From positions 2,604,001-2,668,000 of the forward strand of contig NZ_CP089309.1 of assembly GCF_021228795.1 (NCBI RefSeq): 64,000 bases of DNA, in the 5' to 3' direction. Shown here in pieces: positions 1 through 64,000 of this stretch; the first letter of the stretch is position 1; the number at the start of each line of letters is the position of its first letter. A program made the translations under genes and the position numbers. The stretch comes from Thiocapsa bogorovii (GTDB lineage Bacteria > Pseudomonadota > Gammaproteobacteria > Chromatiales > Chromatiaceae). The notes under the pieces were generated by a model. The model did no database searches and was not told the origin of the DNA. It saw nothing but the letters and a program-made list of their open reading frames with translations.

Positions 1-675
1 GATCACACCCGGAAAGAGCGGGATGCGCGGCGTGGAAAGCACCAGAATCCGGGTGTTGATCGGCACCTCGTCGACCCGACCCAGGTCGAGCGGGCGGGCG
101 AGAAATCCTCGCTCGGTCAACTCCCGGCCGAGGCGCCCGAGGTCGGCACCGCCCTCCCCCTGGATCGCGCGCTCACCGTGACCCTCGACCACCGCGACCC
201 AGGGGATACGGCTCGACCCGAGCCGGGCAATTGCGGCGCTGATCGCGCGCTCGCTGATCTCCGAGAGGGTCTCGCGCCGCCCCCGATAGTCCAGCAGGAT
301 CTGGCCGATCAGCGTCACCCCGGCATCGCGCGTGCGCTCCGGGAAAAGCTGCGGGTCCACGACCTCGATCCGCATGCCGGGGTGCGCCTGTCGGTATCGC
401 GCGAGCAGCCGCTTGATCCCCTTGCCGAGCGGGCTGGCGGGGTCGGCAAAAACCGTGGCCCGCAGCGGGCCGTCGAGTCGACCGAGGATGGCCAGACTCT
501 CCGGGGTCAGGCTATTGCTGCCGGCGGCGGTCCAATCCCAGTAGCGGTCGTGGCGGGCGACCAACCATCCACCCGCGATCAGGACCGCCAGCAGAAGCAT
601 GAGGAACAGCCCGTCCGCGAGCGGACGGTTGAGCCGCCCGAGCTGCGTCGCCGCAAGGGTCAGGATGCGCTTCAC
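1..675 (-). CDS. GldG-like ABC transporter auxiliary protein (3' end outside window)
   Basis: The reverse-strand frame opens with GTG at 675 and stays open to the window edge, so the C-terminal part is missing. The start lies in a GTGA overlap with the stop of the permease gene, which implies translational coupling. The N-terminus has one hydrophobic segment (about residues 18-38), followed by a soluble region with the GldG/IFT-like feel of 'SLTPESLAILGRLDGPL' and 'VEGHGERAIQGEGGADLG'. Family members are membrane-anchored extracytoplasmic partners of ABC-2 exporters. They were named after Flavobacterium gliding genes but are common in non-gliding proteobacteria. The substrate cannot be read from sequence. 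Confidence 0.75.
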   Translation of the reverse strand, partial: MKRILTLAATQLGRLNRPLADGLFLMLLLAVLIAGGWLVARHDRYWDWTAAGSNSLTPESLAILGRLDGPLRATVFADPASPLGKGIKRLLARYRQAHPGMRIEVVDPQLFPERTRDAGVTLIGQILLDYRGRRETLSEISERAISAAIARLGSSRIPWVAVVEGHGERAIQGEGGADLGRLGRELTERGFLARPLDLGRVDEVPINTRILVLSTPRIPLFPGVI

Positions 676-1409
676 CTCAGGATCCGGTTCGCAAGTCGGC
701 GGTGGGTCAGGGCCAGAAAGAGACCCGTAAACCCGAGCAGATAGGCCAAATCGCTCAAACGCACGGATCCGAGCAAAAACCAGAAGAGATGCTCGTTCCA
801 AGAGAGCCAGCCGAACAGCGAGAGATCATGTGCACCCAGCGTCTCGACCCGACCGATCACGGAGAAGACCAGCAGAATCGAGAAGGCGGCAATCACGGAT
901 GCACCCGTTTGAGCGCTCAGACTGGAGGCATAGAGGCCCACGGCGCAGAACATCATGCCGACCAGCCAGAGCCCGAGCGTGGCGGCGGCGATCTGACCCG
1001 GGTCAAGCTCGGCGCGGCCGGCGAGCAGTGCGATGTTGAGGACCGGCAGCAAACAGAGTGGCGTCATCAGGATCGTCAGCGCGAGAAACTTACCCGCCAC
1101 CAGCTCGCCGATGCGCACCGGCGCGGCGGCCACCAGCTCGAAACTGCCGTCGCGAAACTCTCCGCTGAGCATCCGCATGGCCATCAGGGGCACCGCGAGC
1201 ATCAGGATCACGGCAGCGAATCCGAATAGGTTCAGGGCCAGCTCCACCGTCAGGCTCGCAACGCGCTCGCCGGAGGCCAGACCCGTGAAATCGTCGACCA
1301 CCTTCAGGAAGATCCAGGCGAGCACGACCTGCCCGCCGGCGAGCAGGATCCAGGGCACGGGCGAAACCAGCGCGCTGCGCAGCTCGCGACCCGCGACTAC
1401 CGCGATCAT
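672..1409 (-). CDS. ABC-2 type transporter permease (GldF-like)
   Basis: A 245-residue integral membrane protein with about six hydrophobic segments separated by short loops, typical of the ABC-2 permease fold. It starts 'MIAVVAGRELRSALVSP', the usual amphipathic N-terminus of this family, and carries the 'GEFRDGSFELVAAAPV' coupling-helix-like region around residues 84-99. Its start overlaps the ATPase stop by 4 bp (ATGA), and its stop overlaps the GldG-like gene. The three genes therefore form one translationally coupled operon for an exporter of unknown substrate. Confidence 0.85.
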   Translation of the reverse strand: MIAVVAGRELRSALVSPVPWILLAGGQVVLAWIFLKVVDDFTGLASGERVASLTVELALNLFGFAAVILMLAVPLMAMRMLSGEFRDGSFELVAAAPVRIGELVAGKFLALTILMTPLCLLPVLNIALLAGRAELDPGQIAAATLGLWLVGMMFCAVGLYASSLSAQTGASVIAAFSILLVFSVIGRVETLGAHDLSLFGWLSWNEHLFWFLLGSVRLSDLAYLLGFTGLFLALTHRRLANRILR

Positions 1410-2341
1410 GCCGTCCCTCCCGCGCCGATCAGATCGAAGAAGACGCGCTCCAAATCCGGGCGCTCCGGCCCCAGCTCGCAGAGATCCAACCCGGCAGTCA
1501 GGACCTGGCGGGCCAGATCGGCAGACTCGGCACCCTCGGTCAGGATCACCCGGAATCGGCCCTCCCCGAGGACAACCGCTGCCTCGACACAGGCCAGACG
1601 CTCGAGTCGTTCAGCCACCGGACAGGCGTCGGAATCGCCGATCGAGCGCAGCCGCACCCGCCAAAGCGCGGTCGGGCCGAGCGCGCCGAATCGGTCGCTG
1701 CGCAGCATCCGGCCTTGATGCAGCACCAGGACACGATCGCAGACCGCTTGGACCTCCGACAAGATATGGCTTGAGAGGATGATCCCGCAATCGCGCGAAA
1801 GGTCGCGGATCAGGCTCCGGACCTCGCGGATCTGCACTGGATCAAGTCCCTCCGTCGGCTCGTCCAGAATGAGCAGGCGCGGACGGTGCAGGATCGCTTG
1901 GGCGATCCCGAGACGCTGGCGAAAACCCTTGGAGAGCTTGGCGATGAGGGTGCGACCGACCGCGTCGAGTCCGCAGCGCTGCTTCGCCCGATCCACTGCA
2001 TCGGCGACATCGACACGCGGCACGCGGTGCAACAGGGCGCAGTGGCGTAGATACTCGTCGACCCGAAGCTCGGGATAGAGCGGCGGACGCTCGGGCAGAT
2101 AACCCAGATGCCGCTTGGCCGCGACCGGGTGCCGCGCAAGATCGATGTCCAGGATCTCGACCCGGCCCCCGCTGGGCGCAAGTGTCCCGCTCAGCAGGCG
2201 CAGACAGGTCGTCTTACCGGCCCCGTTCGGCCCGAGCAGGCCCAGCACCTCGCCCTGCCGCAGCTCGAGATCGAGGCCGTACAAGGCCCGACGGGCTCCG
2301 AAGCGGCGACTGAGATCGGTGACGCGGGCGAGAGTGTCCAT
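1406..2341 (-). CDS. ABC transporter ATP-binding protein (GldA-like)
   Basis: A 311-residue cytoplasmic ATPase. Walker A is 'LLGPNGAGKTT' near residue 35, the signature is 'LSKGFRQRLGIAQ' near 137, and Walker B is 'LLILDEPTEGLDP' near 157, followed by the switch His in 'ILSSHILSEVQ'. The 'KGFRQR' signature variant is characteristic of ABC-2 drug/gliding-type exporters. About 90 residues follow the nucleotide-binding domain, as in GldA/NatA-type proteins. It is the first gene of the minus-strand operon, and its upstream side is the 349-bp interval that holds the paired-repeat element. Confidence 0.9.
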   Translation of the reverse strand: MDTLARVTDLSRRFGARRALYGLDLELRQGEVLGLLGPNGAGKTTCLRLLSGTLAPSGGRVEILDIDLARHPVAAKRHLGYLPERPPLYPELRVDEYLRHCALLHRVPRVDVADAVDRAKQRCGLDAVGRTLIAKLSKGFRQRLGIAQAILHRPRLLILDEPTEGLDPVQIREVRSLIRDLSRDCGIILSSHILSEVQAVCDRVLVLHQGRMLRSDRFGALGPTALWRVRLRSIGDSDACPVAERLERLACVEAAVVLGEGRFRVILTEGAESADLARQVLTAGLDLCELGPERPDLERVFFDLIGAGGTA

Positions 2342-2468
2342 GACGACGGAACGATACCCTGTGCGTGCGGCATTGCCAAACCGCTCCCTATCGGACGGTG
2401 GACGGATCGACAGTCACCTTGAATAATGTCCGGGAATCGTTCTGTCCTCGACCCGAGCGGGTCCCACC

Positions 2469-2664
2469 TTAAACCGCGTCCAGAGCGAGATGCTCAATTT
2501 TCGAGTGAGCTCGACGGTTGACGCATCCACGGGCCTAAGCGGGGACGCGGTTTAAAATGATATAATTTTTAATACTTTAAATCTATCCGGCTCCAGCGGT
2601 CGTCAAGTCTGCCGGGGCCCATCGCATCCAAAAAATATCGCATGCCGCGTTGGGCGCGGTTTAG
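2469..2664. repeat. Paired-inverted-repeat intergenic element, copy 1
   Basis: Module A is bounded by a perfect 13-bp inverted repeat, TTAAACCGCGTCC at 2469-2481 and GGACGCGGTTTAA at 2543-2555. An AT-rich linker containing TATAAT (2561-2566) follows. Module B ends in TGGGCGCGGTTTAG at 2651-2664, but its left arm has decayed. Every landmark recurs exactly 28,700 bp away in copy 2 (31169-31364), so total length and internal spacing are conserved. It lies just upstream of the gene at 2691. This non-coding element looks like a MITE- or REP-type dispersed repeat. Confidence 0.8.
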
Positions 2665-2690
2665 CAGCCCCCCGGAACAGAGAATCGAAC

Positions 2691-3548
2691 ATGTGGCTGA
2701 ACCTGGTTTTCCTGTTGTTGCTTGCACTCATCATCATGCCCACGGCCGTTCTGCTCTTCGGGGTCACGCGCTGGCAGGCCGGCACGAACCGGCTGCAAAT
2801 GCGCTTGGAGAAAGGACGGGGCAGGATCATTCCGAACACCTATGATTCGAGCGAGTTGGAGGGACTGCCCGAGCCCGTGCAGCGCTACTTCCTCATGAGC
2901 TTGAAGGACGGCCAACCCATCATCTCCGCTGCCGAGCTGGGGCTCGAAGGGGAGATCGACCTCGGACGCGCTCAGGGCAAATGGTCCCCTACGACGGCGA
3001 CCCAATCGGTGGTCATGCAAAGCCCTGGATTCCATTGGGACGCCCGGGTGCGGATCGCTCCGGCAACGAAGATCTTCGTGCTCGATGCCTATATCGCCGG
3101 CACGGGCATGTTGAAGGCCGCGCTCTTCGGTCTCTTCCCGGTCGTGAAGGTCCCGAGTAGTCCGGAGCTGACCCATGCCGAGCTGATGCGTTTCCTCGCC
3201 GAGGCACCTCTGTACCCGACGAAGCTCCTGCCCAGCCAAGGGGTGGTTTGGGAGCCGATCGATGATCGCTCCGCGCGTGCCACACTCGCCGACGGCGATC
3301 TGAGCGTATCGCTCGTCTTCGACTTCGACGACACCGGCCTGATCGGCGGCGTGCGCGCGAGCGGGCGTTACCGTGCGCTGGACGGGAAGATGGTGCAAAC
3401 GCCTTGGGAGGGCAGCTTCTCGGATTACAAGGAACGCAGCGAGATGCAGATCCCGGTGCGGGCGGAGGTTGCCTGGATCCTGCCGGAGGGGCGCACACCT
3501 TACTGGCGCGGTCGGGTGACCGACGTCATGTACAAGTTCTCCGCGTGA
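2691..3548 (+). CDS. DUF6544-like (formerly DUF6920) membrane-anchored protein
   Basis: A 285-residue protein with one N-terminal hydrophobic helix (residues 3-24), followed by a soluble domain of mixed beta strands. The motif 'LPEPVQRYFLMSLKDGQPI' (about residues 58-76), the 'W.PTTATQSV' block and the C-terminal 'VPVRAEVAWILPEG.PYWRG'-like block are what I associate with the uncharacterised DUF6544 family. That assignment is from memory. No catalytic motif is evident. It stands alone, with a repeat element directly upstream and the divergent ABC operon beyond it. The ribosome-binding site is weak. Confidence 0.65.
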   Translation: MWLNLVFLLLLALIIMPTAVLLFGVTRWQAGTNRLQMRLEKGRGRIIPNTYDSSELEGLPEPVQRYFLMSLKDGQPIISAAELGLEGEIDLGRAQGKWSPTTATQSVVMQSPGFHWDARVRIAPATKIFVLDAYIAGTGMLKAALFGLFPVVKVPSSPELTHAELMRFLAEAPLYPTKLLPSQGVVWEPIDDRSARATLADGDLSVSLVFDFDDTGLIGGVRASGRYRALDGKMVQTPWEGSFSDYKERSEMQIPVRAEVAWILPEGRTPYWRGRVTDVMYKFSA

Positions 3549-3704
3549 ACGGAGGCGCCTGCGGGTGCTGTCGGTGACGTCGTCGAAGCATCGTCAAAAG
3601 GTCGTCTCCTCGCCGGCCGTCGTTTCAATCGGGCTGCTACACCTCCCCTAAGCCCGGGCGCGGTGCTCGGGCCATGCGTGCAATGACCGCTGGAGGGCAC
3701 GACG

Positions 3705-4634
3705 ATGAAACGTATCTACACCGGATTTTTCCTCGCATTATGGCTCGGGTCGACTTGGGCGCAGACGCCGGGGCCCTTGGTCGATGCGGCCTGGATCGCG
3801 GAAAACAGTTGCCTGGAAGATGTGCGCGTGTTGGATATCCGCAGCAAGAAGATCGATGGGGAGTCGCGATCGGAGTATGCACTCGGCCATATCCCTTGCG
3901 CGGTGCATTCCGACTATGTGAAGGCAGGCTGGCGGGCCAAGAAGGGTGCCGTGCCCGGTATGCTGCCGCCCATCGACGAGCTCGAGCGCCTCATCGGCGC
4001 ACTTGGCATCGACGAGACCACGCATGTCGTGGTCGCTCCGCTGGGCGAGAACGCCAAGAGCATGGCGGCCGCGACGCGCGTCTATTGGACCTTCAAGCTC
4101 TTGGGTCATGATCGGGTATCCATCCTGAACGGCGGGACTCGTGGTCATGCCGCGGACAAGTCCCGGTCGCTCGAGACCGGCACGACGACACCCGTGCCGA
4201 AGAGATTCGTCTCCCGGCTCCGCCCCGAGATGCTCCCGGACCACGAGCAGGTGGCAGCAGCCGCGGCCGATGGCGTCGTCTTGGTCGACTATCGCCGCGC
4301 CGACGAGTATCTCGGCATCACGCGAAACGGCAAGACGCAAAAGCCGGGCACGCTGGCGGGCGCCCACAATCTTCCGATCGAGTGGCTGACCGTCGACAAC
4401 GGGGGCACGTTGCGTTCGCCCGAGGCGTTGCGCCGTTTGACGGTCCTAGCCGAGATCGACCCCGAGGCCCCGCAGATCGCCTTCTGCAACACGGGCCACA
4501 ATTCGGCTCTCGGTTGGTTTGTTTCGAGCGAGATGCTGGGCAATGCCCGGTCACGACTCTATGACGGCTCGATGGCGGAGTGGAGTCGGCTGGAAGAGCG
4601 GCCCATCGAGCGAAAGTTCGCTGCAGCCGATTGA
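3705..4634 (+). CDS. Secreted tandem-domain rhodanese (sulfurtransferase)
   Basis: A 309-residue protein with an N-terminal signal peptide (residues 1-20, ending AQ) and two rhodanese domains, so it probably acts in the periplasm. The C-terminal domain has the persulfide-forming Cys261 in the loop 'CNTGHNSALG'. The matching loop of the first domain ('APLGENAKS', about 111-119) has no Cys, so that domain is presumably structural, as in other two-domain rhodaneses. Such enzymes move sulfane sulfur from thiosulfate or persulfides to thiol acceptors, which fits a sulfur-oxidising phototroph. The active loop lacks the usual Arg after Cys, so substrate preference is uncertain. A GGAGGG ribosome-binding site lies about 7 nt before the ATG. 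Confidence 0.85.
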   Translation: MKRIYTGFFLALWLGSTWAQTPGPLVDAAWIAENSCLEDVRVLDIRSKKIDGESRSEYALGHIPCAVHSDYVKAGWRAKKGAVPGMLPPIDELERLIGALGIDETTHVVVAPLGENAKSMAAATRVYWTFKLLGHDRVSILNGGTRGHAADKSRSLETGTTTPVPKRFVSRLRPEMLPDHEQVAAAAADGVVLVDYRRADEYLGITRNGKTQKPGTLAGAHNLPIEWLTVDNGGTLRSPEALRRLTVLAEIDPEAPQIAFCNTGHNSALGWFVSSEMLGNARSRLYDGSMAEWSRLEERPIERKFAAAD

Positions 4635-4679
4635 GGGGTCGCAACGATTCGAACGATGGCGGCGACCCGGGCACTGCGT

Positions 4680-6386
4680 TCAGTCCGGCAGTCCGGCGCG
4701 CCGCAGATCGTCCAGGAAACGCTCGCGATAGATGGGATCCCTGATCGGAAAGGCGCGTCGGACATGCGACACGGAGAAGCCCGGGTCCAGCGCCAAGATC
4801 TCGCGGGTCTCCCACTCCGCATCCCCGGGTCGATCGGCCGCGGCATAAGCCGCCGCGAGCCAGACGCGACTCAACTGAAAACTCGGACTCATGTCGACGG
4901 CGGCCTCGAAATCGGCCAAGGCCCGGTCGATGTCGCCGTTCTCGTAGTGGAGCGCCCCGCGCACGAGTCGGTAGATTGCCGGCACGCGGGGGTTGAGACG
5001 GACCGCCCGCTCCATGCTGACCAGTCCGTCGTCGGCTCGGCCGGCGAAGTGAAGGATCCAGGCTAGCAGCGCATGGGCATCGGCATAATTCGGCTTGATT
5101 GAGATCGCCTCTTCGGCGCTGCGGATGGCGGCGCCGTAGTTGCGTCGATAGAGATCGATCTGGCCCTGCACGAAATAGACTTGAGGGATCATCCGGTCCA
5201 GCGCCCTCGCGCGGGCGATCAACTCTTCCGCCTTTGCCAGACCGTCCTCTGCACCGAGATCCCATCCGTCAACCGCATCACGAACGTAGACCAGTGCGAG
5301 CCCGGCATAGGCTCGGGCAAATTCGGGGTCGATGGCGATCGCCCGGCGATAGTGATCGATCGCCATTTGAGTATCCTGGTGAGAACGTCGTCCATAGTGA
5401 TCGAGTCCGCGGAGAAAGGCATCGTAAGCCTCAATACTCGCGAGGTGACTTCGGCCCAACCTCGCGCGGTCGCTCGGGGCGATCTCGACCTCGATCGCCG
5501 AGAGGATGCTGGCGGCGATCTCGTCCTGCAGCGCGAAAAGGTCGTCGATCTGCCGGTCGTAGCGTTCTGCCCAGAGATTGCTGCCGCGCAGACCGTCGAC
5601 GAGCCGCACATTGATCCGAATCCGGTCCGCGGAACGCTGAAGGCTGCCCTTGAGGACATAGTCGACGCCGAGCTCCCGAGCGATGGCAGGCTCGCTTTCG
5701 GTGCCGCCCCGATACGCAAACGCAGAGTTGCGGGCGACAACCCAGAGACCGGAGAGCTTAGACAAATCGGTAATCAGATCCTCGGTAATACCGTCGGCGA
5801 AGTAATCCTGCTCCGGAACGGCGCCCAGGTTGACGAAGGGCAGAACCGCGATTCCGGGGATGTGACCCGAGGTCGGAACCGTTCCGCCGCCGTCGGAGAC
5901 CGTCGGATCGCTCCCGTTCGGGAGAAGCCAGACGGCGATCAAGCTGAGCACAACGAACGCGGCCAGGCTGCGTAACGCGATCGGCCAGGGGGCTCGCGCG
6001 GCCCGCCCGGCCGGGAGATCCGGCGGATCTTGCACCCCGCCTCGAACCTCGGCGATCAGACGGTATCCGCTCTTGGAGAGGGTCTCGATATAGCGCGGGT
6101 GACGGGCCTCGTCGCCGAGTGCCTTGCGCAGCTTGATGATGGCGCTGGTCACCGCATCGTAGGTCACAACCATCCCGGGCCATGCTTCCGCCTCCAATTC
6201 CTCGCGCGAGACCACGGTCCCCGGGCGCGCGGCGAGAAAACAGAGGACCTGCATGACCTTCGGTTCCAGCTTGATTCTTCTGGTCCCGCGGCGAATCTCG
6301 TTGGAGCGTGCATGGACCTCCCACTCGCCGACGGCGAAGGGTGCATCCAGCCGCGAGAAGGTCTCCGGATCGCGGGTCGTCGGCAA
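4680..6386 (-). CDS. CadC-like membrane regulator: winged helix, TolB-like domain, TPRs
   Basis: A 568-residue single-polypeptide regulator. Residues about 20-110 form an OmpR/CadC-type winged helix ('REELEAEAWPGMVVTYDAV', 'SGYRLIAEVRG'). A proline-rich linker and a single transmembrane segment (about 137-156) follow. Next is a TolB/FlgO-like domain beginning 'IAVLPFVNLGAVPEQDYFAD' (about 175-290), then TPR-type helices to the C-terminus. DNA binding would be cytoplasmic, with the TolB/TPR part periplasmic and sensing an unknown signal. This architecture is widespread in proteobacteria but the ligands are unknown. It is oriented away from the rhodanese gene and has no obvious operon partner. 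Confidence 0.85.
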   Translation of the reverse strand: MPTTRDPETFSRLDAPFAVGEWEVHARSNEIRRGTRRIKLEPKVMQVLCFLAARPGTVVSREELEAEAWPGMVVTYDAVTSAIIKLRKALGDEARHPRYIETLSKSGYRLIAEVRGGVQDPPDLPAGRAARAPWPIALRSLAAFVVLSLIAVWLLPNGSDPTVSDGGGTVPTSGHIPGIAVLPFVNLGAVPEQDYFADGITEDLITDLSKLSGLWVVARNSAFAYRGGTESEPAIARELGVDYVLKGSLQRSADRIRINVRLVDGLRGSNLWAERYDRQIDDLFALQDEIAASILSAIEVEIAPSDRARLGRSHLASIEAYDAFLRGLDHYGRRSHQDTQMAIDHYRRAIAIDPEFARAYAGLALVYVRDAVDGWDLGAEDGLAKAEELIARARALDRMIPQVYFVQGQIDLYRRNYGAAIRSAEEAISIKPNYADAHALLAWILHFAGRADDGLVSMERAVRLNPRVPAIYRLVRGALHYENGDIDRALADFEAAVDMSPSFQLSRVWLAAAYAAADRPGDAEWETREILALDPGFSVSHVRRAFPIRDPIYRERFLDDLRRAGLPD

Positions 6387-6574
6387 GGGTCAAGCCTCTA
6401 TCGGCGCGGCTTCAAGTCGCTTCAGTCTTGAGTTTAGACCCTGTTCCGGGTCTTTCTCCGCATGCGGCGCACGCCTACAAGCTATGCGTCGGCCCGCACC
6501 CTTGACGCAATTCCACCGATTGTCCTTGGTGCGGTTTGGAGGATTGAAAACACCAGGATCAAGGAGATCCGGTT

Positions 6575-6997
6575 TCAGATTTGCGGCGGCACGAGTGGAG
6601 CGTGACCGCTGCGACGGCGAATCCAATTGATTCCGTTGAGAACACGCCCTTTGCTCGCGAGTCGGCGTTCAAGCGCGAATTTGCCGGGAAAGTCGCTCAA
6701 CACCAGCCCCATGATGATGGTGAGAATCCCCTGACCGGGGAGCACCAGCATCAGGATACCCGCCAGGACCAAGATCCAGCCGACCAGGTTCTTGAGCAAC
6801 CGCAGGCTGAGGTAGGCGACGGGATGGAGTCTCTTCAGACGTGCCGAATGCCGCTCCGGGTCCACGAAATAGTCTTCCGGGATCCGCGCCAAGAGGAACG
6901 GCAAGGCGATCAAGGATCCCACGAACATCAGGACTGAAAGTCCGGCCAAGGACAGAAGCAACCCCTGATGGGCCTCGACCCAACTCATGTCGATCAT
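6575..6997 (-). CDS. PGPGW-motif small transmembrane protein
   Basis: A 140-residue inner-membrane protein with hydrophobic segments at about residues 10-35 and 70-100. The second carries the 'LVLPGQGILTIIMGL' motif of the PGPGW family, whose function is unknown. The C-terminal tail is basic and cytoplasm-like ('INWIRRRSGHAPL'). GGAGGCGAGG on the minus strand precedes the ATG. The 188 bp between it and the downstream regulator gene shows only a weak GACCC/GGGTC stem, so co-transcription is not excluded. Confidence 0.75.
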   Translation of the reverse strand: MIDMSWVEAHQGLLLSLAGLSVLMFVGSLIALPFLLARIPEDYFVDPERHSARLKRLHPVAYLSLRLLKNLVGWILVLAGILMLVLPGQGILTIIMGLVLSDFPGKFALERRLASKGRVLNGINWIRRRSGHAPLVPPQI

Positions 6998-7252
6998 CGC
7001 CCTCGCCTCCCGGGCCCTCGGCGGGCTCTTATTCGCGTGCAGTACCCGAGCGCCGATCTGCAGCGCGCTCGGGAGGCAAACCTCGACCTGTGTCGCAGAC
7101 CGTATCGCCCGCCATCCAGTCGGGCCGCCCGGCGCAGTCTATGCTTGAGGGGTGACGCCGGAAACGCTTGGACGGTCGAAGACCAGGCTCAAGCCTCGTT
7201 GCGAAGACACCACACCAACGAGGAAAAATCAACACTTTCGATAGACCGCGGA

Positions 7253-8335
7253 TCAGCAGATCCGAGGTAATTGCTCGCCTGCGAGCCAGTCGACGATCCG
7301 GCTCCCGCCGAAGTCGGTTTCCATCTGCACGAAGCGATGCGGGTCCTCGACGACCTCGCCGATGATGGCTGATTCCGTCCCAAGGGGATGGGCACGCATG
7401 GCATCGAGAAGACGCTCGGCCTTGTCGGGCGGGCAAATGGCGATCAGCTTGCCCTCGTTGGCGACATAGAGCGGGTCGAGCCCGAGCAGCTCGCAGGCGG
7501 CGGCCACCTCGGGGCGGACCGGGATGGCGTCCTCTCGGATCTGCATGCCGACACCCGACTGATGGGCCAGCTCGTTGAGCGTCGTCGCCAGGCCCCCGCG
7601 GGTGGGGTCACGCAGACAGTGGATGTCCGGAACGGCCGCGATCATCGCGGCGACCAGCTCATGCAAAGCAGAGCTGTCTGAACGGATCTCGGTCTCGAAG
7701 CCGAGGTTCTCGCGCTTGGAGAGGATGGCCACGCCGTGGTCGCCCATGCTCCCGCTGACCAGGATCACATCGCCCGGCTCGGCGCGATCGCCCGAGATCA
7801 GAATGCCCTCCGGCACCACGCCGATCCCGGTGGTGGTGATGAAGACCCCATCGCCCTTGCCGCGCTCCACCACCTTGGTGTCACCCGTCACCACCGGCAC
7901 GCCCGCAGCATTGGCGGCTTGCGCCATGCTCTCGACGATGCGCGCCAGATCCCCGAGCGGGAACCCCTCCTCCAAGATGAAGCCGGCGGCGAGGTAGAGC
8001 GGCCGCGCACCGGACATGGCAACATCGTTGATGGTGCCGTGCACGGCGAGCGAGCCGATGTCCCCGCCCGGGAAGAAGAGCGGGGAGATCACATGACCGT
8101 CGATGCTCATCACCATCCGACCGGGGGGCGGCATGAAGAGCGCCTGGTCGTTGCCGAGGGTCAAGAGCTCATGGTCGAGATACCGCTGAAAGAGCTCGCC
8201 GATGAGCTGCGCCATGGCACGTCCGCCCGAGCCGTGACTCATGTCCACGGCGCCCTTCTTGAGATCGAGTCGCACGGGAAAGCGCCGATCGGATGTCATT
8301 CTGAGACCTCGTTTTGGGACGACTGGATGAGTCAT
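7253..8335 (-). CDS. hypE: [NiFe] hydrogenase maturation protein HypE
   Basis: HypE takes a carbamoyl group from HypF onto its C-terminal cysteine and dehydrates it with ATP to a thiocyanate, the source of the Fe-bound CN ligands. The protein shows the PurM-like ATP-binding fold ('DMSHGSGGRAMAQLI', 'GNDQALF', 'GDIGSLAVHGTINDVAMSG', 'DPTRGGLATTLNEL') and ends in the required 'PRIC' tail. Two starts are plausible: ATG at 8335, preceded by GGAGG in the C/T-rich repeat, and ATG at 8299, preceded by GAGG. The shorter form (348 aa) is closer to usual HypE length. It is the last gene of hupK-hypC-hypD-hypE. Confidence 0.96.
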   Translation of the reverse strand: MTHPVVPKRGLRMTSDRRFPVRLDLKKGAVDMSHGSGGRAMAQLIGELFQRYLDHELLTLGNDQALFMPPPGRMVMSIDGHVISPLFFPGGDIGSLAVHGTINDVAMSGARPLYLAAGFILEEGFPLGDLARIVESMAQAANAAGVPVVTGDTKVVERGKGDGVFITTTGIGVVPEGILISGDRAEPGDVILVSGSMGDHGVAILSKRENLGFETEIRSDSSALHELVAAMIAAVPDIHCLRDPTRGGLATTLNELAHQSGVGMQIREDAIPVRPEVAAACELLGLDPLYVANEGKLIAICPPDKAERLLDAMRAHPLGTESAIIGEVVEDPHRFVQMETDFGGSRIVDWLAGEQLPRIC

Positions 8336-8340
8336 GGACG

Positions 8341-8434
8341 GCCTCCTGCCTCCTGCCTCCTGCCTCCTGCTGTCAGCTATCAGCTACCAGCTATCAGCTA
8401 TCAGCTATCAGCTATCAGCTATCAGCTATCAGCT
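8341..8434. repeat. Two adjoining heptanucleotide tandem arrays between hypD and hypE
   Basis: Four perfect GCCTCCT units occupy 8341-8368. After a 3-nt junction, nine 7-bp units occupy 8372-8434, seven exact ATCAGCT and two one-base variants (GTCAGCT, ACCAGCT). The array supplies the hypD stop codon (TGA, read on the minus strand at 8431-8429) and runs into the hypE ribosome-binding region. The units resemble the short tandemly repeated heptamers described in cyanobacteria. Copy number is probably variable. Confidence 0.95.
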
Positions 8435-9574
8435 TCGGCTTTCAACCTTTGGCTGGAGGCTGGCGGCTCTGAACCGCCCGTAGCTCCAATAGGCCGCACA
8501 AGCACCCTCCGAGGACACCATGCAGGAACCCATGGGGTTGTCGGGCGTGCAGGGGTTGCCGAAGAGCTTGCAGTCGGTCGGTGTCTTTACGCCGCGCAGG
8601 ATGGCCGGGCACTCGCAGCCCTTGATCTCTTTGGCCGGGGCGAACTCGACCGGAAAGCGCTCCTCGGCATCCAGGTCCGCGTAGGCGTCGTCCAGCGCCA
8701 AGGCGCTGTTCGGCAGGAAGCCGAGCCCGCGCCATTCGAACTCGGGGCGGATCCGAAAGACCTCGTCGATCAGGGCCTGCGCCTTGCGGTTGCCTTCCTC
8801 GCTTACCGCGCGCGTGTACTGGTTCTCGACCTCGCAACGCCCGTCGTTGAGCTGTCTGACGAGCATCAAGGCGGACTGCATCACGTCCAGGGGCTCGAAA
8901 CCGGCGATCACGACGGGCACGCCGAATTGCTCGGCCACGAAACGGTAGGGACGGCTGCCGATGAGCGTACTCACATGGGATGGACCGAGGATGCCGTCGA
9001 GCTGGACCCCGTCGGGGCCGGCGGTGCTCAGGATCGTCTGCAGCGCCGACGGGGTCAGCACATGGTTGCAGAAGACTGAGAAGTTGGTCAGCCCCTCGGC
9101 GCGCGCCGTCTTCACGGCCACGGCGGTCGGCGGCGTGGTCGTCTCGAAGCCGATGGCGAAGAAGACGACCTGGCGATCGGGGTTCTCGCGGGCGATCCGC
9201 AGCACGTCTTGGGTCGAGTAGATCATGCGGATATCTGCTCCATCGGCCTTCGCCTTGAGCAGGCTCTTGCGCTCGCTCGCCGGCACGCGCATGAGATCGC
9301 CGTAGGTGCAGAGCGTGACATCGTGCTGTGTGGCGAGCGCAATCGCATGGTCGATCCGGGCCATCGGCAGCACGCACACCGGACAGCCGGGACCATGGAT
9401 GAAACTCAGGTTCGGCGGCATCAGGTGCTGCACGCCGTAGCGAAAGATGGCGTGGGTATGGCCGCCGCAGAACTCCATCAAGCGATAGTCGCGCCCCGGG
9501 TGCGCCTCGGCGGCGATCGTCTCGGCGAGCCGGCGGGCGAGCCCCTTATCGCGGAACTCGTCGATGTATTTCAC
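8429..9574 (-). CDS. hypD: [NiFe] hydrogenase maturation protein HypD
   Basis: HypD is the [4Fe-4S] scaffold on which the Fe(CN)2CO unit is built together with HypC. Family signatures are present: 'EFCGGHTHAIFRYG' near residue 34, 'GPGCPVCVLP' near 62, and a C-terminal cysteine cluster ('KGCECPAILRG', 'CKLFGNPCTPDNPMGSC') that binds the cluster. Length 381 aa is normal. Its ATG overlaps the hypC stop by 4 bp. The stop codon lies inside the heptamer array, so the last few residues ('VESRS') border repeat DNA and may vary between strains. Confidence 0.97.
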   Translation of the reverse strand: MKYIDEFRDKGLARRLAETIAAEAHPGRDYRLMEFCGGHTHAIFRYGVQHLMPPNLSFIHGPGCPVCVLPMARIDHAIALATQHDVTLCTYGDLMRVPASERKSLLKAKADGADIRMIYSTQDVLRIARENPDRQVVFFAIGFETTTPPTAVAVKTARAEGLTNFSVFCNHVLTPSALQTILSTAGPDGVQLDGILGPSHVSTLIGSRPYRFVAEQFGVPVVIAGFEPLDVMQSALMLVRQLNDGRCEVENQYTRAVSEEGNRKAQALIDEVFRIRPEFEWRGLGFLPNSALALDDAYADLDAEERFPVEFAPAKEIKGCECPAILRGVKTPTDCKLFGNPCTPDNPMGSCMVSSEGACAAYWSYGRFRAASLQPKVESRS

Positions 9575-9855
9575 CGTTGGCCCCCGGGACCCGTGACTGT
9601 CGAGGTCGGCTCGGGGACGAGCTCCTGTTCGTCCGCGAGGAGTCCCATCTGCGCGATCATCTCGAGGGTGCGCTGCGCCTCCTCTTCACTGATCTTGTTC
9701 AGGGCGTAGCCGACATGGATCAGGACATAATCGCCGACGGCGGCGTCCTCGATCAGGGCCAACGAGATCTCTTTGCCGACGGACCCGAGCGCAACCTTCG
9801 CGGTATCGGCGGCGACATCGATGGAGGTGATGCGTGCAGGGATGGCTAGACACAT
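9571..9855 (-). CDS. hypC: [NiFe] hydrogenase maturation chaperone HypC
   Basis: A 94-residue chaperone that shuttles the Fe(CN)2CO moiety from HypD to the hydrogenase large-subunit precursor. The start is placed at the ATG at 9855, because HypC must begin 'MCLAIPARI' with Cys2 exposed after Met removal; an in-frame ATG at 9885 would bury it. GAGG lies about 10 nt upstream. The OB-fold signature 'VGDYVLIHVGYALNKIS' (about residues 40-56) is present. The C-terminal tail is Pro/Thr-rich and somewhat longer than in E. coli HypC. It is coupled to hypD by an ATGA overlap. Confidence 0.96.
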   Translation of the reverse strand: MCLAIPARITSIDVAADTAKVALGSVGKEISLALIEDAAVGDYVLIHVGYALNKISEEEAQRTLEMIAQMGLLADEQELVPEPTSTVTGPGGQR

Positions 9856-10049
9856 GGACAAAAGACCTCGCAGGGTAAAACGCATCCGGGGCGATCAATG
9901 AGGCGGGTGGGTCGGGGCAAACCTCGTCGCCAACCGAAACCTTGGCGAGACGCGTTTTATATCAATAAATTAAAAATCTAAAAACGCCCCATCCACAAGG
10001 GCATCGGGTCGGTACAACCCAGCGCAAGAATGACGGCCTCGGACGGTAC

Positions 10050-11219
10050 TCATGTGGCGCTTTTACAGGTGAGCTTGAAGGCCACGCAGGGATCGATCGC
10101 CGTAATCAGAAGCTCGGCCTGTCGACGCACCTGCTCTTCGGGGCCGGGCGGCAACGCCTCCAGCGCTCGTGCAACGACGCCGCGCGGGTGAAAGTTCCAC
10201 TCTGTCGGGGCAAGGATTCGGTAATCGCGAACGCGGCCATCCTCGACTCGGACCAGATGCGCCAGGAGTCCGCGCGCCGCGAAGACACGTCCGAGCCCGA
10301 CTCCGTTACCGCTCGCAAGCGTCGGCTGCGCCGAGGCGCTCCCCGCGCAACAGCGGCTCAACAACCGCAAGCCGGTTGCGACCACCGTGAGTTGAGCGGA
10401 AAGGCGGACCAAGAGACCCGGCCCATAGGCCTCGATCAGCGGCAGTGGGTGAACACGCGTAAAGGGGCTGGTCTCGCGCGGTTGGCCCTGCCAGGTCGGA
10501 TGAGCAACGAACTCGGCCCAATCCGGTGCGCTCATCCGCGCGATTAGATCCTCGTCCGAGAGTCTCGGCAGCGCGCTGATCGGGGCCTGCCCGAGCGATG
10601 CTTCTCCCGATTCCAGAAGAGAGCGCAACAGACGTGCCGCCACCGTCTCCGTCTTGCGACACCAGCGCTCGAAGCCCGAGGGGTCGCCGATCAGGTTCAA
10701 AAAGTGCTCGGGCGAGACTCCGAGCACCCTATGGGTGAGCAGATCGGTCAGATCGGTGAGCAGGACATCGAGACCGAGGGGGTGATCCGCCGCCGAATTC
10801 GCACCGACGCCGAACAGATCGCCGTCAGGGTCGAGCCGCGCGAGGATGCGGTTCGACAAGGCAAGGACCGCCGCCATGTCATCACGGCAAGGCGGCTCGC
10901 CCAAGATTGCGGGCCAATCGAGCAGGATTCGCCACAGGTGCTCCCGGATCGTCTCCGCCGCGATCGCCGCCTCGCGCCGTCCGCGGATGATCGGGCTCGC
11001 AACCCACCCGGAGGCCTGCTCGAATGCCCCCGCGCAGGCGCCGGCTTGGGCGCGGGCACAGATCGAGAAAAGCAGCGGCAGACGAGCGGCCGTCTCGTGC
11101 GGCGAGCGCCCGACGAAGGCCGACGCGGCAGCGACCGGACGCGTCGAGGCGATCGTGCAGACGAGGCCGCCCGAGGATGGTGTCAATTGAATGTCGAGGC
11201 TTCCACCCGGATCGGACAT
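10050..11219 (-). CDS. hupK: Hydrogenase expression/formation protein HupK
   Basis: A 389-residue protein related to hydrogenase large subunits but lacking their full metal-binding set. The C-terminal 'AIDPCVAFKLTCKSAT' echoes the large-subunit DPCxxCxxH motif without its final His. The N-terminal large-subunit motif is reduced to isolated Cys residues ('SICARAQAGACAGAF', about 52-66). HupK is thought to help assemble the NiFe(CN)2CO centre, perhaps as a scaffold. It is the first gene of hupK-hypC-hypD-hypE, 194 bp before hypC. No structural hydrogenase genes are in the window. Sequence similarity among HupK proteins is low, so the call rests on context plus the C-terminus. Confidence 0.85.
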   Translation of the reverse strand: MSDPGGSLDIQLTPSSGGLVCTIASTRPVAAASAFVGRSPHETAARLPLLFSICARAQAGACAGAFEQASGWVASPIIRGRREAAIAAETIREHLWRILLDWPAILGEPPCRDDMAAVLALSNRILARLDPDGDLFGVGANSAADHPLGLDVLLTDLTDLLTHRVLGVSPEHFLNLIGDPSGFERWCRKTETVAARLLRSLLESGEASLGQAPISALPRLSDEDLIARMSAPDWAEFVAHPTWQGQPRETSPFTRVHPLPLIEAYGPGLLVRLSAQLTVVATGLRLLSRCCAGSASAQPTLASGNGVGLGRVFAARGLLAHLVRVEDGRVRDYRILAPTEWNFHPRGVVARALEALPPGPEEQVRRQAELLITAIDPCVAFKLTCKSAT

Positions 11220-11423
11220 GCGACTCGCGAACCTCCGGATTGGCGATGCAAGGCTTGCAGTGTAGCTGATCGCGCTTCAGGATAACTGAAACCGCGTCCG
11301 AGGTCCGCGCGGAACAGTGGCTTAAGACGCAACGACCGGTGCTCCCCGCCGCGGACCAGGTCGTTGCAGACACGGTCTCGCTCTTTGCCCCATCCTCATC
11401 GCATTGCATCAGGCCTAACCCCC

Positions 11424-12044
11424 GTGCTCACACCCGAACAACTTGCCGCCCTTCGCCGAGACATCGTCGTCAATGCCCAGCTCGGCGGGCGCGACCTAAC
11501 GATGCACAGCACTTGGGGTCTCTTCTCGCCGCGCGAGATCGACGAAGGCACTCGTCTGCTGCTGGCGCATCTGGAGGTTCGCCCCACCGACGACTGCTTC
11601 GATCTGGGCTGCGGATACGGTGCGATCGGCTTGGCGATGGCGACGCTCGCCCCGCGGGGTCAAACCCTGATGGTCGACAAGGATTTCGTGGCGGTGGATT
11701 ACGCCAACCGCAACGTCAAGCTCAATCAGCTGGAGAACGCACGCGCGCAGCTCAGCAACGGGTTCGATCAGGTCGACCCCGAGCTGCAGTTCGACCTAAT
11801 CGCGAGCAATATCCCTGCGAAGGTGGGCAAGGAGCTGCTCGCGCTCCTGCTGCACGACGCCCGCGCCCGCCTGCGCCCGGGCGGGCGGCTTTATCTGGTG
11901 ACCATCAACGGGCTGCGCCAGTACATGAAACGCAACCTGACCGAGGTCTTCGGCAATTACGACAAGCTCAAGCAGGGGGCGCATTACACGGTTGCGTTTG
12001 CCGAGCGGGCTCAACGGGGTGGCGGGAGCGCGGCAGACGTTTGA
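11424..12044 (+). CDS. RsmC-like class I SAM-dependent methyltransferase
   Basis: Motif I is 'CFDLGCGYGAIGLAMATL', the acidic motif II is 'LMVDKDFVAVDYA', and motif IV is 'LIASNIPAKVGKELL', where RsmC has NPPF. A C-terminal 'GGRLYLVTINGLRQYMKR' strand/helix completes the fold. This is the small methyltransferase domain of the RsmC/RlmG group, which modifies guanine N2 in rRNA. The RsmC N-terminal pseudo-domain is absent, so the target may differ. GTG at 11424 ('VLTPEQLAALR') is my start. An ATG at 11364 adds 20 residues without domain character. It is divergent from hupK. Confidence 0.75.
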   Translation: MLTPEQLAALRRDIVVNAQLGGRDLTMHSTWGLFSPREIDEGTRLLLAHLEVRPTDDCFDLGCGYGAIGLAMATLAPRGQTLMVDKDFVAVDYANRNVKLNQLENARAQLSNGFDQVDPELQFDLIASNIPAKVGKELLALLLHDARARLRPGGRLYLVTINGLRQYMKRNLTEVFGNYDKLKQGAHYTVAFAERAQRGGGSAADV

Positions 12045-12362
12045 GCATGGCCGCCGCATGGAAGACCGCTGGAGTCTTTGGTCGACGCGGATGAAGGTAT
12101 CGGAAGCAGAGTGTTGCGCCGTGTCCGCCGCGACGCTTTCCGATACGTGTCGTGCTTGCGTCGCGCCGAGGATCGCGAATCCGGTTCCGCCCGGGAGCCT
12201 AGGGTGGTGGAGTGTAGAGATGTCGAGACCGCACGCGATCAGGTTCCTTGTCGTCATCGACCATCGAGACGACCACTATGGCGATGACGACGACGATTTC
12301 GACAACAAAAGGTCTCGATACATCTGCCGCGCTGCAGAGGAGAGACTCGTCAGTCCCGATCA
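12045..12362. other. Intergenic interval between convergent genes, no gene seen
   Basis: These 318 bp separate the methyltransferase from the convergent TPR gene. Several open frames cross the stretch, but none has a ribosome-binding site or a recognisable protein. No hairpin with a T-run was found. Confidence 0.5.
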
Positions 12363-12929
12363 CTACTCCTCGATCAGATCCAATAACCGGGTCGCCTCCT
12401 GACCGACACCCGTATCGGCACCGAGATCGCGTGCGCGCTCGAGCGCCGTGCGCGCCTCGGCCATATCGCCGGCCTGCAGGCTCACGAATCCGAGGGTCAG
12501 CCAGATGCGCTGGTGGGTCGCGTCCTTGGCCGCACCCGCACGTAGTTGCGTCAGCGCCCCTTCGGTATCGCCCGTGTAATGCAGCGCCAATCCGAGGTCG
12601 TTTTGAGCATCGACGTCGTCCGGCCGCAGCTCGAGCAAACGGCGATAGATGGGCACGGCCTCGGTGTAGCGACGCTCCACAAAGAGCGCGTCGGCTTGCT
12701 GCGCCAGGAGATCGGGGTTGGTCTCGGTGATGGTCTGAGGGATCGCGGTCGGCGACGGGCGCGGAGTGGTCTGAGTAGGCAGCCCGTGGGGAGCGGCCGA
12801 CGCCGCGGCGACGGCAGGGCGCGCAGCGTGGCGAATGTAGTAGTCGCGCGTGACCGCAAAAACCGTGAAACCGTAGAAGAACAAGAACACGGCGAAGAGC
12901 AGCCACTGCAGCGGGGAGAGTCTGGGCAT
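12363..12929 (-). CDS. Membrane-anchored tetratricopeptide-repeat protein
   Basis: A 188-residue protein with an N-terminal hydrophobic anchor (about residues 8-26), an Ala/Pro/Thr-rich linker (about 35-68) and three TPR-like helical pairs. The consensus shows in 'ADALFVERRYTEAVPIYRRL', 'NDLGLALHYTGDTEGAL' and 'LTLGFVSLQAGDMAEARTAL'. The repeats would face the periplasm and probably act as a protein-interaction module. No partner gene is adjacent, so its pathway cannot be named. Confidence 0.75.
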   Translation of the reverse strand: MPRLSPLQWLLFAVFLFFYGFTVFAVTRDYYIRHAARPAVAAASAAPHGLPTQTTPRPSPTAIPQTITETNPDLLAQQADALFVERRYTEAVPIYRRLLELRPDDVDAQNDLGLALHYTGDTEGALTQLRAGAAKDATHQRIWLTLGFVSLQAGDMAEARTALERARDLGADTGVGQEATRLLDLIEE

Positions 12930-13215
12930 GGTATCGAAACGGCTGTCGGAGGAGAGGTCGAGCGATCCTAGGAACCCCGACAGGGCCTGTCAAACCGGGC
13001 CGAACGCCGGCGCGCGCAGACCGCTCCGGGGCCCTTGAGCAGGGCCGTCGAGTTTCCACCCGTAATCCTCGCGCTCGGCAGTAACCTTGCCTATCCTTAG
13101 AAGGATTTGAATCAGGATTGAACGCGAAGAATCGCCAACAAAAAAAGGCCGCGACGACAGGGTGTGTAGCTGCCGTGGCGACCGAACTGGCTTGCTGCGC
13201 GTGTGCGGCTCCGAA

Positions 13216-13371
13216 TCAGGACCGGCAGTCGGACCCAGCGGTCTTGTCGGTGCCACGTATGCGTGAAGGACGAGCGTCACCGGCATCGTCGCGGTTGATG
13301 AGCGCGACCAGAAAGCCGGCGCAAAACACCGCCGCGATCAGACCCGCGATCGTAAGTGCATCGAAGCTCAT
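13216..13371 (-). CDS. Small single-pass membrane protein, 51 aa
   Basis: On the minus strand ATG at 13371 is preceded by AGGGGAG at a 6-7 nt spacing. It opens a 51-codon frame ending in TGA at 13218-13216. The product starts 'MSFDALTIAGLIAAVFCAGF' and continues 'LVALINRDDAG', giving one transmembrane helix of about 20 residues (7-26) and a short charged tail. It is not a family I recognise. It is divergent from the response regulator at 13563 and shares that gene's upstream region, including the OmpR-type box. Confidence 0.55.
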   Translation of the reverse strand: MSFDALTIAGLIAAVFCAGFLVALINRDDAGDARPSRIRGTDKTAGSDCRS

Positions 13372-13511
13372 GTGTGCTCCCCTCTATCCGTCGGATGACT
13401 GCTCCAAAGATCCGCAGCGCCGAGGATCGAAAAACTCGAACAAGGGCCTGCGCGTACGTGTTTATCTTGCGCGCAAGGCGTCAATAGAGTATTTCAGTCG
13501 ACTCTAATGTT

Positions 13512-13527
13512 GTTACAAGTTGTTACA
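13512..13527 (+). promoter_or_regulatory. OmpR-type direct-repeat binding site
   Basis: GTTACA-AGTT-GTTACA at 13512-13527 lies within a longer direct repeat of TTGTTACA with a 10-bp period. It matches the GTTACA-N4-GTTACA consensus known for OmpR and sits about 36 bp before the start codon of an OmpR-type regulator. The likely role is autoregulation, possibly also acting on the divergent small membrane protein gene. Confidence 0.6.
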
Positions 13528-13562
13528 GTCGCCTGACTTCGGCCGAACGGGACCCCGCGGAA

Positions 13563-14279
13563 ATGCCCGATACACCGATCCAGATCCTGGTTGTCGACGA
13601 CGATTCGGCCTTGCGCGCTCTGCTCGGAGACTATCTCGCCGGGGAGGGCTTCCTCGTGGCCGGAGCGGAGGACGGCGTGGCGATGGACGCCTGGTTGGCC
13701 GAGCATGAGACGGACCTGGTGATCCTCGACTTGATGCTCCCCGGCGAGGACGGGCTGACCCTGGCACGCCGACTGCGGGCGCGCGCCGATACCCCGATCA
13801 TCATGCTGTCGGCACGCGGCGACGACATCGATCGCATCGTCGGCTTGGAGGTCGGTGCCGACGACTACATGCCCAAGCCCTTCAATCCCCGCGAGCTTCT
13901 TGCGCGAATCCGTGCGGTGCTGCGCCGCCGAGCCCCGAGCGGGCCAACAGAGCCCCGTGAGGAGAATGGGATCATTCGGTTCGGGCCCTATCGTCTCGAC
14001 CTCGGTCAACGCGAGTTGCGACGCGGGGATGACGCCGTCGTGCTCACCTCGGGCGAGCTTGAGCTGTTGCGCATCCTTGCCGAGCATCCCGACCGGATAT
14101 TGGATCGTGATCTGCTGCTCGACCTGCTCAAGGGCTACGAGCGCTCGCCGTTCGATCGCAGCATCGACGTGCAGATCGCGCGCCTGCGCGCCAAAATCGA
14201 ACCGGATACCAAACGCCCCCGTTACATCCGCACCATTTGGGGCAAGGGTTACATGTTCACGCCGGCCGGCGACGCATGA
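13563..14279 (+). CDS. ompR: OmpR-family response regulator
   Basis: A 238-residue two-domain regulator. The receiver has the acidic pocket 'VVDDDSA', phosphoacceptor Asp56 ('VILDLMLPGEDGL') and Lys in 'DYMPKPFNPREL'. The C-terminal winged helix (about 140-235) ends with 'PRYIRTIWGKGYMFTP', typical of the OmpR/RisA group. The stop overlaps the kinase start (ATGA), so the two are coupled. The match to OmpR is good, but a RisA-type ortholog is equally possible. In relatives the pair responds to osmotic or envelope signals and controls porins. Confidence 0.9.
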   Translation: MPDTPIQILVVDDDSALRALLGDYLAGEGFLVAGAEDGVAMDAWLAEHETDLVILDLMLPGEDGLTLARRLRARADTPIIMLSARGDDIDRIVGLEVGADDYMPKPFNPRELLARIRAVLRRRAPSGPTEPREENGIIRFGPYRLDLGQRELRRGDDAVVLTSGELELLRILAEHPDRILDRDLLLDLLKGYERSPFDRSIDVQIARLRAKIEPDTKRPRYIRTIWGKGYMFTPAGDA

Positions 14280-15646
14280 AGCTCTTTGCACGCCTGGTCC
14301 CGGCAAGCCTGTTCGGGCGCGCGCTGCTCACCTTGGTCTTCACCTTCGGGCTGTTCGGCCTCATCACCTTCTGGGTCATCGTGTCCTATGCGCTGACGCC
14401 GGTTGCTCAGCGCTCCGCCTCGGATCTGGCGAGCATCATGGTGCTCTCGGCCCGGACCCTACGCCAGCTCCCGGCGGAGATGCGTGACGACTATCGCACC
14501 AGGCTTGCGCGGGAGTACCAGATCCGACTCGCCGAGGAGCGTCCGCTCACGGACGTGAACCACTTTTTCTTTCCCTACATCGGCCAGCTCAAACGCGCCC
14601 TGGAAGAACGATTAGGCGGCGAGGTAGAGATCGTGACGAGCGTCGCCAACAGCGAGCGGTGGTTCTGGGTCGCCCTCGATGCGAGCGGAGAAACGGTCTG
14701 GGCGGGATTCCCTCGCAGCCGGGTCGAGACGCGCCCGATCGAGGGCCTCTCGGTCATCATCGGCGTCGCGGTGCTGCTGATCGTGGGAAGCGCGGTGATT
14801 CTCGCCGGGCGCGTGACTCAGCCGCTCAACCGCCTCTCCAAGGCCGCCGAGCAGGTCGCGCTCGGGTACTCGCCTGCCGTCTTGTCCGAAAGCGGCCCCA
14901 AAGAGCTCGCGAACCTCGCGCGTCAGTTCAATGCTACCAGTCGACGTATCCGCGAGCTGATCGCCAATCGCACCCTGCTGCTGGCCGGGATCTCGCACGA
15001 TCTGCGAACGCCGTTGACGCGCCTGCGTCTCGCTGTGGAGATGCTGCCGCGCGGGACCGCACCGGCGCTCGTCGCCCGGATGGAGCGCGACATCGAGGAG
15101 ATGAACGCCCTCATTTCCCAGGCCATCGACTTCGGAAAGAGCCTCGAAACCGGGAATCGCGAAGAGGTCGATCTCGCCGAGGTGATCGACGACCTGGTCG
15201 CCGGTCGTTCGCGGGTCATCTGGCAACGCGGTCGGTCGTGTCGCTATCGCGTCGACGTCTTGGCATTGCGGCGCATCCTGAGCAATCTGCTCGAAAACGC
15301 CCTGCGCTACAGCCAAGACCTGGTCGAGATCCATCTCGACTGCAAGACAGCGACGCCCGTGGTCTTCGTGCTCGATCGCGGTCCGGGGATCCCGGAAGCG
15401 GAGCGCGAGGCCGTCTTCCGTCCCTACTACCGATTGGAAACCTCGCGCAGCCGCCTAACCGGCGGCACGGGGTTAGGTCTCGCCGTGGCTTACCAGCTTG
15501 CCCTGTCGAACCAGATGGAGCTGCATCTGGGCATGCGTCGCGGCGGCGGCACCGTCGCGAGCGTTCGCTTGCCGCCGCTCGAGCTCGAGCCCGCTCTTGC
15601 TCCGCGCAACGGCACGGCGGTTGACGTGCCGTCCGAGGGTGCCTAA
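14276..15646 (+). CDS. envZ: EnvZ-type sensor histidine kinase
   Basis: A 456-residue inner-membrane kinase. Transmembrane helices at about 15-40 and 158-180 enclose a periplasmic sensor of about 115 residues, and a HAMP linker ('RVTQPLNRLSKAAEQV') follows. The phosphoacceptor His is in 'LAGISHDLRTPLTRLR', and ATP-binding boxes are 'NLLENALRYS', 'DRGPGIP' and 'GGTGLGLAVAYQL'. The start is the ATG in the ATGA overlap with the regulator gene; an upstream ATG at 14237 in this frame would overlap by 43 nt and lacks family sequence. The periplasmic loop is larger than in Bordetella RisS-type kinases. Confidence 0.9.
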   Translation: MKLFARLVPASLFGRALLTLVFTFGLFGLITFWVIVSYALTPVAQRSASDLASIMVLSARTLRQLPAEMRDDYRTRLAREYQIRLAEERPLTDVNHFFFPYIGQLKRALEERLGGEVEIVTSVANSERWFWVALDASGETVWAGFPRSRVETRPIEGLSVIIGVAVLLIVGSAVILAGRVTQPLNRLSKAAEQVALGYSPAVLSESGPKELANLARQFNATSRRIRELIANRTLLLAGISHDLRTPLTRLRLAVEMLPRGTAPALVARMERDIEEMNALISQAIDFGKSLETGNREEVDLAEVIDDLVAGRSRVIWQRGRSCRYRVDVLALRRILSNLLENALRYSQDLVEIHLDCKTATPVVFVLDRGPGIPEAEREAVFRPYYRLETSRSRLTGGTGLGLAVAYQLALSNQMELHLGMRRGGGTVASVRLPPLELEPALAPRNGTAVDVPSEGA

Positions 15647-15695
15647 ATTCCGCCCTGACATCCATCAATTCGCTCGACTACCGGAGCCCCTCGCG

Positions 15696-16160
15696 ATGCT
15701 GCAACCTGGCGATCACGCGCCCGTCTTCACACTCCCCAACGCGGACATGGGGCGGGTGAGCCTCGATCAGCTTCTCGGGCAACGCAATCTGGTCATCTAC
15801 TTTTACCCGAAAGACGACACACCGGGCTGCACGATGGAGGCGCTCGACTTCACCGACCTACAAGCCGACTTCGACGCCGCCGAGACCGATGTCGTCGGCA
15901 TCAGCCGCGACACCTGCACCAGCCACGGCGCCTTCCGCGATAAATACGGCTTGACCGTTCAATTGCTCGCCGATACCGAGGGTGAGGCGTGCGAGGCTTA
16001 CGGGGTCTGGCGCGAGAAGGAGGCACACGGCGAGAAACGCATGGGGATCGTCCGCTCGACCTTCGTCGTCGACAAAAGCGGCGTGATTCGACACGCGCTC
16101 TACGACGTCAAACCCAAGGGCCATGCCGCCCAGATCCTGGAACTGGTCCAGGCACTCTGA
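15696..16160 (+). CDS. bcp: Thioredoxin-dependent peroxiredoxin, Bcp/PrxQ family
   Basis: A 154-residue cytoplasmic peroxidase that reduces H2O2 and organic peroxides. The peroxidatic Cys is in 'YPKDDTPGCTMEALDFTDL'. The resolving Cys five residues later in E. coli Bcp is replaced here (the motif runs CTMEAL). Another Cys occurs in 'DTCTSHGAFRDKYGL' about 30 residues on and could resolve the disulfide. The start at 15696 gives the canonical 'MLQPGDHAPVFTLPN' N-terminus. It follows the kinase gene by 49 bp in the same direction and may be co-transcribed. Confidence 0.92.
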   Translation: MLQPGDHAPVFTLPNADMGRVSLDQLLGQRNLVIYFYPKDDTPGCTMEALDFTDLQADFDAAETDVVGISRDTCTSHGAFRDKYGLTVQLLADTEGEACEAYGVWREKEAHGEKRMGIVRSTFVVDKSGVIRHALYDVKPKGHAAQILELVQAL

Positions 16161-16185
16161 CCCGCGACCGGGAGCGGTATTCGAG

Positions 16186-17849
16186 ATGCTCTCGCCGCCG
16201 ACCCCGGGGAAAAGCCCGATCTCCTCGGTCGAGCCCAAATCCACGTCCGGCCCGGGCATCGTCACGGGCTCCCCCTCGACGGGGCTGGACCCCGAGCCGC
16301 GTTCGGAGACCTCGCGTAGCGTCAAGCTGCGCGCCTATATCCTGATCTTCCTCCTGATCTTCGGCCTGACACCGCTTGTCTTGGCCGTGCTGATCAACCT
16401 CCCGCTGGTGCTGGATCGCACCGCGATGTTCTACCAGCGCGCGTATCTGCAGAATCTGCGCGCGGACTTTCGTGATCTCGACCAGCATCTTGCCAGTCGC
16501 CATGAGATGATCCGGCTGCTCTCTAAGTTGCCCGAGCCCGGCCTGATCCTCGGCGAGCAGGGGGATGCGGATCAGATCGATGTCGCACGCGCTCGATACA
16601 CCGCCTGGATCAACCAGATCGTCGCCGATCAGCGCGACATCATTCAGATCCTCTTCGTCGGGGACGACGGTCAGGAGCGTTTCTGGCTGGCTCGCGATGC
16701 GCGCACGCAGGAATGGCGACCCACCGCCTCACCCCCGCAGGTCCCGAATCGCGCATTCCTGACCGCAGGGCTCGATCTACAATCCGGCGCGGTGATGGTC
16801 AGCCGAATCCGCATCGACCCGTTAGCGGGTGTTGAAGACCCGCGCCAGCTGATGACCCTGAGCCTGGTCAGCCGAATCGGCGGGGAGAAACCGGAAGACC
16901 CGCGAGGGGTGGTGGTGATGACCATCGATGTCGGTGGACTCGCCCAGTTCTATCGCGACACGCTCTGGGTGAATCACGACGGCAGCTATCTGCGTCCCGG
17001 TCAGCCCGCAAGCGGCCAGCCCGAGGCCTTCGACGCCTTCCCGGGCTTGGCCGAGATCTTTGCCGGCGGCACCCTCGCCGTCTGGAAGGGCCGCCAAGGC
17101 CGCCAGCTGCTCTGGGTGCCCATGTTCCTGACCGAGGACGGCGTGCCGCTATGGGTAGGTCGGGCGGTGGATCCCTCGCCAATCGAGGAGTTTCGCGACG
17201 CCTTGATCGTGCGTGTCCTCTCCATCATCTTCCTGCTGGTTTTGGTGGTGATGGTTCTGGCGCGATGGATCGCGGCACGTGCCGAGCATTTCGGCCAGGA
17301 GCTGCGGGGCGGCATCGGACAGGTGCTGCGCGACGGTCGACCGCTACGCTTCAGTTGGCGCGGACCGCGCGAGATCCGCGAGCTCGGCGAGCAGCTCACC
17401 GCGCTGGCGCAAACCCACGCCGAGCACCTTCAGGCGGCGCATGCCCATACCCGCGAGCTGGAGCGATCCAACCGGTACAAGTCTGAATTCCTGGCCAATG
17501 TCAGCCATGAGCTGCGCACGCCGCTGAACTCGATCCTCCTGCTCTCGAAGATGTTGGCCGCCGAGACCAGCGGGCTCAATCCGGGGCAGCGACGTCAAGC
17601 GCAGGTGATCCACGAGGCCGGGCGCGACCTGAGGACCATGATCGACAACATCCTGGACATCTCTCGGATCGAGGCGGGACATGTCGCAGTGACCTCGGAT
17701 TGGGTCGAGCTGCGTCCCATGCTGGAGGAGCTGATCGAGTTGGTCGAACCGATGGTGGTGGAGAAACCGGTGGTGCTCGACCTGAAGGTCGACCCGGACG
17801 CCGCGACGAGGGTCTATACGGACCGCGACAAGCTGCGACAGATCCTTAA
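16186..17849 (+). pseudogene. Hybrid sensor histidine kinase, 5' part (interrupted by IS copy 1)
   Basis: The product has an N-terminal Pro/Ser-rich tail and a transmembrane helix (about 50-70). A periplasmic sensor of about 290 residues, a second helix (about 345-365) and a HisKA domain with the phosphoacceptor in 'EFLANVSHELRTPLNSILLL' follow. It breaks after 'DRDKLRQIL'. The IS end then adds a few codons and a stop, giving a truncated protein with HisKA but no ATP-binding domain. Joined to 19589-20450 without the duplicated TTAA, the two parts form one 841-codon frame, so the gene was intact before insertion. A functional full-length kinase is not expected now. Confidence 0.92.
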
Positions 17850-19584
17850 CCCGGATGTTTCATAAACCGACACAGCCGACACTGGCCTCGCGGATTTGCG
17901 CGGCGCTGGGCGTCACCGAGGGCGATGACCGGGACGCCGCGGGGGTTGAATGGTGGAAATACCGAGCGGCAACGGGCTTGATCAACGGGGCACGAGTAGT
18001 TTTGTCGCCGCGCAGGCGTACGATGCCCTGCCCGAGGTGGGCATAGTCGTCGTGCGCGTGCTGAAATCCCCGTGCGGGGATGTATGTGCGTCTAGGCGGG
18101 CGCCGCCCGGGGCTGCGCGTTGAAGAGCCTCTCGGTGACCTGCTGCAACAGCGTCTTGACCGGACAGCTCGAGGGCAGGTGCAGGCGCACGCGGTCTTTG
18201 TACTGCACCACGCGCACGGCGAGCTTGAACAGTTTGATGATCACGGTGGCAGGCTGGGCGTTGGCCAGTTCCGTGCCGACGAGGACCTCGGTGCGCAGCG
18301 TTTGGTGCAAGACGTAAGCGGCGCAGGAGAAGAACAAGCGCATCTGATTGGCCAAGAAGGTGCTGTCGGAAGTGCGATCGCTGGCCAGATCGTTCTTGAT
18401 CATTTTGATGAAGTTCTCGTCCTGGCCGCGCGCGCAGTACAGATCGCGGTAGACGCACTCGGGACTGGGCAAGTCCAAGGAGGTGACGACGAAGCGGAGG
18501 TTGTCGCCGCGCGCCGTCACCTCGGCTTTGAGGATGGTCCGACACGCGCCGGGCCAGGAACCGGCACGGTAGTCAACCTCGTGGTAGGTGCGGGTCCGCT
18601 CGGGTACGTCGGCGTCGGCGCGCCGGGCGTTCTCGATGCGCAGCGCATGGAGCTTGCGGGCGTCGGCCAAGAACGGCTCGGCCCGTGGCGTGAGAGCCCG
18701 GTTACCCGCCAGGCCGAAGATGAAATCCGTCAACGGATCGGCCATCGCCAAGGCCATCAACTCGGGGTTGGAGAAGTGTCCGTCGCCGCGCAGGATGATG
18801 CGTGTGCGTGGCCACGCGGCCCGCAGCCGCTTGAGCACGCGCTTGAGGATCATCGCGTTCTCGGCGCCGGTGGGGCGCTTGCCGGGACGCAGCACCGCGG
18901 TGATGAACTTCCCCGAGAGGCCCTCGAAGAGAAACAGCGGCAAGTAGCAATGGTTGCCGTAGTGATGATTGTAGAACGCGAACTCCTGCTGGCCATGGGT
19001 GGCGTCTTCGGAGTGGTCCATATCGAGCACGATCACCTGCGGCGCCTTCGGGTAGCTGGCGATGAAGGCCTCGACGAAGGCCTGCGCCATGCGGTAGAGG
19101 TCGCGCGCGCCGACCCCATTCTCCAAACGCGAGAAGGTCGGCCCGCTGGCCAGGTCCGTCGTCGCATCCAGCGGCTTGCGCTCCAGCCCCAGCTTGAACA
19201 GCGCATCACGGCGCAGCGCATTGGCGTCGTTGCCGTCTTCGTAAGCACAGGCGATCTGGTAGACCCGTTGCGCGATCAGCTCACGCATCGGATGGGTGGT
19301 GTAGGACGGATGGCGCCAATCATCGATCGCTGCGCTCAACCGCTCGGTCAGGCCGATCTGCCGATCAACCCCGCGCAGAATCATGGGGCCAAAGTCAGAC
19401 GACATGGCGCCGCCGTCGAAGTCGCCGCGGACCGTGAAACCGGCGACCGGGGGAAAACGCAGCTGTTCCGGGGTAGACTCGGGCATGGGCGACCTCGTTT
19501 AGCTTCTTCCGAAGCGTTCTTGGCGGAACAGCCATTTTATCAATGGGTTGAACGAGAGTCGCCCTTTTTTATGAAATATTCGGG
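17850..19584 (-). mobile_element. IS1380-family insertion sequence, copy 1 (1735 bp)
   Basis: Terminal inverted repeats are CCCGGATGTTTCATAAA (17850-17866) and its imperfect complement at 19568-19584 (15 of 17 positions match). TTAA at 17846-17849 and 19585-19588 is the 4-bp target duplication. A single transposase gene runs on the minus strand. A palindrome at 18066-18081 (ATCCCCG/CGGGGAT) lies downstream of the transposase stop and may act as a terminator. Length, protein and antisense frames are identical in copies 2 and 3, indicating recent spread. Confidence 0.95.
18092..19486 (-). CDS. IS1380-family transposase (IS copy 1)
   Basis: A 464-residue DDE transposase. The first catalytic Asp lies in 'VIVLDMDHSEDATHGQ' and the second in 'IILRGDGHFSNPELMALA'. 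The Glu region is 'GQDENFIKMIKNDLASDRTS', followed by the family's 'NQMRLFFSCAAYVLHQ' helix. Length and motif order fit IS1380 (DDE_Tnp_1 group). GAGG about 8 nt before the ATG is the ribosome-binding site. The gene is intact, so the element should be able to move itself. Confidence 0.95.
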   Translation of the reverse strand: MPESTPEQLRFPPVAGFTVRGDFDGGAMSSDFGPMILRGVDRQIGLTERLSAAIDDWRHPSYTTHPMRELIAQRVYQIACAYEDGNDANALRRDALFKLGLERKPLDATTDLASGPTFSRLENGVGARDLYRMAQAFVEAFIASYPKAPQVIVLDMDHSEDATHGQQEFAFYNHHYGNHCYLPLFLFEGLSGKFITAVLRPGKRPTGAENAMILKRVLKRLRAAWPRTRIILRGDGHFSNPELMALAMADPLTDFIFGLAGNRALTPRAEPFLADARKLHALRIENARRADADVPERTRTYHEVDYRAGSWPGACRTILKAEVTARGDNLRFVVTSLDLPSPECVYRDLYCARGQDENFIKMIKNDLASDRTSDSTFLANQMRLFFSCAAYVLHQTLRTEVLVGTELANAQPATVIIKLFKLAVRVVQYKDRVRLHLPSSCPVKTLLQQVTERLFNAQPRAAPA

Positions 19585-20450
19585 TTAAGAACTTTCTTTC
19601 AAATGCCGTGAAGTTCACCGAGCAGGGCCGCATCACCCTCGCGGTCGAAGCGGGAGAGGATCGCCAAAAAGAGGTTGCACTCAGTGTCGCCGACACCGGA
19701 ATCGGGATCCCTCACGACAAACAGGACATCATCTTCGAGGCCTTCCAACAGGCCGACGGATCGACGCGCCGCCGCTACGGCGGCACAGGCCTGGGACTCT
19801 CCATCAGCCGAGAGCTCGCGCTCTTGCTCGGCGGACGGATCCAGGTCGAGAGCGCGCCGGGTGCCGGGGCCTGCTTCACCCTCGTCATGCCCGTCGCGGC
19901 CGTCGCTGTGGAGCAGGAAGGGATCGTCTCCGCGGCCGCACCCGCGAGCGCACATGTCACTCCCCTACCGCCCACGGACTCGCCCGGCGCGCTGCGCCCA
20001 ACCTCGGCCAGGGGTTCCGGCGCCGGCGCGAGCGGCGGCTGGGTCCTGATCGTCGAGCGCGACGTCAAAACCCTCGTGCAACTCGCCTCCGAGCTGTCGC
20101 GGCGAGGTCTTCGTATTCAAACCGCAGCCGATCTCGACGAGGCACTCGAGACCCTGCAGGAAGAGGGTGAAGGTTGCGAGCTGGTGCTGCTGGCGGCCGG
20201 GATGTCCGACGAAATGACCTGTGCTACGATTCAGACACTACTGAGCCGCAATGCGGGGCCGCATCCGGCCGTTGCCGTGCTCGGCGATCGATCGGCCAAG
20301 AACCGGGTTGCCGATTGCTTGGGTGCCGGTGCCGTGGAATTTCTCTCGAAACCCATCGATCCCGATCAACTTACGGCGCTGCTGGCCGAGGTGCTGCCGG
20401 AGAGACCCGTCCCGGAGGCATCCGCAGCGGCACCCGAACCGATCGTTTGA
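19585..20450 (+). pseudogene. Hybrid sensor histidine kinase, 3' part (HATPase plus degenerate receiver)
   Basis: Beginning with the second TTAA, the frame continues '[14 protein letters not shown]' (N box), then '[15 protein letters not shown]' and '[15 protein letters not shown]', which is the missing half of the ATP-binding domain. A linker leads to a receiver-like domain ('[14 protein letters not shown]', '[14 protein letters not shown]'). Where the phosphoacceptor Asp should stand, the sequence reads '[12 protein letters not shown]', with Ala at that place. The receiver was therefore already unable to take phosphate before the IS arrived, or it works as a pseudo-receiver. No start codon with a ribosome-binding site makes this piece an independent gene. 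Confidence 0.9.
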
Positions 20451-20500
20451 GCCGGCCGAGTCCCACTCGCGACGGTTCCGGGCGCACAAGGGCAGACGAC

Positions 20501-20883
20501 ATGACCCGCTACGCCGGCTTCAAGCTGCTGATCGTCGACGACCACGCTCATAATCTCTTTACGCTCCGGACCTTGATCGAGAGCGAGATGGATGTCGAGG
20601 TTCTCGAGGCCACTTCGGGACAAGACGCCATCGATCTGACCCATCGGCACCCCGACATCGACCTCATCATCCTCGATGTACAGATGCCCGAGATGGACGG
20701 CTTCGAGACCGCGTCCATGCTCAAATTGCGCAAGCGTACGCGCGATATCCCGATCATCTTCCTGACTGCGGCCTTCAAGTCGGAAGAGTTCCAGCAACGC
20801 GGATTCGCTGTCGGTGCTGTCGACTATCTGCTCAAGCCGATCGACGACAACCTTCTAATCAACAAGATCAGCACCTACTTTAG
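20501..20883 (+). pseudogene. REC-PAS regulator, 5' part (receiver domain; cut by IS copy 2)
   Basis: The ATG at 20501 opens a receiver with the acidic pair in 'LLIVDDHAHNL', phosphoacceptor Asp59 ('LIILDVQMPEMDGF') and Lys in 'DYLLKPIDDNLL'. The IS interrupts after 'LINKISTYF', just past the last receiver helix, and adds a few codons and a stop. A complete stand-alone CheY-like receiver of about 132 residues could therefore still be made. Joined to 22623-23112 without the second TTAG, it forms a continuous 290-codon gene. It follows the hybrid kinase by 50 bp, suggesting one signalling operon. Confidence 0.9.
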
Positions 20884-22618
20884 CCCGGATGTTTCATAAA
20901 CCGACACAGCCGACACTGGCCTCGCGGATTTGCGCGGCGCTGGGCGTCACCGAGGGCGATGACCGGGACGCCGCGGGGGTTGAATGGTGGAAATACCGAG
21001 CGGCAACGGGCTTGATCAACGGGGCACGAGTAGTTTTGTCGCCGCGCAGGCGTACGATGCCCTGCCCGAGGTGGGCATAGTCGTCGTGCGCGTGCTGAAA
21101 TCCCCGTGCGGGGATGTATGTGCGTCTAGGCGGGCGCCGCCCGGGGCTGCGCGTTGAAGAGCCTCTCGGTGACCTGCTGCAACAGCGTCTTGACCGGACA
21201 GCTCGAGGGCAGGTGCAGGCGCACGCGGTCTTTGTACTGCACCACGCGCACGGCGAGCTTGAACAGTTTGATGATCACGGTGGCAGGCTGGGCGTTGGCC
21301 AGTTCCGTGCCGACGAGGACCTCGGTGCGCAGCGTTTGGTGCAAGACGTAAGCGGCGCAGGAGAAGAACAAGCGCATCTGATTGGCCAAGAAGGTGCTGT
21401 CGGAAGTGCGATCGCTGGCCAGATCGTTCTTGATCATTTTGATGAAGTTCTCGTCCTGGCCGCGCGCGCAGTACAGATCGCGGTAGACGCACTCGGGACT
21501 GGGCAAGTCCAAGGAGGTGACGACGAAGCGGAGGTTGTCGCCGCGCGCCGTCACCTCGGCTTTGAGGATGGTCCGACACGCGCCGGGCCAGGAACCGGCA
21601 CGGTAGTCAACCTCGTGGTAGGTGCGGGTCCGCTCGGGTACGTCGGCGTCGGCGCGCCGGGCGTTCTCGATGCGCAGCGCATGGAGCTTGCGGGCGTCGG
21701 CCAAGAACGGCTCGGCCCGTGGCGTGAGAGCCCGGTTACCCGCCAGGCCGAAGATGAAATCCGTCAACGGATCGGCCATCGCCAAGGCCATCAACTCGGG
21801 GTTGGAGAAGTGTCCGTCGCCGCGCAGGATGATGCGTGTGCGTGGCCACGCGGCCCGCAGCCGCTTGAGCACGCGCTTGAGGATCATCGCGTTCTCGGCG
21901 CCGGTGGGGCGCTTGCCGGGACGCAGCACCGCGGTGATGAACTTCCCCGAGAGGCCCTCGAAGAGAAACAGCGGCAAGTAGCAATGGTTGCCGTAGTGAT
22001 GATTGTAGAACGCGAACTCCTGCTGGCCATGGGTGGCGTCTTCGGAGTGGTCCATATCGAGCACGATCACCTGCGGCGCCTTCGGGTAGCTGGCGATGAA
22101 GGCCTCGACGAAGGCCTGCGCCATGCGGTAGAGGTCGCGCGCGCCGACCCCATTCTCCAAACGCGAGAAGGTCGGCCCGCTGGCCAGGTCCGTCGTCGCA
22201 TCCAGCGGCTTGCGCTCCAGCCCCAGCTTGAACAGCGCATCACGGCGCAGCGCATTGGCGTCGTTGCCGTCTTCGTAAGCACAGGCGATCTGGTAGACCC
22301 GTTGCGCGATCAGCTCACGCATCGGATGGGTGGTGTAGGACGGATGGCGCCAATCATCGATCGCTGCGCTCAACCGCTCGGTCAGGCCGATCTGCCGATC
22401 AACCCCGCGCAGAATCATGGGGCCAAAGTCAGACGACATGGCGCCGCCGTCGAAGTCGCCGCGGACCGTGAAACCGGCGACCGGGGGAAAACGCAGCTGT
22501 TCCGGGGTAGACTCGGGCATGGGCGACCTCGTTTAGCTTCTTCCGAAGCGTTCTTGGCGGAACAGCCATTTTATCAATGGGTTGAACGAGAGTCGCCCTT
22601 TTTTATGAAATATTCGGG
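20884..22618 (-). mobile_element. IS1380-family insertion sequence, copy 2 (1735 bp)
   Basis: It has the same ends as copy 1 (CCCGGATG at 20884, ATTCGGG ending at 22618). The 4-bp target duplication is TTAG at 20880-20883 and 22619-22622. It lies in the same orientation as copy 1, with 1299 bp between them. Its own matching duplication shows that it inserted independently. Confidence 0.95.
21126..22520 (-). CDS. IS1380-family transposase (IS copy 2)
   Basis: The product is identical over all 464 residues to the transposase at 18092-19486, with the same catalytic Asp/Asp/Glu motifs and start context. It is intact. Confidence 0.95.
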   Translation of the reverse strand: MPESTPEQLRFPPVAGFTVRGDFDGGAMSSDFGPMILRGVDRQIGLTERLSAAIDDWRHPSYTTHPMRELIAQRVYQIACAYEDGNDANALRRDALFKLGLERKPLDATTDLASGPTFSRLENGVGARDLYRMAQAFVEAFIASYPKAPQVIVLDMDHSEDATHGQQEFAFYNHHYGNHCYLPLFLFEGLSGKFITAVLRPGKRPTGAENAMILKRVLKRLRAAWPRTRIILRGDGHFSNPELMALAMADPLTDFIFGLAGNRALTPRAEPFLADARKLHALRIENARRADADVPERTRTYHEVDYRAGSWPGACRTILKAEVTARGDNLRFVVTSLDLPSPECVYRDLYCARGQDENFIKMIKNDLASDRTSDSTFLANQMRLFFSCAAYVLHQTLRTEVLVGTELANAQPATVIIKLFKLAVRVVQYKDRVRLHLPSSCPVKTLLQQVTERLFNAQPRAAPA

Positions 22619-23112
22619 TTAGGTTGATCGAAAAAGAGCGCGAGCTCAACCGCACGCTTGAGCAAACGGTCGCGCAACGCACGGCCGAGCTCGCCGAGGC
22701 GCGGCAGTACCTCGAGAACATCATCACCCATATGGGCGAAGCGCTCTTGGTCTTGGATCCGAGCGGCACCATCAAGCACACCAATCCGGCAGCCTGGAAG
22801 ATGCTCGGCTATGGCGAGGGCGATCTGCGCGGCATGTCCATCGGAGACGTGTTCGAAGAGGAAGGCGATGCCGAAGCCGGCGCCTTCATGGGAACCTGGC
22901 TCGAAGCGCTGATCCGCACCGGAGCCTTGAGCCGGATCGAGGCCCGTTTCATCGCCCGCGACGGGCGGCGGGTCCCGATTCTCTTCTCGAGGACCGCGGT
23001 GAAGGATCCGGAAGGACATATCAGCGATATCATCTGCATCGCAAAGGACATGACCGGCTATGTGCGGGTCGGGGAGAACGGGAACGCGAGAGCCCTGCCG
23101 ACAGGGGGATAA
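22619..23112 (+). pseudogene. REC-PAS regulator, 3' part (coiled coil and PAS)
   Basis: After the second TTAG the frame reads 'RLIEKERELNRTLEQ', a coiled coil extending through 'AQRTAELAEARQYLENI'. A PAS domain follows ('ALLVLDPSGTIKHTNPAAWK', 'GYGEGDLRGMSIGDVFEEE') and ends with the PAC-like 'ARDGRRVPILFSRTAVKD'. No kinase, GGDEF or DNA-binding domain follows the PAS, so the intact 290-residue protein was probably an adaptor or a truncated descendant of a larger kinase. The piece has no obvious start of its own. Confidence 0.85.
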
Positions 23113-23154
23113 GCAACGACACGATAAGATTGGAGCCCCTAGGGAGGAGCAAGA

Positions 23155-23493
23155 ATGAGTGAGCCGATGGTCCCCGAGATACCCGAAGACGATGAAAACA
23201 CGACCCTGACGGCCAACGCCCTGAAAGCCATGGCGCATCCGCTGCGATGGAAGATCCTCTGCTCGCTGGGCGACAAGGAGCTCTCCGTCGGGGAGATCGT
23301 CGATCGCACCGGGACCTCGCAGAGCAACATCTCCCAGCACCTGGAGCAACTACGCAACAAGAACATCGTCGTCGCCCGCAAGGAGGCCAATCGGATCTAT
23401 TACCGCATCCGCAACGACCAGTTGTTGGATCTGATCGGCATCATGCGCGACGTGCTGTGCCCGGCGAACCTGGATGACCGCTTCCCGAAATAG
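23155..23493 (+). CDS. ArsR-family regulator with a SqrR/BigR-like cysteine pair
   Basis: A 112-residue winged-helix repressor ('HPLRWKILCSLGDKELSV', 'TSQSNISQHLEQLRNKNIV', 'RKEANRIYYRIRNDQLL'). Cys36 in alpha-2 and Cys102 in the last helix are 66 residues apart, the same spacing I recall for Cys41/Cys107 of SqrR and Cys42/Cys108 of BigR. Those sense persulfide by forming an inter-cysteine polysulfide. The metal-site CxC of ArsR proper is absent. By analogy it may repress sulfide-responsive genes. It has a strong GGGAGGAGC ribosome-binding site. Its target is not evident from its neighbours. Confidence 0.8.
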   Translation: MSEPMVPEIPEDDENTTLTANALKAMAHPLRWKILCSLGDKELSVGEIVDRTGTSQSNISQHLEQLRNKNIVVARKEANRIYYRIRNDQLLDLIGIMRDVLCPANLDDRFPK

Positions 23494-23739
23494 GCCGCGG
23501 GTCCTGCGTCTCCTCCTACGTAGACCCAACGGCCGTCGGCTCTGACCGAACGCACGCCCGAAGGGAGTGAGTGGGCCTCCCGCCGTGTTCAAGTGACCTG
23601 CCGGAAATGCGTTGAGTCTCGTCGTTGTCGCAATCGAAAACGACCACCGCCTCAAAGGCGCCCTCTCGTCGCGTCGTTTTGCTCATTCTTGAACCGTTCC
23701 TGAGATAATGCTCGCCCACTCCACTCAGGACGATCCCAC

Positions 23740-24603
23740 ATGCTCGATCCCAACACCTGGTTCTCCGAGGTCGCCGCCGCGGACGGTACCGCCTTTTCGC
23801 TGCGTATCTCCTCGAAGCTCCACGAGGAGCAGAGCCCCTACCAGCACATCGAGATCTACGAGACCGAGGGCTTCGGCAATCTCATGGTGATCGACGGCTG
23901 CACCATGCTCTCGACCCGCGACAACTTTCTCTATCACGAGATGATGTCGCATCCGGCGCTGTTTACGCATCCGGATCCCAAGCGAGTCTGCATCATCGGG
24001 GGCGGCGACTGCGGAACCTTGCGCGAGGTGTTGAAGCACCCCGGCGTCGAGCAGGCGGTTCAAATCGACATCGACGAGCGGGTGACACGTCTCGCCGAGA
24101 TGTTTTTTCCGGAGCTCACCGCCTCAAACGGGGATGCGCGTGCGCACCTGTTGTTCGAGGACGGGGTGCGCTGGATCCAAGAGGCGGATGCCGGCAGTCT
24201 CGATATCATCATCGTCGACAGTACCGACCCGGTCGGACCCGCAGTCGGCCTCTTCACCAGCGAATTCTACGCTGACTGCCGACGCGCCTTGGGCGCGGGC
24301 GGAATTCTGGTTCAGCAGAGCGAATCCCCGCTGTATCACATCCGCATCTTGACCGAGATGCACACCGCGATGCGCAGTGCCGGCTTCTGCGACACCCGCA
24401 CACTCTTGTTTCCTCAACCGATCTATCCCTCCGGTTGGTGGAGCGCGACCATGGCGTGCACCGACCTTTCGCTCGGGGATTTTCGTGTCGAAGACGCCGC
24501 TCGCAAAGCGTTCGAAACCCTTTACTACAACGCCGAGATCCATCGCGCCGCCCTAGCGCAACCGGAGTTCTTTCGCCGTGCGCTCGCCGAGATCGCCGGC
24601 TGA
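23740..24603 (+). CDS. speE: Spermidine synthase (polyamine aminopropyltransferase)
   Basis: A 287-residue enzyme that transfers the aminopropyl group of decarboxylated SAM to putrescine. Motifs are 'SPYQHIEIYETEGFGNLM' near residue 30, 'VCIIGGGDCGTLREVLKHP' near 85 (the usual GGGDGG has one Gly changed to Cys), the acidic 'QIDIDERV', and catalytic Asp in 'IIIVDSTDPVGPA' near 150. The C-terminal 'PSGWWSATMAC' is typical. Length is normal for bacterial SpeE. It is a single gene convergent with the amt operon. Confidence 0.95.
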   Translation: MLDPNTWFSEVAAADGTAFSLRISSKLHEEQSPYQHIEIYETEGFGNLMVIDGCTMLSTRDNFLYHEMMSHPALFTHPDPKRVCIIGGGDCGTLREVLKHPGVEQAVQIDIDERVTRLAEMFFPELTASNGDARAHLLFEDGVRWIQEADAGSLDIIIVDSTDPVGPAVGLFTSEFYADCRRALGAGGILVQQSESPLYHIRILTEMHTAMRSAGFCDTRTLLFPQPIYPSGWWSATMACTDLSLGDFRVEDAARKAFETLYYNAEIHRAALAQPEFFRRALAEIAG

Positions 24604-24688
24604 GCTCGGTTGCTCGGACCTTCCCGCGGGTCGTGTGTCGGGACGAGCTGGAGAGAGGCCCGGCGCTCGGGATAGGGGCCAAAAAAAC

Positions 24689-24705
24689 GGGGCCCAGAGG
24701 GCCCC
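24689..24705 (-). terminator. Rho-independent terminator of the torF-glnK-amt operon
   Basis: A GGGGCCC-AGA-GGGCCCC stem-loop is followed, on the minus strand, by a run of seven T (24681-24687 is A7 on the plus strand). It sits 31 bp beyond the last amt stop codon. The plus strand has no T-run, so it chiefly serves the minus-strand operon. Confidence 0.85.
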
Positions 24706-24735
24706 GAAGAATTCACAACAGTGCAAAGCGGAGCA

Positions 24736-25995
24736 TCAGACGCCGCCGCGTGCCCCGACGAACTCGGGATAGGCCTCCAGGCCGCACTCCCCGATGTCGA
24801 CGCCTTCGTATTCCTCTTCCTCGCTGACCCGGATGCCCATGACAAGCTTGAGGATCAGCCAGACGATGAAGGAGGTGACGAAGACCCATCCGAGGATCGT
24901 GCCGAGTCCGATCCCCTGAGCGGCAAAGCTTGCATCACTGTTGGTGATGGGCACCGCCATCAGGCCCCACATTCCGACCACACCGTGCACGGAGATGGCG
25001 CCGACCGGATCGTCGACCCGCAGTTTGTCCATGGTCACGATCGCGAAAACGACGATCACTCCGCCGATCGCTCCGATCATCGTCGCGAGCAAGGGCGAGG
25101 GCGTGAGCGGCTCGGCCGTGATCGCGACCAACCCGGCGAGAGCGCCGTTGAGGGCCATCGTAAGATCGGCCTTGCCGAACAACAGCCGAGCCGTGATCAA
25201 ACCGAAGATGGTGCCGCCGGCCGCTGACATGTTGGTGTTGACAAAGACCGCCGCGACCGCATTGGCGTCCTCGATGTTCGAGATGACCAGCTGCGACCCG
25301 CCGTTGAAGCCGAACCAGCCAAGCCAGAGGATGAAGGTGCCGAGCGTCGCGATCGGCATATTCGCACCCGGGATGGCGTTGATCGATCCGTCTTTGCCGT
25401 ACTTGCCTTTCCGCGCACCCAAGAGGAGAACGCCTGCGAGCGCCGCCGAGGCGCCAGCCAAATGGACGATGCCGGAGCCTGCAAAGTCGAGGAATCCGAG
25501 CTCATCGAGGAACCCCCCGCCCCACTTCCAATAGCCTTGCATCGGGTAGATGAATCCGGTCATCACGACCGCGAAGAGCAGGAAGGCCCAGAGCTTCATC
25601 CGCTCGGCTACGGCGCCCGAGACGATCGACATGGCTGTGGCCACAAAGACAACCTGGAAGAAGAAGTCCGCCATCGAGGAGTAGTAGGTCTCCCCGTCGC
25701 TGCCCATGACCTCCGCGACGCTGTTGTCGCCGCCGAACATGAAGCTCCAGTCGATTGCGGGGATGAAGCCGTTGCCGTCGGCCGGATACATGATCCCGTA
25801 TCCCACCAGCATGTACATCACCGAGGCGATCGCGAAAAGCGCGATATTTTTGGTCAAAATTTCAGCGGTGTTCTTGGCGCGGACCATACCCGCCTCGAGC
25901 ATCGCAAAGCCGGCGGCCATCCACATGACCAATGCGCCGGAGATGAGAAAGTAAAAGGTATCGAGCGCGTAGCTCAATTGAGTAATTTCTTCCAC
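24736..25995 (-). CDS. amt: Ammonium transporter (second Amt)
   Basis: A 419-residue Amt/MEP/Rh channel with about 11 transmembrane segments. The N-terminus 'MWMAAGFAMLEAGMVRAKN' and the two pore histidines ('GSGIVHLAGASAAL' and 'GAISVHGVVGMWGLM') are present. No signal peptide precedes the first helix, unlike the neighbouring Amt, and the sequence diverges clearly from it, so this is not a recent duplicate. The C-terminal tail is acidic ('SEEEEYEGVDIGECGLEAY') and is the region expected to contact GlnK. It is the last gene of the operon. Confidence 0.93.
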   Translation of the reverse strand: MEEITQLSYALDTFYFLISGALVMWMAAGFAMLEAGMVRAKNTAEILTKNIALFAIASVMYMLVGYGIMYPADGNGFIPAIDWSFMFGGDNSVAEVMGSDGETYYSSMADFFFQVVFVATAMSIVSGAVAERMKLWAFLLFAVVMTGFIYPMQGYWKWGGGFLDELGFLDFAGSGIVHLAGASAALAGVLLLGARKGKYGKDGSINAIPGANMPIATLGTFILWLGWFGFNGGSQLVISNIEDANAVAAVFVNTNMSAAGGTIFGLITARLLFGKADLTMALNGALAGLVAITAEPLTPSPLLATMIGAIGGVIVVFAIVTMDKLRVDDPVGAISVHGVVGMWGLMAVPITNSDASFAAQGIGLGTILGWVFVTSFIVWLILKLVMGIRVSEEEEYEGVDIGECGLEAYPEFVGARGGV

Positions 25996-26031
25996 GAGAG
26001 AATCTCCAAAGAGGTTCGAGGCGAGGCAGGC

Positions 26032-26057
26032 ACCGAGGCGGAGGAATCCGCCTCGGT
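26032..26057. other. Strong intercistronic stem-loop between the two amt genes
   Basis: An 11-bp perfect stem (ACCGAGGCGGA/TCCGCCTCGGT) closes a GGAA loop (TTCC in the minus-strand transcript). No T-run follows on the minus strand, so it is more likely an mRNA-stability or processing element than a full terminator. Confidence 0.6.
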
Positions 26058-26064
26058 AAGCGGT

Positions 26065-27402
26065 TTAAAGGATGTAACCGCGCTCGCCGTGCTGAGAAAG
26101 ATCGAGACCTTCGGTTTCCTGCTCTTCGGTGACACGTAGCCCGATGAGCAGATCGACCAGCTTGAGGATGATGTAGGTCAGGATCACGGTGTAAACCAAG
26201 GTGAACAGAACTCCTTTGGTTTGGATCCATACCTGCCCGAGCATACTCATGCCCTCGGCGAGACCCGCACCGCCGAGCGCGGCCGAGACGAACACGCCGG
26301 TCAAGATCGCGCCAACGATACCGCCGACCGCATGCACGCCGAAGACGTCGAGCGAGTCGTCATAGCCCAACGCGCGCTTGAGCTTGGTCGAAGCCAGGAA
26401 ACAAACGATGCCGGAGGCAAGGCCGATGGCGAGCGCGCCAAGCGGACCGGCCGTTCCGGACGCGGGCGTGATCGCAACGAGCCCGGCGACCGCGCCGGTA
26501 GCGATACCGAGAACGCTCGGCTTGCCGTGCGACACCCACTCGGAGAACATCCACGCGAGCGCGGCCGCCGCCGTCGCGACCTGAGTCACCAGCATCGCCA
26601 TTCCGGCACTTTCGTTCGCGGCGACGGCGCTACCGGCATTGAAGCCGAACCACCCCACCCAGAGCATCGAGGCGCCCATCAGGGTGTAGCCCAGATTATG
26701 CGGAGGCATGGCCGTATGCGGATAGCCCCTGCGCTTCCCCAAGACCAATGCGGTGACGAGACCCGCGACCCCCGCATTGATGTGCACCACGGTGCCGCCT
26801 GCGAAGTCCAGAACGCCCCAGTCCCACATCAGAGCCCCGTCGCCGCCCCAAACCATATGAGCAATCGGCAGATAGACGACGGTGAACCAAAGCCCCATGA
26901 ACCAGAGCAAGGCGGAGAATTTCATGCGTTCCGCGAAGGCGCCGACGATGAGAGCCGGGGTAATGATGGCGAAGGTCATCTGAAAGGTGGCAAAGACAGT
27001 CTCGGGAATGGCCGCCGTGAGGCTCTCGCGTGTCACCCCGCCGAGTAGGACCTTATCCAATCCACCGATGAAGGTGTTGATGTTGAGAACACCCGACTCC
27101 ATGCCCTGCGTTGAAAAGGCGAGGCTATAGCCGTAGAGAACCCAGAGAATCGTCATGAGTGCAGCGATAGCGAAACACTGCATCAATACCGAAAGGACGT
27201 TCTTGGCGCGCACCAAACCGCCGTAAAAAAGCGCCAAACCCGGGATGGTCATGAAGAGAACAAGTGCCGTCGCCGTCAGCATCCAGGCCGTATCGCCGCT
27301 GTTCAAAACAGGCAGCTCCTCGGCCTTCGCCAGTGCAGGCATCAGCAGCCAGAGAGCCGCCAAAGCCGGTACGGCCAGTCGTCGCGGTTCCAGTGTGTAC
27401 AT
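26065..27402 (-). CDS. amtB: Ammonium transporter AmtB
   Basis: A 445-residue ammonium channel with a signal peptide (residues 1-27, ending 'ALAKAEE'), as in processed AmtB. 'TIPGLALFYGGLVRAKNVLS' is the Amt signature. Pore His residues are in 'GTVVHINAGVAGLV' and 'DVFGVHAVGGIVGA'. The C-terminus 'RVTEEQETEGLDLSQHGERG' is the conserved GlnK-interacting tail. It lies 23 bp downstream of glnK, the classic glnK-amtB pairing, and is probably induced in nitrogen limitation through the upstream sigma-54 promoter. Confidence 0.96.
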   Translation of the reverse strand: MYTLEPRRLAVPALAALWLLMPALAKAEELPVLNSGDTAWMLTATALVLFMTIPGLALFYGGLVRAKNVLSVLMQCFAIAALMTILWVLYGYSLAFSTQGMESGVLNINTFIGGLDKVLLGGVTRESLTAAIPETVFATFQMTFAIITPALIVGAFAERMKFSALLWFMGLWFTVVYLPIAHMVWGGDGALMWDWGVLDFAGGTVVHINAGVAGLVTALVLGKRRGYPHTAMPPHNLGYTLMGASMLWVGWFGFNAGSAVAANESAGMAMLVTQVATAAAALAWMFSEWVSHGKPSVLGIATGAVAGLVAITPASGTAGPLGALAIGLASGIVCFLASTKLKRALGYDDSLDVFGVHAVGGIVGAILTGVFVSAALGGAGLAEGMSMLGQVWIQTKGVLFTLVYTVILTYIILKLVDLLIGLRVTEEQETEGLDLSQHGERGYIL

Positions 27403-27425
27403 CGTTGCGATCCTCTCGGCGACGA

Positions 27426-27770
<345 letters not shown>

Positions 27771-27784
27771 TTAGCTCCTGTAGA

Positions 27785-27806
27785 GGCCAAGGGCTAACCC
27801 TTGGCC
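27785..27806. other. Stem-loop between torF and glnK
   Basis: GGCCAAGGG-CTAA-CCCTTGGCC is a perfect 9-bp stem in the 77-bp gap between torF and glnK. No T-run follows on the minus strand. It may set relative transcript stability within the operon, since a porin and a PII protein are needed in different amounts. Confidence 0.55.
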
Positions 27807-27841
27807 GAGGGATTGGAATCGCGAGTGCGAGGCGGGGTGCT

Positions 27842-28621
27842 TCAGAATTCCTTCAACCAGCCGACCCAGAACTGCGGATCGTCGTTATAGGTATCGCGTC
27901 CGACTTGGTCGTAATTCAAGCTGAAGGTGCCGAAATCGCCGGCTTCGCGACTGATGGTCACACCCCAATGGCCGTAGTCGTTGCCGCCGTCGTTGTAATC
28001 GAAATCATAATAGCCGCCGCGAAGCCCGAGACCGAAATCATAGGGCAGTGCGAAATCGAGACTGGCGTAGTAATACCAGTCACCTTCGACGAAGAGCGCT
28101 TCACTGGAAGGCACGCCGGGCGCGTCGTCGGCCTGACCATAGACCGTGTAGGCCAGACCGGCCGTCAACCATTTCCAAGTCGCACTGCCGCCGATTTCCG
28201 CGAAATCGAGATCCTTGCCGTCGGGATAGGCGTAATAGATGGCGTTGACGTCGAAGCTAAAATCGTCGTTGATGGATTTGCTGAAACCCAAGTAGCCATC
28301 GAGCTCGTACCCGGGCGAATCAGAGGTCGTGACATCGAATGTTTGGCCCTCGAAATCGACTTCGTAATCGACGCTGCTTCCGAAATCGACGTTTGAGGCC
28401 CAGGTACCCGCGTAGAAGCCGCTGCTGTGCTCGTAATCGATCCCGCCCTGAACAGCCGGGCCGTTGTCGGTCTGAGTCAGGCCACGGAAGAAGTAGTTGC
28501 TGACGACGCCGATATTGGCGCTGAAGTTATGCGTCTCGTCGGCCGCGGCGTTCTGGAAAGCGCCCGCGCTCACGGCGAGCGCCCCAAGCGCGAAAGCGGT
28601 TCCGATGCGTCGTGTTGTCAT
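27842..28621 (-). CDS. TorF-family putative outer-membrane porin
   Basis: A 259-residue protein with a signal peptide (cleavage near 'QNAAADETH') and alternating beta strands ending in 'FWVGWLKEF', a C-terminal aromatic typical of outer-membrane barrels. 'NIGVVSNYFFRGLTQTDNGP' is the hallmark of the family (TIGR02001). Such genes often sit beside glnK-amtB, so a role in uptake of nitrogen compounds is suspected but unproven. It is the first gene behind the sigma-54 promoter. Confidence 0.85.
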   Translation of the reverse strand: MTTRRIGTAFALGALAVSAGAFQNAAADETHNFSANIGVVSNYFFRGLTQTDNGPAVQGGIDYEHSSGFYAGTWASNVDFGSSVDYEVDFEGQTFDVTTSDSPGYELDGYLGFSKSINDDFSFDVNAIYYAYPDGKDLDFAEIGGSATWKWLTAGLAYTVYGQADDAPGVPSSEALFVEGDWYYYASLDFALPYDFGLGLRGGYYDFDYNDGGNDYGHWGVTISREAGDFGTFSLNYDQVGRDTYNDDPQFWVGWLKEF

Positions 28622-28723
28622 TGCTGTGTGCCTCTCGATGATGCGGGCTTGCTAGTCGAGGTTAGAAGAGACCGGCTGGTGCCCGAGTGACCGCGCCGGT
28701 TGTGACGTTGTGATGTCGAAATA

Positions 28724-28739
28724 AGCAGATAGCGTGCCA
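28724..28739 (-). promoter_or_regulatory. Sigma-54 (RpoN) promoter of torF-glnK-amtB-amt
   Basis: On the minus strand TGGCACGCTATCTGCT shows the -24 TGGCACG and -12 tTGC-type elements, with the invariant GG and GC exactly 10 nt apart. The only deviation from TTGCW is one base. It points at torF, with an untranslated leader of roughly 90 nt. It implies activation by an enhancer protein, most likely NtrC. Confidence 0.8.
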
Positions 28740-29228
28740 TTAGGCAATCGCGCCCCAAGCAAGAGGCGTTTCAGCATCATGTTGCAAGCGCGCAACTTTA
28801 AACCGCACCAAACCAAGGCATGAGCGGATGCCTCGAAGAACCGAGCGCACCAGAAGGGTGCGGCGATGTGAGCGTCAACCGACCGTCGACTCACTTTCCC
28901 CTTGAGCCGGCCCGTTTACCGAGCGCTCGTTGGTTTTTCCGAAACAGGGGGCGTCCCGCAGGCGTCGGGACGAGTTGCCGGTGCCGCATAGCGGTCATGA
29001 GGACAAGGAGGCGCAACACCGACCGGCGCGCGCGGGGCGTTCAACCTGGTCCCGGCAGTTGAGCAGCGCTCGGAGGCGGCCCGCGCGATGTTCGTGGATC
29101 GCAGGGGCCTTCACCGGGCCGCGAGCCATCGAACCAAAGCGATCGTCAAGGCCGCCATGACCTTGCGTGACGTGCGCAAAGTCACCTGACGGATCCAGTC
29201 AATGCGGCGATAACCCCCGTGCGCTCGG

Positions 29229-29236
29229 TATATAAT
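29229..29236 (+). promoter_or_regulatory. Probable sigma-70 -10 element upstream of ubiK-comM
   Basis: TATATAAT is the only strongly AT-rich hexamer in this GC-rich leader. It lies about 124 bp before the ubiK start. The -35 region is not convincing (GCGATAA around 29207-29213). Confidence 0.35.
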
Positions 29237-29359
29237 GGCGGGCAGTTGAGTTGCCGCGCCTCTCGCGACGCTGAAGTCGTTGCGGGATCGATCCGAGTAT
29301 CCCCGCGTCCACGCCGGACCCACATGCCAACCTAAGGCCGCAAGTCAGGAGTAAACCCC

Positions 29360-29626
29360 ATGCTGGATCCTAAACAGCTCGACGATCTCGCCCAGCGCCT
29401 CGCATCGGCGATGCCGAAAGGCATTCAGATGTTGCAGGAAGACATCGGCCGCAATCTCCGAGCGTCGCTCGAGTCCGGACTCGACAAGCTCGACCTGGTC
29501 ACCCGCGAGGAGTTCGACGTCCAATCGGCCGTCCTGGCGCGCACCCGCGAGAAACTGGCTGCGCTCGAAGCACGCATTGCAGAGCTGGAGCGCGCGCACC
29601 CATCGGCACGTATAGAGGTGGATTGA
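29360..29626 (+). CDS. ubiK: Ubiquinone biosynthesis accessory factor UbiK (BMFP/YqiC)
   Basis: An 88-residue protein: an amphipathic N-terminal membrane-fusogenic half ('LAQRLASAMPKGIQMLQED') and a C-terminal coiled coil ('VLARTREKLAALEARIAEL') that trimerises. UbiK binds UbiJ and supports the aerobic ubiquinone-biosynthesis metabolon. 'VTREEFDVQ' between the halves is a family motif. It lies 22 bp before comM, an arrangement common in gammaproteobacteria. Confidence 0.93.
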   Translation: MLDPKQLDDLAQRLASAMPKGIQMLQEDIGRNLRASLESGLDKLDLVTREEFDVQSAVLARTREKLAALEARIAELERAHPSARIEVD

Positions 29627-29648
29627 CCTCCCGAGAGCAAGCACGCTC

Positions 29649-31172
29649 GTGGCCCTCTGCATCCTGCACAGCCGTGCGCGGGTCGGTATCCATGCCCCCG
29701 CAGTAACGGTCGAGGTCCATCTTTCAGGAGGGCTGCCCTACCTTTCGATGGTCGGCTTGCCGGAAATGGCGGTCAAAGAGAGTAAGGACCGGGTGCGCGG
29801 CGCACTACTGAACGGCCGATTCCAGTTTCCGATGGGCCGGGTCACCATCAACCTGGCACCCGCTGATCTGCCGAAAGAGGGCGGGCGCTTCGACCTTCCC
29901 ATCGCGCTCGGCATCCTCGGCGCCTCCGGACAGATCGCTACCGAGCGGCTCGAGCAGTACGAATGGATCGGGGAGCTGGCACTCTCGGGAGCCCTGCGAC
30001 CCGTCAACGGCGTCTTGCCCGTCGCCGTGGCGGCACGCGAGGCGGGCCGCGAGCTGATCCTGCCGGCCGAGAATGCGGCCGAGGCGTCGCTGGTTTCAGG
30101 GCTCGACATCCGACCGGCGCGGCATCTCATGGAGGTTTGCGAGCATCTCAACGGTGCGCGTGTGCTGCCGACCTTCGAGGCGAGCGAACGGATTTTCGTC
30201 GAGCCCGTCTATCCCGACCTCGCGGAGGTCAGGGGTCAGGAGCATGCGAAACGGGCTCTGGAGATCGCCGCCGCGGGTGGCCACAGCCTCCTCTTGATCG
30301 GCCCGCCCGGCACCGGAAAGTCGATGTTGGCGAACCGCCTCCCCGGACTATTGCCGCCGCTGAGCGAGGACGAAGCGCTGGAGGCGGCGGCGATCCGCTC
30401 GGTGAGCGACCGCGACCTGTTCGACCCGGCGCGCTGGCGCGAGCGCCCGTTTCGCTCGCCGCACCACACGGCATCGGGCGTCGCGCTGGTGGGCGGCGGC
30501 AGCAACCCGCGGCCGGGCGAGATCTCGCTCGCGCATCAAGGGGTCTTGTTCCTCGACGAGTTGCCCGAATTCGACCGCAAGGTCCTGGAGGTCTTGCGCG
30601 AGCCCCTGGAGTCCGGACATATCGACATCTCGCGGGCGGCACGACAAGCACGCTTTCCAGCGCGATTCCAGCTGATCGCCGCGATGAATCCCTGTCCATG
30701 CGGCTATCTCGGCGACAACAGCGGGCGCTGCCGTTGCACACTTGACCAGGTCGGACGCTATCGGGGACGCATCTCCGGGCCGCTGCTCGACCGGATCGAC
30801 ATGCACGTCGAGGTCCCGAGACTGGACCTTTCTCGGCTTGGCGAATCCGCCTCGGAGACGCGGGAGACGACAGCGCTCGTGCGCAGCCGAGTGGATGGTG
30901 CACGGACCCGCCAGATCGCGCGCGCGGGCAAGGCCAATCATGCCCTCGGACCCGCCGAGATCGAGCGCGACTGCGCCCTGGAACCCGACGGCCAACACAT
31001 GATCCAGCAGGCGATCACCCGCCTGGCCCTTTCGGCGCGCGCCTACCACCGGATCCTGAAAGTGGCTCGGACGATCGCGGATCTCGATGGACTCGCGCGG
31101 ATCGAGCAGCGACATCTCGGCGAAGCAATCGGTTACCGTCGGCTCGACCGCGGCAATCCGGCACCCACCTAA
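29649..31172 (+). CDS. comM: ComM/YifB magnesium-chelatase-like AAA+ ATPase
   Basis: A 507-residue AAA+ protein starting with GTG. The N-terminal ChlI/Lon-like domain begins 'LCILHSRARVGIHAP' with 'GLPEMAVKESKDRVRGAL'. Walker A is 'LLIGPPGTGKSMLANRLPG' near 218, Walker B is 'GVLFLDELPEFDRK' near 299, and the cysteine motif 'NPCPCGYLGD' follows. In naturally transformable species ComM is a helicase that drives branch migration during homologous recombination of incoming DNA. The TAA stop lies within the left arm of repeat copy 2. Confidence 0.94.
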   Translation: MALCILHSRARVGIHAPAVTVEVHLSGGLPYLSMVGLPEMAVKESKDRVRGALLNGRFQFPMGRVTINLAPADLPKEGGRFDLPIALGILGASGQIATERLEQYEWIGELALSGALRPVNGVLPVAVAAREAGRELILPAENAAEASLVSGLDIRPARHLMEVCEHLNGARVLPTFEASERIFVEPVYPDLAEVRGQEHAKRALEIAAAGGHSLLLIGPPGTGKSMLANRLPGLLPPLSEDEALEAAAIRSVSDRDLFDPARWRERPFRSPHHTASGVALVGGGSNPRPGEISLAHQGVLFLDELPEFDRKVLEVLREPLESGHIDISRAARQARFPARFQLIAAMNPCPCGYLGDNSGRCRCTLDQVGRYRGRISGPLLDRIDMHVEVPRLDLSRLGESASETRETTALVRSRVDGARTRQIARAGKANHALGPAEIERDCALEPDGQHMIQQAITRLALSARAYHRILKVARTIADLDGLARIEQRHLGEAIGYRRLDRGNPAPT

Positions 31173-31364
31173 ACCGCGTCCAGAGCGACATGCGTCATTG
31201 TCATCATGTATTCGGCCTTGAGGACGTCACCACCCTTGCTGGAGACGCGGTTTAATATTCTAAATTTTTTCAAAGCTTTAAACCGCGCCAGCCCCGACTA
31301 TTCTCATGTCTACCGGGGCCGACCCCACCCAAAAACATCACGTACCGCGCTGGGCGCGGTTTAG
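31169..31364. repeat. Paired-inverted-repeat intergenic element, copy 2
   Basis: Module A arms are TAAACCGCGTC (31170-31180) and GACGCGGTTTA (31244-31254). Module B arms are TAAACCGCGCC (31279-31289) and GGCGCGGTTTA (31353-31363). Both modules are intact here, each about 85 bp with an AT-rich linker between them. The left arm provides the comM stop codon, and the right end is 10 bp before the yheS start, so the element fills the whole intergenic gap. Conserved blocks shared with copy 1 include CCGCGTCCAGAGCGA and CTGGGCGCGGTTTA-like sequence. Confidence 0.85.
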
Positions 31365-31374
31365 ACTCGAGACC

Positions 31375-33282
31375 ATGCTCCAGCTCCAAACACTCAGCCT
31401 GCGCCGCGGCCCGCACCTCTTGATCGAGGGGGCCGATGTCACCGTCTATCCGGGTCAAAAAGTCGGCCTGGTCGGCTACAACGGTTGCGGAAAATCGAGC
31501 CTCTTCGCACTGTTACTCGGGGAGCTCCACGCCGATGCCGGCCAAGCCACGATCCCGGCCGGCTGGGAGGTCGCCCATGTCGCCCAGCACACCCCGGACA
31601 GCGAGGGTGCGGCGATCGATTTCGTACTCGACGGCGACGCGGAGCTACGCCGGATCCAGGCCGAGCTGGCGCGCGCCGAGGCGGCCGGCGATGGACTGCG
31701 TCAGGGGGAGCTGTTGGGACGCCTGGAGGCGATCGACGCCTACGGTGCGGAAAGCCGGGCGGCGAGACTTCTGCACGGGCTCGGCTTCGCTCCCGGCGAC
31801 GAGCGCCGTGCAGTCAACAGTTACTCGGGCGGTTGGCGCATGCGTCTCGCCTTGGCGCGTACCCTCATGTGCCGCTCGGACCTCCTGCTGCTCGACGAGC
31901 CGACCAACCACCTGGACCTCGACGCCGTCATCTGGCTCGAAGGCTGGTTGAAGGCGTATCCGGGAACGCTGCTCTTGATCTCGCACGACCGCGACTTCCT
32001 CGACGCCGTCACCGGGCACATCCTGCATCTCGACCGCCAGCAGCTGACGCTCTACGCTGGAAACTACTCCGCCTTCGAACGTCAACGCGCCGAGCGGCTC
32101 GCCCAACAGCAAGCCGCGAGCGAGCGCCAACAGCGCGAGATCGCGCACATGCGCAGCTTCGTCGAGCGCTTCCGGGCCAAAGCCACCAAGGCACGTCAAG
32201 CGCAAAGCCGACTCAAGGCGCTCGAGCGCATGGAGCTGATCGCGCCGGCGCATGTCGACTCGCCCTTTCGATTCGAGTTTGCTCCGGCCGAGAGTCTGCC
32301 GCGCCCGCTCTTGCGCCTGGACGAGGTCGCGGCAGGCTATGGCGAACGGCCCGTGATCGAGGGGGTTGGGCTGAGCCTGAACCCCGGGGATCGCATCGGA
32401 CTGTTGGGGCGCAACGGGGCCGGCAAGTCGACGTTCATCAAGGTTTTGGCCGGCGAGCTGACCCCGTCGATCGGGCGTGTGGAGCGCGCCCAGGCCTTGA
32501 AGATCGGCTATTTCGCCCAGCACCAGATTCATCAGCTTCACCTCGACGACAGCCCGCTCGGCCATCTGCGGCGTCAGGATCCGAACGCGACCGAACAGGC
32601 TTTGCGCAGCTATCTGGGCGGATTCGGCTTCGAAGGGGATCGCGCACTCGGCCCGGTCGGCCCGCTCTCGGGCGGCGAGAAGGCACGGCTGGTGCTCGCA
32701 CTGATCATCCGCCAGCGGCCCAATCTGCTTCTGCTCGACGAGCCGACGAACCATTTGGACCTGGAAATGCGGCATGCCTTGACGGAAGCCCTACAGGGCT
32801 TCGATGGGGCCTTGGTGCTGGTCTCTCATGACCGTCACCTTCTGCGGGTCACCGCCGACACGCTGCTCCTGGTCGATGCCGGTGCAGTGCGACCGTTCGA
32901 CGGAGATTTGGACGACTACCCCGCTTGGCTGGCCAACAACGACCCGAGTCGCAGCGGCGAGACAACACGCCCGACCGGCGCCGCATCGAGCGCCGCGGCC
33001 GACGGCAACGAGCGCAAACAACAGCGTCGTCAGGCGGCACAGTCGCGTCAGACCCTGCAGCCGTTGCGAAAGCAGGAGAAGACGCTGGAGAAACGCATGG
33101 AAGCGCTTGCAGCCCGTCGCGCGGCGCTTGAGCAGTCACTCGCCGATCCGGACCTCTATGCCTCAGAGGCCAAGGCGCGATTGCTCGCCCTGCTCGACGA
33201 GCAACGCCAGGTCAACGCCGACCTGGAAGCGACCGAGGAGGCCTGGCTCGAGGTCAACGAGGCAATCGAGCAGGCTCGATAG
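31375..33282 (+). CDS. yheS: ABC-F ribosome-associated ATPase, YheS-like
   Basis: A 635-residue duplicated ATPase without membrane domain. Nucleotide-binding domain 1 has 'GLVGYNGCGKSSLF', 'YSGGWRMRLALARTL' and 'LLLLDEPTNHLDLD'; domain 2 has 'GLLGRNGAGKSTFI', 'LSGGEKARLVLAL' and 'LLLLDEPTNHLDLE'. The inter-domain linker is charged ('RSFVERFRAKATKARQAQSR') and the C-terminus is a coiled coil. This is the ABC-F layout; start 'MLQLQTLSLRRGPHLLIEGA' and length point to YheS over Uup or EttA. ABC-F proteins bind the ribosomal E site and relieve stalled translation. The start is ATG 31375; an in-frame ATG at 31306 lies in the repeat. Confidence 0.92.
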   Translation: MLQLQTLSLRRGPHLLIEGADVTVYPGQKVGLVGYNGCGKSSLFALLLGELHADAGQATIPAGWEVAHVAQHTPDSEGAAIDFVLDGDAELRRIQAELARAEAAGDGLRQGELLGRLEAIDAYGAESRAARLLHGLGFAPGDERRAVNSYSGGWRMRLALARTLMCRSDLLLLDEPTNHLDLDAVIWLEGWLKAYPGTLLLISHDRDFLDAVTGHILHLDRQQLTLYAGNYSAFERQRAERLAQQQAASERQQREIAHMRSFVERFRAKATKARQAQSRLKALERMELIAPAHVDSPFRFEFAPAESLPRPLLRLDEVAAGYGERPVIEGVGLSLNPGDRIGLLGRNGAGKSTFIKVLAGELTPSIGRVERAQALKIGYFAQHQIHQLHLDDSPLGHLRRQDPNATEQALRSYLGGFGFEGDRALGPVGPLSGGEKARLVLALIIRQRPNLLLLDEPTNHLDLEMRHALTEALQGFDGALVLVSHDRHLLRVTADTLLLVDAGAVRPFDGDLDDYPAWLANNDPSRSGETTRPTGAASSAAADGNERKQQRRQAAQSRQTLQPLRKQEKTLEKRMEALAARRAALEQSLADPDLYASEAKARLLALLDEQRQVNADLEATEEAWLEVNEAIEQAR

Positions 33283-33430
33283 TTGCTTAATTGACCCGAC
33301 GAGACCGTCAAGGAGACCTTCACCCAGCGACCGATTCCGCTCGACCGAGCTGTTCACGCCTCTCGCAACCGCTGCGAACCGGCACCTCGGATCGAGCTCA
33401 ACCCCAACCGATCAAGGATCCAGCGGCGCC

Positions 33431-35944
<2,514 letters not shown>

Positions 35945-36093
35945 CTGAACCGACCTCGGACGCGCTCGACGAGCACGCCCGAGGTCGGACCCGCAGGCCG
36001 ATCCCAGCGGCGGGAAACCGCCCCCAACCCTGACCTCCGCGCCTATGGTATAAGGCGCTTTGACCAAATCCTCGGCGAAACCGACCAGCCACC

Positions 36094-37290
36094 ATGCGTA
36101 TCCTGATTGCCGATGATGCAAGCGATGCGAGGGAGATCCTCGGGCGCCTGCTCAAACGCTGGGGGCATGAGGTCGTGACGGCCAGCAACGGCCGCGAGGC
36201 GTGGGAGATCCTCGAGCGCGAGACGATCCGTCTCGTCATCAGTGACTGGATGATGCCCGAGATCGACGGACTGGAGCTGTGCCGACGGATCCGCGCCGTG
36301 CAGTGGGACCACTACGTCTACTTCATCCTCTTGACCGCCCGCGACGACAAGGACGACCTGATCGAGGGCATGACGGCGGGTGCCGACGATTTTCTGACCA
36401 AATCGTTCAATTTCGAGGAGCTGCGCGTGCGGCTGCGTGCCGCCGAGCGCATTTTGAGTCTCGAAAGCCAACTCGCCTCGCGCAACAGCAAGCTCGAAGA
36501 CACCAACGGCAAGCTCCACGCCGCCCTCGACCGGATCGAGCAGGACCTGCGTGCCGCTGCGGTCCTGCAGGCCAGCCTCTTGCCGAAGGATCCGAACGTG
36601 TCGCCCGCCGTAGCCTTAGCTTGGTTGTTCCTGCCCGCAACCGAGATCGGCGGTGACATCTTCGATTTTTTCCGTTTGAACGACCGCGATCTCGGGTTTT
36701 ATCACCTCGATGTCGCGGGGCATGGCGTGCCCTCGGCAATGATGTCCGTGACCCTGAGTCGAACCCTTTCCGCGGAGCTCAGCGAAGGTCACCTGGTCGC
36801 TCGGTCGGGAGGCGAGATGCGCGTCAGAGCCCCGGATGCCGTCGTCGGCGACCTCAACCGGCGATTCCAATCCGGCGACAACGCACCCTATTTCACAATG
36901 GTTTACGGCTATATCGACACCGACTCAGGGCACGGCGAGCTCTGTCAGGCCGGCCATCCCCATCCGCTCCTGGTCCGCCGCGACGGGCGTGTCGAACGGG
37001 TCGGACACGGCGGATTCGCCGTGGGGATGCTCGAAGGCGTTTCCTACGATTCAGTCGCCTTCACGCTGGAACCCGGCGACCGACTCATCCTCTACTCCGA
37101 CGGCATCACCGATTGTCGCAACGCCGAGGGCGAGAGCTTCGAGCTCGAGCGTCTCATCGGCCTTACCGGCGACTGCATCGATGCGCCTCCGGCGACCTTG
37201 ACGACGCGCCTCGACGAGACCTTGCGGAGTTGGCGCGGAGCGGGAGAGATCGAGGACGATATCTCGCTACTGGTGCTCCAACGGCGATGA
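36094..37290 (+). CDS. Response regulator with PP2C (SpoIIE/RsbU-type) phosphatase output
   Basis: 398 residues. Receiver: acidic pair 'LIADDAS', phosphoacceptor Asp51 ('LVISDWMMPEIDGL'), Lys in 'DDFLTKSFNFEEL'. A coiled coil (about 128-165, 'LESQLASRNSKLEDTNGKL') leads to a PP2C-like SpoIIE domain with all metal aspartates in place: 'TEIGGDIFDFF', 'LDVAGHGVPSAMMS', 'LILYSDGITDCRN', 'EIEDDISLLVL'. Such proteins dephosphorylate a STAS antagonist when phosphorylated; a STAS protein is encoded two genes downstream. It is the likely master switch of the EPS locus. The RsbW-type kinase is not in the window. Confidence 0.92.
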   Translation: MRILIADDASDAREILGRLLKRWGHEVVTASNGREAWEILERETIRLVISDWMMPEIDGLELCRRIRAVQWDHYVYFILLTARDDKDDLIEGMTAGADDFLTKSFNFEELRVRLRAAERILSLESQLASRNSKLEDTNGKLHAALDRIEQDLRAAAVLQASLLPKDPNVSPAVALAWLFLPATEIGGDIFDFFRLNDRDLGFYHLDVAGHGVPSAMMSVTLSRTLSAELSEGHLVARSGGEMRVRAPDAVVGDLNRRFQSGDNAPYFTMVYGYIDTDSGHGELCQAGHPHPLLVRRDGRVERVGHGGFAVGMLEGVSYDSVAFTLEPGDRLILYSDGITDCRNAEGESFELERLIGLTGDCIDAPPATLTTRLDETLRSWRGAGEIEDDISLLVLQRR

Positions 37291-37616
37291 CCGATCGGCA
37301 GCGGGCTCGGGCCCGCTGCCGCGGAAAGTGACCAAGGACACTGCCCAACGTCTTCGCAGAGCGCTATCCTTAGGAGCGAGCCTCGCCCCGCAACCGAACA
37401 CCACCGACGTCAGAGCTGCTCGGATCGGCGCGCCGCCCGCGGAGCCGATCATCGCAGGGTCTCGAATCGTTCAACCCAAAATCCGGCAGTTGATGTCCAC
37501 GATCGTCGACCGCGTCAAACCTTTGCATGGGGCACGAAGCAGTCAACTGCCGAATCTAGGTTGAACCCGCGCCCGGCGTCTCACGCCGCAACCACAACCG
37601 ATATTGGATAGACAGT
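37291..37616. other. Intergenic region between phosphatase and HPt genes
   Basis: 326 bp. A 78-codon frame starting at 37328 crosses it but lacks a ribosome-binding site and any recognisable motif. No terminator with a T-run is present, so read-through into the HPt gene is possible. Confidence 0.45.
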
Positions 37617-37979
37617 ATGTCAGGTTCAGGAGAAGATCGGATCGAGATCGTCATCGACACAAATGTCCTTGAGGACATTCGTGATCTGATGGAGGACGAT
37701 TTTCCCGATTTGGTGCGGCGTTTTCTCAAGGATTCAGTCGACCTGCTCGATCAAATTGATCAAGGCATCGCCAAAGGCGATGTGGATTCGGTCCACCGCG
37801 CGGCCCATACGCTCAAGTCCAGCTCCGCCGCCCTCGGCGCACTGGCGCTCTCGGAACGCGCGAAGCATCTGGAGGCCCTCGGTCGCTCGGGGGTGCTGAC
37901 CGGCGCAGAGGCAGAGGCGGCCGCGGCACACGTCCAGCTTGCGCGCGTAAAGGAACACCTGGAAAGGCAGATCGAGTAG
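37617..37979 (+). CDS. Histidine phosphotransfer (HPt) domain protein
   Basis: A 120-residue all-helical single-domain protein. The phosphorylatable His64 is in 'VHRAAHTLKSSSAALGA', followed by the expected 'ALALSERAKHLEALGR' helix. HPt proteins relay phosphate between a hybrid kinase receiver and an output receiver. The neighbouring REC-PP2C protein is the natural acceptor. The hybrid kinase is not encoded nearby; the IS-disrupted kinase at 16186 lacks a phosphoacceptor Asp in its receiver and so is a poor candidate donor. Confidence 0.92.
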   Translation: MSGSGEDRIEIVIDTNVLEDIRDLMEDDFPDLVRRFLKDSVDLLDQIDQGIAKGDVDSVHRAAHTLKSSSAALGALALSERAKHLEALGRSGVLTGAEAEAAAAHVQLARVKEHLERQIE

Positions 37980-38091
37980 GGATCCCCACCTTGGATGCCG
38001 ACCTGATTCGAGCCCACGACGACCTGCGCGGCAGACGCTCTGCAAACGCTCGGATTCCGAGGCGAAACCAACCGCCCGACCGCTGGAGCAC

Positions 38092-38439
38092 ATGAGGATG
38101 AAGGCAACCGTTACCCATCGAAAGATCGGCCAAGTCGACAGCGTCGCCATCGCCGGTCGCTTAACCGCCGCCGAGGCGCCGGCCGTTCGACAAGAGATCC
38201 TTGAAGTCCTGGAGCGGGGTGACGCGCGCCTCGTCCTTGACCTGTCGGAGATGACCTTCTGCGATTCGAGCGGCCTCTCGGTGTTGATCTCCGCGCTCAA
38301 GGCAGCGCGCGGCAGCAACGGCAACGTCTCCTTGGCCGGACTGACCCCCAGCGTTCGGGCGCTGATCGAGCTGACCCGCCTTCAACAGGTCTTCGAGATC
38401 TTCGACGACGCCGAGGTCGCCGCCGCTCGAATGGGCTAG
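38092..38439 (+). CDS. STAS-domain anti-sigma-factor antagonist
   Basis: A 115-residue SpoIIAA/RsbV-like protein. The motif 'LVLDLSEMTFCDSSGLSVL' carries the conserved phosphorylatable serine (Ser59 in DSSG), and 'VSLAGLTPSVRALIELTRL' is the second STAS landmark. In its unphosphorylated form such a protein binds a kinase/anti-sigma factor or another target. The REC-PP2C enzyme encoded upstream would dephosphorylate it. Position directly before wza recalls sypA at the Vibrio fischeri EPS locus, suggesting control of polysaccharide production. An alternative start is the second Met at 38098. Confidence 0.9.
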   Translation: MRMKATVTHRKIGQVDSVAIAGRLTAAEAPAVRQEILEVLERGDARLVLDLSEMTFCDSSGLSVLISALKAARGSNGNVSLAGLTPSVRALIELTRLQQVFEIFDDAEVAAARMG

Positions 38440-38469
38440 GCCGGCAGCGCTCGGCACCTACCCGCCAGG

Positions 38470-39534
38470 ATGAACGGGGTCACCCACGCACACCCGGTCG
38501 AGGAGCCGGACGTATCTTTGGTCGAGCGGTTCCTCGGATGCCGATGGATCGGGGCAGCGCTGACCCTTCTCATCGCCTCGACCCTCGGCGGCTGCGGCAG
38601 TTGGGAAGTCGTTCCCGGATCCACCGAGCCTGCAGCATCGAACTTCGAGGTGCCCGAGCGTCGCATCGAGGCATCCAGCCTTGAACTCCTCAAGCAGTTT
38701 GAACAAGCAGGAGAGCCGGTCTATCGGTTCGGTCCCGGGGACGAGCTCGTCGTCTCGGTGGCGGCCCGACCCGAAATTTCCGGACCGCATCTCGTCGGAC
38801 CCGACGGCATCATCACAGTCCCTTTCGCCGGTCCTATCCTCATCGGCGGCCTAACCCGGGAAGAGGCCGCCGCCCATGTTGTCGAGGCGCTTGCACCCTA
38901 TTATCTCGATCTGTCGGTCACGGTCGGCGTCACGCGCTACGGGTCGAATCGGATCGTCGTTCTCGGGCGCGTCGAGAATCCCGGCGTGCTGCAGTTCGAC
39001 ACGCCGCCGAATCTACTCGAGACGCTGGCCCAGGCCGGCGGCCTTCCGCTCCTGCGTCCCGAACAGCTCCTGACACGCTGCGCCGTGATTCGCGGCGACA
39101 GCATCCTCTGGGTCGATGTCGCGCGCCTGCTGACCGGCGACTTGTCGTTGAATATCCGATTACAGCGCAACGACATCGTCTATATCCCGGATTCCACGGA
39201 TACACCGGTTTACGTCCTCGGCGAGGTCGAGACCCCCGGTGTCTATCGACTGACACCCCAGATGTCGTTCCTGGATGCCCTGAGCCAGGCAGGTGGCCCG
39301 ACCCGGGATGCGAATCTCAATCGGATCCACGTCATTCGTCCGGCGGATCGGGTCAATTTCACTTTCTCGTTTATGGAAATCCTGAAACCGGATCCGGGAC
39401 TGAACGTCGCGATGAAGGAGGGCGACATCGTTTATGTCCCACGTAGCGGAATCTCGCAGGTCGGTTACATCCTGCAGCAGATCAATCCGTTCAGCTCCCT
39501 CCTGGTCATCAATCAGCTCGCAGGCACCCAGTGA
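38470..39534 (+). CDS. wza: Wza-like polysaccharide export lipoprotein
   Basis: 354 residues. After a charged N-terminus and a hydrophobic stretch, the lipobox 'STLGGC' gives lipidation at Cys42. The Poly_export domain follows ('YRFGPGDELVVSVAARPEIS', 'VGPDGIITVPFAGPILIGGL'), then SLBB-type repeats ('NRIVVLGRVENPGVLQFD', 'TPVYVLGEVETPGVYRLTPQ'). It should form the outer-membrane/periplasmic channel for the polymer. The start at 38470 leaves a longer cytoplasmic tail than usual. It is the first transport gene of the cluster and lies 61 bp before the co-polymerase gene. Confidence 0.92.
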   Translation: MNGVTHAHPVEEPDVSLVERFLGCRWIGAALTLLIASTLGGCGSWEVVPGSTEPAASNFEVPERRIEASSLELLKQFEQAGEPVYRFGPGDELVVSVAARPEISGPHLVGPDGIITVPFAGPILIGGLTREEAAAHVVEALAPYYLDLSVTVGVTRYGSNRIVVLGRVENPGVLQFDTPPNLLETLAQAGGLPLLRPEQLLTRCAVIRGDSILWVDVARLLTGDLSLNIRLQRNDIVYIPDSTDTPVYVLGEVETPGVYRLTPQMSFLDALSQAGGPTRDANLNRIHVIRPADRVNFTFSFMEILKPDPGLNVAMKEGDIVYVPRSGISQVGYILQQINPFSSLLVINQLAGTQ

Positions 39535-39595
39535 CCAGCCGGGTCGACATTCGTAGTGCGCCAGCGCAACCCTCGTGCCCGTCGGGAGGGCGTCC

Positions 39596-41689
39596 TTGAG
39601 CGCACCGCCCACTCAGCCTGCCTCCTCGGGTGCCTTCCAGCCGCTCAACAGCATCTGGAATCATAAGCTCCTGATTGTCCTGGTCGCCTTCGTCGTCGCA
39701 ATCGGCGGAACCTATGTCGCCTATATCAAGGGCACCGCCGTCTATCGCGCCACGGCGGTCATCTACGTCGCACCCCGGTTCGCCAATATCCTGGAGGACT
39801 CCAAAGAGCTGGAATTCCAGTCCTTTTCCCAGTTTCAGCAGTTCTTGAAACAGCAGGCGCGAACCATCAACCGATACGATATCGTCTCCGAGGCGCTCGC
39901 GCGGCTCGGCGAGCGCGCCTCCGCCGTTTGGCGCAGGCCCGATGAGTCCGAGCGGGAAGCGACCGAACGCCTGCAGCAGCAACTCCAAGTGCGCGATGTC
40001 CGAGATACCTATCTGATCACCGTCAGCCTCGAGTCCGAGAACGCCGACGGGCTCGACGAGATCGTCAACAGTGTCGTGACGGTCTATCTGGAAAAGGCGA
40101 AAAAGGAAGAGATCTATGCCGGAGAGGATCGCATCGAGATCCTCGCCGAACGCCGCAAGGCGCACGTCCTGCGTATCAAAGCACTCACGGAGCAACGCAA
40201 CGCGCTTGCTCAGGTCCTCGGGGTCACCACCTTCGTCGAGGGCTCGCTCAACCCTTACGACACCCTCTTGATCGAGAGCACCAGTGCCGTCCTCAAGGCC
40301 GAGCGCGCACGCATCGAGGCGGACGCCGAGCTGGCGACCTACGACGCCGCGACCGGTGGCGAATCCGCCCGTGCGGCCTTGAACGCAGCGGCCAGCGAGA
40401 TCGCCGCCAAGGATCCCGGACTCAACAGCCTCAAGGCCAATCTGTACAAGCGACGCAGCGAGGTTCTCGAGCAAACCACGGGGCTGACGGAAAATCATCC
40501 CGTCAGACGCATCGCGCAGCGCGAGCTCGATGATCTGGAGAACGAGGTCCAAAGCGCCTCGGCCCAATTGATCGCCGAAAAATCGGTCATGCTGCTCGAG
40601 GAGCGCAGGGCGCAGGTACGCGAGCGCGCCGCGGTCGAGGACGTCCTGCGTGCGCAGCTTCGCGAGCAACAGGATCAGGCCGCCTGGTTCGCGACCCGTT
40701 ACAACGATGCACTGGACGCAAGCAACGAGATCACGCGCGAGCGCAAGGCGTTGGATGCGATCGACGACCGCATCGAGTTTCTGGAAATCGAGGCCAGCGC
40801 ACCGGGTTTTATCCGGGTCTCGACCTGGGCCATGCCGGCGATCCTGCCGGTAAGCGGCGGTCGCACCAAGCTTGCCGTGGTCTTCGCGGCACTCGGGGGC
40901 ATCCTGGGATTGGTGTCGGCGATTGCGGTCGACCTGCTCGACCGGCGCGTTCAGACAAGTCGGCAGGTGCAATCGCTCGTGGGCTTTCCGCCGTTGGGGT
41001 CCTTCCTGGAGCCCTCCCGGGATCCAGCTCACCGGGCCCTGCTCGCCGATCAGATGCGACGGCTCGCCCTCGCGCTGAAGCGAGAGCGCGACGCGAACGG
41101 TGTGCGCCGTCTCCTGATCACCGCGGCTCGCGATGGTTGCGGCTCAACCACCGTCGTGCTTGATTTGGCACGCGAGCTGGACCGTCAAGGCCTACGGGCC
41201 GTCGTGGTCGAAGCGAACCTCTTCTGCTCGGACTCGCGCTACCGAACGATGCCGGATCGACCGGGTCTTCTCGACATCCTGTCGGACGACCTTGATCCCA
41301 CCCTCGCCATCGTTCCCGGCGACGAGGCCCTACCCGACCGTATCCGCACCGGGGATTCGGTCGATGAACACCTGAGCGACTGCAGCCGTCTACCCCGCGT
41401 GCTCGATCGGCTGGATGCGCAATACGACATGGTGCTCATCGACGCCGCCCCGATTCGCCTCTCCGCAGACACCGAGTATCTGGCCGGCATCTGCGACGCG
41501 ACCTGGCTGGTGGTGCGAGCACGACTCGCACAAATCGGCGAAGTCAAAGGTTCCGCGGCACGCCTCGAGAAGGCATCGCCGCCGGCAGTCGGCCTGATCA
41601 TGACCGGCCTGACCGTCTTTCTGGGTGGTGGCTACTATGGCAAGGTCCTGAAGGAGTACCGCAAGACCATCGTGGCAAAAAATCGATAA
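39596..41689 (+). CDS. Wzc-like polysaccharide co-polymerase with degenerate kinase domain
   Basis: About 697 residues: Wzz domain with two transmembrane helices (about 23-43 and 420-440), a long periplasmic coiled coil, then a BY-kinase-like domain. The kinase is defective on its face: Walker A reads 'ITAARDGCGSTTVVLDLA', with Ser where the nucleotide-binding Lys belongs. Walker A' is 'AVVVEANLFCSDS' rather than DxD-like. Only Walker B ('YDMVLIDAAPI') looks normal, and no Tyr-rich tail exists. It likely controls chain length without autophosphorylation. I place the start at TTG 39596, six bases after GGGAGGG; GTG 39575 is the in-frame alternative. Confidence 0.88.
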   Translation: MSAPPTQPASSGAFQPLNSIWNHKLLIVLVAFVVAIGGTYVAYIKGTAVYRATAVIYVAPRFANILEDSKELEFQSFSQFQQFLKQQARTINRYDIVSEALARLGERASAVWRRPDESEREATERLQQQLQVRDVRDTYLITVSLESENADGLDEIVNSVVTVYLEKAKKEEIYAGEDRIEILAERRKAHVLRIKALTEQRNALAQVLGVTTFVEGSLNPYDTLLIESTSAVLKAERARIEADAELATYDAATGGESARAALNAAASEIAAKDPGLNSLKANLYKRRSEVLEQTTGLTENHPVRRIAQRELDDLENEVQSASAQLIAEKSVMLLEERRAQVRERAAVEDVLRAQLREQQDQAAWFATRYNDALDASNEITRERKALDAIDDRIEFLEIEASAPGFIRVSTWAMPAILPVSGGRTKLAVVFAALGGILGLVSAIAVDLLDRRVQTSRQVQSLVGFPPLGSFLEPSRDPAHRALLADQMRRLALALKRERDANGVRRLLITAARDGCGSTTVVLDLARELDRQGLRAVVVEANLFCSDSRYRTMPDRPGLLDILSDDLDPTLAIVPGDEALPDRIRTGDSVDEHLSDCSRLPRVLDRLDAQYDMVLIDAAPIRLSADTEYLAGICDATWLVVRARLAQIGEVKGSAARLEKASPPAVGLIMTGLTVFLGGGYYGKVLKEYRKTIVAKNR

Positions 41690-41781
41690 ACCGCCTCCGA
41701 AACGATCTCGCTCGCCCTTCCGGTCGCCCTGGCATGCCTCGGACGGGGCGCGGAGCGAGCCGTCTGCCGGTTCGACCGCAC

Positions 41782-42111
41782 ATGAACAACCTGGTGATGG
41801 CCTATCGGGTCGTGGAAATCCTCAATGCCCACAACGAGGTCACCGATTTGAAGCTGATCTACGAAATCGCCGCGCGCGGCGGCACGGCGCAGACCGCGTT
41901 CGGCATCCATCTGCCCGGGATCGAGCGCGGCCTGATCGACACCGCCGCGACCACACTCTCGATCGGTGATCAGGCACCCGTCGGGTTGCCCGCCGAGTCC
42001 GGCCAGCGCGAGGCGGTTTTCGTACTGGCGCCGAAGCTGCCTGACCTGGCCAAGACCGGTCAACGCTGGCCGTGCAGCTTCTTCACCTTGCCCGCAGGGC
42101 TTCCACCATGA
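41782..42111 (+). CDS. Hypothetical protein, 109 aa, coupled to next gene
   Basis: Begins 'MNNLVMAYRVVEILNAHNEV' and reads as a compact beta-rich protein without signal peptide or transmembrane helix. I do not recognise a family. Its stop overlaps the start of the downstream secreted-protein gene by 4 bp (ATGA), which supports its being translated. An in-frame ATG at 41734 would add 16 residues of low-complexity character. It lies between the co-polymerase and the first glycosyltransferase. Confidence 0.5.
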   Translation: MNNLVMAYRVVEILNAHNEVTDLKLIYEIAARGGTAQTAFGIHLPGIERGLIDTAATTLSIGDQAPVGLPAESGQREAVFVLAPKLPDLAKTGQRWPCSFFTLPAGLPP

Positions 42112-42474
42112 CCATCCGCCGCCCCTTGTCGATCTCGCCGGTGAACATTGCCCTTCTGCTTCTGGTCTTGGCCGGAGCCGCCTACGGCACCTCGGTCCGT
42201 GCGGACATCGACGAGGTTCAACCCAATGCAAACTTCATTTATGAAACAATCTGGTGGAACGACGCGGGCATCGCCCTGGCATCCAACGACGGCAACCCGG
42301 CACTGCTCATTCGTTACGGCGCTCGCCGATCCCTCGGAAACGGATGTCAGCACCGACGATCTTTGGATTCAGAGTGATCGCGACGTGACGATGCGCCTGC
42401 GCACGGACAATCCGGACGTGACCATCGCCCCCGGGGGCGACGCGGTCACTGTGCTGTTCGGGTGGGAGGAGTAG
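42108..42474 (+). pseudogene. Secreted hypothetical protein, frameshifted
   Basis: The ATG at 42108 opens 'MTIRRPLSISPVNIALLLLV' with a signal peptide (cleavage near 'SVRADIDE'), continuing 'YETIWWNDAGIALASNDGNP' to 'LLIRY'. The reading then leaves this frame and resumes one base later as 'ALADPSETDVSTDDLWIQSD', ending 'GDAVTVLFGWEE' at 42474. Skipping one G after the TAC codon near 42318 would restore a single protein of about 121 residues. Either the gene is a recent pseudogene or this is an assembly error. No family was recognised. Both halves look like one immunoglobulin-like beta domain. Confidence 0.6.
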
Positions 42475-42846
42475 GCGCAGGTCAGCCTGATCGAGTCGAA
42501 CCCGATGCCCGGGGCGGACTGAAATCCAACCCCGAACCACCCGCCCTAACTGCAGCGATTCGCACCGTCATCGCGACTCGAGCGGCGGCGCCCATCGACG
42601 CTCTCGGCTCGCATCGACGCGACGTCGGACGCGGGCGCGGACATCGCGTTCTGTTACTATTCGACGCGCGGATTGCCGGCACTCTGTTCAATCGCGCCGC
42701 CGAACAGCCGCGTGCGTCGGATCCGGATCGACCGGCATCGAGAAACGGCCCGGATCACGGTTGACCGGGAGACAATCGATGCATGGCTTGAATCGAAAGC
42801 ACTGCCGCAGACAACCCTCAAACGAAATCCCGACCAGGGGAACGCG
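42475..42846. other. Intergenic region before the glycosyltransferase genes
   Basis: 372 bp with no convincing gene, hairpin or promoter. The frame of the following glycosyltransferase stays open upstream to 42673, but that extension has no family sequence and no ribosome-binding site. Confidence 0.45.
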
Positions 42847-43905
42847 ATGACCCCGCGGCTCTTGTACGTACTGCACAGTGGCAATCTCTACGGCACGGAA
42901 CGCATGGCTCTCGCAACCTTGGAGGGTCTTGGAGCGACTGTCGATCCGCTGCTCTGCGCACCGCCGGGTCCGGTCCTTGCCGAGGCGCAGCGGCGCGGCG
43001 TGCAAAGCATCGCCTTCGCGAACCCGCGGGAGCTCGCCCTTCTGTTGCGCCGGGAGGTTTCGAATCACCGCGAGGTCTCCTTTGCCGCGACCGCGGTCAC
43101 CCACTCGGTCCTCTTTGCCGCCCTGAACGCCGTCTATCGGCGACGCGGCGTGCACATCCACATGGTTCACGGCGGCACCGACGAGCGCGACAGCTACGGG
43201 CGCAAGAAGATACTCAACCACGCGGGGGTTCGCTTCGTTGCCGTCTCCGGTTACGTGCGTGAGCGCCTTGTCGCGAACGGGGTACGCGCCGACAGGATCT
43301 CCGTCATCGAGAATTTTCTCGGCTCCGACGATGTCGCCTCGCGCCCCCGGCGCTCGCCATTCGTGAGCCCCGGTATTCGGCATGTGCTGATCGTCTCGCG
43401 CGTCGATCCCATCAAACGGGTCGATCTCTTGCTGGACGCTCTCGACCGCCATGCCGGGCCAAGGGCTCTCGAATTTCGTATTCTCGGAACGGGCTGGGAT
43501 CTGGATGCCTTGCGGGAGCGGGCCCGGACCACCCATCCGCAGGTGACCTTCGCGGGCTTCTCCGATGCGGTGCCGAACGAATTGGCCCGGAGCGATCTCT
43601 TGCTGCACCTTTGCCCCGTCGAGCCCTTCGGGCTTGCGATCCTGGAGGCAATGGCGGCAGGCATACCGGTTCTGGTGCCGGACAGCGGCGGTGCCGGATC
43701 CCTGGTCGAGGACGGGGTCAGCGGCATGCACTTTCGGGCCGACGATGCCGATGACCTGGCACGCCGCCTCGCGACGTTTCAAACGGCCGATGCCGACACG
43801 CTCAATCGTCTGGTGGCCGGCGCCGACCGCCAACTGGCGATGCGCTTTTCCGCTGCGGCACGCATCGCCGACTATCGGCGGCTTTTCAATGGAGTCGAAC
43901 TATGA
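42847..43905 (+). CDS. GT4-type glycosyltransferase
   Basis: A 352-residue GT-B enzyme. The N-terminal domain has 'LLYVLHSGNLYGTERMALAT'; the C-terminal donor domain has 'HVLIVSRVDPIKRVDLLLDA' and the E(x7)E region 'VEPFGLAILEAMAAGIPVLV'. It is cytosolic and would add a sugar from an NDP-sugar to the lipid-linked repeat unit with retention of configuration. AGGGGA lies 6 nt before the ATG at 42847. Its stop overlaps the next glycosyltransferase start (ATGA). The specific sugar cannot be read. Confidence 0.9.
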   Translation: MTPRLLYVLHSGNLYGTERMALATLEGLGATVDPLLCAPPGPVLAEAQRRGVQSIAFANPRELALLLRREVSNHREVSFAATAVTHSVLFAALNAVYRRRGVHIHMVHGGTDERDSYGRKKILNHAGVRFVAVSGYVRERLVANGVRADRISVIENFLGSDDVASRPRRSPFVSPGIRHVLIVSRVDPIKRVDLLLDALDRHAGPRALEFRILGTGWDLDALRERARTTHPQVTFAGFSDAVPNELARSDLLLHLCPVEPFGLAILEAMAAGIPVLVPDSGGAGSLVEDGVSGMHFRADDADDLARRLATFQTADADTLNRLVAGADRQLAMRFSAAARIADYRRLFNGVEL

Positions 43906-44912
43906 ACCCGAATGGATCGCGCGTTGCGCTCTCGGTCGTCATCATCGGCCGCAACGAGGGGTCGCGTCTCGTGCGATGCCTGCGTTCCGTGCAAGCCATT
44001 CGTGGGGTTCGCGGCACGATCGAGATCATCTATGTCGACTCGGACTCCAAGGACGGCAGCGCCGAGCGGGCCCGCGCACTCGGGGCGCAGGTCATCATGG
44101 TGCATCCGCAACGCCCCTCCGCCGCGCTCGGTCGCAATGCCGGGTGGCGCGCGGCGCAGGCGCCGGTGATCCTCTTTCTGGACGGCGACACCATCCTGGA
44201 TCCGGATTTCGTCGCGAGCGCCTTGCCGCTGCTGAAGGACTCGAACGTCGCCGTCGTCTGGGGACACCGCCGCGAGCTGCACCCGGAGGCGTCGATCTAC
44301 AACCGAGTGCTGGACCTGGATTGGGTCTATCCACCGGGTCCGAGCGAATTCTGCGGCGGCGATGCACTGATGCGCCGCGCCGCCTTGGACGAGGTCAACG
44401 GGTTCGACGAGAGCCTGATTGCGGGCGAAGAGCCGGAACTCTGTCGGCGGCTGCGCACGCTGGGTTACCGCATCGAGCATATCGACCAGCCCATGACCCT
44501 GCATGATCTGGCGATCACCCGCTGGGAGCAATATTGGCGACGTGCCGAGCGGGCCGGCCATGCCTACGCGGAGGTCGCGGCACGATTCCGCAACAGTGAC
44601 TATCCGCTGTGGTCAGCGGAGGCTCGGCGCAACTGGATCCACGCGTCTATTCTGATCTTGGCGATTCCGGGCGGTATCGCTGCCGCCGTCGTCTTGGAAA
44701 GCCTCTGGCCGCTGCTGTTGCCGATCGTCTTTTACCTGGCCCTGATCGTGCGCACCGCGCGCCGGGTGGAGTGGAAGGAGCCGAGTCCGTTGACGCGCCT
44801 GCTGTACGGGGTGCATTCACACCTGCAGCAGATCCCGATCCTCTTCGGACAAATCGGGTTTTATCTCGATCGACGCGCCGGGCGTCGTCGACGCCTGATC
44901 GAGTACAAATAG
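43902..44912 (+). CDS. GT2-type glycosyltransferase with C-terminal membrane segments
   Basis: A 336-residue GT-A enzyme ('SVVIIGRNEGSRLVRCLRSV', DxD-like 'LFLDGDTILDPDF', 'GFDESLIAGEEPELCRRLR' acceptor loop). Two hydrophobic segments (about 250-290) near the C-terminus and a basic tail anchor it at the inner membrane. It overlaps the preceding GT4 gene by 4 bp, so the two probably act in succession on the same lipid-linked intermediate. Confidence 0.88.
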   Translation: MNPNGSRVALSVVIIGRNEGSRLVRCLRSVQAIRGVRGTIEIIYVDSDSKDGSAERARALGAQVIMVHPQRPSAALGRNAGWRAAQAPVILFLDGDTILDPDFVASALPLLKDSNVAVVWGHRRELHPEASIYNRVLDLDWVYPPGPSEFCGGDALMRRAALDEVNGFDESLIAGEEPELCRRLRTLGYRIEHIDQPMTLHDLAITRWEQYWRRAERAGHAYAEVAARFRNSDYPLWSAEARRNWIHASILILAIPGGIAAAVVLESLWPLLLPIVFYLALIVRTARRVEWKEPSPLTRLLYGVHSHLQQIPILFGQIGFYLDRRAGRRRRLIEYK

Positions 44913-44952
44913 GCCGAGTAGCGATCGATCCCGGCGCGATGGAGGACGAGCG

Positions 44953-45181
44953 ATGAGCAAAGATATCAAAGGCTTCGCGGTAGCCGTACTGATCCCGATC
45001 GCACGACTGCGGCGACGCCTGATTGACCCGATCGTGCGTCTGTGGAGCCATGCCCGCTTGGCGGAGCGGATCACCTCGCCGCTCGATCCCTCGGTCGTCG
45101 TACTCGGAGTCCCCGAGATCCATGGAACCGGCAACATCCGCTTGGGCCGCCGACTCTATCTCTACCCCGGTCTCTATCTAG
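44953..45181 (+). pseudogene. Hexapeptide acyltransferase, 5' part (interrupted by IS copy 3)
   Basis: The ATG at 44953 follows GGAGGACGAGCG. It encodes an amphipathic N-terminus and the first left-handed beta-helix turns ('VVLGVPEIHGTGNIRLGRRL', 'YLYPGLYL'). The IS enters here after CTAG and adds a foreign tail of about 28 residues. Rejoined to 46921-47297, the frame is continuous over 201 codons, with '[20 protein letters not shown]' across the junction. Confidence 0.9.
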
Positions 45182-46916
45182 CCCGAATATTTCATAAAAA
45201 AGGGCGACTCTCGTTCAACCCATTGATAAAATGGCTGTTCCGCCAAGAACGCTTCGGAAGAAGCTAAACGAGGTCGCCCATGCCCGAGTCTACCCCGGAA
45301 CAGCTGCGTTTTCCCCCGGTCGCCGGTTTCACGGTCCGCGGCGACTTCGACGGCGGCGCCATGTCGTCTGACTTTGGCCCCATGATTCTGCGCGGGGTTG
45401 ATCGGCAGATCGGCCTGACCGAGCGGTTGAGCGCAGCGATCGATGATTGGCGCCATCCGTCCTACACCACCCATCCGATGCGTGAGCTGATCGCGCAACG
45501 GGTCTACCAGATCGCCTGTGCTTACGAAGACGGCAACGACGCCAATGCGCTGCGCCGTGATGCGCTGTTCAAGCTGGGGCTGGAGCGCAAGCCGCTGGAT
45601 GCGACGACGGACCTGGCCAGCGGGCCGACCTTCTCGCGTTTGGAGAATGGGGTCGGCGCGCGCGACCTCTACCGCATGGCGCAGGCCTTCGTCGAGGCCT
45701 TCATCGCCAGCTACCCGAAGGCGCCGCAGGTGATCGTGCTCGATATGGACCACTCCGAAGACGCCACCCATGGCCAGCAGGAGTTCGCGTTCTACAATCA
45801 TCACTACGGCAACCATTGCTACTTGCCGCTGTTTCTCTTCGAGGGCCTCTCGGGGAAGTTCATCACCGCGGTGCTGCGTCCCGGCAAGCGCCCCACCGGC
45901 GCCGAGAACGCGATGATCCTCAAGCGCGTGCTCAAGCGGCTGCGGGCCGCGTGGCCACGCACACGCATCATCCTGCGCGGCGACGGACACTTCTCCAACC
46001 CCGAGTTGATGGCCTTGGCGATGGCCGATCCGTTGACGGATTTCATCTTCGGCCTGGCGGGTAACCGGGCTCTCACGCCACGGGCCGAGCCGTTCTTGGC
46101 CGACGCCCGCAAGCTCCATGCGCTGCGCATCGAGAACGCCCGGCGCGCCGACGCCGACGTACCCGAGCGGACCCGCACCTACCACGAGGTTGACTACCGT
46201 GCCGGTTCCTGGCCCGGCGCGTGTCGGACCATCCTCAAAGCCGAGGTGACGGCGCGCGGCGACAACCTCCGCTTCGTCGTCACCTCCTTGGACTTGCCCA
46301 GTCCCGAGTGCGTCTACCGCGATCTGTACTGCGCGCGCGGCCAGGACGAGAACTTCATCAAAATGATCAAGAACGATCTGGCCAGCGATCGCACTTCCGA
46401 CAGCACCTTCTTGGCCAATCAGATGCGCTTGTTCTTCTCCTGCGCCGCTTACGTCTTGCACCAAACGCTGCGCACCGAGGTCCTCGTCGGCACGGAACTG
46501 GCCAACGCCCAGCCTGCCACCGTGATCATCAAACTGTTCAAGCTCGCCGTGCGCGTGGTGCAGTACAAAGACCGCGTGCGCCTGCACCTGCCCTCGAGCT
46601 GTCCGGTCAAGACGCTGTTGCAGCAGGTCACCGAGAGGCTCTTCAACGCGCAGCCCCGGGCGGCGCCCGCCTAGACGCACATACATCCCCGCACGGGGAT
46701 TTCAGCACGCGCACGACGACTATGCCCACCTCGGGCAGGGCATCGTACGCCTGCGCGGCGACAAAACTACTCGTGCCCCGTTGATCAAGCCCGTTGCCGC
46801 TCGGTATTTCCACCATTCAACCCCCGCGGCGTCCCGGTCATCGCCCTCGGTGACGCCCAGCGCCGCGCAAATCCGCGAGGCCAGTGTCGGCTGTGTCGGT
46901 TTATGAAACATCCGGG
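45182..46916 (+). mobile_element. IS1380-family insertion sequence, copy 3 (1735 bp, inverted)
   Basis: It is identical in length and encoded protein to copies 1 and 2 but oppositely oriented. Ends are CCCGAATATTTCATAAA at 45182 and TTTATGAAACATCCGGG ending at 46916. The target duplication is CTAG at 45178-45181 and 46917-46920. Together the three sites (TTAA, TTAG, CTAG) suggest a preference for YTAR. Confidence 0.95.
45280..46674 (+). CDS. IS1380-family transposase (IS copy 3)
   Basis: It has the same 464 residues as the other two copies, with catalytic Asp, Asp and Glu motifs intact. It reads in the direction of the EPS genes, so transcripts from its promoter could enter the downstream acyltransferase remnant and wzy-like gene unless the palindrome after its stop terminates them. 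Confidence 0.95.
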   Translation: MPESTPEQLRFPPVAGFTVRGDFDGGAMSSDFGPMILRGVDRQIGLTERLSAAIDDWRHPSYTTHPMRELIAQRVYQIACAYEDGNDANALRRDALFKLGLERKPLDATTDLASGPTFSRLENGVGARDLYRMAQAFVEAFIASYPKAPQVIVLDMDHSEDATHGQQEFAFYNHHYGNHCYLPLFLFEGLSGKFITAVLRPGKRPTGAENAMILKRVLKRLRAAWPRTRIILRGDGHFSNPELMALAMADPLTDFIFGLAGNRALTPRAEPFLADARKLHALRIENARRADADVPERTRTYHEVDYRAGSWPGACRTILKAEVTARGDNLRFVVTSLDLPSPECVYRDLYCARGQDENFIKMIKNDLASDRTSDSTFLANQMRLFFSCAAYVLHQTLRTEVLVGTELANAQPATVIIKLFKLAVRVVQYKDRVRLHLPSSCPVKTLLQQVTERLFNAQPRAAPA

Positions 46917-47297
46917 CTAGAGACCCAAGGAGCGGGCGAAATCGAGGTCGGCGACGAGGTGGTCCTCTCGCGCGGGGTCCATCTGGTCGCCTTCGAACGC
47001 ATCCGCATCGGCGACGGCAGCATGGTCGGCGAATACACCAGCATCCGCGACGCCAACCATCGCACCGGCACGGAACCGGCGCTGCGCTGGTCCGGCCATG
47101 AGAGCAGCCCGATCACGATCGGGCGTCAGGCGTGGATCGGGCGCGGCGTCACCCTGCTGCCCGGCGTCACCATCGGCGACGCAGCCGTGATCGGGGCCAA
47201 CGCCGTCGTAACCCGAGACATCCCGGCCGGAGCGGTCGCAGTCGGCGTTCCCGCCCGCGTCGTTCGGTCGGCAGCGGATGCGCCTGCGATGGCGTGA
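46917..47297 (+). pseudogene. Hexapeptide acyltransferase, 3' part
   Basis: It continues after CTAG with '[20 protein letters not shown]', the catalytic loop '[20 protein letters not shown]' (His of the hexapeptide acetyltransferases) and the terminal coils '[19 protein letters not shown]' and '[19 protein letters not shown]'. The catalytic His is here, but the acceptor-side N-terminus is on the other fragment, so activity is probably lost. The predicted effect is loss of one O-acetyl group (WcaF/NodL-type chemistry) from the polysaccharide. Confidence 0.9.
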
Positions 47298-47335
47298 TCC
47301 AGACGACCGCCGCCTCGTTCTGAGCGCGCCGCCCC

Positions 47336-48712
47336 GTGCTTGCGATCATCGCCCTCATCCCGGGTCTTCTGGCGGGCTGGATCGGACTGACCCGAGGACC
47401 GCATACGGCATTCCTGATGGTCTATCTGCCGTCGATGATGCTGCTGCCCGAATATTATCGCTGGAACGCACCTGGCCTGCCGGATCCGACCTTCGGTCAA
47501 GCCGCCGCCGTCGGCACCGCCGTCGCGTTTTTCGCGCGCGGGATGCCGGGGTTCCGCTTCCATGCGATGGATCTGCTGGTCTATGGTTTCGCGCTCGCCG
47601 CGAGCATCTCGGAATACCGTGCCTCGGGTTACAGCGATGCCCAGAACCTCATGTTCAACATGCTGACCTGGGTGGTGCTGCCCTACATCTTTGCCAAGAG
47701 CCTAATCGAGCCCGCCGGACATCGAGTCCGCTTCGCCAAGACCCTGGTGATCTGTCTCTTCATCATCTCGGCGGTCTCCGTCTACGAGTTCCGTTTCGGC
47801 ACCACCCCCTGGCGCATGATCCTGGACCCGTTCTTTCCCGGTCAGGCGCGCTGGGTCACGACCTTTCGCTGGGGTTTCGCACGGGTCGCAGGACCCTACG
47901 GCCATGCCATTCTGGCCGGTATCGTCATGGTGATCGGCTACCGCATCCAGCGCTGGCTCGAATGGAGCGGCGCATGGGAGCCTAAACCGCGCTTCGCCCC
48001 CTGGCTGCCGATCAGTCAGGGAAGGCTCATCACCCTCGGACTGCTCGCGGGGGTGATCATGACGATGGTGCGCGGCCCCTGGATAGGGGCCATCTTGGCA
48101 GCGATGTTGGTGATGATCGGACGCTCGCGCCAACGGGTCGCCGCGATCGGCGCCGTCGTTGCGATCATCCTCTTTGTCGGCATCCCCGGCGTGGTCTGGT
48201 TCCTCGACTATGTCTCGGTCGGGCGCGAAGGGGCGGAAACAGTGGCCCAGGAATCGGCCGCCTACCGGTGGGAACTCCTGACCGAATACTCCGAGATCGC
48301 CGCCGAGCGGATCTGGTTGGGCTGGGGGTTGACGGCGTGGCCCAAGGTCCCCGGCATGCCCTCGATCGACAACTATTATCTGCTGCTGCTCTTGATGCAC
48401 GGGCTGATCGCCCTGGTCTGTTTACTTGCGATCATCCTCGTCATGTTGGTCCGCCTGACCGCGCACGGGATGCGCCAACCCCTCGCCGAGCCGCGCGGAA
48501 GCTCGCTGGCCTTTACGCTGGCGAGTCTCTATCTCGCGGTCGGCTTCTCGATCGCCACCGTCTATCTCGGCCTGCAAGCCGTTCCGCTCCTCTTCATGAT
48601 CACCGGCTGGGGTATTGCCTATATGGACTCCGGAGTCGAGGGGATCGGCACGGAGACCGTCGCACCCTCGGAGCCGGCGCCGGCTCACCGGTTCCGCCGA
48701 GTCATGACGTGA
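47336..48712 (+). CDS. O-antigen ligase/polymerase-like membrane protein (Wzy candidate)
   Basis: A 458-residue protein starting with GTG and having about 11-12 hydrophobic segments. A large periplasmic loop contains 'VGREGAETVAQESAAYRWEL' and 'AAERIWLGWGLTAWPKVPG' (about 300-340), the Wzy_C/O-antigen-ligase pattern in which an Arg and a following G-G region matter. In a Wzx/Wzy pathway it would polymerise flipped repeat units in the periplasm. It lies directly before the flippase gene. Confidence 0.82.
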   Translation: MLAIIALIPGLLAGWIGLTRGPHTAFLMVYLPSMMLLPEYYRWNAPGLPDPTFGQAAAVGTAVAFFARGMPGFRFHAMDLLVYGFALAASISEYRASGYSDAQNLMFNMLTWVVLPYIFAKSLIEPAGHRVRFAKTLVICLFIISAVSVYEFRFGTTPWRMILDPFFPGQARWVTTFRWGFARVAGPYGHAILAGIVMVIGYRIQRWLEWSGAWEPKPRFAPWLPISQGRLITLGLLAGVIMTMVRGPWIGAILAAMLVMIGRSRQRVAAIGAVVAIILFVGIPGVVWFLDYVSVGREGAETVAQESAAYRWELLTEYSEIAAERIWLGWGLTAWPKVPGMPSIDNYYLLLLLMHGLIALVCLLAIILVMLVRLTAHGMRQPLAEPRGSSLAFTLASLYLAVGFSIATVYLGLQAVPLLFMITGWGIAYMDSGVEGIGTETVAPSEPAPAHRFRRVMT

Positions 48713-48877
48713 ACCCCAATCAACCCCGACGGCATCATGTATTCTTAGGTTCGCAGGCGGGGTCGCCTCAAGACGTCGACTTACGCAGATGACTGATTTC
48801 GGACGACGGACACTGGGACATCGACTCGGCGCGACCGAGCCGGACCAACGCAGCAGCAGGACTGAGGACCGACAGCC

Positions 48878-50533
48878 ATGACGGACAAGGTTACAACCGA
48901 GCCCAAGTCCTCTGTCCCGGGGCAAGGCGCTCGGCTCGACGCAGGCGGCATGAACCGCCTGGTCAGCCGCAACATCTTCAGCTCGGTCGGCGCCAAGCTC
49001 CTCTATCTGGTCACCCGCTTCTTCATCCCGCCGATCGTTCTGGCCTATATCAGTCTGGAGGAATACGGCATTTGGGCGATTTCCTTTATCCTAATCGGCT
49101 ACTTGGGGATGAGCGCCTTCGGGGTCTCCAACGTCTACATCCGCTACGTCGCCCAGTATCACGCCCAAGGCGAAGAGCATCGGATCGGCGATCTCTTGTC
49201 GACCGGCTTGACGGTGGTGAGCTTGATCAGCGTGGTTGCGCTCGCACTTCTTTGGATCGGGCTGCCGACCCTGATCGACGCGCTGTCGGTCTCGCCCGAG
49301 CTACAGACCACGGCCTTCGTACTCATCTTCGGCAGCGCAGCGATCTTCGCACTCGAACTGAGCTGGGGCGCCTTCGCGTATGTCCTGACGGGTCTGCAAC
49401 GCATCGTGCAGCAAAACCAGGTCTGGGTCGGGACCTTCCTGCTCGAGACCCTGCTGGTCGTGGTCTTCCTGGTCGCCGGACTCGGGGTCTATAGCCTGCT
49501 CTATGCCTTCGCGATTCGCTATCTGGTGTCGATCAGCGTCAACGTCTGGCTCTGCTTCCGCAATATCCCGGGGCTGACGATCTCGCTGCGGCGTTTCAAT
49601 CGGGCCGATCTTGCGCTCTTCTACCGCTACGGCGGAATCGTCCAACTCTCCGGCTTTCTCGGGATGTTCCTGCGCTCGATCGAGAAGCTGATCGCCGGTC
49701 TGTTCATCAATGTGCAGGCGACCGGTCTCTTCGATGTCGCCCAGAAATTTCCGGTAATGGCGACCTCGATCCCGGGCTCCATGAACGCCGTCTTTCTGCC
49801 GGCGACCTCCTATATGCACTCCCAGGAGCGCCGCGGCGAGCTCCTCGAGCTCTATTTCAAAGGCGCGCGGTACATCAATCTGGTGACCGGCTTCATGATG
49901 GGCTTCATGGCCGCCTTTGCCGCGCCACTGATGGTCGCCTGGCTGGGGCCGAATCCGGAATTTGCCTTGGCGCCGCTGATCCTGGCCTGCTTCACTTTGC
50001 CCTTCCAGCTCAACATCCTGACCGGACCGGCCTCGAACATCTATCGCGGCATGGGGATCCCCGCACGGGAGCTGATCTACCCGCTGTCCCAACTGGCGCT
50101 GGTGGTCATCCTGGTCGGCGCAGGATTCCTGATCTTCGGTATCGATGTGGTGGTGATCACGCTGGCGGTCGCACTGGCCATGATCCTGAGTGCGCTGATC
50201 TATATGGTCTACACCAATCGCTTCCTGGAACTGGGTCAGGGGCGTTTTGTTCGCGGCGCCCTGCTGCCCGGTCTCTGGCCCTACCTGACCGGATTCGTGC
50301 TCTATCTGCTGGCTCGCCCCTGGATCGAGTCGGTCGGCGACGATCGTTGGGGCAGCATCGTCCTGGTGCTGGTCGCCGGCGTCGTCTACTGCGCGTTGCA
50401 AGCCGCAATCCTGTGGTTCTTCCAATTCGATGCAGGCGAAAAAGACTTTGTTGCCGTCAAGGTTCGAGGCTTGACCGGACGGCTGGGCGGCGCACGACTC
50501 CAACGCAAGAGAGAGCATCCGAATGGGCACTGA
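48878..50533 (+). CDS. Wzx-like oligosaccharide flippase
   Basis: A 551-residue polytopic protein of the MOP/polysaccharide-transport superfamily. It has about 14 hydrophobic segments, beginning 'MNRLVSRNIFSSVGAKLLYL' near residue 25, with the family block 'EEYGIWAISFILIGYLGM' near 62. A 24-residue hydrophilic N-terminal tail precedes the first helix. It would flip the undecaprenyl-linked repeat to the periplasm for the polymerase encoded before it. The next gene starts inside its last codons (11-bp overlap). Confidence 0.88.
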   Translation: MTDKVTTEPKSSVPGQGARLDAGGMNRLVSRNIFSSVGAKLLYLVTRFFIPPIVLAYISLEEYGIWAISFILIGYLGMSAFGVSNVYIRYVAQYHAQGEEHRIGDLLSTGLTVVSLISVVALALLWIGLPTLIDALSVSPELQTTAFVLIFGSAAIFALELSWGAFAYVLTGLQRIVQQNQVWVGTFLLETLLVVVFLVAGLGVYSLLYAFAIRYLVSISVNVWLCFRNIPGLTISLRRFNRADLALFYRYGGIVQLSGFLGMFLRSIEKLIAGLFINVQATGLFDVAQKFPVMATSIPGSMNAVFLPATSYMHSQERRGELLELYFKGARYINLVTGFMMGFMAAFAAPLMVAWLGPNPEFALAPLILACFTLPFQLNILTGPASNIYRGMGIPARELIYPLSQLALVVILVGAGFLIFGIDVVVITLAVALAMILSALIYMVYTNRFLELGQGRFVRGALLPGLWPYLTGFVLYLLARPWIESVGDDRWGSIVLVLVAGVVYCALQAAILWFFQFDAGEKDFVAVKVRGLTGRLGGARLQRKREHPNGH

Positions 50534-52052
50534 TTTCGGGGCGTCGGCGCTCGCCGATGACTATCGTCTCGCGGATTTCAAACTCCTGCTTCCGATCGGA
50601 CCGGATGTCCGCACACTGGTCATCGGCACGCACCAGCCCGCCTTTCTCCCGCATCTCGCGGGCGAGCTCGGCATGATCGATCTGGTGGTCGAACCGCCGC
50701 AGGACCGATTGCAGGATAGGACATTGGCGGCGATGGCCGCCCTCGCGGCGCCCGAGCGGGTACGCCGAATCGGCACCCCCGAGGGCGTTTATGACCTGGT
50801 CTTCTCCGACGACGTCGCGGCCGGGCGTCATCTCAGAGCGGGCGGGGTCCTATGTCGGTTCCTCGGCCCGGAGGCCGATACGACGTCTTCCGGACTCACC
50901 CCGATCGGCCGCTGGCGGGCCTATCCGGATTGGCCGGCCTTCCGGGTGCTGATCCCCGACAACCCAGCCGGATTTCGGGCCGCCGCGCGCGATCTTCGGC
51001 TCTATCCGTCGCGGTCGCTCACGGGTCTGATCGCACCATTCTCAGCCGGCGCGGCCGCGCGGCGTCTGCCCGAGCAAGGGATCGCGCTCTATCGACGCGA
51101 CGGCGCCGAGCCGCATCCCACTCTGCTGGGCGCACTGCGCGGCGCACTGGCCGCGATGGGCACCGACGCCATCCGCGAGACACCCGCAGACCACTGGCTG
51201 CTCGCATCCGGTCGACTGGGCCCCGGCAATCCCATCCTGGCCTTCAGTCTCGACGCGCACGGACGCCCGCAGCGCCTGATCAAGGCCGCACGCTTTCCCG
51301 GCGGACAGCATCTGCATGGCGAGGCCGAGCAGTTGGATCGGATCGAGCAGGCGTTGGGTCCAACCGAGGCGGCCCGGATCATCCGGCCGACCAACTCCGC
51401 CGTTGTGGCGGGACGATGGGCCCTGGCCTACACCTACGAGCCCACCCATCCCTTTTTCGGGATCCGCTGGCGCGTGCAGAGCCGCATGCGCTTCTGTTTG
51501 GCGATGGCCGACTGGCTGGCGGCGATCGGACTCGCGACCCGTCGACAACCGGACCGGACGGAAACCACGGCCCGTCACGTCGCACCTTTGCAGCGGCTGG
51601 TCGCACGCCGGATCTTACCCCGCAAGACCCAGCATCGGGCCGAGGCCGCCCTGGAGGATCTCGAGCGCCTCGCACCCTCTCTACCGATGATTCTGGAGCA
51701 CGGGGATCTCGGCATCTACAACACCCGTCTGACGAACGCCGACGGCTCTGATTTCCGGGTGCTCGACTGGGGTTCCTCGACCTTCGAAGGTATCCCGCTC
51801 GGCGACCTCGCCTACCTGCTCTGCTCGGCTCGCGCCCCGAAGGCGCTGGCCCGCCGCTGTCTCGGCAACTATCTGGTGGGCATGAAGATCCCGACCGGCG
51901 AGGCCCCGGCGTTGTGGTTCAGCTATCTCGCCCGGCGCTGGGAAGAACTCGACGGCATCCGGCCTCCGGTCCCCGGCGACCCGACCTCCGGCGGCGGGCT
52001 CCTGTTACCGATCGAAGGCCATGTCTCGTCTTTCCTCGACAGGCTCACCTGA
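50523..52052 (+). CDS. Aminoglycoside-phosphotransferase/choline-kinase-like protein
   Basis: 509 residues. The C-terminal half has the kinase-fold catalytic loop 'ILEHGDLGIYNTRLTN' (Brenner motif HxDxxxxN) and the metal-binding 'FRVLDWGSSTFEGIPLGDLA', so it should phosphorylate a small molecule or sugar. The first half (about 1-180) is Rossmann-like with 'HLAGELGMIDLVVEPPQDRL' and is not recognised. It overlaps the flippase gene by 11 bp, so it belongs to the EPS operon. Possible roles are phosphorylating a sugar precursor or adding a phosphate substituent to the glycan. Confidence 0.75.
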   Translation: MGTDFGASALADDYRLADFKLLLPIGPDVRTLVIGTHQPAFLPHLAGELGMIDLVVEPPQDRLQDRTLAAMAALAAPERVRRIGTPEGVYDLVFSDDVAAGRHLRAGGVLCRFLGPEADTTSSGLTPIGRWRAYPDWPAFRVLIPDNPAGFRAAARDLRLYPSRSLTGLIAPFSAGAAARRLPEQGIALYRRDGAEPHPTLLGALRGALAAMGTDAIRETPADHWLLASGRLGPGNPILAFSLDAHGRPQRLIKAARFPGGQHLHGEAEQLDRIEQALGPTEAARIIRPTNSAVVAGRWALAYTYEPTHPFFGIRWRVQSRMRFCLAMADWLAAIGLATRRQPDRTETTARHVAPLQRLVARRILPRKTQHRAEAALEDLERLAPSLPMILEHGDLGIYNTRLTNADGSDFRVLDWGSSTFEGIPLGDLAYLLCSARAPKALARRCLGNYLVGMKIPTGEAPALWFSYLARRWEELDGIRPPVPGDPTSGGGLLLPIEGHVSSFLDRLT

Positions 52053-52101
52053 CCGCGAGTCCGTATGCGCGGAGTCCCGGCAAGCGCATTCGCTCTAAGC
52101 G

Positions 52102-52947
52102 TCAAGGCGGCGTGAGCTGTTTCGGGTCGCCGGCGAGAAAATCGCCGTAATGCTCACCGGAGGCCGCATCACCATTCGAGAAAAGAATATGTCGTTTACC
52201 GCCGATCTGCAGATAGACACCGGACACCTCGGATGTGATCTTGCCGTTTGCGTCGCGCTTGTAGAAGACCTTGAAGTCCGAGATCGGAGCGTATCCGCTC
52301 CGATTGAAATCGGTGAGCCCTGCAAATTCAAAGAACGCATCCATGAACGCAGTATTGTTACTCCATGAAAAAGAAGCGTTGCCCACATTATCCGGCTTGA
52401 ACATCCCCCCATTCGCCGTCCATTTTTTCGTAAAATCCTTTAACGCTCGAAAGATCTCAGCGACAGTGTCTTTGATGTCCTTCGGATCGGTGGACGTTCT
52501 GTAGCCCCCGGCGACGTCGTCGCGACACATTGGCGGAACTTGACTCGCAAGCGTTGCCGGTGTCTTCAAGCAGCGCCAGACAATGCCGCCGCCGTTTTCG
52601 CTCGGAACTAATCGCAACTCCGGATCGACCGTTGCCCCGGTGTTCTGAGTCGCCACCAAGATCATCCCGGCCTCCTCGACCGCGAGTGCCCTGACATAGC
52701 GGCTGACCGAAGCCGAATCGCCGGCGGTATCCGTCTTCACGTTCGCGAGGCCGCCGTTCGCCGCCTGCTCGATCACCGCCGTCTTGAGCGACGATGCCAT
52801 CCCCAAGGCCTCGCTCACCTTGGATCGAATGCTGTAGTCTTGATAGGCCGGAACGGCGATCGCTGCCAGGAGGCCGATCACGGCAACAACGATCATGAGC
52901 TCGATGAGGTTGAAGCCCTTCTGAGCGCTATTCATTCGGCGATTCAT
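52102..52947 (-). CDS. Type IV pilin with long C-terminal extension
   Basis: 281 residues from the ATG at 52947 (AGGTG upstream). The class-III leader '[11 protein letters not shown]' is followed by the PilD cleavage motif '[20 protein letters not shown]' with Glu5, then '[16 protein letters not shown]'. A disulfide loop '[18 protein letters not shown]' lies near residues 125-142, where classical PilA ends. Here about 140 further residues follow ('[20 protein letters not shown]', '[19 protein letters not shown]'). Local GC is lower than that of its neighbours, suggesting separate ancestry. It is encoded against the direction of the EPS genes. Confidence 0.88.
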
Positions 52948-53529
52948 CGGAACACCTGCTCCCTTGAAAATCTGTTTTGATCCCGCTTCGAGCACCCGCG
53001 TCCCAGCCGACGCCGCAATTCGACAGATCGGCCGCAGAATTGAGACGGCGGGCCGCGTTTCATCCGAGTCACAGGCTCACTGGACAAACGCAAAGATCGG
53101 ACCATGCGGCCCACGATGGTTCGGCCGACCCATCGATCGTCGTCGATCCGCGCGTGCAAGGATCTTCCGAAGCCGCAAGCCGACTGACCCTGCATCGTGA
53201 CAAGGCGCTGAAGGTGCCGCCGGCTCGGCCGACGCGCAGCGGCCCGGACAAGGGCCCGTCGGCGACGCAGAGAGTCGCTGCCGGGCAAAATGTGACCCAC
53301 GTCGCAGGTCCGCAGGGTACCCTCGTCCATGCTGTCCGGGAGTAACCAGCGAGCGCATCGGAAAGATTCGCCGCTGCGGTCGTTCCGCCGAGCACACGGA
53401 TCCGGACGATCTCGCCGAGATCAAGCTCGGGCCCAGTCCCGTCGATGGGACTGGAGCCCCGCATCCCATGGATCTACACTCGTCCGAGGAAGCTCGGGAA
53501 CGACGACAACGGCCGGAGGGCGGACACAC
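52948..53529. other. 582-bp interval between the divergent pilin and glycosyltransferase genes
   Basis: It must hold the pilin promoter. I found no sigma-54 pattern (GG-N10-GC) near the pilin start. Long GC-rich open frames exist on both strands, including one of 131 codons on the minus strand, but none shows a ribosome-binding site or family motif. The frame of the next glycosyltransferase is open back to 53329 without domain sequence. Confidence 0.5.
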
Positions 53530-54840
53530 ATGAGCGCAGTAAGAGGACCGCGATTGCTCCTCTCCGCCTATCAATGCGGCCCCGGCATGGGCTCGGTCTC
53601 CCAGATCGGCTGGCACTGGTACAGCCGTCTCGCCCGTAGGCTGCCGACGACCTTGCTCACCCATGTCCGCAACCGTCCCGCGATCGACGCGGCCGGCGGG
53701 CCGGTCGGCGACAGCCGCATCCTTTATATCGATACCGAGTGGTTTGCCGGCCCGCTGTATCGGGTCGCCTCGCGGATCTTCCCCAAGAGCGAGCATGCCG
53801 TCTTCCTGGTCTCCTCTCTGGACTTCTATATCTACGATCGCGAGACGTTGCGCATGGCCCGCTCTGAATCGGAGGACGGCACGCCGTGGGACATCGTGCA
53901 TGCCCCGACCCCGGTCTCGCCGCTCGCGGCCACGCGCCTCCACCGCTTGGGCCTTCCGATCGTGCTTGGACCCTGGAACGGCAATCTGGGTCTGCCGCCC
54001 GGTTTTCGCGACATCCGCCGTGCGGACTCGGCCTGGCTCTATCCGGTGCGCCATCTCGGGCGGATCGCGGATGCGCTGGCGGGCGGGACGCGCCATGCGA
54101 CGGCCATTCTCACTGCGACGCGCGCCACGGTCGCCGGCATCCCGCCCCGCTATCGTCACCTCTGCGTACCCGTGCTGGAGAACGGGGTGGAGCTCGACAC
54201 CTTTCCGGCCGCACCTTGGCCGACCGCGCCGGGCGTGGCGGGCGAGCCGCTGCGGTTGGTCTTCGTAGGACGCCTGGTGCCCTTCAAAGGGGTCGGCATG
54301 CTGCTCGACGCGGTTGCACGGCTTGCCCCGGAGATGCCGATCCGACTCTGCATCGTCGGGGATGGGCCCTTGTCGGGTGAGTTGCACGAGCAAGCCGCAA
54401 GGCTCGGACTTGACGAGCAGGTCCGTTTCACCGGAAACCTCCCGCCTCCCGAGGTGGCGGCCGAGATCCGCGCGGCACACGTCTTCTGTCTGCCCTCGGT
54501 ACGCGAATCAGGCGGTGCCGTGCTCTTGGAGGCCATGGCCTGCGCCCGTCCGGTGATTGCCGTGGACTTCGGTGGACCGGCGGAGATCATCGACCCGACG
54601 GTCGGTTTGGCCCTGCCGCCGACAGGACCCGAGGCCGTCGTCGAGGGGTTCGTTGATGCACTGCGCGACCTGGTCCGCAACCCGGAGATCTGGCGACAGC
54701 GCGGGGAGGCAGGACGCCGCCGAGCCGAAGAACGCTACGCCTGGGACGCAAAGGTGGACTCGACCATCGAGCTGTATCGGGATCTGCTCGCCGACCCGGT
54801 CGCGGCCCGCAACCGGCGCCGAACGAACATCGGCTCGTGA
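53530..54840 (+). CDS. GT4-type glycosyltransferase
   Basis: A 436-residue GT-B enzyme starting at ATG 53530 ('MSAVRGPRLLLSAYQCGPG', the usual N-terminal strand and nucleotide-loop pattern of this subgroup). The donor domain has 'RLVFVGRLVPFKGVGMLLDA' and the E(x7)E motif 'VRESGGAVLLEAMACARPVI'. GGAGGG is about 8 nt before the ATG. It is the first of a run of nine closely packed genes extending to the window edge. Confidence 0.88.
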   Translation: MSAVRGPRLLLSAYQCGPGMGSVSQIGWHWYSRLARRLPTTLLTHVRNRPAIDAAGGPVGDSRILYIDTEWFAGPLYRVASRIFPKSEHAVFLVSSLDFYIYDRETLRMARSESEDGTPWDIVHAPTPVSPLAATRLHRLGLPIVLGPWNGNLGLPPGFRDIRRADSAWLYPVRHLGRIADALAGGTRHATAILTATRATVAGIPPRYRHLCVPVLENGVELDTFPAAPWPTAPGVAGEPLRLVFVGRLVPFKGVGMLLDAVARLAPEMPIRLCIVGDGPLSGELHEQAARLGLDEQVRFTGNLPPPEVAAEIRAAHVFCLPSVRESGGAVLLEAMACARPVIAVDFGGPAEIIDPTVGLALPPTGPEAVVEGFVDALRDLVRNPEIWRQRGEAGRRRAEERYAWDAKVDSTIELYRDLLADPVAARNRRRTNIGS

Positions 54841-54887
54841 GCCGCGGCTGACCTTTGCACTCTCCGATCGCCAAGGACGCAACACGC

Positions 54888-56132
54888 ATGAACGACAACG
54901 CACGCACACCTCTGGCGCTTGCCTACCTGGTCAGCCAATACCCGGCGGCCTCGCACACCTTTATCCTGCGCGAGGTGCGCCGTCTGCGCGAGCTCGGCAT
55001 CCGCATCGACGTCGCCTCGATCAACAGTCCGGATCGACCCGCCGAGTCGCTGGCCGAGGAAGAGCGCGAGGAGGCGGCGACGACCTATTTCGTCAAGGCG
55101 GACGGCCTGCGCGGGGCGGTGCGCGCGCATTGGGCCACCCTGCGCACGCGCCCCGGCGACTATGCCAAGGGCCTGCTCTTTGCCTTCCGGCTCGGGGGCA
55201 CGGACATCAAGCGATGGGTCTACAGCCTCTTCTACTTCGTGGAGGCCGTTATGATCGGCCACTGGCTGACCGGACGCGCCCTAGGCCATCTTCATGTCCA
55301 TTTCGCGACCCCGGCCGCCACCGTGGGGCTGATCGCCGCACGCATCTTCCCGATCGGATTCTCGATGTCGGTCCACGGTCCGGACGAGTTCTATGACGCC
55401 CCCGGCTATCGCTTGACCGAAAAGATCGAGGGTGCCGCCTTCATCTGCTGTATCGGCTATTACTGTCGGAGCCAGCTCATGAAGCTCTCGCCGCCGGCGC
55501 ACTGGTCAAAGCTCGAGATCGCCCCGCTCGGGGTCGATCCAAGCGCCTTCAGCCCGCGGCCCTTTCGCGAGCACCCATCGCCCTTCCAGATCCTGTGCGT
55601 CGGGCGTCTGGTGCCGGCAAAAGGGCAGCACATCCTCGTCGATGCGGTCGCGGCGTTGGTGCGCAAGGGACATGACGTGTGTCTGCGCCTGGTCGGCGGC
55701 GGTCCCGACCGTGCGTCGCTCGAGGAGCAGGTGCGCCGGCTCGGGCTCGCAGAGCGCGTCGTCTTCGAAGGCGTCGTCAACCAGGGCCGCATCCGTGCCA
55801 TTTATGCCGAGGCGGACTGTTTTGCGCTGGCGAGCTTCGCCGAAGGCATCCCGGTGGTTCTGATGGAGGCAATGGCGATGGAGATCCCCTGCGTGACCAC
55901 CTTCATTACGGGGCATCCCGAGCTGATCCGCGACGGGGTCGACGGCGTGCTGGTCGCACCCTCGGACGAGGCCGCGCTCGGCGAGGCGATCGCGGATCTG
56001 ATAGCGGATCCGCAGCGTCGCCGCCAGCTCGGCGAGGCCGGACGGCGACGGGTCATCGAAAAATATAACCTCGAGACCAACACCCGACGCTTGGCGGACA
56101 TCTTGCACCGCCGCCTGGGAGCGAGGCCATGA
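54888..56132 (+). CDS. GT4-type glycosyltransferase, WcaL/AmsK-like
   Basis: 414 residues. 'LAYLVSQYPAASHTFILREV' at the N-terminus is the signature of colanic-acid-type WcaL/AmsK enzymes, followed by 'SMSVHGPDEFYDAPGY'. The C-terminal donor site has 'QILCVGRLVPAKGQHILVDA' and 'FAEGIPVVLMEAMAMEIPCV'. ATG 54888 has AAGGA about 8 nt upstream. Its stop overlaps the next gene by 4 bp (ATGA). Confidence 0.9.
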   Translation: MNDNARTPLALAYLVSQYPAASHTFILREVRRLRELGIRIDVASINSPDRPAESLAEEEREEAATTYFVKADGLRGAVRAHWATLRTRPGDYAKGLLFAFRLGGTDIKRWVYSLFYFVEAVMIGHWLTGRALGHLHVHFATPAATVGLIAARIFPIGFSMSVHGPDEFYDAPGYRLTEKIEGAAFICCIGYYCRSQLMKLSPPAHWSKLEIAPLGVDPSAFSPRPFREHPSPFQILCVGRLVPAKGQHILVDAVAALVRKGHDVCLRLVGGGPDRASLEEQVRRLGLAERVVFEGVVNQGRIRAIYAEADCFALASFAEGIPVVLMEAMAMEIPCVTTFITGHPELIRDGVDGVLVAPSDEAALGEAIADLIADPQRRRQLGEAGRRRVIEKYNLETNTRRLADILHRRLGARP

Positions 56133-58402
56133 CAGATCTCCGATTGCTCGGCGCCGCCGCGCTTGCCGCACTGATCGCAGGGACCGGTGCCGCACGGAGC
56201 GAATCCGTGCTCGAGAGACCGACCGATCTGCGGATCCTCGCCGCGCCTGTCTCGGTCGAGGCCATCGTCGAGGCCGTACCGCTGGTCCCGGACGTCGAGC
56301 GCATCGGGATGAATCTCGGTCATTCGACCTACTGGGGCGCGGAGCAGCTCCCGCGCAACGTCCTCCGAAATCCAGGCTTCGAGGGCATCATCGACCGCGC
56401 CTTGGTCCGGGTCGCGTATGCCGATCAAGACAAGTTCAGCGACGATCAGACCTGGCTCGCACGCGAAGACGGCTTCTGGTCCGGCGCCACTTACGAGATC
56501 CTGACCGGCGCCGCGGCCGGTGCAAGCGGAACCCTCGTCGACTCACGCGCCGTGGGCAGCCGCGCGCTGCCCGAGTTGATCACCGACGGGCTCGACGATC
56601 GCCTCGCCCCCGGAGATATCGTTGCCTTGACACGCGTTCGCGACGATCTTCCGCCGACACACTGGTGGTTACCCGACCGCACCAACGGACAGGTGCAGGT
56701 GGATCCTGCACGGATCGCCCCGGATAGCCCCGGTCGGCGCTCTTTGGCGCTCACCCCCTTGTCCGGCGCGACCTTGCGTCTGGCCAGCCATCTCGACACC
56801 ATCGGCACGCGTGCCGGCAAGCTCCTGCCGGTCGAGGGGCGCTGGTTGTTCTCGCTCTGGATCCACGCCGAGACCGGCGATCCGCCGCGCGTGCGCATCC
56901 TGTTTCGGCGTCACGGCTCGGGACCTTTTCTCGACGTGACACTGCGCCCGGAGCCGGGCTGGCAGCGCATCGAGCACACCTTCGACGCCGTCGACGCAGG
57001 ACCGATCGGTGCGCTGGAGCTCGCCATCGAGGTCACCGGCTCGGGACAGGTGCATCTCGACGACGTCTGGCTTGGCCCGATCGCGACAGAGGACGAAACG
57101 GCCACGGAATCCGGCGGCACCGCAGCCCCGGGTGTGAACGCCTTCCGGCCCGAGGTCATCGCCGCCCTGCAGCAGCTGCGCCCCGGCTATCTGCGCGACT
57201 GGCAGAACCAGCTCGGCGACACGCTTGACAACCGCCTGGCCGCGCCACATGCCCGGCGTGCAAGCCGGTATCGACCCGGCAACGGTGCAGAGTTCAGCTA
57301 TAGTCTGCCCGAGTTCTTCGATCTCAGCCGCAGCGTCGGGGCCAACCCCTGGCTGGTCATGCCCACGACCTTCACGACCGAAGAGGCACGGCGTCTCGGC
57401 GCGTGGCTCGCCGAACGCATCGAGACCGACGGGTTCTCGGAGGTCCTGGTCGAATTCGGCAACGAGAACTGGAATTCCATCTTCCGCCCGGCCGGAATCC
57501 AAGACCCGGCTCACCACGGCGCCGCAGCCGACCGGCTCTTCACGGCACTCGAAGACGGCGCCGGCAACCATCCTGCACTGCGCCGCGTCGTCAACGCCCA
57601 ACACGCCAACCCCTACGCGGCGGGCAAGGTCGCCGCGGCCAGCACGAAAGCCGACATCCTCGCCGTCGCCCCCTATATGCTCTCGCGCCTGGATGCGGTC
57701 GATGGGGATCGGGCGCTCGAGCTGCTGTTCGAGGACGACGACGGACGCCTGGAGGAGATCACCGGACGGCAACCCGCCGAGCAGGAGTTGGCCGTCTACG
57801 AGGTCAATCTGCATACGACCCGGGGCGACATCGCCGCAGACGACCGCGCCGCGATCGTCACGGGCGCCGCCTCCGGACCCGCCTTGGCCAAGCGGTTGCT
57901 CGAGGCGATGGCCCTGGGCGCACGGCGCCAGTGCGTCTATACGCTCGCCGGCTTCGACACGCGTCTCGAGGGCAACGCGGGTCTGGTCCCGCTGTTCGGC
58001 GTCACGCGCGACCTGACCCGCGGCGATCGACTGCGCCCGACCGGATGGGCGATCGCCTTGCTGAATCAGGTCATCGGCGGCGATCTCCACCGGGCATCCA
58101 TGACCGACGAGGATACCGGATTGCACGTCGCCACCTTCCGAGGCCCGCATGGCTGGTCGGTCGCCATCGTCTCCGATGCCCCCGAGCCCCGACGCCTGAC
58201 GCTGCGCTTCCCGGACACGCAGAGCCCGAGACCGACGGGCGGGTACGTCCTCGATGCCTCCGATCCGTTCAAAGGCAACGAGACCGCGGACGCGGTTCAG
58301 CCGCAACCCCTCGCCGTTCGGTCGGTCGGCAAGAAGCGGATTCGGGTCACCGTTCCGGCTTACAGCCTGGTCGTCCTGGGACCGGCGGAGGTACTGCTAT
58401 GA
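56129..58402 (+). CDS. Secreted glycoside hydrolase-like protein (clan GH-A type)
   Basis: 757 residues with a signal peptide (about 1-24, 'AAALAALIAGTGAARS'). The N-terminal 300 residues contain a carbohydrate-binding-like beta sandwich ('RLASHLDTIGTRAGKLLPVE' to 'GQVHLDDVWLGPI'). A TIM-barrel-like region follows with 'FSEVLVEFGNENWNSIFRP', the Asn-Glu acid/base pair of GH-A enzymes such as alpha-L-arabinofuranosidases. A later Glu in 'QELAVYEVNLHTTRGD' may be the nucleophile. A C-terminal beta domain closes it. Periplasmic trimming of the polysaccharide is an inference. It is ATGA-coupled on both sides. Confidence 0.75.
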   Translation: MTDLRLLGAAALAALIAGTGAARSESVLERPTDLRILAAPVSVEAIVEAVPLVPDVERIGMNLGHSTYWGAEQLPRNVLRNPGFEGIIDRALVRVAYADQDKFSDDQTWLAREDGFWSGATYEILTGAAAGASGTLVDSRAVGSRALPELITDGLDDRLAPGDIVALTRVRDDLPPTHWWLPDRTNGQVQVDPARIAPDSPGRRSLALTPLSGATLRLASHLDTIGTRAGKLLPVEGRWLFSLWIHAETGDPPRVRILFRRHGSGPFLDVTLRPEPGWQRIEHTFDAVDAGPIGALELAIEVTGSGQVHLDDVWLGPIATEDETATESGGTAAPGVNAFRPEVIAALQQLRPGYLRDWQNQLGDTLDNRLAAPHARRASRYRPGNGAEFSYSLPEFFDLSRSVGANPWLVMPTTFTTEEARRLGAWLAERIETDGFSEVLVEFGNENWNSIFRPAGIQDPAHHGAAADRLFTALEDGAGNHPALRRVVNAQHANPYAAGKVAAASTKADILAVAPYMLSRLDAVDGDRALELLFEDDDGRLEEITGRQPAEQELAVYEVNLHTTRGDIAADDRAAIVTGAASGPALAKRLLEAMALGARRQCVYTLAGFDTRLEGNAGLVPLFGVTRDLTRGDRLRPTGWAIALLNQVIGGDLHRASMTDEDTGLHVATFRGPHGWSVAIVSDAPEPRRLTLRFPDTQSPRPTGGYVLDASDPFKGNETADAVQPQPLAVRSVGKKRIRVTVPAYSLVVLGPAEVLL

Positions 58403-59601
58403 CGCACGACGCGCTTGTCTGGCCCTCGATGCTGCTCGGCATCCTGCTCGCCGTGCCGAGCCTACCCGGCACGATCGAGCTGCTGCTGCTGACGCTCGGC
58501 GGAATCCTCCCGCCGCGGCGCGAAGACGGAGCGGACCACGCGGTGCCGATCGAACGGATCGCCGTCCTGGTCCCGGCCCATGACGAGGCCGAGGGCATTG
58601 CGCAGACCGTCGCCTCGCTGCGCGCCTGCGACTCCGGCGATGCGGGTTTCGAGGTCGTGGTCATCGCCGACAACTGCACCGACAACACCGCCGAGCTGGC
58701 GCGCTCGGCCGGGGCGCGTGTGTTGGAGCGCCGGGACCCGCAGCGCAGAGGCAAAGGCTTTGCCCTCGACTTCGCTTTCCGCAGCTTGCTGAAAGAGCCC
58801 TTCGATGGCTTTATCGTGGTCGATGCCGATACGCGGGTCGAGCTGAATCTGGTGACAGAGCTGCGACGACTGATGCGCCGCGGTGCCGCGGCGATCCAAT
58901 GCTGCTATCGGCTCGACAATCCGGAGCATAGCCTGCGCGCCCGACTCCGGGGCATTGCATGGATGGCGTTCAACGTGCTGCGCCTGCGCGGGCGCGAGCG
59001 CTGGAGACTCTCTGTCGGCCTCCTCGGCAACGGCTTCGGGCTGACCCGCGAGACCCTTCTGGAAGAGCCTTACGAGGCGACCAGCGTCGTCGAGGACATG
59101 GAATATCATCTGCGACTGGTCGCCGCCGGTCGGCGCGTGGTGTTTGCCCCGAACACCGGGGTTTGGTCGGACGCGCCCTACACCCGTGAGGCCGGTGCCG
59201 GCCAGCGAGCGCGCTGGGAGGGCGGCCGCTTCAGGATGGTTCTCGACTGGACCCCGGTCCTGCTGCGCCGCGTCATGTCCGGCGAGCATCGCCTGATCGA
59301 GCCGTTGCTCGAGCTGCTGTTGCTGCCGTTGGCCTTTCATGTGTTGTTGCTGCTGGTCGCTTTGCTACCGCCCTTCGAACCCACCAGGACGTACGCGTTC
59401 TTGGGCTTGGCACTTGTCGCAGTGCATGTCTTGGCGGCGATTCGTATCGGAGGCGGCGGCTGGCGCGATCTGCTGGCACTGGCGACGGCACCCTTCTACA
59501 TCCTGTGGAAGCTCACGATTCTGCGCGCCATTGGACGGGCCTCCCGAAACGATGCCGCCTGGGTGCGCACCGAGCGCAACGAAGCCGAGCAGAAGGACTA
59601 A
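58399..59601 (+). CDS. GT2-type membrane glycosyltransferase
   Basis: 400 residues: N-terminal hydrophobic segment (about 10-33), GT-A domain with 'AVLVPAHDEAEGIAQTVASL', 'DNCTDNTAELARSAG', DxD 'FIVVDADTRVELN' and 'SVVEDMEYHLRLVAAGRRV' (ED motif), then three C-terminal transmembrane helices (about 290-375). The shape resembles processive or chain-initiating beta-glycosyltransferases, but a QxxRW motif is present only as 'GQRARWEGGRF'. Its start overlaps the glycosidase-like gene by 4 bp. Confidence 0.88.
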   Translation: MTHDALVWPSMLLGILLAVPSLPGTIELLLLTLGGILPPRREDGADHAVPIERIAVLVPAHDEAEGIAQTVASLRACDSGDAGFEVVVIADNCTDNTAELARSAGARVLERRDPQRRGKGFALDFAFRSLLKEPFDGFIVVDADTRVELNLVTELRRLMRRGAAAIQCCYRLDNPEHSLRARLRGIAWMAFNVLRLRGRERWRLSVGLLGNGFGLTRETLLEEPYEATSVVEDMEYHLRLVAAGRRVVFAPNTGVWSDAPYTREAGAGQRARWEGGRFRMVLDWTPVLLRRVMSGEHRLIEPLLELLLLPLAFHVLLLLVALLPPFEPTRTYAFLGLALVAVHVLAAIRIGGGGWRDLLALATAPFYILWKLTILRAIGRASRNDAAWVRTERNEAEQKD

Positions 59602-59610
59602 GGGGGAGCC

Positions 59611-60615
59611 ATGCCGATATCCAATACAGCCACCCCCGACGTCTCGGTCGTCATCGTTTCTTTCAATACCCGCGATCTGCTCGTCGAATGCATCGAGACA
59701 CTGATCGCCGAGGCCGGCCCGGTCAGCTACGAGATCATCGTGGTCGACAACGCCTCACGTGACGGTTCGGCGGATCGGGTGGCCGAGCGTTTCCCGCAGG
59801 CAACCCTGATCCGAAGCACGACCAATCTCGGCTTTGCGGCAGCCAACAACCTGGGGTTCAAATCCGCGCACGGGCGCTATCTGGTCCTGCTGAACTCGGA
59901 CGCCTTCCTCACGCCGGGCGCCCTTGAGCGAGCGGTGCGTTACATGGATGCGGATCCCGGAATCGGTCTGGGCGGGGCACGGCTGATCGGGCGAGACGGC
60001 GAATGGCAGCCGTCGGCCCGGATGTTTCCCTCGCTCCTCAACGAGCTACTCACACTGTCCGGGTTGGCTGCACGATTCCCGCGCAGTCGCTTCTTCGGGC
60101 GATTCGACCGCACCTGGGCGGACCCGATGGAACCGGCGGACATCGACTGGGTTCCGGGCGCCTTCTCGATCGTGCGCCGCGACCTGCTGGCCCGCATCGG
60201 CGATTTCGACGAGGCGTTCTTTCTCTACTACGAGGAGGTCGATCTGTGCCGACGGATCCGCGCGGCGGGCCTGCGGATCCGCTATTGGCCGGACGTGGTG
60301 GTCGTGCACATCGGCGGCGAGTCATCGCGCACCCATGGCGAACTGGACATGAGCGCGGCGGGCAAGGGCGCGCAGCTCACGCTGTGGCGGATCCGCAGCG
60401 GCTTGCTCTACTATCGCAAGCACCACGGTTGGCTCGGGGCTTGGGCGGTGCGTCAACTGGAGGCGAGCTGGCATCGGGTACGCGCCTGGCGCAACCGCGG
60501 CGGCGACGCGCAGCGCGGCGGCAAGCGCACCGAGTCGCTGGCGATCGTCGCCCTGCTCGATCGGGCCTGGCGGGAGACGGCAGGCGGGCGGCTCTCGCCG
60601 CCGAGGCCCTGGTAA
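59611..60615 (+). CDS. GT2-type (rhamnosyltransferase-like) glycosyltransferase
   Basis: 334 residues. 'VSVVIVSFNTRDLLVECIET' and 'VVDNASRDGSADRVAERFPQ' form the GT2 nucleotide site, 'YLVLLNSDAFLTPGALERA' is the metal-binding region, and 'DWVPGAFSIVRRDLLARIGD' with 'FFLYYEEVDLCRRIRAAGLR' is the acceptor loop typical of WbbL-like rhamnosyltransferases. The sugar is not certain. It lies 9 bp after the previous gene with AGGGGGAG before the ATG. Confidence 0.9.
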   Translation: MPISNTATPDVSVVIVSFNTRDLLVECIETLIAEAGPVSYEIIVVDNASRDGSADRVAERFPQATLIRSTTNLGFAAANNLGFKSAHGRYLVLLNSDAFLTPGALERAVRYMDADPGIGLGGARLIGRDGEWQPSARMFPSLLNELLTLSGLAARFPRSRFFGRFDRTWADPMEPADIDWVPGAFSIVRRDLLARIGDFDEAFFLYYEEVDLCRRIRAAGLRIRYWPDVVVVHIGGESSRTHGELDMSAAGKGAQLTLWRIRSGLLYYRKHHGWLGAWAVRQLEASWHRVRAWRNRGGDAQRGGKRTESLAIVALLDRAWRETAGGRLSPPRPW

Positions 60616-60636
60616 GCATCGAGGCGGGAGCACGCC

Positions 60637-61221
60637 ATGTTCGAGAACATCCGTGAAGACTGGCACACCTACGAACGCGACTGGGCACGCCAAGGGCTCT
60701 GGGTCATGCTGGTCTATCGCTTCGGGCGCTGGCGCTACGGGATCGAGAACCGCGTTTTGCGCTGGCCGTTTTCTTTGCTCTACAAGCTCCTCAAGGTGCT
60801 CTCTCAGATCATGACGGGGATCGATCTGCCCTGCGAGGTGCGGCTCGGCCGCCGCTTCCTGATCGAGCATTTCGGCGGCATCATCATCAGCGGCGATACG
60901 GTCTTCGGCGACGACTGCGTGGTGCGCAACGGGGTTACGGTCGGCCTGCGTCATCGCGGGGTCCGCGGAGCACCCGTGATCGGCGATCGAGTCGATATCG
61001 GAGCCGGGGCCAAGGTACTCGGGCCGATCCGCATCGGCAACGACGTCGCGATCGGCGCCAACGCCGTGGTGATTCAGGACGTCCCCGGCGGCTGTCTCGC
61101 GGTCGGGGTTCCGGCCAGGATCATCCCCCGAGGCGACGCAACATCGATCCACGCCCCGACCGGTGCGAAGCACTCGCCCGGGACGGACTCCCGCGCCGAT
61201 GTCGGAGCACCTGCCTCATGA
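60637..61221 (+). CDS. Serine-acetyltransferase-like hexapeptide acyltransferase
   Basis: 194 residues: an N-terminal helical part ('NIREDWHTYERDWARQGLWV'), then left-handed beta-helix repeats with the catalytic His in 'FLIEHFGGIIISGDTVFG' and 'VTVGLRHRG'. 'IGANAVVIQDVPGGCLAVGV' closes the helix. It resembles CysE, but in EPS loci this type acetylates sugars. A disordered 25-residue tail follows. Its stop overlaps the next gene by 4 bp. With the other acyltransferase split by an IS, it may be the only active one in this window. Confidence 0.85.
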   Translation: MFENIREDWHTYERDWARQGLWVMLVYRFGRWRYGIENRVLRWPFSLLYKLLKVLSQIMTGIDLPCEVRLGRRFLIEHFGGIIISGDTVFGDDCVVRNGVTVGLRHRGVRGAPVIGDRVDIGAGAKVLGPIRIGNDVAIGANAVVIQDVPGGCLAVGVPARIIPRGDATSIHAPTGAKHSPGTDSRADVGAPAS

Positions 61222-62546
61222 AGCGCAAACCCGGCCTGGAAATCCCCGGTCCGCTCGGCCGTCGCCAGCGTCCGTGGCGCGCACTCTGGTTGCGGAGTCT
61301 CTTGCCGCCGCTCGCGGTCCTCGGGGTCGTCCTCTCGCGGGCCCTCGACCTGACACTCGCGCTGTTGCTCCTGGTGATACTCGCTCCACTGCTGCTGCTG
61401 CGCGGCGCGTTGGCTCACGCGCGTGAGGGCCGAATCTTCGATCGCGAGCCCTTGGTCGGGCGTTTTCGCGCACCCTTCGAGCGACTCTACTTCGCCGGCT
61501 CGACGCCGGGACGCAGTCTCGCGGCACTGCTGAATATCCTCCGCGGGGACTTGGCCATCGCCGGACCACGCCCTTTGACTGAGCTCGAGGCCGTCCAGCT
61601 CGACGTCGAGGCGGCCGTGCGCTTCACGGTCAGACCCGGTGTCTTCTCGCCCTATCGACTCAAGAGCCGCACCGGTGTCGCCTATGCGCCCGAGGCGCAG
61701 ATCGACAGCGATTATGCGTACGGCCAGAGCGCGCGGGGCGACGCCGGCCTGGTGGTGCGCTCCCTGATCGGGGAGGTCCTCGGCGGAGGCGAGGCGCCCA
61801 CGCCGCCCATCCTCGAGTTCTTCGGTGTCCCGATCGTCAACACCACCATGCCCGAGGCGGTGGACTGGATCGCGGCCCGTGCCGCTGCCGGGGATCCCGC
61901 GTTGCTGGCCTTCGTCAACCCGGATTGCCTCAACATCGCCTATGTCGATACCGAGTACCGCCGGATCCTGCTCGATGCCGCACGGGTCTTGCCCGACGGG
62001 ATCGGAATCCATATCGGCTGCCGGATGCTCGGGGTCGCCCTACAGGCCAACGTGAACGGCACCGACCTCTTCCCGCAGCTGTGCGAGCGGGCCGCCCGAT
62101 CGGGACTCGGGCTGTTCCTGCTGGGCGCGCGCCCGGGGATCCCCGAGGCGGTGGCGGCCAACATGCAGGCGCAGTTTCCCGGTTTGCGTATCGACGGGGT
62201 TCAAGACGGCTATTTCGACCCGGCCGACGAGGACGCCGTCATCGACAGGATCAACGCCTCGGGCGCCGCGATCCTCCTGGTCGCCTTCGGTGTGCCGCGT
62301 CAGGAAAAATGGCTCGCGCGCAACGATGCGCGCCTGACACCGGCGGTGCGCATGGGCGTCGGCGGTCTGTTCGACTTCTACTCGGGCCGAATCCCCAGGG
62401 CGCCGGAGTGGATGCGCGAGATCGGCCTCGAATGGACCTGGCGGCTGATGCAGGAACCCGGGCGAATGTGGCGACGCTATGTGATCGGCAACCCCTTGTT
62501 CCTATACCGCGTCTGGCGACAGGCGCGAAGCGGGGAGACCTCATGA
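61218..62546 (+). CDS. Fusion of degenerate sugar transferase and WecG/TagA glycosyltransferase
   Basis: 442 residues. The N-terminal 190 look like a bacterial sugar transferase: hydrophobic helix (about 35-58), then 'LLNILRGDLAIAGPRPLTEL' and 'RFTVRPGVFSPYRLKSRTGV'. The family's KFRSM block is missing, replaced by 'RFRAPFERLYFAGS', so activity is doubtful. From about 198 a complete WecG/TagA/CpsF domain follows ('FGVPIVNTTMPEAVDWIAAR', 'FVNPDCLNIAY', 'LPDGIGIHIGCRMLG', 'FGVPRQEKWLARN'). Those enzymes add ManNAc-type sugars to a polyprenyl-linked acceptor. Confidence 0.88.
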   Translation: MKRKPGLEIPGPLGRRQRPWRALWLRSLLPPLAVLGVVLSRALDLTLALLLLVILAPLLLLRGALAHAREGRIFDREPLVGRFRAPFERLYFAGSTPGRSLAALLNILRGDLAIAGPRPLTELEAVQLDVEAAVRFTVRPGVFSPYRLKSRTGVAYAPEAQIDSDYAYGQSARGDAGLVVRSLIGEVLGGGEAPTPPILEFFGVPIVNTTMPEAVDWIAARAAAGDPALLAFVNPDCLNIAYVDTEYRRILLDAARVLPDGIGIHIGCRMLGVALQANVNGTDLFPQLCERAARSGLGLFLLGARPGIPEAVAANMQAQFPGLRIDGVQDGYFDPADEDAVIDRINASGAAILLVAFGVPRQEKWLARNDARLTPAVRMGVGGLFDFYSGRIPRAPEWMREIGLEWTWRLMQEPGRMWRRYVIGNPLFLYRVWRQARSGETS

Positions 62547-63280
62547 CCGAGGAACGACCGAGCCGGACCTCGATGGAAGAGCTGCTGATGCGTCGCTACA
62601 GCCGCGCCGGCCAGCCCGCGTGGTTGATCCGATTGCGCATCGGCGCCAAGCGGCTCGCCTGGGTGGCGGTTGTACGCTCGGCCTATCTACTCAAGCGCAC
62701 CCTGGACATCCTGCTCGCCGGCCCCTTGTTCATCCTACTCCTGCCGATCTTCGGACTGCTGGCGCTGGCGATCCGGCTCGAATCACCCGGTCCCGCACTC
62801 TTCAAGCAAACGCGCGTCGGACGCTGGGGCCAGATCTTCACCATGTACAAGTTCCGCTCCATGTACATGGACGCCGAGGCGCGCAAGGCCGAGCTGCTCG
62901 TCGAGAACGAGATGTCCGGCGGAGTCACCTTCAAGATGCAGCACGACCCGCGCATCACGCGCATCGGCCGGTTCATTCGCAAGGCGTCGATCGACGAGCT
63001 GCCGCAGTTGTGGAACGTCATCAAGGGGGATATGTCGCTCGTCGGTCCGCGCCCGCCGGTCCCGGCGGAGGTCGACGAATACTCGCTCTCCGACCGGAGG
63101 CGCCTGGAGGTCACGCCCGGCATCACCTGTATTTGGCAGGTCTCGGGACGATCCGATATCCCCTTCCCCCAACAGGTCGAGCTGGATGTCCGCTACATCG
63201 AGTCCCAATCGCTGCTGACCGACCTCAAGCTCCTCTGGCAGACCGTGCCTGCCGTGTTGTTCGGGCGGGGCGCCTATTGA
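62543..63280 (+). CDS. Initiating phosphoglycosyltransferase (WbaP/WcaJ-like sugar transferase)
   Basis: 245 residues starting at ATG 62543 in an ATGA overlap. A reentrant hydrophobic helix (about 49-75) precedes the monotopic catalytic domain: 'MYKFRSMYMDAEARKAEL', 'DPRITRIGRFIRKASIDELP', 'QLWNVIKGDMSLVGPRPPVP' and 'TPGITCIWQVSGRSDIPF'. All family blocks are intact. It moves a sugar-1-phosphate from a UDP-sugar to undecaprenyl phosphate at the inner membrane, the first step of repeat-unit assembly. No PAS-like or CoA-binding N-terminal domain is present, so it is the short catalytic form. Confidence 0.93.
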   Translation: MTEERPSRTSMEELLMRRYSRAGQPAWLIRLRIGAKRLAWVAVVRSAYLLKRTLDILLAGPLFILLLPIFGLLALAIRLESPGPALFKQTRVGRWGQIFTMYKFRSMYMDAEARKAELLVENEMSGGVTFKMQHDPRITRIGRFIRKASIDELPQLWNVIKGDMSLVGPRPPVPAEVDEYSLSDRRRLEVTPGITCIWQVSGRSDIPFPQQVELDVRYIESQSLLTDLKLLWQTVPAVLFGRGAY

Positions 63281-63396
63281 ACGGTGGCTACCGTTACACG
63301 CAGCCTTATCGCGTCGGCGCGACCCCGCAGACCGCGACGCGCGTCGCGGCCGACGCCCTTTAGACCTTCTCGCATCCATTCTCCGGGGTGATCGAT

Positions 63397-64000
63397 ATGG
63401 ACCAGGCCATCCTCTTCGCCGACCGTCTCGGCTCCGAGCTCATGCCGCTGACCGAGCGCACGAGCGTCGCCCTCTTGCCGGTGGCCGGCAAGCCGATGAT
63501 CGAGCACGCGTTGGAATCGCTCGCCAAGGCGGGCATCCGACGGATTTTGGTCGTGGTCTCGCCCTTTGCCGACGAGGTCCAGCGGGTGATCGGCGACGGC
63601 ACGCGCTGGGGGCTGCGCCTGACCTACACCCTGACCCGAGGCGAAGAGGACCCCACCGCCGTGGTCGATCGACTCGGCAAGCGCCTGGACGGGCCCCTCG
63701 TCGGGCTGCGCGGCGACCTGATCCACGGCTTTGATGTTGCCGCCTGGATCTCGGCAGCCGAGACGACTCCGGGCGATTGCGTCTGGGCCGATGCCGACGG
63801 CCTCTCCGCGGCCTGCGGGATCCATCGCGCCGGCGCCAGCGACCTGACCCCGTTGGCGTGGCCGCTGACCGGTCGAGAGGACTCGGCTGCGCAGAGCGCC
63901 TGGATTCCGATCGCGGCCGAGCAAGTGTGCACCGTGCAGAGTCTCGCCGACTATCATCGCGTCAACCTGGACGCCATCACGAAGCGCCTGCCCGGCCTCA
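63397..64000 (+). CDS. Nucleotidyltransferase-like protein (3' end outside window)
   Basis: ATG 63397 with GGGGTG 6 nt upstream opens a frame that runs off the window. 'VALLPVAGKPMIEHALESLA' and 'AGIRRILVVVSPFADEVQRV' are typical of NDP-sugar pyrophosphorylases (RmlA/GalU/MurU fold). The N-terminal loop that should read GGxGTRLxPLT is 'LFADRLGSELMPLTERT', lacking the Gly-rich stretch and the key Arg. 'VGLRGDLIHGFDV' takes the place of the usual metal-binding Asp region. It may be an inactive or altered-specificity member. It lies 116 bp after the sugar-transferase gene. Confidence 0.75.
   Translation, partial: MDQAILFADRLGSELMPLTERTSVALLPVAGKPMIEHALESLAKAGIRRILVVVSPFADEVQRVIGDGTRWGLRLTYTLTRGEEDPTAVVDRLGKRLDGPLVGLRGDLIHGFDVAAWISAAETTPGDCVWADADGLSAACGIHRAGASDLTPLAWPLTGREDSAAQSAWIPIAAEQVCTVQSLADYHRVNLDAITKRLPGL

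What the first reader, a model, noticed from the sequence alone, without database searches (positions are those of the whole stretch)
2469..31364. 196-bp non-coding element with two tandem hairpin-like modules in two copies
Copies at 2469-2664 and 31169-31364 keep every landmark at exactly the same spacing (offset 28,700), though the interior has diverged. Each has an 11-13 bp AAACCGCGTC/GACGCGGTTT inverted repeat, an AT-rich linker, and a second module bounded by AAACCGCGCC/GGCGCGGTTT. Conserved length with divergent sequence points to selection on structure, or to a mobile MITE with fixed ends. Both sit just before a plus-strand gene.
Basis: seen in the sequence. Interest (0 to 1): 0.75.

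Follow-up and report, generated by a model that had tools for sequence, protein, structure and literature searches.

The report
Stop-codon-sitting mini-transposons of purple bacteria
The two repeats are members of a large family of tiny gene-less transposons in purple sulfur bacteria, related by their ends to an ordinary insertion sequence, that come as single 85-bp and twin 193-bp units, often sit exactly on a gene's stop codon, and keep their paired ends better than their interiors.

Summary
The repeat is real and is a MITE family (miniature inverted-repeat transposable elements: gene-less transposons moved by another element's transposase). The window's genome has 166 modules with both arms exact (reversed-pattern control 0); 8 of 11 genomes of its genus, own included, have 100-509.

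A likely parent is an IS630-family insertion sequence of about 1.27 kb in related genomes, with TAAACC... ends; one end of each module type matches it over 32 nt, beyond the 11-bp arm. Orthologous sites without the element at 13 loci fit insertion at TA (TA visible at 7), for single modules (82-86 bp) and twins (191-194 bp).

Beyond an ordinary MITE: length stays near 84-86 bp although many interiors look random; in 54 of 111 elements the terminal TAA is a gene's stop codon; in orthologous copies arms differ at 8.1% against 23.3% for interiors; changes in both arms match at 29 of 52 loci, 6.5% expected. No RNA-strand preference was seen. No intact parent of this type was found in the genus.

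The parts
2470..2554 (+). copy 1, T module (85 bp) with perfect 11-bp arms TAAACCGCGTC/GACGCGGTTTA
   Evidence: orthologous element in G004, G010, G003; site empty in G002
2555..2577 (+). copy 1, AT-rich linker between the two modules (right edge approximate, since the inner arm has decayed)
2578..2663 (+). copy 1, C module; outer right arm GGCGCGGTTTA intact, inner left arm decayed in this genome (intact in orthologues G010 and G003)
   Evidence: orthologues in G004, G001, G002, G008, G010 and, for the C half, G007
9979..10065 (+). third twin, decayed C module (arms about TAAAAACGCCC/GGCGCTTTTA)
   Evidence: read by eye, against the relatives' copies
31170..31254 (+). copy 2, T module; its first three bases TAA are the stop codon of the upstream Mg-chelatase-family gene 29649-31172
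31255..31278 (+). copy 2, AT-rich linker
31279..31363 (+). copy 2, C module with perfect arms TAAACCGCGCC/GGCGCGGTTTA
   Evidence: only the C module stands at the orthologous site in G003

Best explanation
A MITE family in Chromatiaceae related to, and probably derived from, an IS630-family insertion sequence. Shown here: the unit is an 84-86 bp module with 11-bp terminal arms, one end of which resembles the IS end over 32 nt; two modules in opposite orientation around an AT-rich linker of 22-24 bp in most cases make the roughly 193-bp twin, whose two outer ends are both of the IS-like kind; single modules and twins are each present or absent as units at orthologous sites; the clean sites show one TA in the relative where the element has TA at both ends, and the flanks are Y before and R after the TA. 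Inferred: an IS630-family transposase binds the ends in trans, cuts the element out and pastes it into TA. Inferred: because both ends read TAA inwards, insertion into the TA of a TAA or TAG stop codon restores a stop in either orientation, so stop codons are safe seats, and about half of the elements studied sit there. Inferred: length and arms are held because one transposase complex must bridge both ends of a very short DNA (arm starts about 74 bp apart, close to seven helical turns). After insertion the arms remain under some DNA-level constraint whose agent is unknown.
For: Copy number and control. Length: with exact arms whose starts lie 40-200 bp apart (307 pairs), 274 have total length 81-92 bp, 258 of them 84-86 bp; 4 lie at 104-153 and 29 at 187-200 bp; in a second set limited to 82-88 bp, 450 of 483 are 84-86. 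Empty sites: 16 element/genome pairs at 13 loci (7 twins, 6 single modules), kept by a script that required the flanks to meet within -10 to 12 bp; TA readable in a relative at 7 loci. Flanks: Y before TA in 473 and R after it in 465 of 483 modules. IS relative: L285 in G006, three copies in G135 and others; 13 of 13 fetched loci carry at least one TAAACC... end, 7 carry two; at 9 or fewer mismatches such an end was not found in 180,970 shuffled bases. IS630 by NCBIfam NF033545 (E 4.1e-52) and Pfam DDE_3. First 32 nt of T, T2 and inverted C match three IS ends at 24.7, 22.6 and 22.9 positions on average, against 16.5 for arm plus random (99% = 21); the opposite ends give 17.1, 16.2, 16.5. Stop codons: 54 of 111 elements, against 138 of 957 empty non-coding or stop YTAR sites; 471 more YTAR sites lie inside called genes.
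Against: No intact transposase of this type was found in the genus: own best match 28% identical, an 86-residue remnant at 56% in G001, and the G006 copy holds 2 TGA in the match. Six IS-bearing genomes have 0 or 1 exact modules. So the present mobiliser is unproven; it may be lost, or be another IS630. At 6 of 13 empty loci the relative shows TC, TG, TT or an unclear base pair instead of TA, and at one of the 7 counted loci TA is seen in G001 but not in G000. MITE biology alone does not predict constraint on the arms of fixed copies.
Confidence: 0.9

Rival explanations
1. Older copies have been taken over by the host: the two arms, at fixed spacing, are a paired binding site for a DNA-binding protein, or a DNA structure element, kept at gene ends. 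(Not exclusive of the MITE origin.)
For: Between orthologous copies arms differ at 73 of 902 and interiors at 606 of 2599 positions, arms lower in 15 of 16 module sets. Among loci with one change in each arm 29 match and 23 do not, 6.5% matching expected. Matching changes are commoner in modules with diverged interiors (22 matching, 8 other two-change modules) than in the rest (20 and 37), and 27 of 29 loci have them in positions 2-6, inside the TAAACC that begins every IS end listed. Equal G.U and A.C counts point to DNA rather than RNA.
Against: The orthology test rests on 41 comparisons of about five physical loci, and copy 1 is the exception (3/22 against 8/63). Interiors may be replaced by conversion between copies, which would inflate their divergence: copy 2 in G007 carries another subfamily's interior. 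One-sided arm changes outnumber kept pairs 91 to 6 among orthologues. 15 of the 29 loci are TGAACC, possibly one subfamily. Three genomes of the genus have no exact modules.
Confidence: 0.25
2. Matching arm changes come from a mutational process, template switching that corrects imperfect inverted repeats, without selection.
For: Would give paired changes without strand preference.
Against: Does not explain why arms change more slowly than interiors or why length is kept.
Confidence: 0.2
3. The arms form a stem in RNA and the element acts as a regulatory RNA or transcript-end structure.
For: The two whole twins fold better than shuffles (z -4.3 and -6.7); about half the elements begin at a stop codon.
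Against: Inverted repeats fold well by construction. No Rfam match in the window. G.U 43 to A.C 39 at unpaired arm positions; interior folding z -0.34 and -0.09. Flanking gene orientation 67 tandem, 22 convergent, 21 divergent, 1 at an edge, close to the background 495:122:135.
Confidence: 0.07
4. REPIN-like element moved by a RAYT (Y1 tyrosine transposase).
For: Conserved ends with variable interior resemble REPINs; 14 Y1_Tnp matches in the own genome.
Against: Y1_Tnp matches occur in 11 of 11 genus genomes, including the 3 without exact modules. Of 8 own Y1_Tnp loci fetched (of 14 matches), one has a paired module, 1.3 kb away. TA at empty sites and IS630-like ends fit another enzyme.
Confidence: 0.02

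Closest known systems
RUP of Streptococcus pneumoniae with IS630-Spn1 (passages read: PMC3049150; PMC2229807)
   Same: 107-bp repeat, 108-110 copies, ends like those of an IS630-family IS, insertion at TA.
   Different: Here two unit sizes (about 85-bp module and about 193-bp twin), up to 509 exact modules per genome, interiors that range to random at near-fixed length, about half of the studied copies on stop codons, and no intact parent found in the genus.
IS630 family, e.g. ISY100 (passages read: PMC2170065)
   Same: TA target duplicated on insertion; the IS in G135 is IS630 by NCBIfam and its relatives share the ends.
   Different: The elements carry no transposase; only one end of each module resembles the IS beyond the arm.
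Correia/NEMIS elements of Neisseria (passages in PMC2229807)
   Same: TA at the termini, terminal inverted repeats, two size classes.
   Different: Different ends; the size classes there differ by an internal 50-bp block, here by doubling of the module.
REPIN/RAYT systems (search listing only, PMC3116915; details recalled)
   Same: Conserved ends, variable interior, many copies.
   Different: No RAYT link found; TA at empty sites; IS630-like ends.

Membership tests
MITE (miniature inverted-repeat transposable element) | short, non-coding, terminal inverted repeats, many dispersed copies | tested here: met
MITE (miniature inverted-repeat transposable element) | target-site duplication and empty orthologous sites | tested here: met
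   13 loci without the element in a relative; TA readable at 7, not at 6
IS630-derived MITE | ends shared with an IS630-family IS | tested here: met
   over 32 nt at one end of each module type, only the arm at the other
IS630-derived MITE | mobilised in trans by that transposase | not testable with these tools
   no intact close transposase in the genus; needs a transposition assay
RUP | sequence homology with RUP | not tested
   compared by described anatomy only
REPIN/RAYT | linked RAYT gene flanked by the same repeats | tested here: not met
   only part of the Y1_Tnp loci were fetched
REPIN/RAYT | GTAG/GTGG-tagged short hairpin at the ends (recalled) | tested here: not met
   arms read TAAACCGCGYC
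structured RNA family | Rfam match | tested here: not met
   0 matches at gathering thresholds in the window
structured RNA family | G.U tolerated over A.C at arm pairs on the transcribed strand | tested here: not met
   43 G.U to 39 A.C

The most novel reading that the evidence does not exclude
A whole MITE population has been turned into host DNA architecture: old immobile copies, often fused to gene ends through the stop codon, keep two symmetric 11-bp sites about seven helical turns apart, with letters that change together, because a dimeric DNA-binding protein bridges them; interiors are free to drift.
Probability: 0.2. Interest if true: 0.75.

Novelty: new variant of a known kind. Interest (0 to 1): 0.47.

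Why it matters
It offers a dense, comparable population of bacterial MITEs in which a monomer and an inverted twin coexist and are each gained or lost as units, with a plain way of living in gene-dense genomes: ends that recreate a stop codon. The slow change of the arms in orthologous copies makes the old question of whether such repeats are merely parasitic directly testable.

Tried and rejected
REPIN/RAYT was tested and dropped. The multi-copy IS630 of G001 was examined as a parent and rejected: its ends are TATACCT..., unlike the arms. A plasmid search and a viral-contig scan found nothing. A first orthologue test gave arms 112/1452 (7.7%) against interior 804/4170 (19.3%), but the query arms had been chosen near consensus, which alone could halve their divergence; I replaced it by comparison between target genomes. 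The count of matching changes (42 of 87 two-change modules) includes orthologues of one locus; one search counts loci. In one search a further 20 loci have both changes in one arm. The gene caller is my own crude script; the 111 elements include orthologous copies counted in each genome. One search repeats the stop-codon test without gene calls, with all YTAA/YTAG sites as control (963 of 7062 end an open run of at least 150 codons, against 198 of 611 element ends). The pairing of the bases just outside TA (331 of 483 against 243 expected) fits a palindromic target and is not taken as structure. I did not build a covariance model. One module pair was left out for low identity. Whole-length homology of T with inverted C was not tested; only their ends were compared.

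Papers: passages read in PMC3049150, PMC2229807, PMC4853749 and PMC2170065; others seen as search listings only. A search for Thiocapsa with 'miniature inverted-repeat' gave 0 papers; among the rows shown I saw none on this family; the library is open-access only, so this is not proof of novelty.
Full report
Observation. Both 196-bp copies exist where stated, 28,700 bp apart, with the T-module arms and the outer right arm in register. In copy 1 the inner left arm of the second module has decayed, so the description of a second bounded module fits copy 2 only. In the window's genome (5.65 Mb) the arm TAAACCGCGYC occurs 257 + 250 times against 2 + 4 for the reversed pattern, and 166 modules have both arms exact against 0.

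Distribution. Of 56 genomes searched, 10 have exact modules: 8 of 11 in the own genus (100 to 509 each), 2 of 24 others in the family (43 and 1), 0 of 21 others in the class. No match in viral contigs or plasmids.

Anatomy. A module is 84-86 bp with 11-bp arms, TAAACCGCGTC (T) or TAAACCGCGCC (C), inverted at the other end. Exact-arm pairs with starts 40-200 bp apart have total lengths 81 (1), 82 (3), 83 (6), 84 (82), 85 (134), 86 (42), 87 (4), 91 (1), 92 (1), then four at 104-153 and 29 at 187-200, the twin range. In a set of 336 elements, 192 were single, 141 twin and 3 longer. The twin is T, a linker of mostly 22-24 bp, and C; the IS-like 32-nt end lies at the left of T and the right of C, that is on both outsides. 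Interiors range from close relatives to no better than shuffled sequence: 76 of 483 modules lie at or below the 95% level of shuffles, and 79% of these are still 84-86 bp long (the set was limited to 82-88 bp, so the free-length count is the better evidence for fixed length).

Mobility. I compared 1.19 Mb of syntenic DNA from seven genomes. Sixteen element/genome pairs, at 13 loci, show the site without the element; the script kept only pairs whose flanks meet within -10 to 12 bp. In 10 of 16 the empty site has exactly 2 bp between the flanks, in four 1 bp, in one 3 bp, and in one -4 bp. TA is readable in a relative at 7 of 13 loci, most cleanly CTCC-TA-ATCT, GGTT-TA-GCCC and GGTT-TA-ATGC; at the other 6 the relative reads TC, TG, TT or is unclear, and at one of the 7 loci TA is seen in G001 but not in G000. 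Seven loci are twins and six single modules, so both kinds come or go as units. Copy 1 of the window is absent from G002 and reduced to a truncated C module in G007; G001 has another twin nearby instead. Copy 2 has only the C module in G003.

Parent. Among IS630-type loci of the genus one, L285 in G006, has TAAACC... ends of 32 nt on both sides of 1,277 bp. A search of 116 family genomes found homologues of its transposase in 5. All 13 loci fetched carry at least one such end, 7 carry two, and G135 has three copies 99.9-100% identical; the ORF read in one of them is 396 aa and NCBIfam calls it IS630. The left 32 nt of the module types match these ends well beyond the arm and the right ends do not. 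In the own genus a close homologue is present only in G006, interrupted by 2 TGA, plus a fragment in G001. The six IS-bearing genomes have 0 or 1 exact modules. So kinship is shown by the ends, but the working mobiliser in MITE-rich genomes is not known.

Stop codons. With a crude gene caller, 0 of 111 elements overlap a called gene by more than 40 bp, and in 54 of 111 the TAA at an element end is the stop codon of the adjacent gene, against 138 of 957 empty YTAR sites outside gene interiors. Without gene calls, over 611 element ends, open runs of at least 150 codons end at the element's TAA in 198, against 38 and 100 in the two other frames, and against 963 of 7062 YTAA/YTAG sites at large. 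In the window, copy 2 gives the stop of the Mg-chelatase-family gene 29649-31172, where G009, without the element, has TGA (read).

Constraint after insertion. Comparing orthologous copies between genomes other than the one used to find them (41 comparisons), arms differ at 73 of 902 positions and interiors at 606 of 2599; arms are lower in 15 of 16 module sets, which stand for about five physical loci; the exception is copy 1. The strongest case is the twin at window 9876-10065, with variant arms in both halves, between a hydrogenase-like gene and hypD. Among loci with one change in each arm, 29 match and 23 do not, with 6.5% matching expected; 20 more loci have both changes in one arm. Fifteen of the 29 are TGAACC, which may be one subfamily; the others are of seven kinds. 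Arm positions that do not pair show G.U 43 and A.C 39 on the transcribed strand, and interior folding is near that of shuffles, so I place the constraint at DNA level. Against pairing selection, one-sided changes among orthologues outnumber kept pairs 91 to 6.

Verdict. A new MITE family of IS630 kinship, in working principle like RUP, with unusual features: monomer and twin, near-fixed length with free interior, stop-codon seating and slowly changing arms. Confidence in the MITE reading is high; the reason for the fixed length and for the arm constraint is open.

Noticed in passing
window 18080-19588, 21114-22622, 45178-46686: A 502-aa ORF pattern occurs three times with the same sub-ORF lengths, so this is probably a repeated mobile element; the first 502-aa frame has no Pfam match, and the real gene may be the 464-aa frame on the other strand.
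   Followed up: partly
window 9876-10065: A variant twin with TAAAACGC arms between a hydrogenase-like gene and hypD, present in seven genomes of the genus; its arms change little while its interior does.
   Followed up: partly
G010 region (L231-L233 reversed), 6785-6867: A T module is inserted into the linker of an older twin in G010, together with about 5 bp of linker-like sequence.
   Followed up: no
T modules, reverse reading: Read by eye, one reverse frame of common T modules is open through the whole module and ends at the far TAA, so an insertion in that frame could add some 27 residues to a protein; open runs in one of the other two frames at element ends (100 of 611) exceed the remaining one (38 of 611).
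   Followed up: no
G001 genome (L291, L298, L300, L306): Near-identical 1.17-kb IS630 copies with ends TATACCT...AGGTATA, unlike the MITE ends.
   Followed up: yes
L190, L317, L322, L331, L333: A module with TGAACC/GGTTCA arms lies about 1.3 kb from a Y1-type transposase gene in five genomes, apparently one orthologous neighbourhood.
   Followed up: no
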